From Heterobilharzia americana (taxonomy: Eukaryota; Platyhelminthes; Trematoda; Strigeidida; Schistosomatidae), in contig OX104131.1 in the NCBI GenBank assembly GCA_944470555.2, positions 18,964,515 through 19,028,514 on the forward strand: 64,000 bases of DNA, in the 5' to 3' direction. The position numbers and the translations under genes were made by a program. Numbering within the stretch: position 1 is the first letter of the stretch; the number at the start of each line of letters is the position of its first letter. The notes beneath the pieces were generated by a model that saw only the letters and a list, made by a program, of their open reading frames with translations, made no database searches and was not told the origin of the DNA. Below are positions 1 through 64,000 of this stretch, one piece after another.

Positions 1-860
1 CGACTTCGTTCTAACAAGTGCTTGTCTCTGGCCAGCAATAATTCCAAGCATGAGGAGGGAGACTGTCTCACTTGGCGTCCACCAACTTCAAGCCGATGAT
101 TCACAAAGCTAGATCACACTGCTATATGTCATCATTGGAGTAGATCGGTGGAGGATCGTCGTTCTTACTGAAGTACCCAGTAAGACTGCAAGCATGCATT
201 ATTACAAGCTTATTTAGGTTTGCTCCTTGCTGATTGCAGGAAACTGGAATCAATGAAGCCTCTCTGTGTTCAGTTTGAAAATGCGAAGATCAAGTGCATA
301 TTTGTAAGGGAGATAGCTAAGCATTTATCTGAAGGTGACAGCAATGCTCTTCTTGAGGAAACCTGGCGTGATATTGAGTGTGCTGTAGAAACAATGCTGT
401 AGACAGTTGGCAAGCTACACGTGAAGGTAAGCGAACTTCAGTCGATTTCTGCAACATCCTCATCGGAACTGATGGATGCGGGTAGTCGAATTCCAGCTGA
501 CTCTGATCAGGATGAAGGGTGAAAGCGTCTCGAACATAAATTGACTAACAGTCTTCGAATAGATCGTGAGCAGTGGTTGATGTCAAAAATCAGAGAGATG
601 GCGAAAGGATTTCTGTGTGTGGTAAGACTCGGCAACTGTATAGGATGATGAGGGATTTCAGAAGGAGGAATACGATGGTGAGTGAAACCATCACCGAAAA
701 TAATGTTACTGTGATAACGTCATCGTTGGCGCCGACAATGATATATCCAACTACTTATTAATATGGGTAGGATGCCCTTCAGTTTGTTCTGTCCTGTGAT
801 ACAGCTGGAAGAAGTGTCCTTGAAACGTCGAAGACGTGAATTGGTTACACGATTTTGAAT
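1..860 (+). mobile_element. Non-LTR retrotransposon relic, region before the reverse transcriptase
   Basis: One frame reads, with two in-frame stops and later frameshifts, FVREIAKHLSEGDSNALLEE, DIECAVETML, VGKLHVKVSELQSISATSS, SRIPADSDQDEG, then LRIDREQWLMSKIREMAKGF and a shifted VSETITENN. This is the familiar linker between endonuclease and RT in trematode non-LTR elements, where the second half normally runs D-RE-WW--KA-EME-A followed by K-SVSETI. It is degenerate and not part of the host gene. The left end runs out of the window. Confidence 0.55.
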
Positions 861-1380
861 TGCTCGGGTATATTGGAACCATCATAAGAGGAACAGTGAG
901 ATTAGGTTTAGGGTTCTGGGTAAGGAGGGCACGTCAATCAATGAGGTTGTGAACCTTCATCGACATAGGTGGATTGGAGATGGTGAAGACGACATGGTTG
1001 TGGTCTACAAGAAGATAACAATAAATGGTTGAGGAATCTGGGTGAGGTGGTTGGAAATCCGACAGAATAATGAGACGTCGCTGACATTCTAAACTTGAAA
1101 TAGTAGCCAAAGATAAACATTTTGGTTTAATTCCATCCCAAGTGAAATTGCCGACCCCGATGTAAGTGAATAAAATGCACTGGTAATTTGCTTGTGATAA
1201 TGAAGGGTGGCAACATGAAAGTTTCCTAAAGTATGCAAGCCTGCACTTCGAGGTCATCAGTGAGTGGGCGAGTCAGTCAGACACAAGATAGAGGGACGAC
1301 GAAATTAGTCAACAATGGTGACCAGCAACCACCAATCAGTCATTCGGTAGGTCAGGTCAGTGATTCAGTCAGATAGTCAG
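860..1380. other. Gene-free stretch
   Basis: No exon or recognisable element. Around 1270-1395 there are imperfect tcagtcag/agtcagtc repeats. Confidence 0.5.
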
Positions 1381-1468
1381 TCATATATTCAGTCATCAGT
1401 CATTGTCAATGTAGGAGTTGCGGTGGCTGTCAATGTCGCAGACGGTCCAGTGTATTGTGTTGAGATAC

Positions 1469-1525
1469 TCGTGTCTGTCTCCTGCTCCATGCCGCTTCTC
1501 TCAGTTTCCACAACTGTCGATGTGT
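1469..1525 (-). CDS. Candidate Ser/Thr-rich linker exon 9
   Basis: Acceptor ccatacag followed by an open 57-nt stretch, TSTVVETERSGMEQETDT, ending at a weaker donor gtatct in phase 1. If the donor is not used, the frame runs on through a Thr-rich stretch (ATLTATATPTLTM) to a TGA at about 1398, which could make it the last coding exon. A related stretch at about 7455-7511 has a one-base deletion that breaks the frame. Tentative. Confidence 0.38.
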
Positions 1526-1579
1526 CTGTATGGAGGTGGACGAGAGAAGAGATAGTCAGACGAACACACATGCATGGTG

Positions 1580-2670
1580 GTTACAATCTGCACACACACA
1601 CACGTACACGCACATGTATGCATCCACATATATACGTCTGCATGCATGTGCTAGCTCGAAGGCATGACTGTGGCAACCGCAGTTGAAACAGTTGTTTCTA
1701 CTACCCTAATCACAAGAGATAGAAGCATCATGTAAGATACCATGGACATATTCACTCCTACTCCACCTAAGTATCCCTCGACAAGTACACACCTGGTTCG
1801 ATTATTCCCCGTCATCTCCAATACCTTTCAGCATCCATGAAAATCACGGAGAGCTCACACAATCCTGAAATAATATTTGTCCAACATATCCTACATAATC
1901 CGTTTCATATTGCCTACCAATTCCATTCCTGCTCTAGCTGTTGCCCTGTCACAACCACACTCGGAACAACTCAATCTTCTCGCACATTTCAAATTCTAAT
2001 TCTCAATTCCTAACCTGCATTCCACGAAGCCTGAGACATTGGTGTTTACTATCTCTCTGTTTAGAGACTCTCACTTACATCTCACTTGAATCTCAATTAC
2101 CACTCTCCCTCCTCCTCCCCTCCACCCTCTTCTCCTCTCTCTCTCTCTCCCCTCTCTCCCTCTCTCTCCGTCACTGCTAACTGGCGACATTCACCGATAC
2201 GAGTTATTTATCTCTGGTTGTCGTCATCCAGCATCCTTTCTCATCTCCACGCATCACCTCGAAGGAATTGCTTATTTAACGGTGGTGTCCTGGGTGACAT
2301 GCATACAGCTGTTCATATCTTCAGTGTCCCTAGGTGTGTTCAGCATGAGATACTGAAGAGGAGGGAATTTCGACCACTCTGCTATGCACACATTCAGCTG
2401 AAGATCGAGGAGATTGAGAGACGGCGAACAGAAGAATGTGAAGGAATCAGGAAGAAGCGGTGCTGAGTGTTCGTCAATTTCCAGATGGTCACTTGCACAT
2501 AAGTGTCGGCGTGTCTGCGTGTCTGTGTGTCGGTGTTCAAAATCATAGGATAAGAGTTGAGAGTGAGGAAAGTGGAAAAGCAGGATACCACACTATCGTG
2601 GAAACCATCTCTTCCATGTGAACACATGTTCGACAATATGCAAGAAAACTGTCATTCAGAGAACAAGTTT
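1580..2670. other. Intron-like stretch with CA and CT repeats
   Basis: Holds cacacaca/cacgcac stretches near 1590-1640 and a pyrimidine-rich ctctctct block at about 2104-2170. The part from about 2440 resembles 9360-9520 and belongs to the tandem segment. No exon supported. Confidence 0.5.
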
Positions 2671-2678
2671 CGACCTAC

Positions 2679-2786
2679 CCATAGTTATGGTTGATGCAGT
2701 TGAGGAGAGTGGAGTGGCCTGCTTCGAGACATCGGCGTCACTCTGATGAGAGCTGCTTCGCATCGTTGAAATTCCTGTCGATGAGC
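2679..2786 (-). CDS. Ser/Thr-rich linker exon 8 (module A side)
   Basis: Exon of 108 nt with the same acceptor and donor as the linker at 9531 and no base difference that I can see. It would follow module A exon 2 and so lies downstream of the frameshift. It is the left end of a 1.13-kb block almost identical to 9520-10648. Confidence 0.68.
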
Positions 2787-3002
2787 CTGTTGATAAAGAC
2801 AAATGGAAGCATGACAAACGCATAGAAACACAGAAAGGTGAATGGTATGAATCGATTGGTCATGAGTGAGAATGCATTGCATCTCGACTGGCCATCTGCA
2901 TGAGCACGCCTGTTTCACGACAGAGACACAATGCCTCGAGACGAACACAACGACAACCACAACAACTCAACAGGCCCACGTCCACTGCACTCAAATAAAC
3001 GT

Positions 3003-3034
<32 letters not shown>
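3003..3034. repeat. (CA)n microsatellite
   Basis: About 16 CA units inside the segment A intron; the counterpart in segment B is at 9857-9885 with a different length and one base less before it. Confidence 0.95.
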
Positions 3035-3038
<4 letters not shown>

Positions 3039-3459
3039 GTAGCACACATGATATTGCTCACCAACCACACCACAATGGTGAACAGACCTGCACTACCATT
3101 TGAAAAATTCATTCACAAACATTCATCTGCACACAACCAAGTCGACGAGTAATACCGAGAACTTGTTCATCATCTCCTCTCAGCTCGCTCAACTAAACAA
3201 AGCAAAGCCAATATGTGCTGAGATACACTAGGGGAAAAGCCAACAAGCACGGGTGAGAATGACATCGTCCCACCCACCTGAACAATATATGGAGCGAGCA
3301 ACAATGATTATGCGAAGTAACACGAATCACCAGAGACTGCCAACAGGCAAACCGATGGATGCAGCACACTTCCCACTGTCTGTCCACTACACTGCCAACA
3401 CACCGATTCACACTCACACTCACACTGAAGTACACAGAAAACAATGATCAATGACTCAC

Positions 3460-3738
3460 GGTATGCTGTGATATTTCTCAGACTCGGTCCACTGGTAATA
3501 TTGAGCCTGCTGCAACCACGAACCAGTATGTCAGTCATGTCCACTTGACTCAGCTGTGAAGCTCGTGGTGAATGGAACTGCACACTCAGCATGGCTTGCA
3601 CACCGTCGATCGACACACGATCCACTCCACCTCCACCTCCACTCACATATATCCAGATGAGATTCGAAGGAAGCTGACATGCACACAGCTGGCACCTCGA
3701 GAGACCTCTTCATCACCGATCTGAAGACCCCTGAGTAC
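3460..3738 (-). pseudogene. SEA-like module A, exon 2 (frameshifted)
   Basis: Same splice sites as modules B and C, but 279 nt instead of 280. One base is missing where B and C read cagatgaagattcg on the plus strand (here cagatgagattcg, around 3660). In the frame set by exon 1 this leads to a stop a few codons later, after SGYM. Either the module is dead, the exon is skipped, or the base is an assembly error. The sequence either side is almost identical to B. Confidence 0.7.
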
Positions 3739-4139
3739 CTGGAAGATGGAAGACGAGAGAAGCAAGGACAACAACACAGTCAGTCATGTATCTCGATCAC
3801 ACTATATTGAAATGTTACTGTTCCCAATGGTGATAATTGTAGTATGCATAGTAGTTCGATTGCATATGATCGTTGACTTGATCGGTGTGCGCAGAGTCAT
3901 CTGCACCAATATGCTTGATTCCAGACTGATTGCCATCAGCCGTCGGACAACAGACACACAATTCACGTCTCTATGAATGAAGTCAGACTGACTCGGCTGG
4001 CGAACACTACCATCGCGTCGTGCGCAAGAGTGTTAGGCAAGCGAACAACGGGTGGATGGTCGAATCAGTGGAAGGATCAATGCACATCGCAACGCCTACA
4101 CACAACCATTCACAACATTCACCCACACATTTGCATACA

Positions 4140-4245
4140 CTGCCATGAGCAAACGTGCTCACGCTGACGCTGACGCTCACGCAGACGCAGACGCACACAC
4201 ACACAGGCACACGCAGGCACACGCACAGAGATGAAGAAAATATGG
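4140..4245. repeat. gctgac/cacgc-type imperfect repeats
   Basis: Runs of gctgacgctgacgctcacgcagacgc followed by cacaca/ggcacacgca units in the intron between SEA exons of module A. Not present at the same point of B or C. Confidence 0.75.
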
Positions 4246-4269
4246 TGAGGATAAGAAATCAACACCTAC

Positions 4270-4400
4270 CAGGTCACAAGACGACATTGACAGGCTCCTG
4301 AACTCGACACTCGACTGATTCAACAGATTGACTGTCCAAGGCATGGGGGTTGACAGCTCCTCAACATAGATGATGACATCCACCTCGAACGATGTGGTCA
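4270..4400 (-). CDS. SEA-like module A, exon 1
   Basis: Exon of 131 nt, acceptor catgtag, donor gtaggt, phase 1 to 0: TSFEVDVIIYVEELSTPMPW, then TVNLLNQSSVEFRSLSMSS and CDL. Intact. Its partner exon 2 at 3460 carries a frameshift, so whether this module is still made is unclear. Confidence 0.73.
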
Positions 4401-4436
4401 CTACATGTGGTTAAATGAAGGGGGTGAAACGAAATG

Positions 4437-4495
4437 AATGAATAAATAAATAAATAAAGTGAGTCAGTGAGTCAGTGAGTGAGTGTGTGTGTGGA
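4437..4495. repeat. (AAAT)n and gtgagtca tandem repeats
   Basis: aaataaataaataaat followed by repeated gtgagtcagtgagtgagtg, just upstream in transcript order of module A exon 1. Confidence 0.85.
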
Positions 4496-4499
4496 ATGA

Positions 4500-6700
4500 G
4501 TAGAATGATGTGTTCGCCAAGTGTTCACACAATTCTGATGTGACGAGTGGAAACTGTCTGGCTGCTCTCGATGGCTGACGCATTGACAACTGATTTGTTC
4601 ACAGTCATCTCGTCAAGTCGAAATGTTAGGTAAAGGCGATTCTGGATCGAGTGGGTTACACTCGATTGAGGAAGAGGTGTTGGAGAACAGCTGAACACAT
4701 ATATGGTAACCACAACCTACGAGGCACATGCATGTGCTCATCACAAGTTGGATTTCTGCTGGCCTCCTCACATCTCTGCCAGTCAATCATTCAGTCAGAT
4801 AGCCAGCCTTCCAGCTGGCCTGTCTCTCTGCATACATTCATGAATGCATACTTGACCGTGTTTTATCATTGTAATCTACTCTCAATGAAGTTGCTCGCTA
4901 TTCGTGACTTCAATTGACGTTTACTGATGAATGACAATTTACGACTGAAACGTGATTGGAGCGTGGGTGACTTGTCGTAGGCTAGCAGATACACAATGAC
5001 TAGTAGAGCAAATTTTGCAAATGCTTGTATACTTATGAACTGCAGCTGTCAAACTGCTGAAAGCAATGCATGTTGTCACATCTTGACTTGTTCATCGTTG
5101 GCTGTAGAGGGCTACGTTATTGTTGTTGTTGCTGTTGTTGGCGAACGGTGTGACAATGAACTTCAGTTTGCATCCACTTCACTATGGTGAGTGATAGCAT
5201 GTTGAGAGAGTGAGTGAAGATGAGGAATCTGGAAGGTGGTGGTTATCTGTTCACGCAGTATTTAATCTCAGTAAGGCTGAGAAGTGTCTTGTTGCCATTG
5301 ATCACTCGAGAAATCATTGTTGGTTTCCTCGGTGCGATGCACTGTTGAGTGTCTCAGATCGTGAAGCTTCATGTGTGGGTTCGCTGTTGAGGTTGACAAG
5401 TTGTGAAATCTCTGTGGTATCAGACACGGAAGGAATGTTTCTGCATCTGCAGGACCAGATGTTTCGAGGTTTCTGTAGTTGTTGGATGGTGCAAGTGTGA
5501 ATCCAGTGTGGTAGTGAGTGACGGTGGCTGTGTGTGAAACAACCACTTGACCACTTCGTGCTAATTCGGTACTATGCAAGGTCAGCTGGATATTCGTCTC
5601 TTGTGGCTGACTGTCAGGAGATGTCACAGAATTCATTGTGTCCTCAGATGACATTCAGTGAGCAGGAGACTTTGTATTGGATAATTGATGAGACTTATGC
5701 AAGGTGGGATTCTGCCGACCGACATGGATATCAACAACCTAGCTGCTCATCGACAAATGAATCGGGAGTACCGCACTTGAACACTGAGAGATTTGTCAGC
5801 CGACAATTTGTATGTGGACCGTGTGATGGACTAGGCTGGGATGTTGTTGATTCACTGCAGTTCTATACATGAGGAAGATTATGAGATGTTTGTCATAGCA
5901 CTAGAATCATTTGGAATTGATGACAGAGTGTTTGTTGTCCAAACGATATTCAGTTTAGCACTCTGTGTGGATTGATTGGGCCACTCAATCAGTAGATTTG
6001 AAAAGAGTGTGATTTTAGTAGGTTGTAGCTAACAATGCATCTTGTGAGTGTATTTTGATGAATGTGGATAAGTGAGTGTGTATTGCATTAGGAAATGGTG
6101 GGTGGGTGGCGAAAACACACACGTAAGATCGAACGAAGTAGGAGATGTGGTAATGATAGCGAACAAACAGGCTAGCTGGTAGGTTCATAAGATTTTATGA
6201 ATGTTAATCTGATGAGATGATAATCGTGGGATCACAATGAGCTGGATTTGACGTCAGAGACCTTGAGGTTCTATCACCATTCAGGTAGCCACATTTTGTG
6301 GGATGTCAGAGACAGTGGGACAGTAGTTCTGAAGACATTCTGAGTGTTGAGGCTGGCAAGTGAACAAGACACTTTGACAGTGTCTTTCGTCAAACCTGGA
6401 TAGGGTAGTGTGCATTGAATTGACATTCGTGAGATGAGTGGCGAAATCTCACAAGCAAGTTTCAAGTAGGAGATAGAGTTTCGATGGTGGAGGGAGGTTC
6501 TTCATTTCACGGGACTATATGTGTGTGATTATGCGTGGTTATCCGAATGAAGAAGATGGTTTATTGAATACCGTTAAAGAAGGAAGGAAAGGTAGAAGGG
6601 CTGTTATGTATGAGCATGGATTTTGTCCAATGGAGCGTGTGAAGGAGGAGAAATGTGGTTGTGATGTAGACGGTGTAGACGAATCCCACACTTCCCAGAA
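4500..6700. other. Intronic part of tandem segment A and spacer
   Basis: 4520-4680 resembles 11690-11830 and 4981-5130 resembles 12241-12400 and 16855-17000, so the duplicated unit extends to at least 5.1 kb. The 5.2-5.9 kb stretch is open on both strands but has no splice sites I trust. Part of 6.5-6.8 kb resembles 14.2-14.4 kb (a shared gaataccgtt context). Confidence 0.5.
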
Positions 6701-6707
6701 TAGTCAA

Positions 6708-6708
6708 T

Positions 6709-6734
<26 letters not shown>
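6708..6734. repeat. (GA)n microsatellite
   Basis: About 13 GA units. Confidence 0.95.
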
Positions 6735-6739
<5 letters not shown>

Positions 6740-9515
6740 TTGCACCACGATGAGGTCGTTGGAATTAGGTGTAATGTGAGTGTGGAATGGAAGTCATAGT
6801 GCAGCACTGACACATGAGTTGGATATTTGAGTTGGAATCCAGTGATAATCGTTTGTTTCGGTGTTCAGTGTGGTTGATATATTAGGTGCGTTATGACAAA
6901 TATGATACGGTCAGCAACTGTGTTCATGCCTGTTGGAATGTGTAGGTCATCCGGAAGTTGTCAGCATGATTTCAACGTGTGTAGTCTGACCAAGCAGCTG
7001 TCACATGTTTCTGTTGCAAATTGTACTCCATGGAGTTGATGGAGATTTGGCTTTGCGTCTTTCACTCATTTCTCCTTCGTATCTTCATCGTTTAGTACTT
7101 GCAAGTTGAAGGAATGGAATGCAATGTGCGATAAGGCTGTGTTTAGTTAAAGAATCGAGGGTGATGTTGAGCTGGAGATGTTTCGGTGAGATGAAGGATT
7201 GTGTGGTGGGAGATGCGTTGGAGTATGCTTCGGATGGAATTGGATGCAAGCATCCGTGTTTGAGATAATGATGAGAAGTGTAGGAAAGCAAAGGAGAATT
7301 GCATTGATTAGGCATATCCTGGTTGTGAGATGTGGGGAGATATGGGCTATGTGGTAGAAAACGTGATCAACATCAAATGGTATCAGATGAGCAGTTAACT
7401 CGGTCTCATAATGCTGCCGTTTTCACAGCCAGTCGAATTATTTGTGTTGAGATACTCCTGTCTGTCTCCTGCTCCATGCTCCTCTCTCAGTTTCCACAAC
7501 TGTTGATGTGTCTGTATGGAGGTGGACTAGATTAGAGACAGTCAGACAATCTCTAATGTTTGCTAATCACAATCTGCACACCCACGTATATGAATGTATG
7601 CACATTTATGTCTACAGGCTTAGGAAGGCTCGAGGTTATGACTGCATACCTGCAACACCTGAGCATACACTCACCGCGTCGACTGGCAGTATGCTTTACT
7701 TTTGCGTAAATGAGCTATATCGTAATGTTTCGCCTATCAAATGACAGCGGTAACTCATGTGTTTAATCAAGCAAATTAAAACATTCTCCCTCGCGAAATG
7801 TATTCTGTCACAGTGACATCATCCTCACACTCATTTTTGCACGTATCCTGCTCATCAGCACTGTTCATCGCCTTGAATATACTTGGCGACCTTGACGTCA
7901 CTCGCACGGATTCACTCGCTCGCAGCCATGTTTAATTGGGGAATATTGATATGCGAATAGTTATGAATGTGTGCAATTGTACAACAGGTTTGAAAGCAGC
8001 TTAGGTTTCCAGATATGCTGAACTGGTTTCTCGACAAACTGCAGTTCAACAGAGGTGTTGAGTACACATTTATCTTATTGGTCCCATAGACGACAAATAT
8101 GTTTTGTTTGATGCAGACGTATACTCAACATGGCTTTTGATCTACTGTATGCAATCGACGTCGACTGGTGGCACTGTGGACAAGTAAAGAGAAGTATTTA
8201 ACCGTTTTTGATTTCCAGAAATGTTGCCTTCTGACAGCGGACCTCAGTTATCATCGTCACATTTTTCGGGGTTGTACACCTCTAACGCATTCCATCACAT
8301 TCATTCTCCCACTAATCATCCAAAGTCTACTTGTCAGATAGAGATTTTCGACACTCGGGTGGGCACATATTGAAGTTCAGTGAGATTGAGTAGAGAAGGA
8401 ATTAACAGAAATTTGTATCGAATTTCCTGGTAAAGACCGAGTCTTGTGCTATCGAATTGATGTTCTACAGCAGAGGTTGTGCTTACATGAACAACAAGAG
8501 CACCAGTAAACCAACTGAGAAGAATTACTGAAGTCAACAACCGCTGGAGTGAAAAATTAGAACATGAACGTAGCCACAAGCATGAGGCTATTTCAATGAA
8601 ATTTGCAGTTGATATTTGAATAATGTTGGGATACTTTCATCAACAGAAAAGAAATCTGAACAGTGAAAGTGATATTCATGAGTCAAGTGTTCAAAATGTG
8701 ATGTGGAGTGGAGATACGAATTTCTGCGTTAAAATATTTGAAAGACGGATACTGAGACTGTAAGCTACAAGCTATGCGGCTTCTCAGCAGAAATAAATAT
8801 GGTATCGAATTGTAGGCTAATATAATCCGATCAATCTGTGAGTGCTGCATATTGAAGCATTGCGTAATACAAATTCACTCATTGAAATAAGATGTGAACA
8901 CCAGGTGAACTAGCAGGTATTATCTAATTTTGTTTGCATGGACCACATCGCATCATGCATTTGAAACTCCATCTCACATTTGAAAGTCACACAAACGAAA
9001 TTGTTGTGAGGCAGTCCATAGATAAAAGACTCGATTGGAATCATTTTGCTGATATTCTGTCTACATATTTCGTTAACCTGTTTGAGAACTATGGGCTTTG
9101 AAGAAAGGCATTAATCAACACACTCCAATAGTGTTGAATGCATACTTTGGCTGACTGTGCAAATGTATGTGATATTAGAGTGTTGTATGAGATGCAAACA
9201 CTGAGCTCAGCTACAAAACTTCCCACGAAACTCAACAATTTCATATTTTGTGGTGCAAAGCAGCATGTCTAGAACGGCGACATCTTGGACTGTGATAACC
9301 ATTGAAGACGTGAAACCCGTAAGGGAGGTCAAAAACCGGTGAACAACAAAATGTGTAGGAAATGAGTAGTAATCAGTATTGAGCAGGCGTCAATAACAAA
9401 TAGTCACTTGGACATACGTGTCAGTGTTTAGAGTGATGTGATAACAGCTAAAAGCAAGAAACATCAATAGACAGGTCACGACGCTATTGTGAAAACCAAC
9501 ATTTTCATGAAAACA
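6740..9515. other. Spacer between segments A and B
   Basis: 7440-7545 repeats 1455-1560 with changes, including a frame-breaking deletion in the candidate linker. Otherwise only the candidate signal-peptide exon at 8487-8579. The rest is AT-rich with no element I recognise. Confidence 0.5.
8487..8579 (-). CDS. Candidate signal-peptide exon
   Basis: A minus-strand ATG opens MWLRSCSNFSLQRLLTSVIL, continuing LSWFTGALVVH, and then meets a good donor gtaagc in phase 0. The hydrophobic core after a basic start looks like a secretory signal. Phase 0 does not fit the phase-1 linkers but would fit a SEA exon 2 acceptor. It could be the first exon of an alternative transcript, of a separate gene, or chance. 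Confidence 0.25.
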
Positions 9516-9530
9516 GATGTTTCGACCTAC

Positions 9531-9638
9531 CCATAGTTATGGTTGATGCAGTTGAGGAGAGTGGAGTGGCCTGCTTCGAGACATCGGCGTCACTCTGATG
9601 AGAGCTGCTTCGCATCGTTGAAATTCCTGTCGATGAGC
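9531..9638 (-). CDS. Ser/Thr-rich linker exon 7 (module B side)
   Basis: Exon of 108 nt, acceptor atcaacag, donor gtaggt, 35 full codons: SSTGISTMRSSSHQSDADVS, then KQATPLSSTASTITM. About 45 per cent Ser/Thr. Identical to the linker at 2679 and homologous to that at 14707. It joins module B exon 2 to module A exon 1 through a Val codon. Confidence 0.73.
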
Positions 9639-9856
9639 CTGTTGATAAAGACAAATGGAAGCATGACAAACGCATAGAAACACAGAAAGGTGAATGGTAT
9701 GAATCGATTGGTCATGAGTGAGAATGCATTGCATCTCGACTGGCCATCTGCATGAGCACGCCTGTTTCACGACAGAGACACAATGCCTCGAGACGAACAC
9801 AACGACAACCACAACAACTCAACAGGCCCACGTCCACTGCACTCAAATAAACGTGC

Positions 9857-9885
<29 letters not shown>
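9857..9885. repeat. (CA)n microsatellite
   Basis: About 14 CA units, the segment B counterpart of 3003-3034. Confidence 0.95.
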
Positions 9886-9889
<4 letters not shown>

Positions 9890-10306
9890 GTAGCACACAT
9901 GATATTGCTCACCAACCACACCACAATGGTGAACAGACCTGCACTACCATTTGAAAAATTCATTCACAAACATTCATCTGCACACAACCAAGTCGACGAG
10001 TAATACCGAGAACTTGTTCATCATCTCCTCTCAGCTCGCTCAACTAAACAAAAGCAAAGCCAATATGTGCTGAGATACACTAGGGGAAAAGCCAACAAGC
10101 ACGGGTGAGAATGACATCGTCCCACCCACCTGAACAATATATGGAGCGAGCAACAATGATTATGCGAAGTAACACGAATCACCAGAGACTGCCAACAGGC
10201 AAACCGATGGATGCAGCACACTTCCCACTGTCTGTCCACTACACTGCCAACACACTCGATTCACACTCACACTGAAGTACACAGAAAACAATGATCAATG
10301 ACTCAC

Positions 10307-10586
10307 GGTATGCTGTGATATTTCTCAGACTCGGTCCACTGGTAATATTGAGCCTGCTGCAGCCACGAACCAGTATGTCAGTCATGTCCACTTGACTCAG
10401 CTGTGAAGCTCGTGGTGAATGGAACTGCACACTCAGCATGGCTTGCACACCGTCGATCGACACACGATCCACTCCACCTCCACCTCCACTCACATATATC
10501 CAGATGAAGATTCGAAGGAAGCTGACATGCACACAGCTGGCACCTCGAGAGACCTCTTCATCACCGATCTGAAGACCCCTGAGTAC
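10307..10586 (-). CDS. SEA-like module B, exon 2
   Basis: Exon of 280 nt, acceptor cttccag, donor gtgagt, phase 0 to 1. Same domain content as module C exon 2: a helix-like start, VSFLRIFIWI, a GGGGG turn, the DGVQAMLSVQF strand, the SQVDMTDILV helix, and a closing strand with two sequons. Open throughout and apparently identical to C. The opposite strand is also open over part of it because the sequence is low in stops, but homology to module D exon 2 fixes the coding strand. Confidence 0.77.
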
Positions 10587-11470
10587 CTGGAAGATGGAAG
10601 ACGAGAGAAGCAAGGACAACAACACAGTCAGTCATGTATCTCGATCACTTCGTGAAGAAAATCTATTATTTGTGGTGGATTAAATTCTGTATGACTTTTG
10701 CTGTTGATTATTTGATCGTCGTCTGCTGCATTCTCCTCACTTGTTCAGTCCCGTTTTTCTTTCACCCTCATTTTCTGGAGGCTGCAATTGTTATCACATA
10801 TTTTCAGAATGTGATTTCAAAAATTGTTGAAATGCAGCTCTTGCTACTCTCTGCCACCTCCTCACTCTCCCTCTATCTGGAGCTCTCTTTTTAGCACCCA
10901 TTGAAATGCCACACGTAACACAAAGACCTTTACTGTAGGTGATCTCTTCAAATATTCCACCCGCCATCCCACGTACAACATTGGGAAAACTGCCTCTAAA
11001 AGCCACTGGGAGAATCTTTGTCCCCGCGAAAATTCATACCTCTATCTCATACTCACCACTACACTTTTGTTAACATCTCGGATATTTACCATCTTCCAAA
11101 CATCTGATACTCGTGCATGCATTCCACAGGCTTCTCATGAATGGATGAAACTCTAAGAATCCACCTGTGTCAATATGCTTGATTTCGTGGATACCTTTCC
11201 TATTAATCACCAGAATACACTCATCTCAAATCTTCCACACTGACCTCACTGAAACTCGACAGGCGAATATTACTATCCAATCCTGAGCAAAAGTGTGAGG
11301 TGAGCGAAAAATGGTTGGAGATTCATGTCGTGGAAGTATCAATGAACAGACCAACGCCAATACACAACTGTTCACAATACTCCCACACACCTGCATACGC
11401 AACCATGCATTGAGTTGCATACACGCAGATCAAAACAAAAGTATGATGAACATAACAATTCCACACCTAC

Positions 11471-11601
11471 CAGGTCACAAGACGATATTGACAAGCTCCT
11501 GAACTCGACACTCGACTTATTCAACAGATTGACTGTCCAAGGCATGGGGGTTGACAGCTCCTCAATATAGATGATAACATCCACTTCAAACATTGTGTTC
11601 A
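11471..11601 (-). CDS. SEA-like module B, exon 1
   Basis: Exon of 131 nt, acceptor cttctag, donor gtaggt, phase 1 to 0. It encodes FEVDVIIYIEELSTPMPWTV and LLNKSSVEFRSLSISSCDL. It differs from A by Lys for Gln in the NxS sequon region (NKSS, still a sequon) and a few other changes. It is followed after about 0.9 kb by module B exon 2. Confidence 0.75.
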
Positions 11602-12399
11602 CTAGAAGCATGAAAGAAGAAATGGGGACAAACTCCAATTATGTGAGCATGATGGTTTGCGCTACAATAATTCACAAGTTTCACTCATCAAACTTCTGAT
11701 GTAACAAGTGGAAATAGCTTAACCACTCTCGACGGCCGACGTACTAACAGATGATTTGTTCATGGTCATCTCGTCAGGTCGAAATGCTAGGAAATGCCGA
11801 TTCTGGATCGAGTGGGTTACACTCGATTGAGTAACACATGTTAAGGCTAAAGGTAAAACCATTTTCACTGTTTTGCTGTCAATCAATGTCTCAGCAGCTG
11901 AAGTATTTCAGTCGTAGTGGAACCCATTTAGCTATGTGAAAACAATCAAGATTCAAGCTGTCTGTCCTCTTTGTCACAAGTGTCGATGTATTTCTACACA
12001 AGGTGGATGAAACGAATGGACAAAACGCAATTTTACCAATCATAACCTTCACATCGAAATACATGTATACATCCACATATATATGTACTTGCATTCTTCG
12101 TTATCTATAACTCACTCTATTTTATCTGTGAAGCCACACACAATGATCTTGCTTTCTACTGAGTAAACAATAAACCATATCTGATGAATGCCATTCTTGT
12201 AACCGTTCATTTCAAGCGTGCGTATATATTCATTCTCGCATCTTGGACTACACAATGTTAGTAAGGAAAATTTTGCAAATATCTGCATACTTATGAACTT
12301 CATCTGTCTAGCTTCTGAAGCCAATAAATGTTGAGCAATTGTATGTTGTCAAATTTTCACTTGTTCGTCGTTGGTTGTAGAGAACTGAGTTATTGTTGT

Positions 12400-14700
12400 C
12401 CAACTCATCTGTTTATGTTTATGGTTGGGACAAATTGATGGGCATGTGCTAGATGGAATTTCGTTGGACAGTGGGTTTTATCCATATTGATATTGACTGT
12501 TTCTGGTTCGCCTAACATACATGTTCTCGAAAAAAAGTTACACGATTATACTTAGTCTCATCAAATGTCGTGTGGACTTACGTTCCGATATTTAAGTACT
12601 CCGAATCGGAAAATGTGCTTCATTATATTTCGGATCTCCCAATGACGGAGTTTTATACTTCAAGCAAGTTGTATGAGGAAGGAGACAGGAATACTTTCCC
12701 TGGAGACATGCCATGGCCTGTTTGTTACAAGGAGATGATATTGGTCCGCTGAGTAACGATGAGACGCATAAGGTACGTCTTTTGGAGCACCTCAGGTATG
12801 AGTTGCCAATATTCAACAGAAACGCATCAAAGTGTCCATGACTTTAGCAACAAAATGGTGGTAATATCAAGTGTTGATAGAATAAAAATCAGTGTAAACC
12901 GATATATTTTAAATGACGGTGGACGACAGAGGTTACCACAGTGACAAGAAGCTGTTAAATGACGTACTGGGATTGAGCATTATAAGCGAAATGAATAGAT
13001 ATAGTGCCTGACACGTCATGAGCTTATCATGTTTCGACAGTCGCATTTGTGGAAGTTAAATCAAAGACGATTCGTGAAACTCAAAACCTTCGAATGCATG
13101 GAAACACACTTGCTCTCAGAACAAACTCCGATGAATTGAAGAAGCCAAGAGTGACTGTAGTTGTCACACGATGTCTACCAACCGAGTAACAGAGAAAGTG
13201 CTTGATGAGAGGCGGTAGAATGGAAAATGACGGCAGACAACTGAGATTCGCTGACTTTTCAGCTATCATCGAACGAAGTGTGAATCAATTAATGAGTAGA
13301 CACTGAGACACCGTGCTAAAGCAAAACTGAAAGGAAGCATTCAGCGAACGTGATTCATTGACGAAAGAGGCAGTCAGAGGTGATACGTTGATGAACAGGC
13401 GTTCAAAATGAAGAAATTCATATGGATATAAGTGAGTTCTGGTGCAAAAAGGATAGTAAAATGAAACACAATTGCAATACGAAAGGAAATAGATTTTAAA
13501 ATATGTGCCTAAAATTAGAAAAAGAGGCATTCGCACATAATACAATCCATACAAAACTCACACTAATTACTACTCCAAAGCTCGAGAAATCTCAATCAAC
13601 ACTTAGATGAAACACTACACATTAACATTCCCAGTCACAGTCATTGATATCGCATAGGTGCTCCTGTTCATGACCATCATCAGCATCATGATGTTCAACG
13701 CTTCATGATGATATTGTAAGCAACAAGCTCTTTTCTCCTGCTCACATCGACACCGACTCTGACGGCGTTGTTCATTGGATAGTGAGAACGGACTGTCTAG
13801 TGGCTAGTGCCAAATATATTCAACCTAAAAGATATCTGTGGTTGTGGACACTCCCCTTGTCACTCACGTGTGCATTCTTTTCAAATACCGTTGATTTCCA
13901 TTAGTAACATACAGTCTCTTTGGGACTTCTTCACCTCCGTTTGTCGTCATTTAGCATACTTCCTAATCTCCAAACCTGAAACCATTGCAAATGAAAATAT
14001 TGCTGGAGAGGCAAGCGAGAATCCGTTTGGGAATGGAATGACGGTATTTGAGCGCAAAACAACACATCGTTACATTGTGCGGATTCATTAGATATAATTG
14101 TCAGAATTCCACGAAGAGCCATGGAGTAGGAGATGTAGTTGTGGTGGTGATCAAAATGTCTTCAAGTGGCTGGCATCTTGAAGAGAGTATGAGTGCCTAC
14201 ACAAGTGAAGGTGGTCTGGTGAATACCGTTGAATGACGGACTGAATAAGTAATGGATATTGTAGATGTGCGAGTATATCCTTCAAGGATTTGTGTGAACG
14301 AAGAAAAAAGGGAATCTGAAAGCGCACCGAAATCCCCAAATTCAAAGGATCGTGAATCAGAGAAGAGGAATTGAACCACGTTGAGGTTTACGAAGGTAAA
14401 CGATGAAAAGGAGGGCGACATCAGGGAGTAGCACGCAAATAAGAAAGGAATAATCAGGCTCAAATCAAATGACAAAAATTGTAGAAGACAAAACAAGGCG
14501 AAAAGTGGAATAGGAGAGAAATGAGTCAGAATCACCATAAATCAAAAAATGCTTAGGTGTTAAGTTTTATACTGACACATACGAGTCCAAAAAGTGAGTC
14601 AAAAGGTGGAAAAACAAACTCCCCAAAGAGACAACCTTCTCATATAAACACTGATTACCTCGTATATGACAAAAATGTCATTCAAAGAAAATATGTTATC
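12400..14700. other. Spacer between segments B and C
   Basis: Contains a plus-strand frame at 12570-12944 broken by one stop; it has no recognisable motif and may be a relic. 14.1-14.4 kb resembles 6.5-6.8 kb. No exon supported. Confidence 0.45.
12570..12944 (+). pseudogene. Unassigned open frame with one in-frame stop
   Basis: Two same-frame pieces separated by a single TGA at about 12750. The minus strand is also open for 74 codons over the same stretch. No domain recognised; possibly an old retroelement piece. Confidence 0.2.
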
Positions 14701-14706
14701 ACCTAC

Positions 14707-14808
14707 ACATAGTCGGTGAAGTTGAGGACGATGGAGTGAACTGCTTCGAGACACTGACCTCACTCTGCTCGGAACCACCTCGCATCTTTGAAATTCCTGT
14801 AGACGACC
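14707..14808 (-). CDS. Ser-rich linker exon 6 (module C side)
   Basis: Exon of 102 nt, acceptor gttgacag, donor gtaggt, 33 full codons: SSTGISKMRGGSEQSEVSVS, then KQFTPSSSTSPTM. It is clearly homologous to the linkers at 9531 and 2679 (SSTGIS-MR, V-SKQ-TP, SST-S-TM) but diverged and two codons shorter. It joins module C exon 2 to module B exon 1. Confidence 0.72.
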
Positions 14809-15185
14809 CTGTCAACAAACAAAAATCGAAGAAAGACATGAACACACTGAAATACAGAATAGATGAATCACACGTCATGAACGAACAAGCACTGCAGTGA
14901 AATACACACATGTTTCAAACACCACAACACTCACCAAACACACAAGGCTGACTGATGACCAGACTCACTCAATCTAACGAAACATTGATTCACAGACATT
15001 CATCTGCTCAAAACACGCCAACGAATAACACCAAATCATAGCCACCATCTCTTAACAGGCTGCTCAACAGAACACAAACCAATACAACACAGCGCAATAC
15101 ATGCACAAGCAAGAAAGACAGCGCCTCACCAACCAACCAACTAACCAACACACTGAGCAAACAACCGAACTGCCAAGCAACACCG

Positions 15186-15645
15186 ATCACCAGAGACTAC
15201 CAACAGGCAAACCGATGGATGCAGCACACTTCCCACTGTCTGTCCACTACACTGCCAACACACTCGATTCACACTCACACTGAAGTACACAGAAAACAAT
15301 GATCAATGACTCACGGTATGCTGTGATATTTCTCAGACTCGGTCCACTGGTAATATTGAGCCTGCTGCAGCCACGAACCAGTATGTCAGTCATGTCCACT
15401 TGACTCAGCTGTGAAGCTCGTGGTGAATGGAACTGCACACTCAGCATGGCTTGCACACCGTCGATCGACACACGATCCACTCCACCTCCACCTCCACTCA
15501 CATATATCCAGATGAAGATTCGAAGGAAGCTGACATGCACACAGCTGGCACCTCGAGAGACCTCTTCATCACCGATCTGAAGACCCCTGAGTACCTGGAA
15601 GATGGAAGACGAGAGAAGCAAGGACAACAACACAGTCAGTCATGC
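15186..15645. repeat. Tandem segment C conversion patch
   Basis: About 460 bp matching segment B (roughly 10179-10633) almost perfectly, including all 280 bp of SEA exon 2. Left of 15186 and right of 15645 the two segments diverge at once, and linker 6 and SEA exon 1 of module C are clearly different from B. The tract is shorter than the A-B one. Confidence 0.82.
15315..15594 (-). CDS. SEA-like module C, exon 2
   Basis: Exon of 280 nt, acceptor cttccag, donor gtgagt, phase 0 to 1, open throughout. Order: LRGLQIGDEEVSRGASCVHV, a VSFLRIFIWI strand, a Gly run (GGGGG), VDRVSIDGVQAMLSVQFHS, ASQLSQVDMTDILVRG, then LNITSGPSLRNITAY. Two N-glycosylation sequons. Base for base I see no difference from module B exon 2, while the neighbouring exons differ clearly, which suggests recent conversion. 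The GSVVV cleavage motif is replaced by DGVQA. Confidence 0.77.
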
Positions 15646-16120
15646 ATCTGGATCATGCTATTTTGAAAATCTGTTATTTGTAGTGGAGGTAATGCTTCCA
15701 TTGTGGTTAGTAATATGATCACTGATGGTCGATTCTGATTCCTCGCACTCCACCTGACTTTTTCGATGTGTGAGGATTTATCTGTGCCAAGATGCTTCAT
15801 TCATTCCACCGATAGCCTTCTCACTAACCACCATGTTACAGTCACCTCACGTCTCTTGCATCCACCACACTCCTAGTCGACAGGCAAACATTTCTATCCG
15901 ATTCTGTGTAAGAGTGTGTTGAGAGGAAGGAACGGGAGGAGGGTGATGAGGAGAGGAAGAGGAGGGTAGGCATATCGGTGGGGGATCTTTGCACGGAATG
16001 ATGACCAGTCACAAACGTCAACAGTATTCGTGCACACTGGCCTACACTACTATGTGCAATCTAGCGCACAAACACAGACAAATACACGAAACTCAATGAA
16101 AATTACAACTCCACACTTAC

Positions 16121-16251
16121 CAGGTCACAAGACGATATTGACAGGCTCCTGAACTCTACACTCGACTGATTCGACAGACTGGGTGTCCAAGGCATGGGGG
16201 TTGACAGCTCCTCAATATAAATGATAACATCCACTTCAAACACTGTGGTCA
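16121..16251 (-). CDS. SEA-like module C, exon 1
   Basis: Exon of 131 nt, acceptor ccttgtag, donor gtaagt, phase 1 to 0. It encodes FEVDVIIYIEELSTPMPW followed by NQSSVEFRSLSISSCDL. It is close to exon 1 of modules A and B (same length and splice sites) but has its own substitutions (TPSLSN where A has TVNLLN). One NQS sequon and one Cys, conserved in A-C but absent from D. Confidence 0.75.
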
Positions 16252-16999
16252 CTACAAGGGTGGAAGAAGAGAGGGAGACAAATCAAGGGATATAAGCATG
16301 ACGGTTTTTGTGACAAATTTTCACTTCTTTCACATACTGAATATCTCATGTGATAATTGATAACGACCTCAAGGTTGTCAATGGTAGCAGCACTTACGCT
16401 TCCGTCAAACAGATTGCTTTAGAAACGACCATTCCGTATCTTGTGGTTCACATTATCTTTGTGAATAAGTGTCATAGTCATAAGGAATGTATTTTCACCA
16501 CTTACTTCTCAGTCGACACTGAATTTGCTACAGTATTCTAGTTGTTGCGCTACTAAAATCAATTCAGCTATCCTGAAACGCTTGACGTTCCTCCTACCTC
16601 TCCTAGTTCCCAGGTGTTTCGCTGTAGCTGTTTGACTATCACCACCTGCAAACGCAGATACATATGGCATCGATAAATTAGCTCGTGTTGATGTATGCAT
16701 GTATGTTAGCTTACTCTTACTGACGGAGTGACTGAAGTTACTTGGATTTCTGCACGTTTTATCAATGCATTTCTTCTCGTGTAGGCCGACTCAATGACTC
16801 ATTATTTCTAGGAGCATGTGAAATAAGTCACTTTACGGCGACTGGCATCTAGGCAAGGGGTAAGAGGAGAATATTTTGCAAACATTTTTATGTATATGAA
16901 CTGTATCCGTCTAGCTGCTGAACTATATACATTGTTAGGTAATTGTAGGTTATCACATTAGTGTTTGTTCGTCATCGTTTGTCGAGGAATTAATGTCTA

Positions 17000-17650
17000 T
17001 TGGACAGGGATTTTGGTTGAGTTCATGGTCAATTCTGAGCCGTGATTATGTTCAAGGCTCACATTTGTGGGGCGACGGCCAAGCCCTCAGCAAGCCTTAC
17101 TGTTTGTGATTTGCTCAGTTTATATACTTTTGAAATTGTCTTATTTCTCGATATCTGCTCTGATCATGCGTCACTCGGATTCCGATTCTCATATTTTATT
17201 ATTGTGTAGCACTCTTTCACTATGCTCCCTTATCATGCGAATTACGTCGTATGATTGCAAATGCGAAGTTCGGTGACGACAGCGATGTGAGTACTAGTAA
17301 TGCTGAGGTGTCTGAGCCTGTTTGTCATACAAGAATGATAATGATCCTTTGATTAGCAACAAATGTTATGATGTTACGTAATTTATGCAACTGAATTACC
17401 AGTTACCTAGATTTTACCGAAACCCATCCCAATTTTATTACTTTAGCGAGGGAGTGGAGGTATTGCATGACAGTCATCCTTGAGGAAAATTTAAGTCAAC
17501 TAGTTGAGGTTTGAAATAATAATAATAATAGTGTTTATAATAATAATGTTGCTAGTTGTTGTACCTTATAAACTATAGAAAAATCCTACATAAACCTTTT
17601 TTTATCATTCGAACTTTACGTCATCAAATAGCAACAATATTATTGTCACC
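17000..17650. other. AT-rich stretch with (AAT)n
   Basis: A short aataataataata run at 17515-17530. No gene or element identified. Confidence 0.5.
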
Positions 17651-17659
17651 AACATGATT

Positions 17660-17852
17660 ATTGTAACGACGGATGGGGGCTTGCAATAAAATCTAAGATG
17701 CGCATTTCATCCTGTTTGGGACTCTCCAGCTGGATGTACTTGTCTCCCAGTGAGTGACGTTGTTCTCACCCGGGATTCGAACTCGTGACTAGTCGCTTCA
17801 AACGCCACAGCGTTACCAACTACGCTACCTAGCCACGATATCCACCTCTTGT
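17660..17852 (-). mobile_element. Sm-alpha-like SINE with degenerate hammerhead
   Basis: Read on the minus strand it has a tRNA-like A box (TAGCGTAGTTGGTAACGC), a B box (GAGTTCGAATCCC), then CATCCAGCTGGAGAGTCCC, a short loop, GGATGAAATGCGCATC. This is the order of the schistosome Sm-alpha elements: internal pol III promoter followed by a hammerhead. The best-preserved promoter among the copies in this window. Confidence 0.8.
17691..17735 (-). ncRNA. Hammerhead ribozyme motif, degenerate
   Basis: Stem II GTCC/GGAT and the GAAA core strand are kept, but the CUGANGA core reads CTGGAGA (A6 changed to G) and helix I is mismatched, so self-cleavage is unlikely. Confidence 0.65.
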
Positions 17853-18063
17853 GTGATGGGTATAGTTTAAGTATTATTACTTTTATTATACTGTCGTTGA
17901 TTGAACCGAATCGATCTGTCTCATTTGGCCTATGGGCTCTCGTACAGAGGCCTCGATATTGCCTGTTTTTTAATTATAGTAATGATAGATGCCGATCAAT
18001 TTGGTCGAGTCAAAGACGGTATAATACAAGTAAAAATGCTACGTCATTATTATTATTATTTCA

Positions 18064-18075
18064 ACCCCGACTATC
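18064..18075. repeat. Target-site duplication of RTE copy 1, left
   Basis: accccgactatc, perfectly repeated at 21487-21498. Confidence 0.88.
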
Positions 18076-18539
18076 TATTATTATTATTATATTATCAGTC
18101 CCTTGGGTTCCTAGTGGAACACAGGGATTCAGTAGCACGTCTCCATTTCATTCTCTTCTCTGAGATCTTTTGAACCTGGTTCCACGACAGACCACAAGCT
18201 CTCATTTCCTCCTCGCACCATCTCCTCCATGTCACCCTTACCACGGACGTCCAACTCGTCGCTTCCCATGGGGATTCCACTCGAGCAACTGGCCTGACGC
18301 GTGATGTCCCCTGACGGCCTTCTCAGTGTATGCCCAATCCATCTCCACTTCCTTCCACCGCATATTTGTTGAGCGATAGGTTCTTGGTTGGTTCGTTGGC
18401 AACCAGCCAGAGTTCCTTGTTGCTTATTTTTACTATTCTGGCCATCTGATCTTCAGTAGCGAGCCAGCGTAAGCAGTTGTTGATGAATGTCTGTAGTTTA
18501 TTGGAAATCCCTTTCATAACGCACCAAGTCTCTGAACCA

Positions 18540-19823
18540 TCACATTGAAGCACTGACTTGACTGACATTGGTGTTAAAAATCCGGATCTTGTTCGGCATG
18601 CTGAGTGCAGAAGATCTCCACACTGGTTTCAGGCTAATGAAAGCCTGTCTTACATTTCCGATTCTGACTTTGACGTCCTCGTCCGTCCTGCCTGTATTTG
18701 AAACAGTGCTTCCTAGATAAGTGAAGGTGGTTACTTCCTTCAAGTTTCTCCCGTTGATGGTGATTGGAGTTTGCTGTTGTTGTTGATGGTGGTGGTGCGG
18801 TATCTTCATCACTTCTGTCTTCTCTATATTCACCTGGAGTCCCGTCTTAGCTGCCTCTTCTATCAACTTGTTAGTTTTTGCCTGTAGATCTTCAAGTTTG
18901 TGTGACATCAGGCACAAGTCATCGTTGGCGAAATCCAGATCTTCTAGGTTCTTTTCCGCAGTCCAGCCAGTGTATCCCCCTCTTCTCACAGCTCCTCACT
19001 GTTTGCTGCATGATCCAGTCTAGTCGACCGCAATCAGGAATATCATGGGTGATAGTAGGCAACCTTGTTTCACTCCTGTCCCCTGTCTTCACTTCAAAAG
19101 CATCACTGAGCTTCCCATTGTGAATTACTTGGCTGGCATATGGCGTCTTCATTTAGTTGTTGAATGAGGCTGATAAGGGTTTGCGGTACTCCGTAGTATT
19201 GAAGCAGTTTCCAAATTACCTCTAGGTCGACGCTGTCAAAGGCCTCCTCAAAGTCGATAAAGTTGAGGTGTAGAGTTGACTGCCATTCTATACTCTGTTC
19301 TATGATGATGCGTAGTGAAGCGTTGCAATTTGGTCTGCACATGATTTGTACTTTCTGAAGCCTGCCTGTTCCGGTCGCAGTTTTGAGTCCAGTGCATCTT
19401 GAAGCCTCTCCAAGATGATGCGGCTTAATATTTTACTTGGGGTGGACAGGAGAGTGATTCCGCGCCAGTTCTTGCAAACACTGAGGTCTCCCTTCTTCGG
19501 CAGTTTGACAAGGTAACCCTTCTTCCAATCAATTGGCAGGTACCTTCTCTTCCTTCCACACCTTCTGCAATAGTGGTGGTGTGAGCATGTCCGCTGCTGT
19601 TGTCTCTGCGTCTGCTCTCAGTGCTTCTGGCGGGATTCCATCTGGTCCTGCTTCCTTCCCACATTTCAGTATCTTTATGGCGTTCAGGACTTCCATTTTC
19701 GTTGGGGAATTTGTGTTCGCTTGAAATTAAGCGGCTGCAGGTGGTATTTCTGGACGAAGTGCAGGTGGTGGTGGTGGTGGTGGTGGTGGTCGATTCAAGA
19801 GCTTCTTGAAGTGGTCGGCCCAT
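18540..19823 (-). pseudogene. RTE copy 1 reverse transcriptase domain, broken
   Basis: Pieces in at least three frames: HLNFIDFEEAFDSVD (motif A, near 19250), a piece shifted by a 5-nt insertion near 19020 that would otherwise read KTGVKQGCLLSPMIF (motif B), and FANDDLCLMSH (motif C, near 18910). A relative at 51.4 kb reads FADDDLCLM, so an Asp has changed to Asn in this catalytic motif. Confidence 0.75.
19767..19791. repeat. (GGT)n expansion inside RTE copy 1
   Basis: About eight GGT units (poly-Thr on the minus frame); copy 2 has only two to three at the same site near 54718. Confidence 0.9.
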
Positions 19824-20860
19824 CGTTTCCTTTGTTTCTCTTCTTTCGTAATTAAATTTCCATCATCATCTTTTATTGGCTTCGTCTGCTTTGATCTCTT
19901 CCCTTTCAGATAGCAACCTGGTTATTTGATACAATGTTGTCAGGTCTCTGTCTCTCCTACCTGCAGCAGCCTGTTCTGCTTCACTTGCCAGTCTTTCGTA
20001 GAAGTGTCTTTTGTCTTTGCGTGCACTCTTCTTCACTTCCTTGTCCAGTGTAGTGTTTTATACATTGTACCCAGTTCCTCTTGTCGTTGAGTATCCTTGC
20101 ACTGCACTGGTTTATCTTCTGCTTCACCATCCTCCTCTCCATGCTCTATCAGCTTCCAGGTATCCGTCCAGATCCATTCCACTCCTTATCTTCTTTCTTC
20201 TTCCTTCCTAATACTGTTGTGCAGGTTTCTTTCCACACAGCTTTCAAAGACTTCCAGTGTTCTTCCACACAGGTTTCTTCAGGGATGTTCCTCGATATCT
20301 CCCATTTTGTCTTGATGGCTGACTGAAGTGAAGATTTCCTTTGTAGTTTCATCCTTCAGTTTCCGACCTGGGTGTTGAACTTGAACTGTGGTCTATCACC
20401 AGCTTCCTTGAAGGCTTTCAACTTGATTTGGAAGGCAGGTTCCTTGCACTAGATAGTGAGTGATATGAACCTACATCTGCTCCTCTTCTTGACCTTGTGT
20501 CAAGTAGACTGCGTCTCCATTTTCTTCACATTGAGATAAAGTCGATTTGATTTTTAGTGTGTCAATCTGGTGAAATCAACTCCATGTCGCTTTGTGGATA
20601 TCCTTGTGCCTAAACACACTGCCTCCAATCACCAAATCGTTGAATGCACAGAATTCTGCAAACAATTCTCCATTCTCGTTCATCACCTCACCGAGCGCTT
20701 CTCGACCCATGGTTAGTTCCCTTCCCGTGTTGTCCCCTCCCAGTTTGGCATTCATGTCACCCCACCCATTAGAATGAGTTTTGATATCGCCAACTGATGT
20801 TGGGTCTTGTCCAGTGTTGATTGAAGTTGTCTGTAGAATTCCTCCTTTTTCTCTTGATCT

Positions 20861-21421
20861 TCAATATTTGTAGGTGCGTAGCCTAGCATTGTATGATTGT
20901 GACCTTCCTTCCTTCCTTTTGAGTTGAACCCGTCTTGCTGTCATGATCCTGCATGAGGAGATTGGTTGCCACTGCATGAGAGCCTTCGATGCTGTTGGGG
21001 ATATCATGATAGCCACTCCAAAACTCAGTGTGCTCGTGGTTGGCGTCTGGGTGACAATATCGGAGTAGATTATTGATTCTCCAGTTGACAGTTTGGAGAG
21101 TCCACTCCCATTCCATCTGATTTCGCAAATCCCAAGCACCTCGATGTTATACCTTCTCATCTCCTTTGCAATCTGGGCTGCCTTACTGGGTTCAAACATC
21201 GTACGGACATTCCATGTCCCCACGTTTACTTTCGCTTTCATCGAGAGAAGACACATCGGCCAATTGGCTTTCCGAAGGCTTTCACCAACTGGCGTCATTT
21301 CGCCTCTCCGATTCCAGCGAGGAATAAGTTTGTTTTCATTTTTTATATTTTGTTTGTGCTTTGAAGTTTGTTTAGCGGTTAGATTTGTTTTACGGGGTAG
21401 GGTTAGTAGCCCTATGCCCAA
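20861..21421 (-). pseudogene. RTE copy 1 endonuclease domain
   Basis: A 186-codon open stretch covering most of the endonuclease. Visible: TWNVRTM (residues about 69-75), CEIRWNGSG (the catalytic Glu context), and the FGVAIMIS strand. The downstream His-containing motif and the link to the RT are lost through frameshifts. Confidence 0.75.
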
Positions 21422-21486
21422 CCTTCCCTCTTTACCCGGGCTTAGGACCGGCTAGTAACTAGTGAACTAGTTAACCAGGCGAGGTT

Positions 21487-21498
21487 ACCCCGACTATC
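21487..21498. repeat. Target-site duplication of RTE copy 1, right
   Basis: accccgactatc, matching 18064-18075. Confidence 0.88.
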
Positions 21499-21499
21499 A

Positions 21500-22060
21500 A
21501 CTTTTGGTTATTGTCATTTTATTCATCTTCGTGGTTGACATTTATTACCCAGCACACTTCTCCCCCCTAATTTATTTAGGGTGAAAGAAATTGGAAATGA
21601 AAAATGATTGGCTGATTCCTCTGTTTAAAAGTCAATGTGTTTGTGTGACCAAGGTATTTTCCTGCTGCACTAGGACACTTACTTGTAGGAATCTGATTAG
21701 TTGACCCTAGGTAACTTATCTGTATTTAGATTGGCTTATAAAGCCATCACTTGTCACATAAATTCTGTTTTAAGAAATTAATCGCCATCAGGTTCAGATT
21801 AAATCCAAAATGGATTTAAAATATGTAGAGAATTAAATTCTGTAGTGACAATGTTGTGTAATATTTCAGGGAACCTGTTTCAAATGTATTGAGAGTAATT
21901 GTTGTTATGGTATTTATGATTCCCCGTTGTTATACATGGCTGAATTGATCGACCTCTGTTGACAGATGGGCTCCTGAGTGGATACCTTGATACTGCTGCC
22001 GATTATTGACGTAACATTGGTCTTGGTGACTAACACAGGACTCCAGGACTGGCGTTTTGT
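21500..22060. other. Gene-free intronic stretch
   Basis: AT-rich, no exon or element recognised. Confidence 0.5.
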
Positions 22061-22074
22061 TCTAATTGGCATTC

Positions 22075-22225
22075 GGTTTAGTGGATAACCCTGTGCCAGT
22101 TCAAGCGATAAGTACCAAGTTCAATCCACAATGGGAACCACATCACTAACCGGGGTGCTGCTACATCCAACCGACGAGTCCCGAGTAGGACGAAGCGCGC
22201 GTCCTGGTAGTCGTCGAGATCAATA
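22075..22225 (+). mobile_element. Sm-alpha-like SINE, 5' part weak, hammerhead visible
   Basis: A B-box-like AAGTTCAATCC at about 22119 is followed by ACATCCAACCGACGAGTCCC and GAGTAGGACGAAGCGCGCG, matching the Sm-alpha order in plus orientation. The A box is poor. Confidence 0.72.
22164..22209 (+). ncRNA. Hammerhead ribozyme motif, degenerate core
   Basis: Perfect stem II (GTCC/GGAC), helix I partly paired (CATCCAA with CTGGTAG). The core reads CCGACGA (U4 to C) and GAAG in place of GAAA, so activity is doubtful. The GCGCGCGTC cleavage context is kept. Confidence 0.68.
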
Positions 22226-22534
22226 TGTACTGAGTGCAATTTACAACTGTAAATGAGGTTTTCAGAGAAATTAATGATCGGAAGTTTATACATAATGATA
22301 AGTTCTTATTTTGGTAATAATTCGAACAAGATTACTACCCGTGATCACTCAAACAGTCGGAATATTTGCTCAATAATTTACTGAAATAAAAGCTCACCAC
22401 TGTTTGTCAACTTTTCATTTAAAATGTACTTATAATCTATTATTCCATTCCACAATACAGAATCTTCTCATCGATGTATTTAAATCCTTGTAGGACTACA
22501 CTGCTAACTGTAATTCTAAGGATAATGTTGGTGA

Positions 22535-23380
22535 GAAACTGATTACTCTGCCTTGATAGTTTTGACCAACATTAAGGTGGTCTTTGAAAACCGGTACCAA
22601 CTGAGTAATCACGTTCATATGGGCAAATTTTACAATGTGGAGTACAACTCGCCATATAGGCATATAATAAAGTACTATATGCAAAGAAATATCCCCTTAG
22701 ACGCATTTAACGTTTCTCTCCGTTGGCTGATGCGGAAGAATTAGCAACACAATGTACCAGTGCAAAACAACAGTCCACAACCAACCACATCCCTCCTTCC
22801 ATCAAGAAACCAACTTTGGATAGTCGTTTTACCATTCTTCAACGGTGAACACCAATTCTGCACTGTCTTTTGGTTTGTAAGGAAAATTTTAGATGGCAGG
22901 ACACCCACTGAGGTAGACACAAGTCCAGAACATCTCACAGGACACAGTGTTTCAAGTGATTCCGGGGAAGAAATGGAAGTGACATCTGTGGCTGTGAGTA
23001 CAATCACGGTGGCAGACGGTGGAAGACCAATAACTCCATTTAATAAAACAATTTAACGGTCACCTATAACAGAAATTACTTATCCAGGAAATAACTTAAC
23101 CTTGGACCCAGACTCCAGTGTCGACCATCAAAGAGGGGCTACGGAGTTGGTTACTGGGAACTCTGAGGAGAGGGACCATGTAGATGTAAACGAAGAGGAG
23201 GATTATATCCGCAGAGGAGTTTATGAGGTATGCTTTCAAAGTGATGCACCAACCTCCATCCCACATGCCAACCCACTAATAGCATGCCATTGTCATGCAA
23301 CATTTCATATATTCTTCGAATACAATCCACACCTGAGCAGCTTTTGTTTAGAATGCCCTGAGTATGAAGGCAACCCCTAG
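22535..23380 (+). pseudogene. Unassigned protein-coding relic, one frame with two stops
   Basis: Three open pieces lie in the same plus frame and are separated only by a TAG at 22742 and a TAA at 23055. The conceptual product has a basic aromatic first part (NVEYNSPYRHIIKYYMQRNI), a proline- and hydrophobic-rich middle (WIVVLPFFNGEHQF), an acidic Ser-rich stretch (SDSGEEMEVTS, NEEEDYIRRG) and a C/H-rich end (ACHCHATFHIFFEYNPH, FCLECPE). I do not recognise it. It could be a transposon ORF or a dead gene; the strand is opposite to the host gene. Confidence 0.4.
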
Positions 23381-23399
23381 CAGGGAGGTAATTTCAATG

Positions 23400-24150
23400 A
23401 AAATTAGAGGGATTTTCATAAAAAACGGGTAATTAGCATCTTTAACTCCTACAGCTGTACCCACCTAACTTTCACATGTTAGATGAAGACGAGCTGCACC
23501 AGAAGTGAATTTCGATTTCATGACGGGAAGCGAACGAACAAAGGCCCTTCTCAGGGCCATCCAAAATGTGATTTGAATGACTTTTTTTGTTCTTTTAAAT
23601 AAATCAGAAGTGATTATCCATGTTTAACTACTTCAGTTATCAACCGAATGAATGTAATACAGAATCGAAGATTGTTAACTTCTTAACAATGATAACTACC
23701 TATTATGTAGCTAAGGTTCAGACAATTGAAAAGCGTATATACCCATCAAAAGCTCTTTGAACAGGTGAAAGATAAAGTCACGTTCTATTGTGTTTATCCA
23801 TTTAAATGTATGTGTGGTCAGATATAGCTAATAGTAGCTACAAGTGATCCCATTAATTAACCTTCAATCTTGATGCATATCAGTTAAAAATATCTAAGCA
23901 AATATCCAAATATATGGAGAGATGATTGTTTAAAAAATATCGCATGGGATGATTGTGAGTTAACAGCCACCGAGTTACTGTCCAGAAACTTTCTAAGAAC
24001 TTCACGAGCATGAATGCTCGACAAGAACATTTCAGGGATATTCTACGAAATATATGATTAAAACACACTGGACTGACCTTCTTGTCACTACACTACCTAT
24101 TGACTGGTGTTCACTAGACTTAAAGCGAAAAAACTTGACATAAGCTCTTC
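23400..24150. other. Gene-free intronic stretch
   Basis: No exon or element recognised. Confidence 0.45.
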
Positions 24151-24160
24151 GGCAACCTTT

Positions 24161-24415
24161 CTAATGTGTATCTCGCACAACGTAGTGCATGTACATCTGC
24201 TTCTCATAATCGTTTAGGGCGACCTTCAAAGACTCTAAAGACGGAAACGCGGCGAGACAAAAACTCTCCATAAAGTTTGATCGTTTTCGGTTACAACACT
24301 CTGGACGGTATCGTCGCTCATCAAGAAAAATAAAGCAACCCTTCCTCAGTTTGCTCCCTTTCATAGTACTTTTTGATTTCGTGCAACAAATAACATCGGA
24401 TGTTTCCTCATCCAT
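24161..24415 (-). CDS. Unassigned 84-codon ORF
   Basis: A basic, Cys-containing frame (KGCFIFLDERRYRPECCNRK) followed by a helix-like FPSLESLKVALNDYEKQM and YMHYVVRDTH. The second half is reminiscent of the FAR1/ZSWIM-type start of MULE-related proteins, but the match is from memory and weak. No splice sites chosen. Confidence 0.22.
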   Translation of the reverse strand: MDEETSDVICCTKSKSTMKGSKLRKGCFIFLDERRYRPECCNRKRSNFMESFCLAAFPSLESLKVALNDYEKQMYMHYVVRDTH

Positions 24416-24609
24416 TTCGACTGGACACCATGTGACACGCAGTGACGGAAAAGGGGTAGAAAATAACAGTTAAAAAATCATTACTATGGACTGAATGTAT
24501 TCCCATCTCTATTGTTAACTTGACCTTGAACACTATCTTCTCACCTGTCGAACAATTATTTTCGTACCCTTCAACTTCTTAATCTTTCACGTAAATGACA
24601 ACTGAAGAC

Positions 24610-24830
24610 CTTGGATGGTAATCGCGCTACTTCGTGAATCGACAGAAATTGGAAACTGTGAACCACTGTGGTTAAATTGTGTAGCATGTTCGCCGTGAAA
24701 CCTGAAGGTTCTGAGTTCGGCTCCTAGCCAGGTTGTGGGTGCGAACGGCCGAGAAGATCCATACTGGGACGAAACAGTTGTCCAGTTAACCTCGGTTTTC
24801 AATATTCTTCCAACTGATGTCATTCCATGA
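24610..24830 (+). mobile_element. Sm-alpha-related SINE copy
   Basis: Shares a backbone with the element at 25020-25260: a TGGTTA-type A-box remnant, CCTGAAGGTTCTGAGTTC-GCTCC B-box region, GGGACGAAACAGTTGTCCAGT and a 3' part ending near GATGTCATTCCATGATGAAT. The hammerhead (24743-24789) keeps CGAAAC and GTC, but the first core strand reads CCGAGAA. Confidence 0.65.
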
Positions 24831-25019
24831 TGAATACTACTTCTAAATTAAAATCCCGATTCATCTCAGAAACACTCGTGTTAATCTTGTTGTTTTGTCA
24901 AAATTTATAAATGGAACTATTTGTTTCAAATAACTCGGTATTTCAGTTGAGGTTTTGTGGGGATTCATTGATTTCAACCTGGTAGATGTGAGGACAAATA
25001 CTCGACGATGGCACCAATT

Positions 25020-25260
25020 GATGGTCGCCCTTTGTCGTGAACTGACAGAATTTGGAAATATGTACCGTTGGGTTCCTATCCAGTGTATCAGTGGTTACGT
25101 GCTGGCCACGGAACCTGAAAGTTCTAGGTTCACTCCTTGGTGGAACCATGAGTGCGCACTGCTGATGAATCTCGTGCTAGGACGAAACAGCTGTCCAGTG
25201 CTGCCGGGCTTCCAATGTTCCTTCGACTGTTGTCAGCCCCTTATGAATACCAACTTGAAA
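25020..25260 (+). mobile_element. Sm-alpha-related SINE copy with conserved hammerhead
   Basis: GTTACGTGCTGGCCACGGAA and AAAGTTCTAGGTTCACTCC correspond to the promoter boxes, then the hammerhead, then GCCGGGCTTCCAATGTTCC and a TTATGAATACC end shared with the 24.6-kb copy. Confidence 0.72.
25156..25201 (+). ncRNA. Hammerhead ribozyme, core conserved
   Basis: Helix I GCACTG/CAGTGC pairs perfectly over six bases. The core strands CTGATGA and GAAA are intact. Stem II is short (TCT with GGA plus a U-A pair, next to an A-C mismatch). Helix III is ACAG/CTGT without a real loop, and the cleavage triplet GTC ends at 25195. Short helix III is typical of Sm-alpha-type ribozymes, which work better as dimers. 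Confidence 0.8.
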
Positions 25261-25269
25261 AGTTAGTAT

Positions 25270-26060
25270 TTAGTATATTTTTTCTTCACATTACATTACT
25301 TCTCATAGGGTAAGTTAGCATATCGACTCGATAGTTCTCCTAATTGAATCAGATTTCGTAATTCAGTATCCCTTGGTCACAAAGTGCCAGGCGTTTATGT
25401 GGAAAGGATACTTTTGCTAACAATATCAGTTAAAGGGTGCTGAATGACCTTTACTGATTTAATTTTCGAAAACAATGATTCCTGCTTATTATTTTTTTCT
25501 ATCCTACGTCATTTAGTTCCTAAGATTTTTCCAAGCATTCTTAACGTCACTCACTTCTCTTCAACTTCATGTGTTATTGTCCACACCTTTCTAGTTGTCT
25601 TGTTTTAATGGAACATGCTGTATCATGCATATTTCAAGTGTCTTGTAAGAATTTAATTCAGTTACATATTCCAGTCATCAGCTAGATTCATTTTCATATT
25701 CAATCATGAAATTCGTATTCCGAATAGCTCGATACCGTAGGTAATTTTAGTTTTTTAGTAATGATGAAGACTGGCTGCGAATCGATAGACTTCGTCGATT
25801 CAGTTGTATAACAAAGAGGTAATTTTATCATCAAGTCTGAAAAAGTATCCACAAATAAACTGTCTTGAGAATATAGCTATTTTTGGCTGAATGCTGTATT
25901 GTCATAGATTGGACGTATGTCATCTTTGTTCAACGTAGCCTCTAACATTCGTAAACATGCCTTCTTATAAATACAAATTGCTTTCTCCTACACGTCGTCA
26001 TCATCCTCACCCAATTTAAAATCTTGTTACAGTGACAACGGATAAATGGTTACAATAAAT
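25270..26060. other. Gene-free intronic stretch
   Basis: AT-rich, no feature recognised before linker exon 5. Confidence 0.5.
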
Positions 26061-26069
26061 TCAACTTAC

Positions 26070-26165
26070 TTATGGAACTTCCTGTTGGATAAATATATTC
26101 TGTTGGAACACTCTTAGTTGTTACCTCTTTAGTCTCACCGACTGGTTTGTTTGTTGAATGTAATT
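26070..26165 (-). CDS. Thr-rich linker exon 5 (1-1 phase)
   Basis: Exon of 96 nt with acceptor gtttcaacag and donor gtaagt, 31 full codons (LHSTNKPVGETKEVTTKSVP, then TEYIYPTGSS). It lies between intron relics: the linker 4 to 5 intron is about 17 kb and contains two PLEs. It joins to exon 1 of module C through an ATG codon, so translation could in principle start at that point, but no signal peptide follows. Confidence 0.62.
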
Positions 26166-26169
26166 CTGT

Positions 26170-28480
26170 TGAAACAAGTGGAAATCCAGTAGATATTATA
26201 ACTATCTGTCAGTCATTATTAGAGAAATATTTAAAGAAACCTTTTCGGTGACATGAGATTTTTCTCAGCAAGACACTAATTTTCGCCGTATTGTATAAAG
26301 ATTTAAAGAGGAAGGCTAGATAGTATGAAAATATACTCTGACTGATGACTGGAGAGTAATCCACTCCATTTTACCTGGTTCTAGGGGCTGATGGAATTCT
26401 ATTGAGTTTTTCGTAATATGGTCACCAGATTACAAGAGGCAGCATCACAGTGCCGTCCAGTCGATGTTAGTGTGTTAATTTGACAATGTTATATAGCAGC
26501 CTTTTGAGAATGGCTAAGTGTACGTTTATCACTCGGTATCGATATCTACACTCTTTGTAGAACTGCATAAAGTTGTGTCTTTACGCAGACTTCAACTTTT
26601 TATGAAATGGAGCTATTAAGGAGGTAGAATTAAGGGGCTGGAAGGCAGTACTAAATGATGCTTGGATGCAATTACGGTATTACAGGAAACCAGCTCATGA
26701 AATATAGTCACGCTTTGATTCTCAAATCTAGCATTTCTCTACACTACGCATGAAATAATGGAATCTTTTGACTTCTACACGATTAAAGTGTTTTCTTACC
26801 CACGCCTTGTGAGACATGGAAGGTGGGTTTGACTCATGTACAGGTGGATATACAGACACGAATCCACTGGTTTTCAGGGCACATCACTTTTATGAATAGC
26901 TCTGTAGACTTGCTTTGTTTGGATATTTGTGTTTAAGTGAATCCAGATGAGTAGTATACAAGCCATTAATATGTTTTCCTGCTTGTTATTTACTGAAGTG
27001 AGATAGTCAATCATTGTTCGCCTTTAATTAAATCATCTAAACGTATGCCTCAACTTCCTTTAGAAATGGAATATGTGGGTGATCGGTGTCTATCGTAACA
27101 CTCGCTTCACTGTAGCTTCAAACTTCTCTCCAATTAGATAATACTTTGTCACCTGGACATTGACAACTAACTGAAAACCAGTTGTTACGTTCAGATGGAT
27201 GCTCTACCAACTAAACTATGAAACCCAACAGTTGATCAAAATCCTAATTCCACTTCAATACATAGTGTGAACAGATGAGATGAGGTATATTTAACCGCCT
27301 CCTGGTATTTACTAATTAATCAGTTGAAGGGGAAACTTGCGTACTTATCTTCATCACCATCTTCATTGTCTCTGTATCAACAACAACGCACAATCTGGAT
27401 TGATTCGATTTACTACCATTTTCATCACCATTGTTACTAACATTCATTTCTATTTAACTTCAATAAATTATTGAGAACTTCACTAATATGAATTCATTGC
27501 CAACGTACCAACAGAAATGACAAATATATCGATCCTATATGCCCTAACGCACTAACATATGACAGTATCGAACGATTACACTGCCACCGATGATCACTTT
27601 TGTCCCCTATTTTTAATGAAGGAGAGTATGAATATCAATACGCACAGAGGCACGCATCACCCTACAAGAGACATACAATTTCGCAATAAAAATGAGAAGA
27701 GGATATAAAAAGACGACTAAGTTCACATATTTGATATTTTAATTTAATTCTTTTCTTGCCGGAGGTGGGATTAGATTTTCGTGTGACATGTTACAACTAT
27801 TTTAATTCATATGCACCGAGACTAATACGGATATATTTAGTATCTCAGTTAGGAGCTTTGTGTGAACTGATTGGTTTCTGTGTTATTCATCACGGCTGAA
27901 ATCAGGCATATCTTATGTCAACCTTTCATTCAGTACCGAATATTTGTGATACTATCCTCTCAAATTGTGAGCTACTTGATCCCGATTCAGTCATCCTGCT
28001 GTAACTTGCTCTACACAAGGCTTAGTGATCCTAATTTCGATCCCTCATTGTTCCATTGGCCAGCATTCCCAGCAGGTCTCAAACTAGGTGGAAGAGCTGT
28101 ACATCGCTCTTATTATTTGTACAATGTCAGTCATTTGAAATAAAGAAACCATACATAAATATACTCACAAAAATAAAACATCAATTTATAAATTCTTACG
28201 ATGCGCTTCAATATTCACAAGTGCCAATAAATATAGGCCACCAATTTTATTGTAACCAGAATTCAAAACAGCTGTGAGTAGAGTATCATTCAAATTGAAA
28301 GAGGCTGCCACACGAATGGACATGATGGTAGTTGCTTCAATGGCTTTAGTAATCTCATGTTTTGGTAAATGTGCAGATACATTTTGCAAGTGAATTATTT
28401 TATTGATAATTTTAAAGTTGACAGTGTTGCATTCAGCTTCTTTTTGATAGAAGAAGCTCCAAATCTCTTCATCCTTCGAA
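26170..28480. other. Intronic stretch, mostly gene-free
   Basis: Apart from the tRNA-like piece at 27.1 kb I see no exon or element. A B-box-like ATTTCGATCCC near 28033 stands alone. Confidence 0.45.
27125..27240 (-). mobile_element. Possible tRNA-like SINE 5' half
   Basis: Minus strand has ATAGTTTAGTTGGTAGAGC followed by ATCCATCTGAACG, like a tRNA A-box region, but no hammerhead follows. Tentative. Confidence 0.35.
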
Positions 28481-30240
28481 TGCTTCTACAGCGATGAGAA
28501 ATAAAAGTAAGCATTGACAAAAAACTGTTCTGAAACAATTACTCCCTTTAGTAAATTTCGGTAACGCTATTAGAAGACGAAGATTATCTGAAAAATGTGA
28601 TGTGTATTTGCGCAATACATTTCGAACAATCTGATCACACATTTACTTGTCATGTCAATTTATATATGAAAATAAAAGGTCAAATATAGTGAATATGAAA
28701 AGGTTGTGACACTAGTCTAGATAATATAATCAGATAAGGATTACCAAGGTAAATTAAGTGAAACCACAAATTGTTTTTGTACACACAGTGGGGGATTAAG
28801 TTTACGAATGGCTAACGCTTCGGCAAACTTCAGTATGCGCCCCTGATTATTCCTGTATATTATCTTAAACGCTGTTTTCGTATTAACCCTATGATTCATT
28901 TCAATAATATGTTTTGCTATAGATGACGATGGATGTCTGTCACCTGCACTTATCAAAGTTTGTGTGTTAAACTGTTTTTCTAGCCATTTGGGGATGTGTT
29001 CACCCACCCTAGTCTGCACTGAACGATTACTCCTCCCTATGTATGTACGTATTCACTGAAAGATACGTTGGAACTTGTTGATTATCTTACGGATTTGAAT
29101 ATTAAAAATAAGAAAATGTATTCTTTTGATGTTAACTCTCTGTTTACAAATGTGCCTCTAACGAAGAAAATTAATATTCTTTGTGACCACATATCTTCGA
29201 ATTATCCTTCTTTCCCTATTCCTTCACCTTATTTGAAAGAACTGTTTTTATTATGTACTGATAAGATTCATTTCACTTTCGAAGGTGAACACTTTCGGCA
29301 AATTGATGGTGTAGCCATGGGGAGTCCATTAGGACCGTTATTAGCTGACGTATATATGTCACATACTGAACTAATGGCCCAAGATCTAATCACCAATGTC
29401 ACACTCTATAGAAGGTATGTGGATGATATCTTTGTAATATGTGACACAGATGAGGATGCCAAGAGGTTATTAAAAAGGCTTAATACCGTACAAGATCATA
29501 TCAATCTGACATGTGAGGAAGAAAAAGACCATCAACTTGCATTTCTTGATATACTGTTGTGCCGGAGGGAAGATGGATCTATAAAACGATCAATACATAG
29601 GAAGTCTACTTGGACAGGACAGTATCTGAATTTCCATAGTTTTTGTCCGATGAAATATAAGAGAGGCTTGGTAAGATGCTTGTTCAATAGAATCCAACGT
29701 ATTTGTACATCTGATACGATGGATGATGAGAATAAGTTTCTGACAGACACTCTAGTGGAAAATGGTTATCCATTACAGTTTGTCAACCATTGTAAAAAAC
29801 AGTTGATCCCAAAGCCTACAGTTTCCTCGGTCCCGAAGAAAAGCATATTTCTTAAAATACCATACAGTGGGGAAACAAGTAGTATGATATTGAAGCAGAG
29901 ATTAAAATCTGTTATCAGTAAAACATACTATGCAGCTCAGCTTATCATTGTTGAGACGACAAAACACCTGCTACACCACAAACCTCAACCTCGCACAAAT
30001 GATTACATCACATCCTACTGCGTTTACCAATTTACATGTATGTGTGGGCACACATACATAGGGAGGAGTAATCGTTCAATGCAGACTAGGGTGGGTGAAC
30101 ACATCCCCAAATGGCTAGAAAAACAGTTTAACACACAAACTTTGATAAGTGCAGGTGACAGACATCCATCGTCATCTATAGCAAAACATATTATTGAAAT
30201 GAATCACAGGGTTAATACGAAAACAGCGTTTAAGATCAAA
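28480..30240. mobile_element. Penelope-like element P1, inverted/rearranged copy
   Basis: Two parts face away from each other around 29052. Left part (minus, about 28480-29052): the 3' end of the ORF from the YIG motif to the stop plus the terminal repeat. Right part (plus, 29053-30235): RT from just before motif A through the GIY-YIG start, ending abruptly at the TAFKI codons. About 190 bp of coding sequence (HTYIG to TAFKI) is present in both parts. This could come from twin priming during insertion or from the inverted-end arrangement often seen in PLEs. No target-site duplication was recognised. Confidence 0.82.
28741..29052 (-). pseudogene. PLE P1: inverted GIY-YIG C-terminal part
   Basis: Starts inside the YIGRSNRSMQTRVGEH region, continues SSSIAKHIIEMNHRVNTK and ends FAEALAIRKLNPPLCVQK, VVSLNLPW, stop. 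The end resembles that of P2 (KTAEALAIHELRPDLCVQKK). This supplies the C-terminus missing from the plus-strand part. Confidence 0.85.
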
Positions 30241-30366
30241 GAACTGTTCTATCAGATTGGGAGGAAAGGGATATTTTACATTGTTTCACCACTTTTTCTT
30301 TTCAACCAGAAGATAAAAGAATCTGGATTACGTAAAAGCATTTATTGTTCTTCACTTGAAAGGTGA
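29068..30366 (+). pseudogene. PLE P1: reverse transcriptase with partial GIY-YIG endonuclease
   Basis: Open for 432 codons. RT motif A is YSFDVNSLFTNVP (Asp 21); the motif around DGVAMGSPLGPLLAD is at residues 80-94; catalytic YVDD is at 117-120 within YRRYVDDIFVI. A thumb-like region follows (STWTGQYLNFHSFCPMKYKR, LVENGYPLQF). The GIY-YIG start is at 320-332 (YQFTCMCGHTYIG) with the Cys pair typical of Penelope, followed by RVGEH. The last real element codon is about 30235; the remaining 43 residues are flanking DNA read by chance. The N-terminal RT part is missing. Function: target-primed reverse transcription with a nicking endonuclease; this copy is truncated. Confidence 0.88.
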
Positions 30367-30369
30367 TTA

Positions 30370-31438
30370 CTTCATAGTGATCTAGGTTAATCATAATCAA
30401 GCTTAATGATTAATGTAAATCAGTGGATTTCGAATGACCATTTCACCTTATTTCAAAGGTGCATGCTCCTACGTTTTGTCATACTACCATAAAATACACT
30501 TCACTTCTCTCAGTGTTTCCTTATGTTCTTCATTTGATGTCAATACATTTTGTGGACTGTCTTCAAATTAATCAGTCACCCTTTGTTGGATGACCTAATT
30601 ATTCCTTCACGTGTAGTGGGGGCTGTTTATCAGTATGGATATAAGTAGTATATGTTGAGAGGGCAGCAGAAATCATAGGGAATTAGCAGCAGTGGGTAAA
30701 CATTCCGGGTGTGGTGCTTTTGAGACTTCAATTCCTACTACCTTGCTTTTTTAATATATGGTGAACGAGCCGTACCTTGTCTCCACTATTCCTGTTCTCG
30801 AGTTAATACTGAACCCACTTCTCTCAGAAAATCAGCACCTACGATCGTCCGTTGTAGACGCGTGATGACAATCAATCAAAATCTAATTTTCCGACTTCTG
30901 ATCTCGGCGATACAATCTGACAAGCTTGAGATTTCTAATGCATGTCCCTAAACCATGTGAACCGTTAGCGTACATGGTCTTATGTTCTGAGACTGACTCT
31001 TATCTATCTTGATCTTGTTTTATTTCGGTTGTCCACCAGAAGCTTATAATCTTTTTTTCTGATACGTCATCCAGTAAATGACACTGTTTTAATGTGTGAC
31101 ATTTTTAATCAATAAAATAAAATCGAATTTCCGAGATTTTGTTTCGTTATTACCACCTTTACTGTTACCTTCTAATTCAGATACTCGTATTAATTTAACC
31201 ATGTTGGTATCAAATGACTATGCTGAATAATATGTAAATGTAAATGTACAGTCTAACGAGAATTTACCGAAAATATGTATGCGCTTCAAACTCTATCTTG
31301 TAATTATCATAATGGGAATATTTAGATTGTATCTCATTATATACACAGCATTGATATGGCTTTGATGTATGCAATAAATGTAAAAGAGCTTTTTATAAAT
31401 CCTGGTATGTATAATTAGTTTCTTATAAGGAATTACGC
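30370..31438. other. Gene-free intronic stretch between two PLEs
   Basis: AT-rich; no exon or element recognised. Confidence 0.5.
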
Positions 31439-31450
31439 AAAAAGAAATCA
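31439..31450. repeat. Target-site duplication of PLE P2, left
   Basis: aaaaagaaatca, perfectly repeated at 34168-34179. Confidence 0.82.
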
Positions 31451-32017
31451 TTAAGAACAAGATATTCAGCGAAGAGACTCTTTTCAACGAATTTATTTTC
31501 AAGCTGTACAACCGTATATATATGGTATTTGGAAAAAATTATATCCTGTGAGGAAAACTAAACACTACATGGTGATGACAATAATAATAGAGCTAGTGAT
31601 GACATAGGCATTTATGATTATAATAACAATTGAAGTGCGAATGATGACAAATAGATTATGTAATATATGGAATGGTACATAGAGAGTATATAACTCAGAA
31701 GGGGGTGAAAAAATTGTTGAAAATGGTAAATCAATTAAGTATTATGTAATGGCATTAGACAAATTGGACAAGATGAAGTCAATGTTTTCTAAAAGGATTA
31801 AGACAATTAAGTGAAACAAAACCGGAAACTAGTTGAAGTGAAGGCGATTATAATAACAATAATAGTGATAAAGGAAGGAAACAAAGGTTAAATTAACAAA
31901 GTGGGAGGGGGAGCTAATGAGGTGGGAAAATGTTATGGCCATGATAAAGACAGTGACTGCACATACTTCTTTTGTACACACAGATCAGTCTTAGTTCATG
32001 AATAGCTAAAGCCTCCG
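31451..32017 (-). repeat. PLE P2 left inverted arm
   Basis: Inverted copy of 33573-34140. It begins ttaagaacaagatattcagc and ends at the codons for AEALAIHEL read backwards. Confidence 0.9.
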
Positions 32018-33658
32018 AATCGTCAGGAGTATACTGATAAACTTTCCGTAATCCTCTCTGATCCCACTAAGTTTAGTAAACCCGAAGGTGAGCCCAATAA
32101 GACACATATAATTGAAACACAACTCACAAATGTCTTAAAAAGCATGAGGGATAAATCAATAATTGATCCTGATTTATATGAACGTATCCGACCGGTTGGC
32201 TCTATAATCCCACGTCTATATGGACTACCGAAGATACATAAAGCGGGATTACCTCTTCGTCCGATCCTCGATATGGCTGGTTCTCCCTATCACCGAACTG
32301 CTCAATGGTTAGCTGAAATTCTGGAACCTGTTAGAAGGCAAGTATCGAGTTTTTCTATCCGTGATACATTTCAGTTTGTTGAGGGTATTAAGGATTTTAA
32401 TGCTCTAAACAAGATGATGTTTTCATTAGACGTCACTTCATTGTTCACGAGTGTGCCACTCACCGAAACTGTCTGTTATGTATGTGACTATATTGATGCA
32501 CATAATTTAGACGTAGGACTACCAACGAGCTGCTTGAAAGAGCTTTTGTTGAGGTGCACATTTAATGTCCAATTCAGTTTCAATAATGAAATCTATAGAC
32601 AGAAAGATGGAATTGCGATGGGGTCACCATTGGGACCACTGCTAGCAGATTTCTTCATGTCGAAACTGGAAAATTCACAACTTCGTCAAACTATTGATAG
32701 CTTTGACTTTTATAGAAGATATATGGACGACACGTTTGTTATTTGCGACAAAAATGTAGACCTCGACGACGTGCTTCGTTCATTCAATGAATGTCATCAA
32801 GCCCTCAAGTTTACTATAGAGAAGGAATCAGAATCAACTATTCCTTTTCTTGATGTGCTTCTCACCCGACGTCAGAATGGATACCTTAAAAGATCCATCT
32901 ACAGAAAACCAACGTGGAACGGACAACTAACTAATTTTTATAGTTGGGTGCCCATCAACAGAAAAAGAAATCTTATTCACTCTCTTTGCTATCGAATAAG
33001 AAGTATCTGTAGTGACGATTGTATCGAGGAAGAGCTATCTTTCTTAAAAAGCATACTTGTCGAAAACGGTTACCCTAGCCGTTTTATTGATAAAAATATG
33101 CGGGAAAGAAACACTAAACCAGTCATCCACTCGGTCTCAAAGAAAAGATTGTTTATGAGCCTAGAGTTTAAAGGAGACCTAGCATCGGATGTACTGAAGA
33201 ATCGTCTTACCAGATCAATCAATAGGACTTTCTTCGCAGCAAGACTCCAGTTGACTTTTACCAGCCGCAACCTATTCTCCACCTGCGTCAAAGACAAGCT
33301 TCCTCGTTTGGCCGCCTCTATGTGCATCTACCAGTTCACCTGCTCCTGTGGAGCAAGGTACATCGGCCGTAGCCAGAGAATGCTTTCTACACGTATACGA
33401 GAACATGTTCCTGCTTGGTTTTATAAAGGTGAAAGAAAGTCTGTTAGAAGTTCGATTCTAGAACATTTGATTGACTTCCATCACACAACAAATCCAGACG
33501 ATGACTTTGAAATTATTTATCGAATTCGCCCAAACCTCCCACGTTCTCTTCGTTTTCAACTCCTTAAAACAGCGGAGGCTTTAGCTATTCATGAACTAAG
33601 ACCTGATCTGTGTGTACAAAAGAAGTATGTGCAGTCACTGTCTTTATCATGGCCATAA
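32018..33658 (+). CDS. PLE P2 reverse transcriptase / GIY-YIG endonuclease, 5'-truncated but otherwise intact
   Basis: The frame is open from the arm junction to a TAA at 33656; the first ATG inside it is at 32144, giving 504 residues. From that Met: PRLYGLPKIHKAGLPLRPIL at 24-43 (the conserved RT block before motif A), motif A MFSLDVTSLFTSVP (Asp 96), GIAMGSPLGPLLADFF, catalytic YMDD at 193-196 in YRRYMDDTFVI, the PFLDVLLTRR block, the STWNGQ-like PTWNGQ block, then GIY-YIG at 396-408 (YQFTCSCGARYIG) with RIREH and the ending RPDLCVQKKYVQSLSLSW. No stop or frameshift, so the copy is young, but the N-terminal RT0 region is missing and no native start is present. Confidence 0.92.
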   Translation, partial: NRQEYTDKLSVILSDPTKFSKPEGEPNKTHIIETQLTNVLKSMRDKSIIDPDLYERIRPVGSIIPRLYGLPKIHKAGLPLRPILDMAGSPYHRTAQWLAEILEPVRRQVSSFSIRDTFQFVEGIKDFNALNKMMFSLDVTSLFTSVPLTETVCYVCDYIDAHNLDVGLPTSCLKELLLRCTFNVQFSFNNEIYRQKDGIAMGSPLGPLLADFFMSKLENSQLRQTIDSFDFYRRYMDDTFVICDKNVDLDDVLRSFNECHQALKFTIEKESESTIPFLDVLLTRRQNGYLKRSIYRKPTWNGQLTNFYSWVPINRKRNLIHSLCYRIRSICSDDCIEEELSFLKSILVENGYPSRFIDKNMRERNTKPVIHSVSKKRLFMSLEFKGDLASDVLKNRLTRSINRTFFAARLQLTFTSRNLFSTCVKDKLPRLAASMCIYQFTCSCGARYIGRSQRMLSTRIREHVPAWFYKGERKSVRSSILEHLIDFHHTTNPDDDFEIIYRIRPNLPRSLRFQLLKTAEALAIHELRPDLCVQKKYVQSLSLSWP

Positions 33659-34140
33659 CATTTTCCCACCCCATTAGCTCCCCCTCCCACTTTGTTAATT
33701 TAACCTTTGTATCCTTCCTTTATCACTATTATTGTTATTATAATCGCCTTCACTTCAACTAGTTTCCGGTGTTGTTTCACTTAATTGTCTTAATCCTTTT
33801 AGAAAACATTGACTTCATCTTGTCCAATTTGTCTAATGCCATTACATAATACTTAATTGATTTACCATTTTCAACAATTTTTTCACCCCCTTCTGAGTTA
33901 TATACTCTCTATGTACCATTCCATATATTACATAATCTATTTGTTATCATTCGCACTTCAATTGTTATTATAATCATAAATGCCTATGTCATCACCCGCT
34001 CTATTATTACTGTCATCACCATATAGTGTTTAGTTTTCCTCACAGGATATAATTTTTTCCAAATACCATATATATACGATTGTACAGCTTGAAAATAAAT
34101 TCGTTGAAAAGAGTCTCTTCGCTGAATATCTTGTTCTTAA
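33573..34140 (+). repeat. PLE P2 right arm (3' end of element)
   Basis: Carries the last 28 codons of the ORF, the stop at 33656, and the 3' untranslated region up to gaatatcttgttcttaa. Confidence 0.9.
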
Positions 34141-34167
34141 TGTTACAATGGGAATTATTAAATTATT

Positions 34168-34179
34168 AAAAAGAAATCA
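34168..34179. repeat. Target-site duplication of PLE P2, right
   Basis: aaaaagaaatca, matching 31439-31450. Confidence 0.82.
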
Positions 34180-36590
34180 GTCAACACTATCACTTACAAT
34201 CAAACATAAATTAATTTTACAACCAATGCATTCTTCTCTGAGATATCCAGAACAGCAGTATCCGTCACAGTTAATGATAGACTAATTTTAAATCTAACCA
34301 AGCCTGCATTACTGTTGACTACTAAGATCCAATACTAAGTATGCTATAGAAATCTCTGTCATGGATGCTGATAAGTCTCCAACTCATAGTTTATTAATTC
34401 ACTATCCGTGTCTGCCAGAACTTCACTTTCAGCCTCCCAATGGTCAGGTGAACACCTGAACAGTACTTGTGTAGCATTATAGTCTTTAACATGCTTGCTA
34501 GACTACTTAATTTTAATATCTCTCAATCGTATCCTGTAGAGTAAATGCCACTAACGTTTCCTAATTTTCAAAACCCCAACACTCAACGAAAGGATTGTTC
34601 TTATGCTCCCAGAATATCAACACCTAGTTAATGTGAAAAGAGAACCTCAAGTGTCTCAGGATAACTATCTTAGACTAAAGGAGACAACCCACATCAGTGA
34701 TGTGGCTTCTACGTTAGACAGTGTAATACCTTCACGCTCATTACACAAAAATATAATGCCTACCTCTGTACATTGAAATGCAGAGGCATATATTATGGTA
34801 ATTATTCTGATATTATGATAGAGTTAATATGATAAGGTAAACACCTAAAACAGTCGAAATCCAGTTTAATTTGCCACGTTTCGACACTGTGTTTGTTGCT
34901 GTCATCATTGGACGGATCTATTCTCTCTGAAATTCCGTGCATTAGACAAAAGCTAATGATGATGGGTTAGTTGAGAAGTCGAAAGAAAAGATTCATCTTT
35001 GTATAACCGGGCGCTTTCAACCACCCCCATATAAAAATGTGCTTAATTTTCGCTGGTAAACAACAAAACTACTCTGAATTAAATGACGAGGCGATTGGCT
35101 ATCTCCCAGGACATAACATTGTCAAGCTTAGCTAAGAGCACCTTATCATTAGTGTTTTTTTTCAAATCCACTTTTAAATACATATGTATTAGATACAACC
35201 CCTCACTCCTCATAGGCTGAGCGTTCGTGTGCTGACCATCAAACATGACTGTCATCAATCGGATTTCAAATGCTGTAGCCAGTGGAAACTGTTCCAGAAT
35301 CTCAAGCCAAAATGAAGGAGTTACTCAGTAATTTATGTCTTCTAACCATCTTCTAGCTGATGTCAGACAGGTTATGATAATAAGTTTTTTCGAATCCATC
35401 AGTTCTTCTCAATCGACTCATCTGGACAATACATGTGTTTGTTTGTTTGTTTACATTTCACTGAAATAACAAAGCTATGATGGGGAGCCGAGATTACAAC
35501 TGATCACTCTGACAAAATGAGTTCTATCGCCTGTCTGGATTTTTAATACACCAATATAGGTTTAACTTTGTAACCATCTTACGCAACACCTTTTCGAAAA
35601 TATGCTAAAATTACACGAGATATAACTGGTTTCTAAATAATTGTTCATGATATCATAAACCGTGTGACTTCATTAGATTATTAAATGACTCCTCAAAGGT
35701 ATCAGCGTAACGTCAATGAACTTCAACCATTCCGAGTGCATCTTATTTGGGGCTCTTCTATGCACATAAAAATTATCACTTCGAATTACAAAGTGATATC
35801 TGTTTGTTCCATAAATTGGCCTGTAGATGTTGTGCTGATATATGGCCGAGCTGATATATGGAATTTTCAATGACTGGCTTACTGAATAAGAATCCATTAA
35901 CTTGCATCTTCTAACTACAACAAATTGATTATAACCATTCACTGCTTCTTGGTTTTTTCACATATATTTGAAATGCTACTAGTTGGAGATGAATGCTGAG
36001 GTCAAGTGTATTTCTAATGCACATTGATGAGTTATGATTTTGGATCAAACTCAATCTGTCTTAATATATACAGAAGCAGATCTTTTGTATATTCTCTGCA
36101 GTCTTCGCTAAAACAATCTAAAGATAAAGGCTACAATAAATTTATGCAGGGATAAAACATACAGATGGTGTGTGTTAGTTAAACTTGAGCCCTGTATATG
36201 ATTGTAACTTCATTTTAGTATGTTAAGTAGTGGTACACAGTGAAACATTATTACATACTGGATAACATTCCCAACACAATGTACTGTTCATATTCATCTC
36301 AACTTCACAATCTTGAAAGATGATTTATGTAGTTTTAAGGAGGACAGGGTATTAAAGCTGCCTAAACTATGTCTCAACGAATTATGTTTGAAACACTGAC
36401 CAGTACATAATACTGTTTCATTGTGCAATGCATCTGATAAATAAACTGAAAAGTAATGAAGAATAGGTATCAGTTAGTAATCGGAAGCGAATAAATTCTG
36501 AATCTCATGAAAAATGAATAGACCAGCTCTGAAAATGCATGACAAAGGGAACTCTTTCCCATCATCACATTGTAATATATTTATAAACAT
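34180..36590. other. Gene-free intronic stretch
   Basis: A short (TTTG)n run near 35434-35450. No exon or element recognised. Confidence 0.5.
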
Positions 36591-36592
36591 AC

Positions 36593-36697
36593 CTTTGTTT
36601 TACAATCATTGAAGGCTTTGTTCTTTCTTTCTTCATTAAGCATATGATAAACATAATGTTTGAGAAGATGATATCCTTCACGCAAACTTTTATTGAT
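36593..36697 (-). CDS. Candidate orphan exon, function unknown
   Basis: 105 nt between a strong polypyrimidine acceptor (ttttcttttcttcaag) and a strong donor (gtatgt). Read in phase 0 it gives LREGYHLLKHYVYHMLNEER and a Lys-rich tail; another frame is also open and hydrophobic. It lies in the linker 4-5 intron on the same strand, but its 0-0 phase does not fit the chain. It might be an alternative or nested-gene exon. I do not recognise the family. Confidence 0.3.
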
Positions 36698-36899
36698 CTT
36701 GAAGAAAAGAAAATCAAGGAAGGAATATTCATTTCGTGATATTTTGATAGTCGTTCTTAACATAATAAAATCAAATTTGTCTCATAGTTTGAGGCAGCTG
36801 GTGGACGTTTCAAGATCTAAGCCTCACGACTGTTGCCACTGTTTAACAAGACATATCTACAACATTAGGACTTCTGGTGTATCCACCTGATTCACAAAA

Positions 36900-39030
36900 T
36901 ATGTTCATGGTGAGTATTAGGGGAGTCCTAAGTAGACGAACATCAATGATTCGCCAATAAACGTCTACAAACATCAATACCTGTTGCTGAGCCTTAAGCT
37001 GTGAACTATAATTAGCAATGTGATAACTTGAGTGAAGATTTGGATGAAACTGTCCTACGTAGCCAGACTGGTTTATTAAGGAGGCTCCAAATATGCTAAC
37101 TTTTAAAAATGCAAGTTTCTTTCATCTTGGAACTCGAGATCATTTCTGACTCTTCTAGTCAGCCACTGATTGGCGAAAAATATGATGCCTGACTACGGAT
37201 TATCCGAATTTCACTACTTCCTGTACTTCCAAGTGATTTGATTGCTTCTTTGTAGAATCACCTAAGTGGTCCAGTTGGCAGACTTCATGCTTTCCCTCTA
37301 AAATTTTATGCATTAGGCAACGGTGCACTTGTGTGTATGTCTTTTTAAAAATTACTCACTTAAGTAGGGTATGATTTTGTTCAAATGGACTGTTTTACTT
37401 ATGGAATTTTCCCTCTCTCTGCCTGGTCTTACTATGAATGACACAGTCACAATTTAATTCTTATCAGATGTTATGGTGATGTTAGGTGAGGGTGCTGATT
37501 AAGTCCAGAGTTTCCTAAACGCCTTAAGTGGCAGCTTTTGTGTGTTTGGCATGCATTTATCAGAATCTAGATGTAAATTGCTGCTCCTGAACTGATCTGG
37601 GCCGTTGTCTTGTATAACGAAAGGGAGTGAAGTGATTAAGCGTGCTGGCCATCTTACTCACTTAAAGAGTCGGACTAGTCCTATGAATCAGTGACCGACA
37701 AAATCTCCAAACAGTCACAAAAGTCTCAAACTAATTTCCTGTCTGGTTTCGCCATGATATTACAGTTTGCAGCGGTTTACTCTGTTCCACTATGTGGCTG
37801 TGAAATATGGCCATCAAGTGTAGAGGATATGAGAAAGCTTAAGATGTTCGACTGCTGTTACCTTCGTAGTACTAGCGGTGTATCGTTCAGTAGAAATCCG
37901 GTGTAGATTTCTATACGAAAGTGGTCGATGATTATATGGGTTTTCATTGACTTTACTGACTAGACATAGACATCACATGTCCTAGTCATCTTCAGTGCCA
38001 TCTCACAATACTAAGTGGAGTAGGATTTGACTGGGAAATATTAGTTGTCGTCCGACTGCAACATGGTGTCTGCCCATGAAATATTTCATGTTGATCTCAG
38101 TCATGTTAAAAGGTTGCTGACCTTCTGGATGGCGTCTACCTGGTTATAGGACTTAGAATCGACCTGGGTGCTCATATGTATGTATCCACATACTCTCATC
38201 ACTTAAATCATCGCAACTAAATCCCTCATCGTGTTATAACATTTGTTTTCTGGCGACTGACATTCAGTAACTTCGAATGCTTTCTTCTTTATTTCCTCAT
38301 TTTTCTTATGTGTACCTTCTACCTTAATGTGTTCAAATGATGAGTTGCAGCCTGAACTGATACACAATAACACCACGTCCAGTGTTGATGATGACTGACT
38401 GCCATGCTCAGTGTAATGATTCTAGAAGCCTTTAACCTAAGATGAATAAACGAATATAGGTATTCAAAAATGTCGACATTTACGAAATTTAAAGAGAATT
38501 ATTCAACTGGTAAACTGTGGACTCGCTAAACTTTCAAGGTTTCAATGAGAATGAATGTTGATATTTGATTGTAATATGCTGTGGACGGTGCGCTGACTAA
38601 ACCTCCGGTCAGTAATCGCTTGAGTAGGTCTATAAAGTCAGTTAAAGGAAGAATTACTTTTCATAAATTTATTCACATAATATGATTGTGCCTATAATTT
38701 AGCTTTATCGTGTGGAGAAAAACAATACTTACTATGTTACAAAATGATTTCCCCATTTTCTTGTACAGATATGATAATGGACTATTCAGATATTGCATAA
38801 ACTTCAATGGGGTTGACAGTAGTTTATGATGTATTGTGGCTTTGACTTCAAAGTTGATGATTACTTGGAATTAGAGCAGAAATCAATGGATAAATGTAGG
38901 AAAATGGTTCAGACTTAGGTAGATATAGAAAAAGAGAATTTTGTTTCAGGTTACTTTAGTTCTCATGACGCAAGGCATTTTATGTTTGAGAAAAATTAGG
39001 TGTTGATATGCACCACAACCAATAACTGTA
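36900..39030. other. Intronic stretch, otherwise gene-free
   Basis: Only the retroelement relic at 37.7 kb is recognised. Confidence 0.45.
37690..37920 (+). mobile_element. Non-LTR retrotransposon 3' coding relic
   Basis: A 71-codon frame with VYSVPLCGCEIWPSSVEDMR followed by KLKMFDCCYLRS. This corresponds to the VLLYGCETWPLR-EDVRRL-VFDH-CLRS block found after the RT in trematode non-LTR elements. Flanks are unrecognisable. Confidence 0.6.
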
Positions 39031-39037
39031 AATAACT

Positions 39038-39815
39038 GCAACCTTTAGACAGCGAAGATAGGACTTCAGGTCGATATAGAGAAGACAGAGATGAAGATAA
39101 CCAACCAACAACAACGACAAGCACCGATCACCATCATCGGGGGAGAAATCTAAATGAAGTTGTCTCTTTCACCTACCTTCCTAGGTAGCATCGTTTCAAC
39201 TTCAGGCAGCGGCACGGATGAAGATGTCAAACCGCAGTCGGTAAGAGAGCAAGATAGGCCTTCATTAATCTGAAATCAGTTCGGAGATCTACTGCACTCC
39301 ACTCAGCATAAAGCGTGAACAACATCCGGATTTTCAACACTTATATCAGTCGAATCAGTGCTTCTCTATGGTTTAGAAACTTGGTGCTTCATGAAAAGCA
39401 TTTCTAACAAACTACAGAAATTCATCAACAGCCGCCTACGTTCGTTGCTGAAGATCAGATGACGAGAATAATAAGAACAAGCAACAAAGAACTCTGGCTG
39501 GCAACGAACTAACCAAGAACCTATTGCCCAACAAATATACGGAACAGAGTGGAGATGGATTGGATTGGACATACAGTGAGAATACCGATTAGGGACACCG
39601 CGTGACAATCCAGGCTATGTACTCGAGTGGAACCGAAATGGGAAACGACGAGTTGGGTGTCCGAGGGTGACATGGAGGAGATGGTGTGAGGAAGAAATGA
39701 AAGTTTTTGGGCTGTCGAGGAGCCGGGTTGAAAAGACTATAGAGAAGAGAGTTAAATGGCGACGTGCTACTGAAGCCCACTGGGAACTCAAGGGACAAAT
39801 AATAATGATATAGCC
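39038..39815 (+). mobile_element. RTE-like element, 5'-truncated 3' fragment
   Basis: Plus-strand relative of the RTE copies' 3' third: acttcaggtcgatatagaga, the FTYLGS-like block, gatctactgcactccactcagcat, and the end gaagcccactgggaactcaagggac followed by an aataataatgata tail. Frames are broken. It is diverged from both full-length copies. Confidence 0.8.
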
Positions 39816-39819
39816 ATAT

Positions 39820-42800
39820 ATGTGTCAGTAATATGAAGTTTTGCAATGACATTTTTGTGCAGAGTGTGACCAAATACAAACTATTTTTGAATTCATTACT
39901 GGACAGTTCAAAGTGAAACTTTCGACGTACTCATCTGTTTAGGCTGTCTCAGCAAATAATTTTTGCTAACGGATATACTACTGAGCAACTTGAGTAGTTC
40001 AAAGCATGTCACAGTGTTATTTTTATTTTGGTGCGCAGCCAAATCACTGGATTGCTGTTTCCCCCATTTGGATTTGAGTCAACCATTTAGAGGAGTAGCT
40101 GGAAAAAATTCACCTGATAGGACGAACTTCTCAAGTCATCTGAACCTTGTTAAACTGGCTTGGATGAACTGGTATATCTCAAATAGAATGCTGAATAAGT
40201 AATCTATGAAGTAAATTTGTTTGATTACATCGCTGATGAGCTAATTCTGCTCCAAAACGATTTAAATGGGTGTCCTATGTTTACACCACTCTGATTTGAC
40301 TGCCTGTGGAAACCTATCGATCAACCTGAATACTTTCTAACTAATAAAGTTTTCTAGTAGTAGTATATTTTGTTACTTCATGGCGCTTTTGTATCAAAGA
40401 TCACATCTAGTGACCTTGACTGCGTTGCTTTCAAAATAAACTCTGTCGACAACGCAGCTGGGCAGTTAATAAAGAACTCAGTTTTGAGAAATCACATCGT
40501 GGACTATACCATTTGTGAATCATTAGGAAATTGGTCATCCTATTTAGCTTTTGAGACGTTTTGGACTATACTTGATTGAGATGAACTCAGATGGTGTTAC
40601 AGGTCAGCTTAGTCGCGCAGTAAACAAGTGTCTGAAGGAGCTGCTAGCAACATGTTTGACATCAGGCTCATCAGCAATACCTTTGAGGCGGTTCCTTTTA
40701 AGACATCCTTTTGATACAATTGCCAAAATTCCATTTTATTTAACACATCACAACTGTTTAGAATCTTTAGCTTAACTTTACCGTTTAAAGAGGTACTGTG
40801 GTGCAGAAACAAGTCAACCTAGATAGAGGGAGCTGCATATCTACCTCTCATTTTCAGCTGATCTTCAGAAAAAATTTTTGGTCATAATGAAAATCATTTG
40901 AAAATTTTCATATTTTGTTTACTGACTGATACCTACTTTGAATGATGTTATAAAATAGTCGACATGATTCATTGCTAAGTTATAACTGATCCAAGTTTGG
41001 TGCTTAACAATACTCTTCAGAGAACCCTGTCAGCAACCTCTACACAACGGATACCTGCTCACATGCCTATGATAAACAATATTGACTGACACAAGCAGTC
41101 AGAAACCCCTTACATAGATTAGTATTGCGAAGTAGTCAGAAAACAGTTATCTTAACAATTGATGGCCACTTCATCTATTTGAGGTCAACCTCATCAACTT
41201 TACAGCTTGATTACCTCAGTTTAAAAACCTGAGTTATTCCATTCAATCACGTGCGTTTATAGTGATTATTTTCGTCTGCTTCCATCTAAACTGTGTCAGC
41301 TATGCGCAACCCATTTTCCGGAGTGGGTATCGGTATTATTTCCAGTGAGACATGCACTAATACCTAATATGTACTCACATAGTCTTATATGCACACGTAA
41401 CGAAAGTCACTAAGTGTAGTTTTCGCTAATATACTCTTCTATTAGTTAACTAACTTAAATCAACGGAAGATTGTTTCCAATCATTTACTTTGAACAGTTT
41501 GAGGGCATATAATGCTTCTGAAATCAATCTGTGATGGTTCCGAGTAAACTATCATTCAAAATAAGTAGGTTAACAAGAATAAATCAATTACCAGAGAGTA
41601 TTTTAACTGGAGTAAATCATCTTCTAAACATTTCAATACCCGCAACGATTGGTCACTGGAGAGTAGATGACTTCATCTTGTCTAGTCCTGACTGCTGATC
41701 ATTTTGTAATGTGTTCACAAGGATAAAAGACTCAGCTTCACGTTGCAAAGTGATTGTTGTTACATTGTAAAAAGCAACTGGTAAGAACCCTTGAACCTGA
41801 GTTTCGTGCCTATTGCGACTCGTCAACAACGGCTGTCTGAAACCTCAAGGGAGCTGTTGTCATCCAAAGGATTCCAACCTGCATCAATGAGTGATGCAGT
41901 CGGGGAGTTCAGAGTTTCAAATGGTCAATTCATCTGTCTAATCTAGCTCTTCTAGAGGTCAATCTGGGCTAAACTATCTCAGTCTCTGACTTCAGCGCTG
42001 ATTGACGTCGGTTTGAATCTCCCCCGTGAAGGTACGTTCCGTTGAGGTTGTTGATGAATGTCAATAGACGCGAAACTTAGGTCCAGAACTTGTTACCAAC
42101 CACCTATTATTACAATACTTAGATTTCATATGTATAAATCTCTTTATCACTCAACTACTTTGCACATTACTAAAATAAGATTCATTTTAGCCCATAAAAA
42201 TAATTAAATTAACATTTAGCACTTGAGGGTTAAGCAGAGGTGAAATATCTGGTTCAACGTAAACACTGAATAACTTTGTATGGTGTTTGATTACTCATAA
42301 TGCTAGATAAAAGTCTGTAGTTATACAAAGTCTAGACTAGATATACGTTTCTTACTTGCTGATATTTATCTGAGGAACACAAAGACAACTTGAAAGACAC
42401 CAACCAATCTTTACGTCTGCGTGAACACTAAACAGCAGATGAACAAGTGTGAGAAATAAATATTGTTTTCGCGACAAAAAATAAACCTTTGAATTAAGAA
42501 GATATTTGTCCATAACGTTATTTGTAAATTCATAAAATCATCCCCTTCTTTAATTAAGTACTCACTAATCAGAGAGATGTAGCAATGGGAAATTAATATA
42601 ATTGAAGGCACACACACAAACATATGGTCTGACATTGGGTAGATTGATCTGTCAGTTATTCAGCAGTTAGAGTATACACATGAGTTTTGTCACTCTCTCT
42701 CTCTCTCTAAGAAATCGATACATTTGGTTCGATTTGAAGCCTATGATTACAAAGCAAATCAATTTCATCCATTATTCATATCATAGAGCATTTATAGTGA

Positions 42801-43290
42801 TTAAAATATCATGGTATAATATTCTCGCTTGGAAAAAAAAACAAAGACATAAACTACCCTGGTTTATATGCCAGTCCAGTACACTATATCAGCATACGAT
42901 AGACATGTGTGATTGATGTTACTTTAAAGTAGTAGAATAGTCGATAGCCCGTTTGTTATCATCCAAATGACTGATATAAATCAGGTCGGGAAGCCTGCTA
43001 ATTCATGGAAAAGTCAATTATGAGTACTAGAAGCCACAACAAACACTATCAAAAATTGAACTAATGCTTGATGAACATTTTTAAAATGACCGACAAAATT
43101 TAGTTGGAATTTCGGACTAGTCATCATGATGTTGATTACTCACCAGTGACTAATTAATGTAACAGTTTCTTCAAAACATGTTTTAAAGGCACTAATTCAG
43201 GTGATATTTTTAACAAGATTCAGCAAATACGATGATGAATACATTAGTAATTTGTCTAAATATGAAGTGAAATGTCATAGCCAATAATTT
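39820..43290. other. Intronic stretch, no supported gene
   Basis: 39.96-40.81 kb has short open frames on both strands with no motif I recognise. A B-box-like GGTTTGAATCTCC near 42010 stands alone. (CT)n at 42692-42709. Confidence 0.4.
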
Positions 43291-43298
43291 TAGCTTAC

Positions 43299-43406
43299 CT
43301 GTTGAAATCGGTAAGTTTACGTCTTTTTGTATTGACGTTATGGTTGTTAGCTGATTGAATTCAGTTTCATGGCCAATTTGAGGTGCTGTGCGAGTTTCAA
43401 TAGAGC
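43299..43406 (-). CDS. Ser/Thr-rich linker exon 4 (1-1 phase)
   Basis: Exon of 108 nt, acceptor cttcatcag, donor gtaagc, 35 full codons (SIETRTAPQIGHETEF, LTTITSIQKDV, LPIST). Less Ser/Thr-dense than linker 1 but of the same character and phase, and the same length as the linkers of modules A and B. The junction with linker 3 gives a Ser codon and with linker 5 a Glu codon. Confidence 0.65.
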
Positions 43407-43409
43407 CTG

Positions 43410-45050
43410 ATGAAGTATTCAGTGAACAATAGAAAGTTTTATTTCTACATGAAGCAACTTATCAGTATTTATACAACTAGTAATAAAACGCAACTTTTCA
43501 ATGTGGAAGTTTCTCCATTTTAAATATGACTGCGAAAGGCTACTTTATAACTACTATTTTGTATCATATATACGATTTGGATCACGTATCGAATATGTTT
43601 AATAGCTGCCATAGAGGTTTGTCATTCACTGATGGAGTGAGAAACCAATCTAATATTACCACTTTTGATGCGGAAGTACATCGAAAGAAGATTGATTCGT
43701 AGAAAGCCATAATGGAATGAACCAGTGAAGAATTTCAACACCTTAGTTCTCCTGAGTTGTGGGAGAAACATAATATCGTTTGCAGCTCAAATACTATCTA
43801 GAGATGGCAGGGATAGGCATACTAAGAATGAATTTGATCGAAAATGGATATCCGCCTCAGTTCATGTATTAAAACACCGAGCCATAAATGCGGTGATATG
43901 CCTCAATTTCTAATAAAATTCTCTTCTTACTGCTGTCATCTCAAACAGCCTATAAAAGATATTCCTTGTAGCACTTTTGCGATAAGCGTTTTCTAGTTTC
44001 CCTTAACTTTTAACAATCTGAAAGACAAGATCCTCCGTTTGACTATCCGTATGTGTGTTTACAAGTTTATCTCCTTTTGTCCATCACTCGATTCGAATCC
44101 TATCCAAAAGGCCTCAAGAACACTATCCTGAGTAGTCGCAAAGAGTTCTCTGCGTTCTTAAAAAGTTCTATAACTGAACATTTTATGGATACTAGTCCTT
44201 TAGTCTCAACAACCTGCAACTATTTGGAAGCTATTTACAAAGTGAAAAGAGACCAACCAAAGTCATTTTGTGTCTACCCCCTTTGGGTTTTCGAAGCTTT
44301 ATAGAACCAAGTACAAAACCAGTGCTTTGCATGGAAAACAAACCTATTCAAGTCTTTCTCCCGTGATAGTTTTTATTTTCAGCATTTCAAAATACCCCTA
44401 CTTCCAACTATTTCATTCTATTCATTGCTAAAGTATTATTGCACATTATCACCAGAAATTGTATAAATGTGTGACTGAACAGCTGGGTGAATGAAGCCAT
44501 CAAAAACAGTCTCATCGCTGAACCACCTGATTTCATTTTCTTATTTATGGGATTTTTTTCGTGAATATCCAAGTTTAGTGTAAGCATTTCAAATACTTAA
44601 CTTGTTTTTATATATTTAGCATATATACACAACTTTGTTTGATTTCATTCTTAACGGGTTGGCAACTAAATATTCCAAAGATCATAGTCTGGTATTTGTA
44701 ATTTGTTGGATGTAGGGATTAATTAGGTGATCCACACATGTATGAGAGGACCCATCAAGTTACAAGCACTGGGTATCTTTCGGTCAAAGGAAATTGTTGT
44801 AATCTGTAATTTTTTGAAATCTGGCAACAGTTTAATCTAAAAACGTCCTATGTTGTAGGAAGTTGTATAACCTCAGTTTAAGAAGTCATTTTTGCCTTTT
44901 CGGAACACTTTCAAAATGTCTTTGAATCATGTACATACGTCAAGCGAGAAGAGTAACTAGGATACGTTAATCTCACTAGAGTTGGCAGCGATTTCAAAGT
45001 AATTAACTGAAATTACCTTAGTTGCATACACTGAAGAACATGAATTGTAC
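43410..45050. other. Intron between linkers 4 and 3
   Basis: No element or extra exon recognised. Confidence 0.5.
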
Positions 45051-45054
45051 TTAC

Positions 45055-45153
45055 TTTCATTTTGTGTTCTACTGGTGAAGTCTGGAGTGGGAATTGCAGT
45101 TGGATCGGTCGAAAAGGTTTGATTTACATGATTCTTTGTAGCATCCAATGTAT
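45055..45153 (-). CDS. Thr/Pro-rich linker exon 3 (1-1 phase)
   Basis: Exon of 99 nt, acceptor atctacag, donor gtaagt. Thirty-two full codons rich in Thr and Pro (FSTDPTAIPTPDFTSRT) with one N-glycosylation sequon (NQT). It follows module D exon 2 in transcript order, and the junction makes a Tyr codon. The 1-1 phase matches the other linkers. It sits just upstream, in transcript order, of the degenerate PLE-free stretch leading to linker 4. Confidence 0.68.
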
Positions 45154-45487
45154 CTGTAGATAGAAGTTAAATGTAATCACTGTAGTTTATTATTAATTTT
45201 CGAATTAAACAGGAATCAATGGAAAGTGAACGACATAAGCATATACAAAGGGACTTTCTATGGGCGATGATGAATTATTAACAGGAGATAGTAAATACAG
45301 TCAGTTAATTACTTCCTAAAAATTAATTTTTGATTTTTTACGTTCAAATTCAACGTAATCATGATCGAGTGAATGAATGAATTAATTGAGGATCTTAGAA
45401 TAGTAACTAGGTGATTTAAAGGCTCAGGTAACCTGATGTGTGGTTATTTGGTAAGATATACGTATTACTCTGTCTAACAATAATCAT

Positions 45488-45730
45488 TGTTTGTAAAAAT
45501 TAGTCCCTTTAATAAATTTCGATAACGCCATTAGAAGACGAAGATTATCTGAACAATGTAATGTGTATTTGCGCAATACATTTCGAACAATCTGATCACA
45601 CATTTACTTGTCATGTCAATTTATATATGAAAATGAAAGGTGAAATATAATGAATCAGGAAAGGTTGTGACACTAGTTTAGATAATGTAATCAGATAAGG
45701 ATTAGCAAGGTAGATTAAGTGAAACAACAA
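45488..45730 (-). repeat. PLE P3 3' terminal repeat (pLTR)
   Basis: Partner of 48110-48362; about 240 bp, followed in minus orientation by linker-side intron sequence. Confidence 0.85.
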
Positions 45731-48109
45731 ATTGTTTTTGTGTTCACAAGGGGCTTAAATTTACGACTGGCTAACGCTTCAAGAAATTTCAGTATGGGGC
45801 TTTGACTACTGGTACATAATATCTTGAACGGTATTTTTGTATTAACCTTATGATTCGTTTCGATGACATGTTTTGGTATAGTTGAAGATGGATGTCTGTC
45901 ACCGCCACTGATCAAAGTTTGTGTGTTAAATTGCTTTCCAAGCCATTTTGGTTTGTGTTCCCTTACCTTAGTCTGCATTAAGCGATTACTCCTCCCTATG
46001 TGTGTGTCCACATATACATGTAAATTGGTAAACACGGTGGGGGATATGACAAAATCATTTATGCGAAGTTGAGGTTTGCGGCGAAACAGGTGTTTTGTTG
46101 TCTCAACAACGATAAACCGAGCTGGATAGTATGTTTTACTGACAACAGATTTTAATCTCATTTTCAATATCATACTACTCGTTTCCCCTCTGTATGGAAC
46201 TTTAAGAAATATATCCTATTATATGACTGAGGAAATTATAAGCTTCAGGCTTAGCTGTTTTCTACAGCGATTCACAAACTGTAATGGATATCCGTTTTTC
46301 ATTAGTGTGTCTGTTAGAAATTCGCTCTCATTATCCATTGTATGAGATGTACAAATCTGTTGGATCCTACTGAATAAGCATGTTACTAAGCCTTTCTTAT
46401 ATTTCATTGGATGAAAGCTGTAGAAACCCAATCACTATTCTGTTCAAGTATACTTTCTATGGGTTAATCGTCTGATACATCCGTCTTCCCTCCGACACAA
46501 AAGTACATCAAGAAATATAAGTTGATGGTCATTTGTTTCCTCACATATGAGACTGATATGATATTGTACGACACTAAGCCTTTTTAGCAAACTCCCGGTA
46601 TCCTCATCTGTGTCACATAATACAATGACATCATCAATATACCTCCTATAGAATGTGACATTACTGATTAAATCCTAAGCCGTTAGTTCAATGTGATGTA
46701 TATACATTAGCTAATAACGTCTTAATAGGCTCCCCAAAGCAACAATATCAATCTTCGAAAAATATTCACCTTCGAAATTGAAATGAACCTTATCAGTACA
46801 TAATAAAAGTAGCTGTTTCAAATACATTCGAGAAATAGGAAGAGAAGAATAATTCAAAGATATCTAATCCTAAAGAATATTAACTGTCTTCGTTAGAGGC
46901 ACATTCGTAAACAAAGAGTTGTTATCAAAAGAATACATTTTCTTATGTCTGATATTCATATTATTAAGACAATCAACAGGTTCAAAAGTATCTTTCAATC
47001 AATACTTACATAGATCATTACGAATCACGTTCAGTATCTCGGGCTAACCATTTCGTCACTTTGCTTTTGGAAGACTGATACATTGACAATATTGGGCGTA
47101 ATGGGTTATTAATTTTATGAAATTTTAGAAGTCCATATAAATTGGGAAAATTAGATCCCATGGATTTAAAGGAGTTGAACTCCACTTCAGCTATAAGATC
47201 CATATTAAGGAGTTTAAATAGACTAAATGTTACTTTTCCTTCTAATTTTTTTATATTCTCTGATGGAGCATCCGCCATGAATTTACGTTCATCACAAAGA
47301 ATAGACATTTTATTTTTTGTACTTTAATTTGTCCATCAACACAACACCTGATCCTTTATCAGACTTAAGAATTATCACATTAGGATTCTTCTGTAAGTTT
47401 ATCGGGGACTTAAAGTGTTACCTAGTTAAAATGTCTCTCTTTTTGAGCCTGAATGATGGGATTGATTGGTGATATCAACTTGTTTAGCCTTAAACCAACC
47501 CTGGTTGTCAGAAGAGGTAGGAACTAGCGAATTTAACTGATCATATAAATTTTTGAAATGTGCATGAATGACTTAATCATTATTATGATAGTATGGAACT
47601 GAAAATTTGAATCCAAGGGAAAGATCTTCTTATATACCAAAAGTCTAACTGAAGATAAATTTGTAACATATTCATCCGGATTCACTGAAAATGACTGTAT
47701 ATGATCACTGATAGAAGATTTCGATGACTTTTCCTGAGTTTCCGCCTACGTTTTAATTATAACTGAACTACAAAAATTGATAAATTTGATATGACAAACT
47801 AAAGAGATGTTAGACAGCACAGAAGAAGCAGATACATGAAGTTCAATTAATCGGCATAAATTCTCACTTCAACTATTCATATAAGAGTTCGTGAGACGAA
47901 TAAGATTTGATGTACTAGGATGTAATTTTGAACATCATAAAGATTTATGGAATGATCTTGAGAATTTGTGATTAGATCTACATGATTTATAAATTTCCGG
48001 CTTCACTTTTTTCAGATGTTATTTTGAACTTGAGGTTAAACAGTTCATCTAACCGTTTAACAATACAACGAGGGAGTCTTCTTCTGAGAAATTTGAAACA
48101 ATTAGTCTG

Positions 48110-48362
48110 TTTAATAAACTTCAATAATTCTATTAGAAGATGAAGATTATCTGAACAATGTAATGTGTATTTGCGCAATACATTTCGAACAATCTTACCA
48201 CACATTTACTTCTCATGTCAATTTATATATGAAAATGAAAGGTGAAATATAATGAATTAGGAAAGGTTGTGACACTAGTCTAGATAATATAATCAGATAA
48301 AGATTAGCAAGGTAAATTAAGTGAAACAACAAATTGTCTTTTTGCACACAATGAGGGCTTAA
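48110..48362 (-). repeat. PLE P3 5' terminal repeat (pLTR)
   Basis: Shares tattagaagatgaagattat, cgcaatacatttcgaacaat and gaaaggtgaaatataatgaa with 45488-45730 in the same orientation, and with P1 at 28540-28740. Confidence 0.85.
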
Positions 48363-48371
48363 TTTTGATAA

Positions 48372-48570
48372 TCCTAATCTGATTACAGACTAGTGTCTGG
48401 TGTCACAATCTTTTCTTGTTCATCATATTTCACCTCTCATTTTACTTTTCATTTTTATATATAAATTGACCTGACAATTAAATGTGTAATGAGATTGTTC
48501 GAAGTGTATTGCACAAATACGTCACATTTTTCAGATAATCTTCGTCTTCTAATAGCGTTATCGAAAGCAA
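48372..48570 (+). repeat. Inverted PLE end fragment abutting P3
   Basis: Plus-strand copy of the terminal repeat (gacactag-type start, ttgttcgaagtgtattgcac, cagataatcttcgtcttcta), forming an inverted pair with 48110-48362 around 48367. It is more diverged than the two direct repeats are in places. Confidence 0.8.
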
Positions 48571-49590
48571 TCATTGTTAATTTGCAAATGATTCATAAAT
48601 TGCACGTTCCTCCTTAACAGTTTTCACAGATCAGTCTATTCTCAACTGCCCAACTGTGGAAACTGCTCCGCCAAGATCACACGGTATGATCTCTGACACA
48701 AATATGTCATGAATTAGTGAAAGATACTACAAATAGATAACTTGAGTATTTGGAAAGCACTCAGGCTGGTAGATCAGAAAGATCTAAGCACTGAGTGATC
48801 ATTTCTGTCGATTTCCGCCGAGCTAGCTCGTTAGTGTTTAACTCGGAGAAATTCAGCTCACATAACCTAGCTTTTAAGGTCACCTTAGTCTGGCTAGCTG
48901 ACTTGGATGAGGGGTGGTACATTCTAAAATAGAATGATCATTTGGGAAATGACCTATACCTAAAATTCTTAGACTACACAGCATGTAATACGTTTGATAT
49001 GAATATCGATGAAGAGAAATTCTTGTAAATTAGTTTTTTTAAGATCGGTTCACTGTAAATAGGCAACAACATCTCTATCGAACGATTTGATCAGATGCGA
49101 TTATTTCTCGGACACTGTCTGTATGCATTTCTCCTCATTTTGTTTCATTGCAACAAAAACTTAACTTTATTGGTAACTATATTTTGAATGCAAAACTACA
49201 TTTAGTCTTAAGTTCTTTTCACACCTTGCGTTTTCCGCAAAATATTCCTCGTTTGAAACATAACTTGCTAATCAGATTCGCTTTATGCATCCAATGAACA
49301 AGTATGTAGTCAAGATTTTTTGTAGGTTGAATTGTCTATAATTAATTGTGGAGAATGTCAAACTTGATTTCCCTCACCTATTCACATTCACATCTGTATT
49401 GATGATTCTATTCATGTAAACAATACACTTTTTATTAAGTCGCGCTTCAAACGTTCATTTTATTAAGTTATAATTTTATGAATCATTGTTTATACTTCAT
49501 TATGGAAACAAGATACACGTGAGGAAGATTACTGTATTCTTTGTTCAAGATTGATCATGATTTCATGAAATGCAGACATCTGTATGTCTG
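48570..49590. other. Gene-free intronic stretch
   Basis: No feature recognised before the TA repeat. Confidence 0.5.
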
Positions 49591-49591
49591 C

Positions 49592-49594
<3 letters not shown>

Positions 49595-49660
<66 letters not shown>
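49595..49660. repeat. (TA)n microsatellite beside SEA module D exon 2
   Basis: 33 uninterrupted AT/TA units in the intron 25 bp past the exon's splice donor. Confidence 0.97.
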
Positions 49661-49662
<2 letters not shown>

Positions 49663-49685
49663 TGGATGAGATATCGTGAACTTAC

Positions 49686-49941
49686 AGGAAAACTGAATGT
49701 CAACTAAAGCTGATCCAAGGGTTACATTGAGTTTCTTCCATCCTTCAGTCAAAACAGTTGTGATCTCACCATCACTTAACTTTGAAGCCTTTAATGATCC
49801 AAATTCCAGTGTGATCGTCACCATAACACCTTGTGTTACATTTGTGAAATTAGGCTGGATAGGAACTTTTCTGAATGTGACATTGAGAATATCAAAAGCC
49901 AGTGAAATTTCTGAATCTTGTAGTTGTAGACTTCTTGAAAC
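49686..49941 (-). CDS. SEA-like module D, exon 2
   Basis: Exon of 256 nt, acceptor ataacag, donor gtaagt, phase 0 to 1, fully open. It encodes the second half of the domain: VSRSLQLQDSEISLAF, ILNVTFRKV, a strand GVMVTITLEF, then KLSDGEITTVLTEGW and LNVTLGSALVDIQFS. Four N-X-S/T sequons are visible. It aligns with exon 2 of modules A-C around the strand, the S--AS-LS--DMT-IL segment and the closing LN(V/I)T-G--L--I. In cleaving SEA domains the strand carries G-S-V-V-V; here it reads GVMV, without the Ser nucleophile, so self-cleavage is not expected. A long TA repeat starts 25 bases beyond the donor. Confidence 0.78.
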
Positions 49942-49944
49942 CTG

Positions 49945-51315
49945 TTATATCAGTGATGAAAAAAGGGCAACATAAAAATATTCATACAAGTTTCTGTGAG
50001 TGAGCGGTGTGTAAAAAACATGCATTTTATTACGTTTTTAATGTGCTGAAATGTCCAATGTGGTAAAGATTTTGAATTGGTCCGTAATGAGGTGGTACTG
50101 ATCGTAGTTAATGCCACGTTAAGTGTTTGGGTAGTCGTTTAATGATGGCTTAGGTACTGCAATCTATGCATTGCATTTTCACGTTGATACTCAATCTTCA
50201 ATTCAGTGCTTAAACTTCATAAAAATCAACAACCGGAGATATTAGTTCATGGTCAAACGAAATATAAAACATAATCGTCTGACTTCTACAAACATTTGTG
50301 TCAATCAGCGAACCACTTTCTATATCATCAATTCATGCCACGTAACAAGTGTGCATGAATGATATGTAGATGAAGATCTCCGTGTTCTCCATCAGCTTGA
50401 TCACGTGAACTTTTGACAACCCCATTCACCATGGGATGTCAGCATGGAACTTGAAAGAACATGTTTTCAAAGTCTGTTGAGAATTTCTTGCATATAAAGG
50501 TGAAAATAAGACCATCTATAATTATTTGGATGGCGAATTCAATCCTCTAACAGGTCATCTAGTGACATCAACTGCTGTAAACAAACTTTATGTGGCATTT
50601 AATCCCAAAACACTGTACATGATATCATACGCAAATTTGGATTTCACTGTTGTAAATAAAGAATAAATGCTTAGGGTATCATATGTGATGATAGGAACGC
50701 AAATTCAGCAAACGCTGTCACCTTATGGACAAGGAATATATTTTAGCTTAGCACATGTTCAAGACATTGTTAAGGGAGTTAACTGATCTACTGTTGGCCA
50801 GATTTGTAGCCTACCATGTACAGCTTTTTACTGATGTTTAACTGGTCAGATATGAATGATATCTCAAAGCACTTGGCTGTATCTGAAAATCCACTTGTAC
50901 AATAGTGATAGAAGCCGACCTTAGGCTTGTGGTGACATAATTCTTCATACTGCATACGAATACTTGGACACATGTCTACAATTCTGAATTAGAAGAATTC
51001 ATGAGATTCTCAAGTACTCACTGTCAGACTACTTGGACGCTTCCATTTTAGTTTGTTTATCAGAGGAATCACAGTACAGTGAGGTGCTATTAACCACCAG
51101 ATAATTTTATTTCATGTTATTTCATAGTTCCTAATGTCACAAAATCACATAAAACCTACGAAACCTGGTTTCCTTTCTAGTTTTTGTCTCATGCACTTCC
51201 TGACTATAGACGTAGTCGAATTCATCAGATAACCAGTGTACTTATGTTTGTGTTAAGTAATCTCATAGCATGGATTCGGTGTTTATTAAGCTAAATTTAT
51301 AATTTCCATTGAGAC
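49945..51315. other. Gene-free intronic stretch
   Basis: No exon or element recognised. Confidence 0.5.
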
Positions 51316-51317
51316 TT

Positions 51318-51415
51318 CAAAAACAAGATACTCAGCAAAGGGAACTCTTTTCAGCGAATTTATTCTCAACCTGTACATTCGTATTTATATTTAAAGACTG
51401 CTATCTGTGAGAACC
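51318..51415 (-). mobile_element. PLE P2-family 3' terminal fragment, outer part
   Basis: aacaagatactcagc, actcttttcagcgaatttat and the following tctcaacctgtac match the outer end of the P2 arms with scattered changes. It continues beyond the nested RTE fragment at about 52.34 kb. Confidence 0.75.
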
Positions 51416-52300
51416 GATGAAAAGAGCCTAGAAGATTTGAATTTCGCCGATGATGATTTATGTCTAATGTCACACAAACTCGAAAACCTACAGGTGAAAA
51501 CTAACAAGTTATCAGAAGAGGTGAGGCAGCGAAAACAGGACTTCAAGTGAATATAGAGAAGACAGAGGTGATAAAGATACCCAACCAATAATAGCATTAA
51601 CAACAAGCACTAATCACCATTAACGGGAGAAATATAAACGAAGTAGTCTTTTCCACCTACGCCTACCTAGGCAGCATCGTTCTAACTACAGGCGGCGGCT
51701 TAGAAGAGAATGTCAAAACCAAGATCGGAAAGACAGCAAGACAGGCTTTCATTAATTTGAAATCAGTGTGGAGATCTACTGCACTGAACTGCACTCAGCA
51801 AAAAGCGTGGACAAGATTTGGATTTTCAACACCAATCCAATCAACTCAGTGCTTCTGTGTGATGGTTCAGAAACTTGGTGCGTTACAAAAAGTACTTACA
51901 ACAAACTACAGACATAAGTCATCAACAGCTGCTGCCTACCCTGGCTCCATACTGAAGCTCAGATGGCCGAAATAATAAGAATAAGCAACAAGGAACTCTG
52001 GCAACGAACCAACCAACAACCTATCACCCAACAAATATTCAGAAGAAAGGGAAGATGGATTGTGCATACAGTGAGAAGGCCGACTGGAGACATCACATGC
52101 CAGGCCAGGTCCTCGAGTGGAATCGGATTGAGGAACGACGAGTTTGGCGTCCCAGGTGAGGGTGACATGGAGGAGATCATGTGAGGAAGAAATGAAAGCT
52201 TGTGGGTAGTTGTAATGCTAGGTTGTAAAGATTGCAGAGAGGAGAGTGTAATGGAGGCGTGCTACTGAAGCCCTATGTTCCATTAGGAACTCAAGATAAA
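51416..52300 (+). mobile_element. RTE-like 3' fragment nested in a PLE end
   Basis: 5'-truncated plus-strand copy: LEDLNFADDDLCLM (RT motif C, with the Asp that copies 1 and 2 lack), then the VNIEKTEVIKI-like block, the TYAYLGSIV block, a rearranged cggtttcagaaacttggtgcg region, and the 3' end cctatgttccattaggaact. Frames are broken; it is diverged from the two full copies. Confidence 0.8.
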
Positions 52301-52334
52301 AGATTTCAATTAAATAATGAGAGGTTGAAATAAA

Positions 52335-52775
52335 AATTAAGGTGGTTATGATAATAATGTTTCCGGTTGATGACGTAATGGCTAAATAATAGCAAGAAGG
52401 TGTTACTTAAAATTTTCAAATCGTTTCCTAAATACATATAGTTTACAAAGGGACAAAAATGTGGTAGAGTTATTAAGCAATTAAAGAGTCAGGTAACATA
52501 AATAAGACAAGTTAGTTGGAATAGATTGAAAAGGTTTTGTTAAAAGTTGCAATTATTAGGAAGATCAAATGGAGTAATACCGGAAACTATCAAATGTAAA
52601 GATAAAATAACGATAATGTCGATATAAGAGTACGACGATTCATATAACAAAGAAGATGGAGTTGAAGAAACGAAAGGGAACTAAAAACACCAAGACCAAA
52701 ATAAGTTAGGGCCAAGGTTGAGACAAACATTAAATATACTACGTTTGCACACAAAGGTCAGGCCTGAAAATCATT
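52335..52775 (-). mobile_element. PLE P2-family 3' fragment, inner part
   Basis: Diverged match to the inner P2 arm (aataccggaaactatcaaat, cgataatgtcgatata, tacgtttgcacacaaaggtc). Minus translation at the inner end gives RPDLCVQT then a stop, the C-terminus of the PLE ORF. With 51318-51415 it brackets the RTE fragment. Confidence 0.7.
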
Positions 52776-53020
52776 TTTATCATAGATTATTTTCAACTAC
52801 ATTTATGGTTTGTGCTTTGTATTTGGAATATAGTTTTTATCATTAACTGTTCTACTGGTGGAAGCAAAGAAACTATTTTACCTGCTGACTGTTTGAGGGC
52901 AAGAAAAACTTCATTTCTATGAATATAAACGAGAATCGTATACACATCGGTAGTTCAGAGGTTGTGAAGTCATCTCTACAATGCAACGAATGAGTCTGTG
53001 TGATGAGGATAGACCCATAT

Positions 53021-53034
53021 ATGTAACAATACTA
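53021..53034. repeat. Target-site duplication of RTE copy 2, left
   Basis: atgtaacaatacta, matching 56429-56442 (atgcaacagtacta) at 12 of 14 positions. Confidence 0.75.
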
Positions 53035-53771
53035 TTATTATCATTAGTCCCTTGGCTTCAGTAGCACGTCTCCATTCCACTCTCTTCTCTGAAATCTTTT
53101 CAACCTGGCTCCACGACAGCCCAGAAGCTCTCATTTCCTCCTCGCACGATCTTCTCCATGTCACCCTCACCACGGACGTCCAACTCGTCGCTTCCCATGG
53201 GGATTCCACTCGAGCAACTGGCCTGACGCGTGATGTCCCCTGTCGGCCTTCTCAGTGTATGCCCAATCCATCTCCACTTCCTTCCACCGCATATTTGTTG
53301 GGCGATAGGTTCTTGGTTGGTTCGTTGGCAACCAGCCAGAGTTCCTTGTTGCTTATTTTTACTATTCTGGCCATCTGATCTTCAGTAGCGAGCCAGCGTA
53401 AGCAGTTGTTGATGAATGTCTGTAGTTTATTGGAAATCCCTTTCATAACGCACCAAGTCTCTGAACCATCACATTGAAGCACTGACTTGACTGACATTGG
53501 TGTTGAAAATCCGGATCTTGTTCGGCATGCTGAGTGCAGAAGATCTCCACACTGGTTTCAGGCTAACGAACGTCTGTCTTGCTTTTCCGATCCTGACTTT
53601 GACATCCTCGTCTGTACCTGTGCTGCCTGTAGTTGAAACAGTGCTGGCCAGGTGGATAGGTGAAGGAGGTTACTTCCTTTAAGTTTCTCCCGTTGATGGT
53701 GATTGGAGTTTGTTGGTGCGGTATCTTCATCACTTCTGTCTTCTCTATATTCACTTGAAGTCCCGTCTTCG

Positions 53772-53798
53772 CTGCCCTGCCCTGCCCTGCCCTGCCTC
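53772..53798. repeat. (CCTGC)n expansion inside RTE copy 2
   Basis: Four to five ccctg units where copy 1 has a single gctgcct (near 18850). Confidence 0.9.
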
Positions 53799-54342
53799 TT
53801 CTGTCAACTTGTTAGTTTTCGCCTGTACATCTTCAAGTTTGTGTGACATCAGGCACAAGTCATCGTTGGCGAAATCCAGATCTTCTAGGTTCTTTTCCGC
53901 AGTCCAGCCAGTGTATCCCCCTCTTCTCACAGCTCCTCACTGTTTGCTGCATGATCCAGTCTAGTCGACCGCAATCAGGAATATCATGGGTGATAGTAGG
54001 CAACCTTGTTTCACTTCTGTCTTCACTTCGAAAGCATCATTGAGCTTCCCATTGTAAATTACTTGGCTGGCATATGGCGTCTTCATTTAGTTGTTGAATG
54101 AGGCTGATAAGGGTTTGCGGTATTCCGTAGTATTGAAGCAGTTTCCAAATTACCTCTCGGTCGACGCTGTCAAAGGCCTCCTCAAAGTCGATAAAGTTGA
54201 GGTGTAGAGTTGACTGCCATTCTATACTCTGTTCTATGATGATGCGTAGTGAAGCGTTGCAATTTGGTCGGCACATGATTTGTACTTCCTGAATCCAGCC
54301 AGCCTGCGTGTTCCGGTCGCAGTTTTGAGTCCAGTGCATCCT

Positions 54343-54759
54343 TTAGCCTCTCTCTCCAGGATGATGCGGCATAATATTTTGCTGGCACTGGGTGGACAGG
54401 AGAGTGACTCCGCGCCAGTTCTTGCAAACACTGAGGTCTCCCTTCTTTGGCAGTTTGACAAGGTAACCCTTCTTCCAATCAATTGGCAGGTACCTTCTCT
54501 CCCTTCCACACCTTCTGCAATAGTGGTGTGGTGTGAGCATGTCCGTTGTTGTCTCTGCGTCTGCTCTCAGTTCTTCTGGCGGGATTCCATCTGGTCCTGC
54601 TTCCTTCCCACATTTCAGTATCTTTATGGCGTTCAGGACTTCCATTTGTGTTGGAGGATTTATGTTCACTTGTAGTTCAGCGGTTGGGCTGCAGGTGGTA
54701 TTTCTGGACGAAGTGCAGGTGGTGGTCGATTCAAGAGCTTCTTGAAGTGGTCGGCCCAT
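54343..54759 (-). pseudogene. RTE copy 2: fingers part of the reverse transcriptase
   Basis: 138 open codons with MEVLNAIKILKCGKEAGPDG, IPPEELRAD, then WKKGYLVKLPKKGDLSVCKN and WRGVTLLST, the classic RT start of non-LTR elements. A break at about 54345 separates it from motif A at 54339-54037. Confidence 0.8.
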
Positions 54760-56428
54760 CGTTTCCTTTGTTTCTCTTCTTTCGTAATTAAATTTCCATC
54801 ATCATCTTTTATTGGCTTCGTCTGCGTTGATCTCTTCCCTTTCAGATAGCAACCTGGTTATTTGATACAATGTTGTCAGGTCTCTGTCTCTCCTACCTGC
54901 AGCAGCCTGTTCTGCTTCACTTGCCAGTGTTTCGTAGAAGTGTCTTTTGTCTTTGCGTGCACTCTTCTTCACTTCCTTGTCCAGTGTAGTGTTTTATACA
55001 TTGTACCCAGTTCCTCTTGTCGTTGAGTATCCTTGCACTGCACTGGTTTATCTTCTGCTTCACCATCCTCCTCTCCCTGCTCTATCAGCTTCCAGGTATC
55101 CGTCCAGATCCATTCCACTCCTTATCTTCTTTCTTCTTCCTTCCTAATACGGTTGTGCAGGTTTCTTTCCACACAGCTTTCAAAGACTTCCAGTGTTCTT
55201 CCACACAGGTTTCTTCAGGGATGTTCCTCGATATCTCCCATTTTGTCTTGATGGCTGACTGAAGTGAAGATTTCCTTTGTAGTTTCATCCTTCAGTTTCC
55301 GACCTGGGTGTTGAACTTGAACTGTGGTCTATCACCAGCTTCCTTGAAGGCTTTTGACTTGATTTGGAAGGTTCCTTGCACTAGATAGTGAGTGATATGA
55401 ACCTACATCTGCTCCTCTTCTTGACCTTGTGTCAAGTAGACTGCGTCTCCATTTTCTTCACATTGAGATAAAGTCGATTTGATTTTTAGTGTGTCAATCT
55501 GGTGAAATCAACTCCATGTCGCTGCCTTGTGGATATCCTTGTGCTTAAACACACTGTCTGTCTCCAATCACCAAACCGTTGAATGCACAGAATTCTGCAA
55601 ACAATTCTCCATTCTCGTTCATCACCTCACCGAGCGCTTCTCGACCCATGGTTAGTTCTCTTCTTGTGTCGTCCGCTCCCAGTTTGGCATTCATGTCACC
55701 CCACCCATTAGAATGAGTTTTGATATCGCCAACTGATGTTGGGTCTTGTCCAGTGTTGATTGCAGTTGTCTGTAGAATTCCTCCTTTTTCTCTTGATCTT
55801 CAATATTTGTAGGTGCCTAGCATTGTATGATTGTGACCTTCCTTCCTTCCTTTTGAGTTGAACCCGTCTTGCTGTCATGATCCTGCATGAGGAGATTGGT
55901 TGCCACTGCATGAGAGCCTTCGATGCTGTTGGGGATATCATGATAGCCACTCCAAAACTCAGTGTGCTCGTGGTTGTCTTGTGGGTGACAATATCGGAGT
56001 AGATTATTGATTCTCCAGTTGACAGTTTGGAGAGTCCACTCCCATTCCATCTGCTTTCGCAAATTCCAAGCACTTCAGTGTGATACCTCTTCATCTCGTT
56101 TGCAATCTGGGCTGCCCTACCAGCTGGGTTGAAACATCGTGCGGACATTCCATGTCCCCTTATTTACTTTCGCTTGCATCAAAAGAGCGAAGACACATCT
56201 GCCAATTGTTTTCCCGAAGGCTTTCACCAACTGGCGTCATTTTGCCTCTCCGATTTCAGCTAGGAATAAGTTTGTTTTTATTTATTATATTTTGTTTGTG
56301 CTTTGAAGTTTGTTTAGCGGTTAGATTTGTTTTCTGGCGTAGGGTTGCTAGTCCTATGCCCAACCTACCCTCTTTACTCGGGCTTAGGACCGGCTAGTAA
56401 CTAGTGAGCTAATTAACCAGACGAGGTT

Positions 56429-56442
56429 ATGCAACAGTACTA
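56429..56442. repeat. Target-site duplication of RTE copy 2, right
   Basis: atgcaacagtacta, two mismatches to 53021-53034. Confidence 0.75.
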
Positions 56443-56831
56443 GTTAAGCTTAAATGATTTACTTGAAGAATGGTAATACTCGCCAGTAATTAGTACTAAC
56501 AAAAGTCTATTGATCAGTGTATTTATGTTAGCCGCTTAGTGAGGTGATATGGCACTACGGTGTACTGTATTTCTGTGTTCGGTACTGAGGGTCAAGCGGC
56601 ATACCTCACTGTTAAAATCCATGATATCAGCACTAAGTGACAACAATGTGAATCACCAAAAGAATATCAGTCTGCTCGGTTTTACAATCACCTCGCTGAT
56701 GATCACCAATAAGTACGAAGCCAATATCCAAGGCTTCTGGCAGTACAACTTTGAATTCCTAATAGCTGTTGACAAATGTCACTAAAATATCAAGATGTCA
56801 CTTTATCACTCATACATATATATCAACATAC

Positions 56832-56962
56832 CTGGAAAATAAGTCCTGATACTAAATTTTTGTGAAGTGCACTTGAACTATCTGCTATATCTTCTGACCA
56901 ATTCAGTGGTACGAAATTTTCTGCTGTATAAACCAATGCTTTCATTTGACCGACAACAGCTT
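56832..56962 (-). CDS. SEA-like module D, exon 1
   Basis: Exon of 131 nt, acceptor ttttcag, donor gtatgt, phase 1 to 0. It encodes the first part of a SEA-like fold: AVVGQMKALVYTAENF, then LNWSEDIADSSSALHKNL, then a hydrophobic VSGLIFQ. The pattern (a beta strand, a Trp in a WSED context, D-SS, then an amphipathic helix) aligns with exon 1 of modules A-C, which have the same length and phases although the sequence is diverged. One N-glycosylation sequon (NWS). It continues into exon 2 at 49.7 kb, across an intron holding an RTE copy and PLE fragments. Confidence 0.75.
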
Positions 56963-56969
56963 CTGAAAA

Positions 56970-57960
56970 TCAATTGAAACAGAAATCCAAAACAGGGACG
57001 GACTTTATCATAAAGGCAACAGCTTAATTCTTGGGTGATGAATGAAACTCTATGGCATTCCAGTCAATTTGAACACATATCCATACTGAATATAACAAAG
57101 ATCATGAAACATATTTCAGCTTGAAGTAGCAGCATATTCAACTTTTAATTTTCTGATTAATATCAAACAGAAATCGTTAGGATAGCGCTATTAAAGGGTT
57201 CAGTGCAAAACCTTCGAAATAATAAGACATAAATATTTATTTACCATGTTGACCCAGAAGATATTATAATAACGGTGTGAAGTAGTGGCCATGCCAAAAA
57301 TAGATGGGGACTTTACCGGAAGAAACTGTCTGTTACTTACCGGAATTGAATCAGACTAATAAACTAGATAACCATTCAGCTCATATAAGAACAAATTATG
57401 ACGTGAGTGCGACTCATGAAATACAAAGGAGGGTTGTTTTTTCTATTCAGTGATCCTTCGAAGCCGTGATAAGAATAAGTTTCGTATTTACTTTCAATCT
57501 ACTACAGTGTCTGACGGAAGAAATTGAGCAATCTGTTCATCATATTTAATTACGTAAGAGAGAAACACCGTAAAGAGATACTTAGACCCCACAGTGGGTA
57601 CAAGGAGTGATCACTAGTGTAAACCAAAGAAGTATCTGGCTGAACAGTATTAAAGGATTTACTGGATGGAAGAAAGCTGTGACTGTAGGAATACTTTTCT
57701 TTTTCTGATGGTAAATAAAATCGAATTACTGTTAGTGAATTTTCTCCAAAATATAATCTATCACAATTACTCACTTTTTCCCTTAAACTTTGAATGCATA
57801 TACTTATTTCTTACTGAAATATGTTCTACAGAACTATTCATCAAGATATTATGTGACATGTACCAAATTAAACATTTTACATTAGATGACAAACACTGAA
57901 ACCCTCATTTCTTGGATAAAAGTAGGCAAGAAACAAATACATATGTATCCCTTCAGATAA
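56970..57960. other. Intron between module D exon 1 and linker 2
   Basis: No element or further exon recognised. Confidence 0.5.
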
Positions 57961-57966
57961 ACTTAC

Positions 57967-58131
57967 TGTCACCTATTGGTGGCAAGGTACTTTCAGAGTA
58001 CAGCCATGCGAAGTTATCATCATCCGTTACATGCACTGCAGGTGTAGACGATCTGGTTGCAATTGTGTTCATATCAATTTTTGTAAGTATATCTGTTTCT
58101 TTTTCAAACAAGGTTGCTGTTTCGATGATTC
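57967..58131 (-). CDS. Ser/Thr-rich linker exon 2 (1-1 phase)
   Basis: Exon of 165 nt with acceptor atcatag and donor gtaagt, 54 open codons. It is Thr-rich in its first half (IIETATLF, MNTIATRSSTPAV), has an acidic VTDDD patch and ends in STLPPIGD. Joined to linker 1 it makes a Gly codon across the junction. It precedes SEA-like module D by about 1 kb. It has no cysteines, which fits an extended linker rather than a folded domain. Confidence 0.7.
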
Positions 58132-58139
58132 CTATGATT

Positions 58140-59125
58140 AAAGAGGAAAACAAGAAGTACAGTTGACTTCAACTCCATTTGTGTAAAAGAAAACGTCTTA
58201 GTGACCAGGCTCAGTGAAAAACTAATGTTGCTGCATATAAGTATACTAAAGTTTTAAATATCTTGCTTTCAGGAGGCTGTTTAAATAATATTTTCTGGGT
58301 AACATTCATTAACAATGATCTCTACTTAGAAGTTCATGACAATTAAGTAAATGACACAAATGTAACCAGCATATAATTTGTGTATCGTGTAGTATAAAGA
58401 AACAGCGGATTACTGTTTGACACAGTGAAGTATCATGTTCACCATTACACTTCTAACGACTACCTAGAATTCGTAAACCTGATACCGCACAAGTCATAAA
58501 GTAGATTTGATAATTTCTCTACAGCATGGTTTTTCAAACTATCGTATATCTGTACTTTGACATCCCTCAAAATCCATCGTCAGACCACTCCGTTAATAAA
58601 CACAGTGAAGCAAAATTGCTGGAGATTAGGAAATATTAATGTTTGGTGTCTGTCATTATTGCAGCAGCATACCTATTTTAAAACAGATGAAATCTTAGTG
58701 GATTACCTCCTTCCAACTGAATCAAAGACTGTCAACACCAACATCACGCTACAAGTTTATTTCAAATATGTAGAGGTTATATGTACCAAGTAATTTTTAA
58801 ATAATGCACAGATATGGGAGTCAGTGAAAGGTGTAAGTCATGGTAGGTTGGAAATGGTGTTTGAATATGATTGGAAGTGGGAGATTTGTGATCGGTGATG
58901 TGTGGCTAGCTCGTGTGACCTGTTCAATTCGTGAGTGTTTGTGTGCTTGAAACTGTCTAAATGTGTGTGTGCTTCTCAGTGTGCATATCTGTATGCCTGC
59001 ATGCTTGAATGACAGTGCAATTGTGTGAATTTGTGTGCGAGATGGTGATATGCAGGTGGGTGGTTTCGAGCTGACCAGGTGTGCACTGATGATGGCAAAT
59101 AGTGATTGCAGGAAAGGAAGCTGAA
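58140..59125. other. Intron between linkers 2 and 1
   Basis: From about 58.9 kb it turns GT/TG-rich (gtgtgtgtg-like patches). No exon recognised. Confidence 0.5.
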
Positions 59126-59131
59126 ACTCAC

Positions 59132-59272
59132 CCGTAAGCGTCGATGACTCCAACACTCCGTTTGTTGTCGTCGTGGTGTCGACGTCGTATGGTGTGGAAG
59201 TGGTCAGGTCAGACGGAGTATGCTGACTGGTTTCACTGTGTGACGGGATGAGGGTGGACGTTGAGGCGACAC
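59132..59272 (-). CDS. Ser/Thr-rich linker exon 1 (1-1 phase)
   Basis: Exon of 141 nt bounded by acceptor ttaacag and donor gtgagt, open for 46 codons in the only frame without a stop. About half the residues are Ser or Thr, including a DLTTST run and a TTTT run, as expected of an O-glycosylated mucin stalk. It starts with two bases and ends with one base of split codons, so it matches the other linkers. It is the most upstream exon I can support. No ATG with a signal peptide was found just upstream, so an earlier exon is likely. Confidence 0.68.
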
Positions 59273-59279
59273 CTGTTAA

Positions 59280-61260
59280 GAGAAGGAGTGAGAATAGGAA
59301 AATGAGTGGAAGAGTGGGGTAGTGATGGATGGTGAGGACAGTTGGTATGACTTACACGCTGCGTGATGTAGAATGCACGCAAGTTAGGTGGGCTGACTTA
59401 TACCGGAAGATTCACATGTTCTAACTGATATGAGCTGCTGTGGTGAGAGTGTGTGGATGCACTGTAAGCGTCGTTGTGAATGTGAGTGGGTGTCTGAGGC
59501 AGAGTGAGAGTGAGATCGTGTGATGCATCTAGTGTTAGCTGTACCGTGCTCTTGGTATTTGTGTGTTCGACGATCAGATGTTTTGTGTGTGTGTGTGTAT
59601 GTTCATGCCGTTGGGCCAGATGAGGGTATATTGTATCGGTGTTGGCAGATTACTGAGGTAATAGCGACGCACAGGTAGGAAATGCGTAGTTGCTTTGTTT
59701 TCATCAAGTGATGTGGGGTGGAGTCCGACTGTGGTGTGTGAGTGCATAGAATTCTGTAGAGCATATGTGTATGTGTGTGTGTTAGCTATTGGTTTTCCTA
59801 TTCTTGTGGATGTGTTGCTGTGGTGGCCAGACTGTTCATGGGTGCCTATGCTCGTATGGTACGTGTGTTATTATGCCTGAATGTGTGTGAGTGAAGGATT
59901 TGTGATTAGAGTTGTTGCACGTGCGACCTGTTGAATGTGTGAATGTTTGTGTGCTTGAGATTGTCTCTGTGACTGTGTTTTGTTTACTGCTGAATCTTTT
60001 GCTTCCTGTCAAGTTTAACGGGAATTATGTGTACCTTTGGAACTTGTAGAACATTGGTATCTACCTGAATCCTAATATATTGGTTATAATACATCAACGT
60101 ATATCTCTTCCTCATTATTCGCACTTTTTTTGTATTTTTTGACGCACGTTAATAACTCAAAATCGTCTTCATTTTGTTCTCATGCCTCCAATGATCATGC
60201 TTCACCTTGAAATATATTCTTCATATTATGCAACTTTTTATTTTATCCTGTTATTTATATTGGTTTCTGTTCTATTCTGCGACTAGTTTTCACCATGTAT
60301 CACACCCCTATGAATTTTTAATCTTCATTCAACTTTATCTTCGTTACCAGATTAAATTGAATAATTCTACTAACCATACAATATAGTTAAAGAAAAGTGT
60401 ATAAATTGCTGTTATAAAACTATGGCAAATGGACTCGCTGGAAAAGTTATCTTTGCTGAACTACTGTGTTTCTCTGATATTTGACATGGCACACCCAGTT
60501 GTATAGTATAGCATACTTGATGGTGTTTTGACCGTAGGTTCCTGCTCATATTCATATCAGAGTAAACACATAGCTTTCAAAATCTCATTTTGTTGTCGTA
60601 TCATCTTGTACTCTTTGATTGCAGTGACAATTAATTCTTCCATATCTCTTTTATAGGTGTCATCTAAGTGCATGATTCAGTAATCAATCTGTCCATCTAA
60701 CTGTAGTGAGCATAAGTGGTGTAGTTCTATCCCACCTGCATATAACTATACAAACATACAGAGAATACGAGGTGATAGAACTATAAAATGTAGCTACCGT
60801 AGGTTGCGTAGTTACGTTGATGTGACAATGTAAATTATTCTGTGGTTGAAACGTCATCCAGCAAACAATACTGTATCAATATATCCTGTATCCACTACAG
60901 TGCCCAAAAAGTTCTTCCTCAAGATATATGCCAAGTTTGACACTATCTAGAACTAGACCAACCTCACTTCTAAAAAAGAGACCTGGCTGAGAGTTACGCT
61001 TATTTTTAATCTATAAAAATGAATGTCATTAGGCATAAAACTGCCTTGTTGACAACGCTAACATAGGGACATATTTAACCTAGTCACTGAGTATCTGCAA
61101 AGCGCAGAAGCTTCTCTAAATATGATATCAATGACGGTTAGTGTCTAGCAGTGGAATCTAGAACTCACGTTTCCTCTCATTTGAGACTTTGTAGTTGAAT
61201 GTAAACGCCTTTCATTGAGTGAAATTACAGGCTATAATATCTGAGCTATACTATGTGTCA
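59280..61260. other. Upstream stretch, no gene supported
   Basis: 59.4-60.0 kb has many TG-rich patches, including gtgtgtgtgtgtgta at 59584-59599. No convincing promoter, first exon or element. Confidence 0.45.
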
Positions 61261-61269
61261 CATAAGGAG

Positions 61270-61405
61270 TGAATAAAACCCTGGAGTTTGAAGTGACCGG
61301 TCCTGGCTTTGAGTCTTGGCTGGTAAAATCAATCACTCGGAGACTGGTACATCCAGCTGACGAGTAGAGATTTGTATGAAATGAGTGTCCTGGATCTTAC
61401 TGGTA
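61270..61405 (+). mobile_element. Sm-alpha-like SINE fragment with hammerhead
   Basis: GTGACCGGTCCTGGCTTTGAGTC (B-box-like) followed by TGGTACATCCAGCTGACGAG and ATGAGTGTCCTGGATC in the Sm-alpha order. The 5' half is weak. Confidence 0.68.
61351..61395 (+). ncRNA. Hammerhead ribozyme motif, stem II decayed
   Basis: Helix I ATCCAG/CTGGAT is perfect. CTGACGA fits the CUGANGA core and GAAA is present; GTC cleavage triplet kept. Stem II has lost the GTCC/GGAC pairing and helix III is poor. Confidence 0.68.
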
Positions 61406-62099
61406 ATCACTAATCATCATTAATACAGAGACGATTTATTCTCACATTAGACCAACGTTGATAAATTTTGTTTGATTATCAAGAATATGACCAAATAAAT
61501 CATTCTTTCTTTTTTATCAAAAAGGAGTTACTTTTTTCTCATCCTTGAACTCAGTAAATGTAGACTTCTGCTTCCAACTGAAATCGTTTTCACAGGTAAT
61601 CATTTGAGCGAAATGAGACTGAACAAACGTTAAGTTGCTGCAACTAGATTTCTATACTTCAGAGGTTTCGATTTGACTATCGAATCGACTATTACTTGAC
61701 TGACACACAGTAAGCAGTGAACACAATCAAACAGTATTATTTACTGAATTTTTTGAAAAGACATACTCTTTCCCTATGAAGTATATGATCTTAGAAAGCC
61801 CAGACCCCATTGTTTTTCGATTTAAGCGTTTCTTACACAGACAGGACATAAATTAAAATGAAATAGGTGTTATTATTTACTAAGTGTGACGCAGTGTAGT
61901 TGACTTGTTTTTCTTTCTCTCAGTTTTCCTTGGAAATGTAGTGTCATGTTTACCTCCGTAATTAAACCTTTTTTGTGGGGGTACAGACTTCATGTCTGAC
62001 GTATACAGAAGGGTAGATGAGTTGATTGGAATGATTTTCTTAAGTTCATGTGGTAATAAAGTTGAGAAAATTCCCAGATTCTCAGGTCCACATTCATCC

Positions 62100-63170
62100 T
62101 GCGATGCCTAGAGCTATAGAAAAGGTAGGTTTCAGAAATAGATAGTGGTGTATCGATTAGATCTTCATCTCTTAATAGGATTTGGAAAACAAGTATACAT
62201 AATGGCCATATTTCATGACCTGTAGGCGGTATTTGACACCGTCGGTCGAGAACTGTTGTTACATCGTCTCAATGTGGAGAGAGCATCAAACAAGTAAGTA
62301 GTACCGATCAAGGCTGTTTAATTATACTTGTGTTATCGTGTAAGGGCTCAAGTAGAGTTCCTTTCTTTTTTCACCAAAAACTTTCAGTATTGCTATTCTT
62401 ACCAAACCTTCTTACATATGAACTAGTGAATGTAAGGTACCTATGACTTCCCATGTATGGTTTACTTTCATGAGAGCACTTAGATGACTTGGATTATTCT
62501 TTCGCAATAGATGAAGACGTAAAAGTCCAAACATAAACAAAGACCTGCCTGTTCCTTATATGCCTTTCACACCCATCAAACACTCAACGTGCTTCAGGAT
62601 TGGTTTATACTGGCTCCTTACTTAAGGATAGAATGTGAGCTTTTACAATACCATGGTCTGGTCACTTACTTAGGTATTTGCATCAGCCAGAATAAGCTGG
62701 TTGCTGAACAAATCTCTCCCCTGGTACAAAAAGCCCATTATTTTATCAGCCTACACCACTTATCATGCTAGCGGGATATCTAACCATATATCAATATGCA
62801 GCGATGCAGTTCACTATCTTCTATTGTATGGCTGTTCGACATTAATGCTGAAAGTAGAAGACGCGGAGAAGTTACATGGTTTTATTGCAGATGCCAATAA
62901 TAACATCTCTCGCACAAAGTATATGCACTACTATCTGGTTGCGGCGTAGAGTACTAGTCAAAGAAGAGAAGTCAAACGATAATGCTATGAACTTTCATCA
63001 ACCGGGGTGGTTTGAAAATGAGTTACACTTGTTAAGGTACCTCCTATCTAAATATCTGATCTTAGATGAAATAGCATTCGGACGGAAGAAAGTCCAGGGT
63101 ACTTACACTATGTCTACGAAGTCTTTGGCTGTTAATCTGCGCCTTTCGAGAGGACATCGGCAGCTTGACT
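62100..63170 (+). mobile_element. Non-LTR retrotransposon RT relic
   Basis: Broken plus frames: AVFDTVGRELLLHRLN (RT motif A, near 62230), LVTYLGICISQNKLVAEQIS with VQKAHYFISLHHLS (62650-62770), then SDAVHYLLLYGCSTLML and KVEDAEKLHGF (62800-62885). The order matches the post-RT part of trematode non-LTR elements. Several stops and frameshifts. Confidence 0.65.
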
Positions 63171-63835
63171 AGGGTCCTTGAGATTTTGGGAACCAATGAT
63201 TTAAAACTACTGGTAGTATACCCTAGATTTGAACCTAATGATGTAGATATACTCGTATGCTGTCACTGGGCATAGCATCTCTCTGCACTAGTGTGCGGCC
63301 AACAGAGACGATCTGTCTCCTACGTATATATGTGAATAACAACAACTTGAATATTAGAATACCAATCGCATACCTTCAGCGTTCAGTTTTCCTTCGACAA
63401 CGTGGCCTACCACAAAAGGGACAGAATTCGTATTGTTATTTTCCTTGATGCGACATTGGTAATTTGTTTTACACTGGGTATGAAGAATGGCAGTTTAAAG
63501 TCAAAGACTCATACATTTTTCGTTTACGAAATGTATGTAGATGGTGTCCTCATAATCCACCATGATGACTGTGGTTTAATTGGTTTTGCAAGTGTTTAAC
63601 GGTTGCGGCTTCTCAGATAAACGTTTAAGGTGGAAAAGGAATCAAAGATTTCGTTCTTGGATGTAGAACAGACCAGCTGAGATGATGGGACCCCGAGGAA
63701 TCTATCTGTAGGAAACTTTAATGATCCCGTCGTGTCTCTTACCCACTCTATTCGATACATCGGCAACAGTGATCGGTTAGAAGCACAACTCATATCTCTC
63801 AAAATAGCTCTGGTTGAAGACAGATACCTGGCCTA
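63170..63835 (+). mobile_element. Penelope-like element relic (RT core)
   Basis: MLSLGIASLCTSVRPTETI corresponds to PLE motif A in P2 (MFSLDVTSLFTSVPLTETV) with the catalytic Asp replaced by Gly. NNLNIRIPIAYLQ follows as in P2, and FVYEMYVDGVLII (63518-63556) matches YRRYMDDTFVI with one catalytic Asp changed to Gly. Highly decayed. Confidence 0.65.
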
Positions 63836-64000
63836 ATTTGTGGACTAAAACATAAAAACCTTAGTCGGAAAGAGGGTTCCCCAGTGATGCATTGAGTTCT
63901 GGCAACTGGATTCCATATCTGACTCCTTCCATGTGTGTTGATCAACTCAGTTGCTTCTATGAAGTCAGGCATGTAGATTGTTTGATATGTCTTTTCTCCA

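Follow-up and report, generated by a model that had tools for sequence, protein, structure and literature searches.

A candidate mucin-like glycoprotein gene of repeated modules and Ser/Thr/Pro-rich linkers in Heterobilharzia americana

Exon plan of the locus

The window, a stretch of 64,000 nt of Heterobilharzia americana DNA, carries on its minus strand a gene-like exon chain that extends over ~58 kb (positions 1469..59272) and appears to encode, as a single gene, a secreted or surface glycoprotein composed of small repeated domains and sugar-attachment linkers. Five related modules (A-E) and eight linkers (L1-L8) make up the array, and one phase plan is fitted by 18 of the 19 candidate minus-strand exons, the exception being exon 2 of module C. 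The modules encode ~128-173 residues apiece and consist of two exons each, except for module E with three. Schistosome micro-exon genes contain many very short symmetric exons of about 6-36 nt, and assignment of the locus to this class was rejected on size, as the 19 exons here range from 60 to 286 nt.

In the direction of the chain, with all positions on the minus strand, linker L1 (59132..59272; phase 1-1, Ser+Thr+Pro fraction 0.57) is followed by module D, whose exon 1 (56832..56962; 131 nt, phase 1-0) and exon 2 (49686..49941; 256 nt, phase 0-1) precede linkers L2 (45055..45153) and L3 (43299..43406), both of phase 1-1. Module E comprises exon 1 (38733..38863; 131 nt, phase 1-0), a middle exon (36593..36697; 105 nt, phase 0-0) and a last exon (28200..28485; 286 nt, phase 0-1), and leads to linker L4 (26070..26165; phase 1-1). 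Then come module A, with exon 1 (16121..16251; 131 nt) and exon 2 (15315..15594; 280 nt), linker L5 (14707..14808; phase 1-1), module B, with exon 1 (11471..11601; 131 nt) and exon 2 (10307..10586; 280 nt, its 93 codons identical to those of A exon 2), and linker L6 (9531..9638; phase 1-1). Module C has an exon 1 (4270..4400; 131 nt) and a homologue of exon 2 (3460..3738) that has lost its frame, being 279 nt long against 280 in A and B, and reads into stops. The array ends with linker L7 (2679..2786), whose codons are the same as those of L6, and with 1469..1528, which either is linker L8 or opens a terminal exon whose stop lies near 1390. Near 7.5 kb there is a degenerate linker copy that is out of frame, and the pyrimidine tract of L1, read in frame, is hydrophobic and contains no ATG.

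The 14 exons from L1 to L6 join to 759 stop-free codons (2,280 nt). The first-pass annotation had described a single in-frame chain of about 2.16 kb holding four two-exon modules with an invariant 131-nt first exon; the first exon is indeed 131 nt in A, B, C and D (phase 1 in, 0 out), and the long open chain stands as far as L6, but a fifth module with three exons, its first also of 131 nt, has to be added, and the frame breaks in C exon 2. The modular design of symmetric phase 1-1 units was borne out. As for the exon shuffling that had been proposed, only internal duplication was seen and no shuffling between different genes. The placement of L1 and modules A-C is based on their splice sites and phases and on the conservation of the exons. 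The GC content of the exons is 0.44-0.56 for L1 and A-C vs 0.29-0.39 for D, E and L2-L4, and N-glycosylation sequons occur in modules D, E, A and B.

The Ser/Thr linker exons of phase 1-1 noted at first pass were found on the minus strand as L1-L8, with Ser+Thr+Pro fractions of 0.34-0.57. A scan for phase 1-1, Ser/Thr-rich segments of ~75-160 nt flanked by YAG and GT, with thresholds chosen after the linkers were known and a length range that leaves L8 below it, returned nine loci on the minus strand (seven of them in the chain) and one on the plus strand. In 100 first-order Markov simulations, linker-like exons averaged 0.7 with a maximum of 4, and the minus strand thus holds more of them than expected by chance. 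The linkers would be the carriers of O-glycans.

The public protein model and the extent of the gene

The 445-aa unnamed Heterobilharzia americana protein P0001, a public model, has identical borders for seven of the 14 chain exons, namely D1, D2, L2, L3, E1, E last and L4, which agrees with the earlier view of the locus as a schistosomatid gene. P0001 additionally holds the middle exon of module E, which was located through it and lies outside the 14-exon chain, and two of its exons are 131-nt first exons (D and E). It begins after L1 and ends 12-13 residues past L4, so that L1 and modules A-C all fall outside it; the acceptor of its last exon looks weak by eye. P0001 was the sole match in protein searches, which were run partly among ~8,000 candidates sharing most words and which require shared 5-residue words and similar length, so that distant relatives may be missed. 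Judged by their listings, the papers found on Heterobilharzia and mucin do not concern this gene.

The likeliest identity of the locus is a lineage-specific gene for a mucin-like glycoprotein. Its fuller description, as a Heterobilharzia gene whose product is secreted or lies at the surface, in which SEA-like modules alternate with Ser/Thr/Pro linkers and the array arose by internal duplication, has about an even chance of being right. Exon homology, the phases, near-identical tracts and the public model for the D-L4 part give direct support, and a single transcript would then run from L1 to L8.

The exons could instead belong to two neighbours, a D-E gene as modelled in P0001 and, apart from it, a related A-C gene or what remains of one. 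Such a division is possible but on the unlikely side. The termination of P0001 shortly past L4, the unlike GC content of the two blocks and the lack of any public protein covering A-C in the protein searches (partly among ~8,000 candidates) would all suit it. However, the two blocks share strand and module plan, the step from L4 to A1 is phase-compatible, and the acceptor on which the last exon of P0001 depends is the weak-looking one. A separate exported A-C gene is further disfavoured because the signal-peptide exon expected between L4 and A1 is absent there in a simple scan, and a TM-like exon was not seen in that interval either.

Those scans were simple ones by which exons can be missed: neither the stretch upstream of L1 nor the L4-A1 interval yielded a phase 1 signal-peptide exon, and no TM-like exon was found in either of the two regions searched for one, among them the L4-A1 interval. 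Five hydrophobic ATG rows were returned by the signal-peptide scan at three other places. The proposed single gene, whose product would probably be exported, may extend beyond the window.

Module relatedness and the SEA question

Module D was confirmed as a relative of modules A-C by single BLASTP comparison with A (E 3e-15), and the relationship is also visible with exon 2 alone; E vs A gave E 3e-6, again as a single comparison. The SEA-like character proposed at first pass was not recovered by Pfam. No match to SEA (PF01390) was obtained for the exon pieces, for joined A, B and D, for E joined without its middle exon, or for P0001, which holds D and the complete E. Alongside joined D and P0001, a self-composed generic SEA consensus served as positive control and scored E 2e-32. 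Neither the module alignment nor D matched any sequence in the PDB. The GSVVV autocleavage motif is absent from the four-row module alignment, in which the corresponding position reads GVMV in D and GVQA in A and B; the G-SVVV motif is missing from some SEA domains.

Profile comparison gave a weak signal in the other direction. With hhalign, the pooled modules D, A, B and E aligned collinearly to a profile of solved SEA domains over 82 columns with a score of 23.1, E 0.0032 and a weak probability of 10%, and 0 of 100 shuffles reached this score; pooled D, A and B were collinear over 93 columns, with two of 100 shuffles reaching the score. Single modules were inconsistent, the score being reached by 0/100 shuffles for E, 12/100 for D and 31/100 for A. 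In an earlier profile test with four SEA rows, shuffles reached the score in 0/200 cases locally and 5/200 globally. AlphaFold models were of too low quality for use, with a mean pLDDT of 30.7 for P0001 alone and 36.0 when five exons of the window were aligned to it. For D exon 2, the low-confidence model shows the order strand, strand, helix, strand, which agrees with the C-terminal half of SEA.

The SEA assignment of the modules is thus unproven. That they represent an unrelated lineage-specific alpha/beta domain is a doubtful but real alternative, in line with the empty Pfam and PDB sequence searches, the absent GSVVV motif and the weak, inconsistent single-module scores; the collinearity of the pooled modules, so seldom matched by shuffles, argues against it, as might the element order modelled, at low confidence, for D exon 2. 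A SEA-like fold would accordingly remain a prediction for the modules of the proposed glycoprotein.

Several known systems resemble parts of this plan. The S. japonicum SEA-domain family (SjCP3842 and relatives), as far as covered by the parts of the reports used here, is exported, carries detected O-glycans, was assigned to SEA by structure modelling and had no sequence homologue elsewhere according to its authors, and at one of its loci a pair of similar exons recurs five times in tandem (PMC3886910, PMC3434034). Compared by description, it shares the schistosome lineage with the present locus but differs in having one common extracellular domain of ~120 residues, a signal sequence shared by the family and, in the same portions of text, two gene products that are 271 and 274 residues long. 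Human MUC16 (CA125) is described, in the portion of the source drawn on, as having repeated SEA domains with unstructured Pro/Ser/Thr-rich linkers between them (PMC10829539). The present locus would resemble MUC16, as so described, in this beads-and-linkers design, with weak profile similarity and an unproven relationship. Membrane-tethered mucins of the MUC16 type have a signal peptide and a C-terminal transmembrane segment, neither of which was found here in the regions scanned, though the gene may extend past the window. In the part of the account of chicken Muc13 used here, the Ser/Thr/Pro region is built from many exons with one repeat unit each, and length control by splicing is possible (PMC1552070). 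Unlike the present locus, chicken Muc13 combines SEA, EGF and a transmembrane segment (PMC1552070) and has no chain of many SEA units. The polymorphic mucins SmPoMuc of Schistosoma mansoni show tandemly duplicated exons and variable transcripts in the portion of the report consulted, and differ in a repeated exon of 27 bp and in a description from which a SEA-like module is absent (PMC2576457).

Growth of the array

Among A, B and C, exon 1 identity is 0.90-0.92, and the 60-nt flanks on each side reach 0.32-0.57 in gap-free comparison, values that are depressed by gaps. Between A and B, aligned windows adjoining exon 1 have an identity of 0.50-0.63, and a 239-nt blastn block extending beyond both ends of exon 1 is 84% identical. 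Exon 2 of A and B shows 0/279 differences, and a tract of 1,137 bp shared by B and C has 99.0% identity. An internal GTGAGT lies 93 nt into exon 2 of A and B; a mini-intron at this place was rejected, the one acceptor inspected by eye showing a phase mismatch.

It is improbable that A-C form a decaying pseudo-exon array with expression confined to D-L4, for although the lost frame of C exon 2, the out-of-frame linker copy near 7.5 kb and the lack of a public A-C protein in the searches (partly among ~8,000 candidates) point that way, A and B are fully open, exon 1 is better conserved than its flanks, and exon 1 pairs show dN/dS of 0.41-0.67, albeit on 10 to 13 changes.

For the glycoprotein gene, we propose a succession of compact modules, SEA-like in some features and separated by short linkers rich in Ser, Thr and Pro, in an array that would have grown by internal duplication. 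Since every module and linker begins and ends in phase 1, the broken C excepted, gain, loss or skipping of a unit keeps the frame. That A, B and C are nearly identical along tracts of exon 2 suggests recent duplication or gene conversion, by which these tracts would have been homogenised. From the symmetric phases and these recent copies, length change by module skipping or duplication might occur, with length differing between transcripts or worms.

On a tentative wider view, a schistosome lineage may have independently built a MUC16-like glycoprotein from its own fast-evolving SEA-like module, with phase 1 freeing module number and conversion now homogenising exon 2. If transcripts span the whole array, the locus would encode a long, modular glycoprotein of the parasite surface or secretion, with a module domain for which the protein searches gave no relative beyond one H. 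americana protein and with repeats that are near-identical in DNA. If true, it would make a good case for the growth of fast-evolving host-facing proteins by in-frame modules, and it would test whether the S. japonicum SEA-type modules constitute a wider schistosome family. At the far end of the array, the exon ending at 1469 is equally readable for ~80 nt further to a stop and is Ser/Thr-rich throughout.

Exon chain and its public counterpart

Nineteen candidate exons were located on the minus strand, where related modules and Ser/Thr-rich phase 1-1 linker exons follow one another in the order L1, D, L2, L3, E, L4, A, L5, B, L6, C, L7 and L8. The first-pass annotation had proposed four two-exon modules with an invariant 131-nt first exon; the length held, as a 131-nt phase 1-0 exon opens every module, but the modules number five (A to E), and E carries an extra 105-nt middle exon. 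The first exons of A, B and C were located via repeats and alignment, that of E by tblastn, and that of D (56832..56962) with a profile built from the other four at an E-value of 0.1, the candidate then proving to be 131 nt long with AG and GT borders. The proposed single in-frame chain stood in part: 14 exons from L1 (59132..59272) to L6, spliced in silico without the middle exon of E, L7, L8 and module C, read through 759 codons with zero stops, but C exon 2 has lost its frame relative to A and B. The frame would survive skipping of module C because the neighbouring units are phase 1-1.

The sole protein match of this joined model, in a search scoring the ~8,000 best candidates, was P0001, an unnamed 445-aa protein model from the schistosomatid fluke Heterobilharzia americana, which also revealed the middle exon of E. 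D1, D2, L2, L3, E1, E2 and L4 all lie within P0001, with borders as called independently in the window. Exon junctions left aside, the two differ at three residues, from which we infer that they probably represent different haplotypes or isolates of the same or a very close species. The first (57859-57776) and last (from 25958 down) exons of P0001, both on the minus strand, are unlike its remaining exons and may be prediction errors.

A linker scan, with thresholds set after a prior look at the linkers and a minimum length excluding L8 (1469..1528), returned nine minus-strand loci, seven of them in the chain, and one plus-strand locus, compared with a mean of 0.7 and a maximum of 4 in 100 simulated runs. 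The two off-chain minus-strand loci lie at 63222-63103 and 22991-22833, the latter a Ser/Thr-rich phase 1-1 candidate between L4 and A1 that matches no module pattern.

Ends of the chain

A minus-strand scan of the window for ATG-started hydrophobic exons with a phase 1 end picked up five rows, spread over three sites (42.6, 13.0 and 11.9 kb), and no signal-peptide-type exon upstream of L1 or between L4 (26070..26165) and A1 (16121..16251); the 5' end of the gene may lie outside the window. No TM-like exon was found in the two regions scanned, 1-3400 and 16300-26000. In the joined model, the highest Kyte-Doolittle mean of any 19-residue stretch is only 1.43. L8 extended to its stop stays Ser/Thr-rich, and such read-through would close a secreted protein. 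The region 1455-1599 around L8 has an 85.5% identical, out-of-frame copy at 7442-7585, between B and C.

The start and stop positions of P0001 and a GC difference between parts of the span speak for two genes instead of one. The common strand, the compatible phase and the shared module plan speak for a single gene, which is given somewhat better than even chances.

Kinship of the modules and the SEA question

The claimed relation of module D to A-C was borne out by a D/A alignment with 26% identity across 129 columns (E-value 3e-15 for a single comparison) and by a whole-window search in which D exon 2 retrieved A exon 2 (6e-9). Module E is the most divergent, aligning with A over 48 residues (3e-6, again for a single comparison), and was reached by a whole-window search with C exon 1, which retrieved E exon 1 at 0.003. 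B and C have in common a 1,137-bp tract of 99.0% identity with an adjoining upstream block at 74%, and exon 2 of A and B shows 0/279 differences. Exon 1 identity is 0.90-0.92, against 0.32-0.57 in gap-free 60-nt flanks on either side; the flanks of A and B reach 0.50-0.63 with gaps, and a 239-nt blastn block extending beyond exon 1 is 84% identical, so the contrast is real, though smaller than the gap-free values suggest. The dN/dS ratios of exon 1 pairs (0.67, 0.46 and 0.41) derive from 10 to 13 changes each, too few to weigh.

The proposed SEA assignment failed its Pfam check, as the module sequences gave no SEA match there and no match among PDB sequences. Against a six-sequence SEA reference profile, built from MUC1, three MUC16 and two TMPRSS-type domains, D+A+B+E together scored 23.1, reached by 0/100 shuffles (reversed profile, 12.5), and the D+A+B score was reached by 2/100; for single modules, the counts were 0/100 for E, 12/100 for D and 31/100 for A. 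A first, smaller profile gave 0/200 in local and 5/200 in global mode. Since the Pfam and PDB sequence searches failed, the profile scores are mixed and AlphaFold was uninformative on the fold, the modules are termed SEA-like, not SEA.

Known systems and embedded elements

The predicted gene plan is a combination of known themes. One is seen in a Schistosoma japonicum family of exported proteins, for which SEA was assigned by modelling and glycan and heme binding are reported (PMC3886910), and which has tandemly repeated exons at one locus (PMC3434034). The other themes are SEA repeats with PTS linkers in MUC16 (PMC10829539), exons each forming one PTS unit in chicken Muc13 (PMC1552070) and tandemly repeated exons in SmPoMuc (PMC2576457). 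SmPoMuc genes also encode a hammerhead in an intron (PMC2576457), and Rfam likewise placed a type I hammerhead ribozyme at 17691-17735 (minus), in sense orientation within the putative intron between L4 and A1. Another type I hammerhead lies at 22165-22208 (plus), and a histone 3' UTR stem-loop match at 23538-23583 (plus) scored 35.2 bits, barely over the 34-bit threshold.

Two plus-strand reverse transcriptase ORFs (RVT_1; 29026-30363 and 32009-33655) between the middle and last exons of E look, by eye, Penelope-like with a GIY-YIG-like tail. An apparent non-LTR retroelement is present in two minus-strand copies, at 18.1-21.5 kb in the L4-A1 intron and 53.0-56.4 kb in the D1-D2 intron, which are 91-99% identical among the segments listed; the first copy holds RVT_1 and endonuclease pieces, both under the Pfam cut-off. 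A perfect (AT)33 run (49595-49660) lies directly past the D exon 2 donor.
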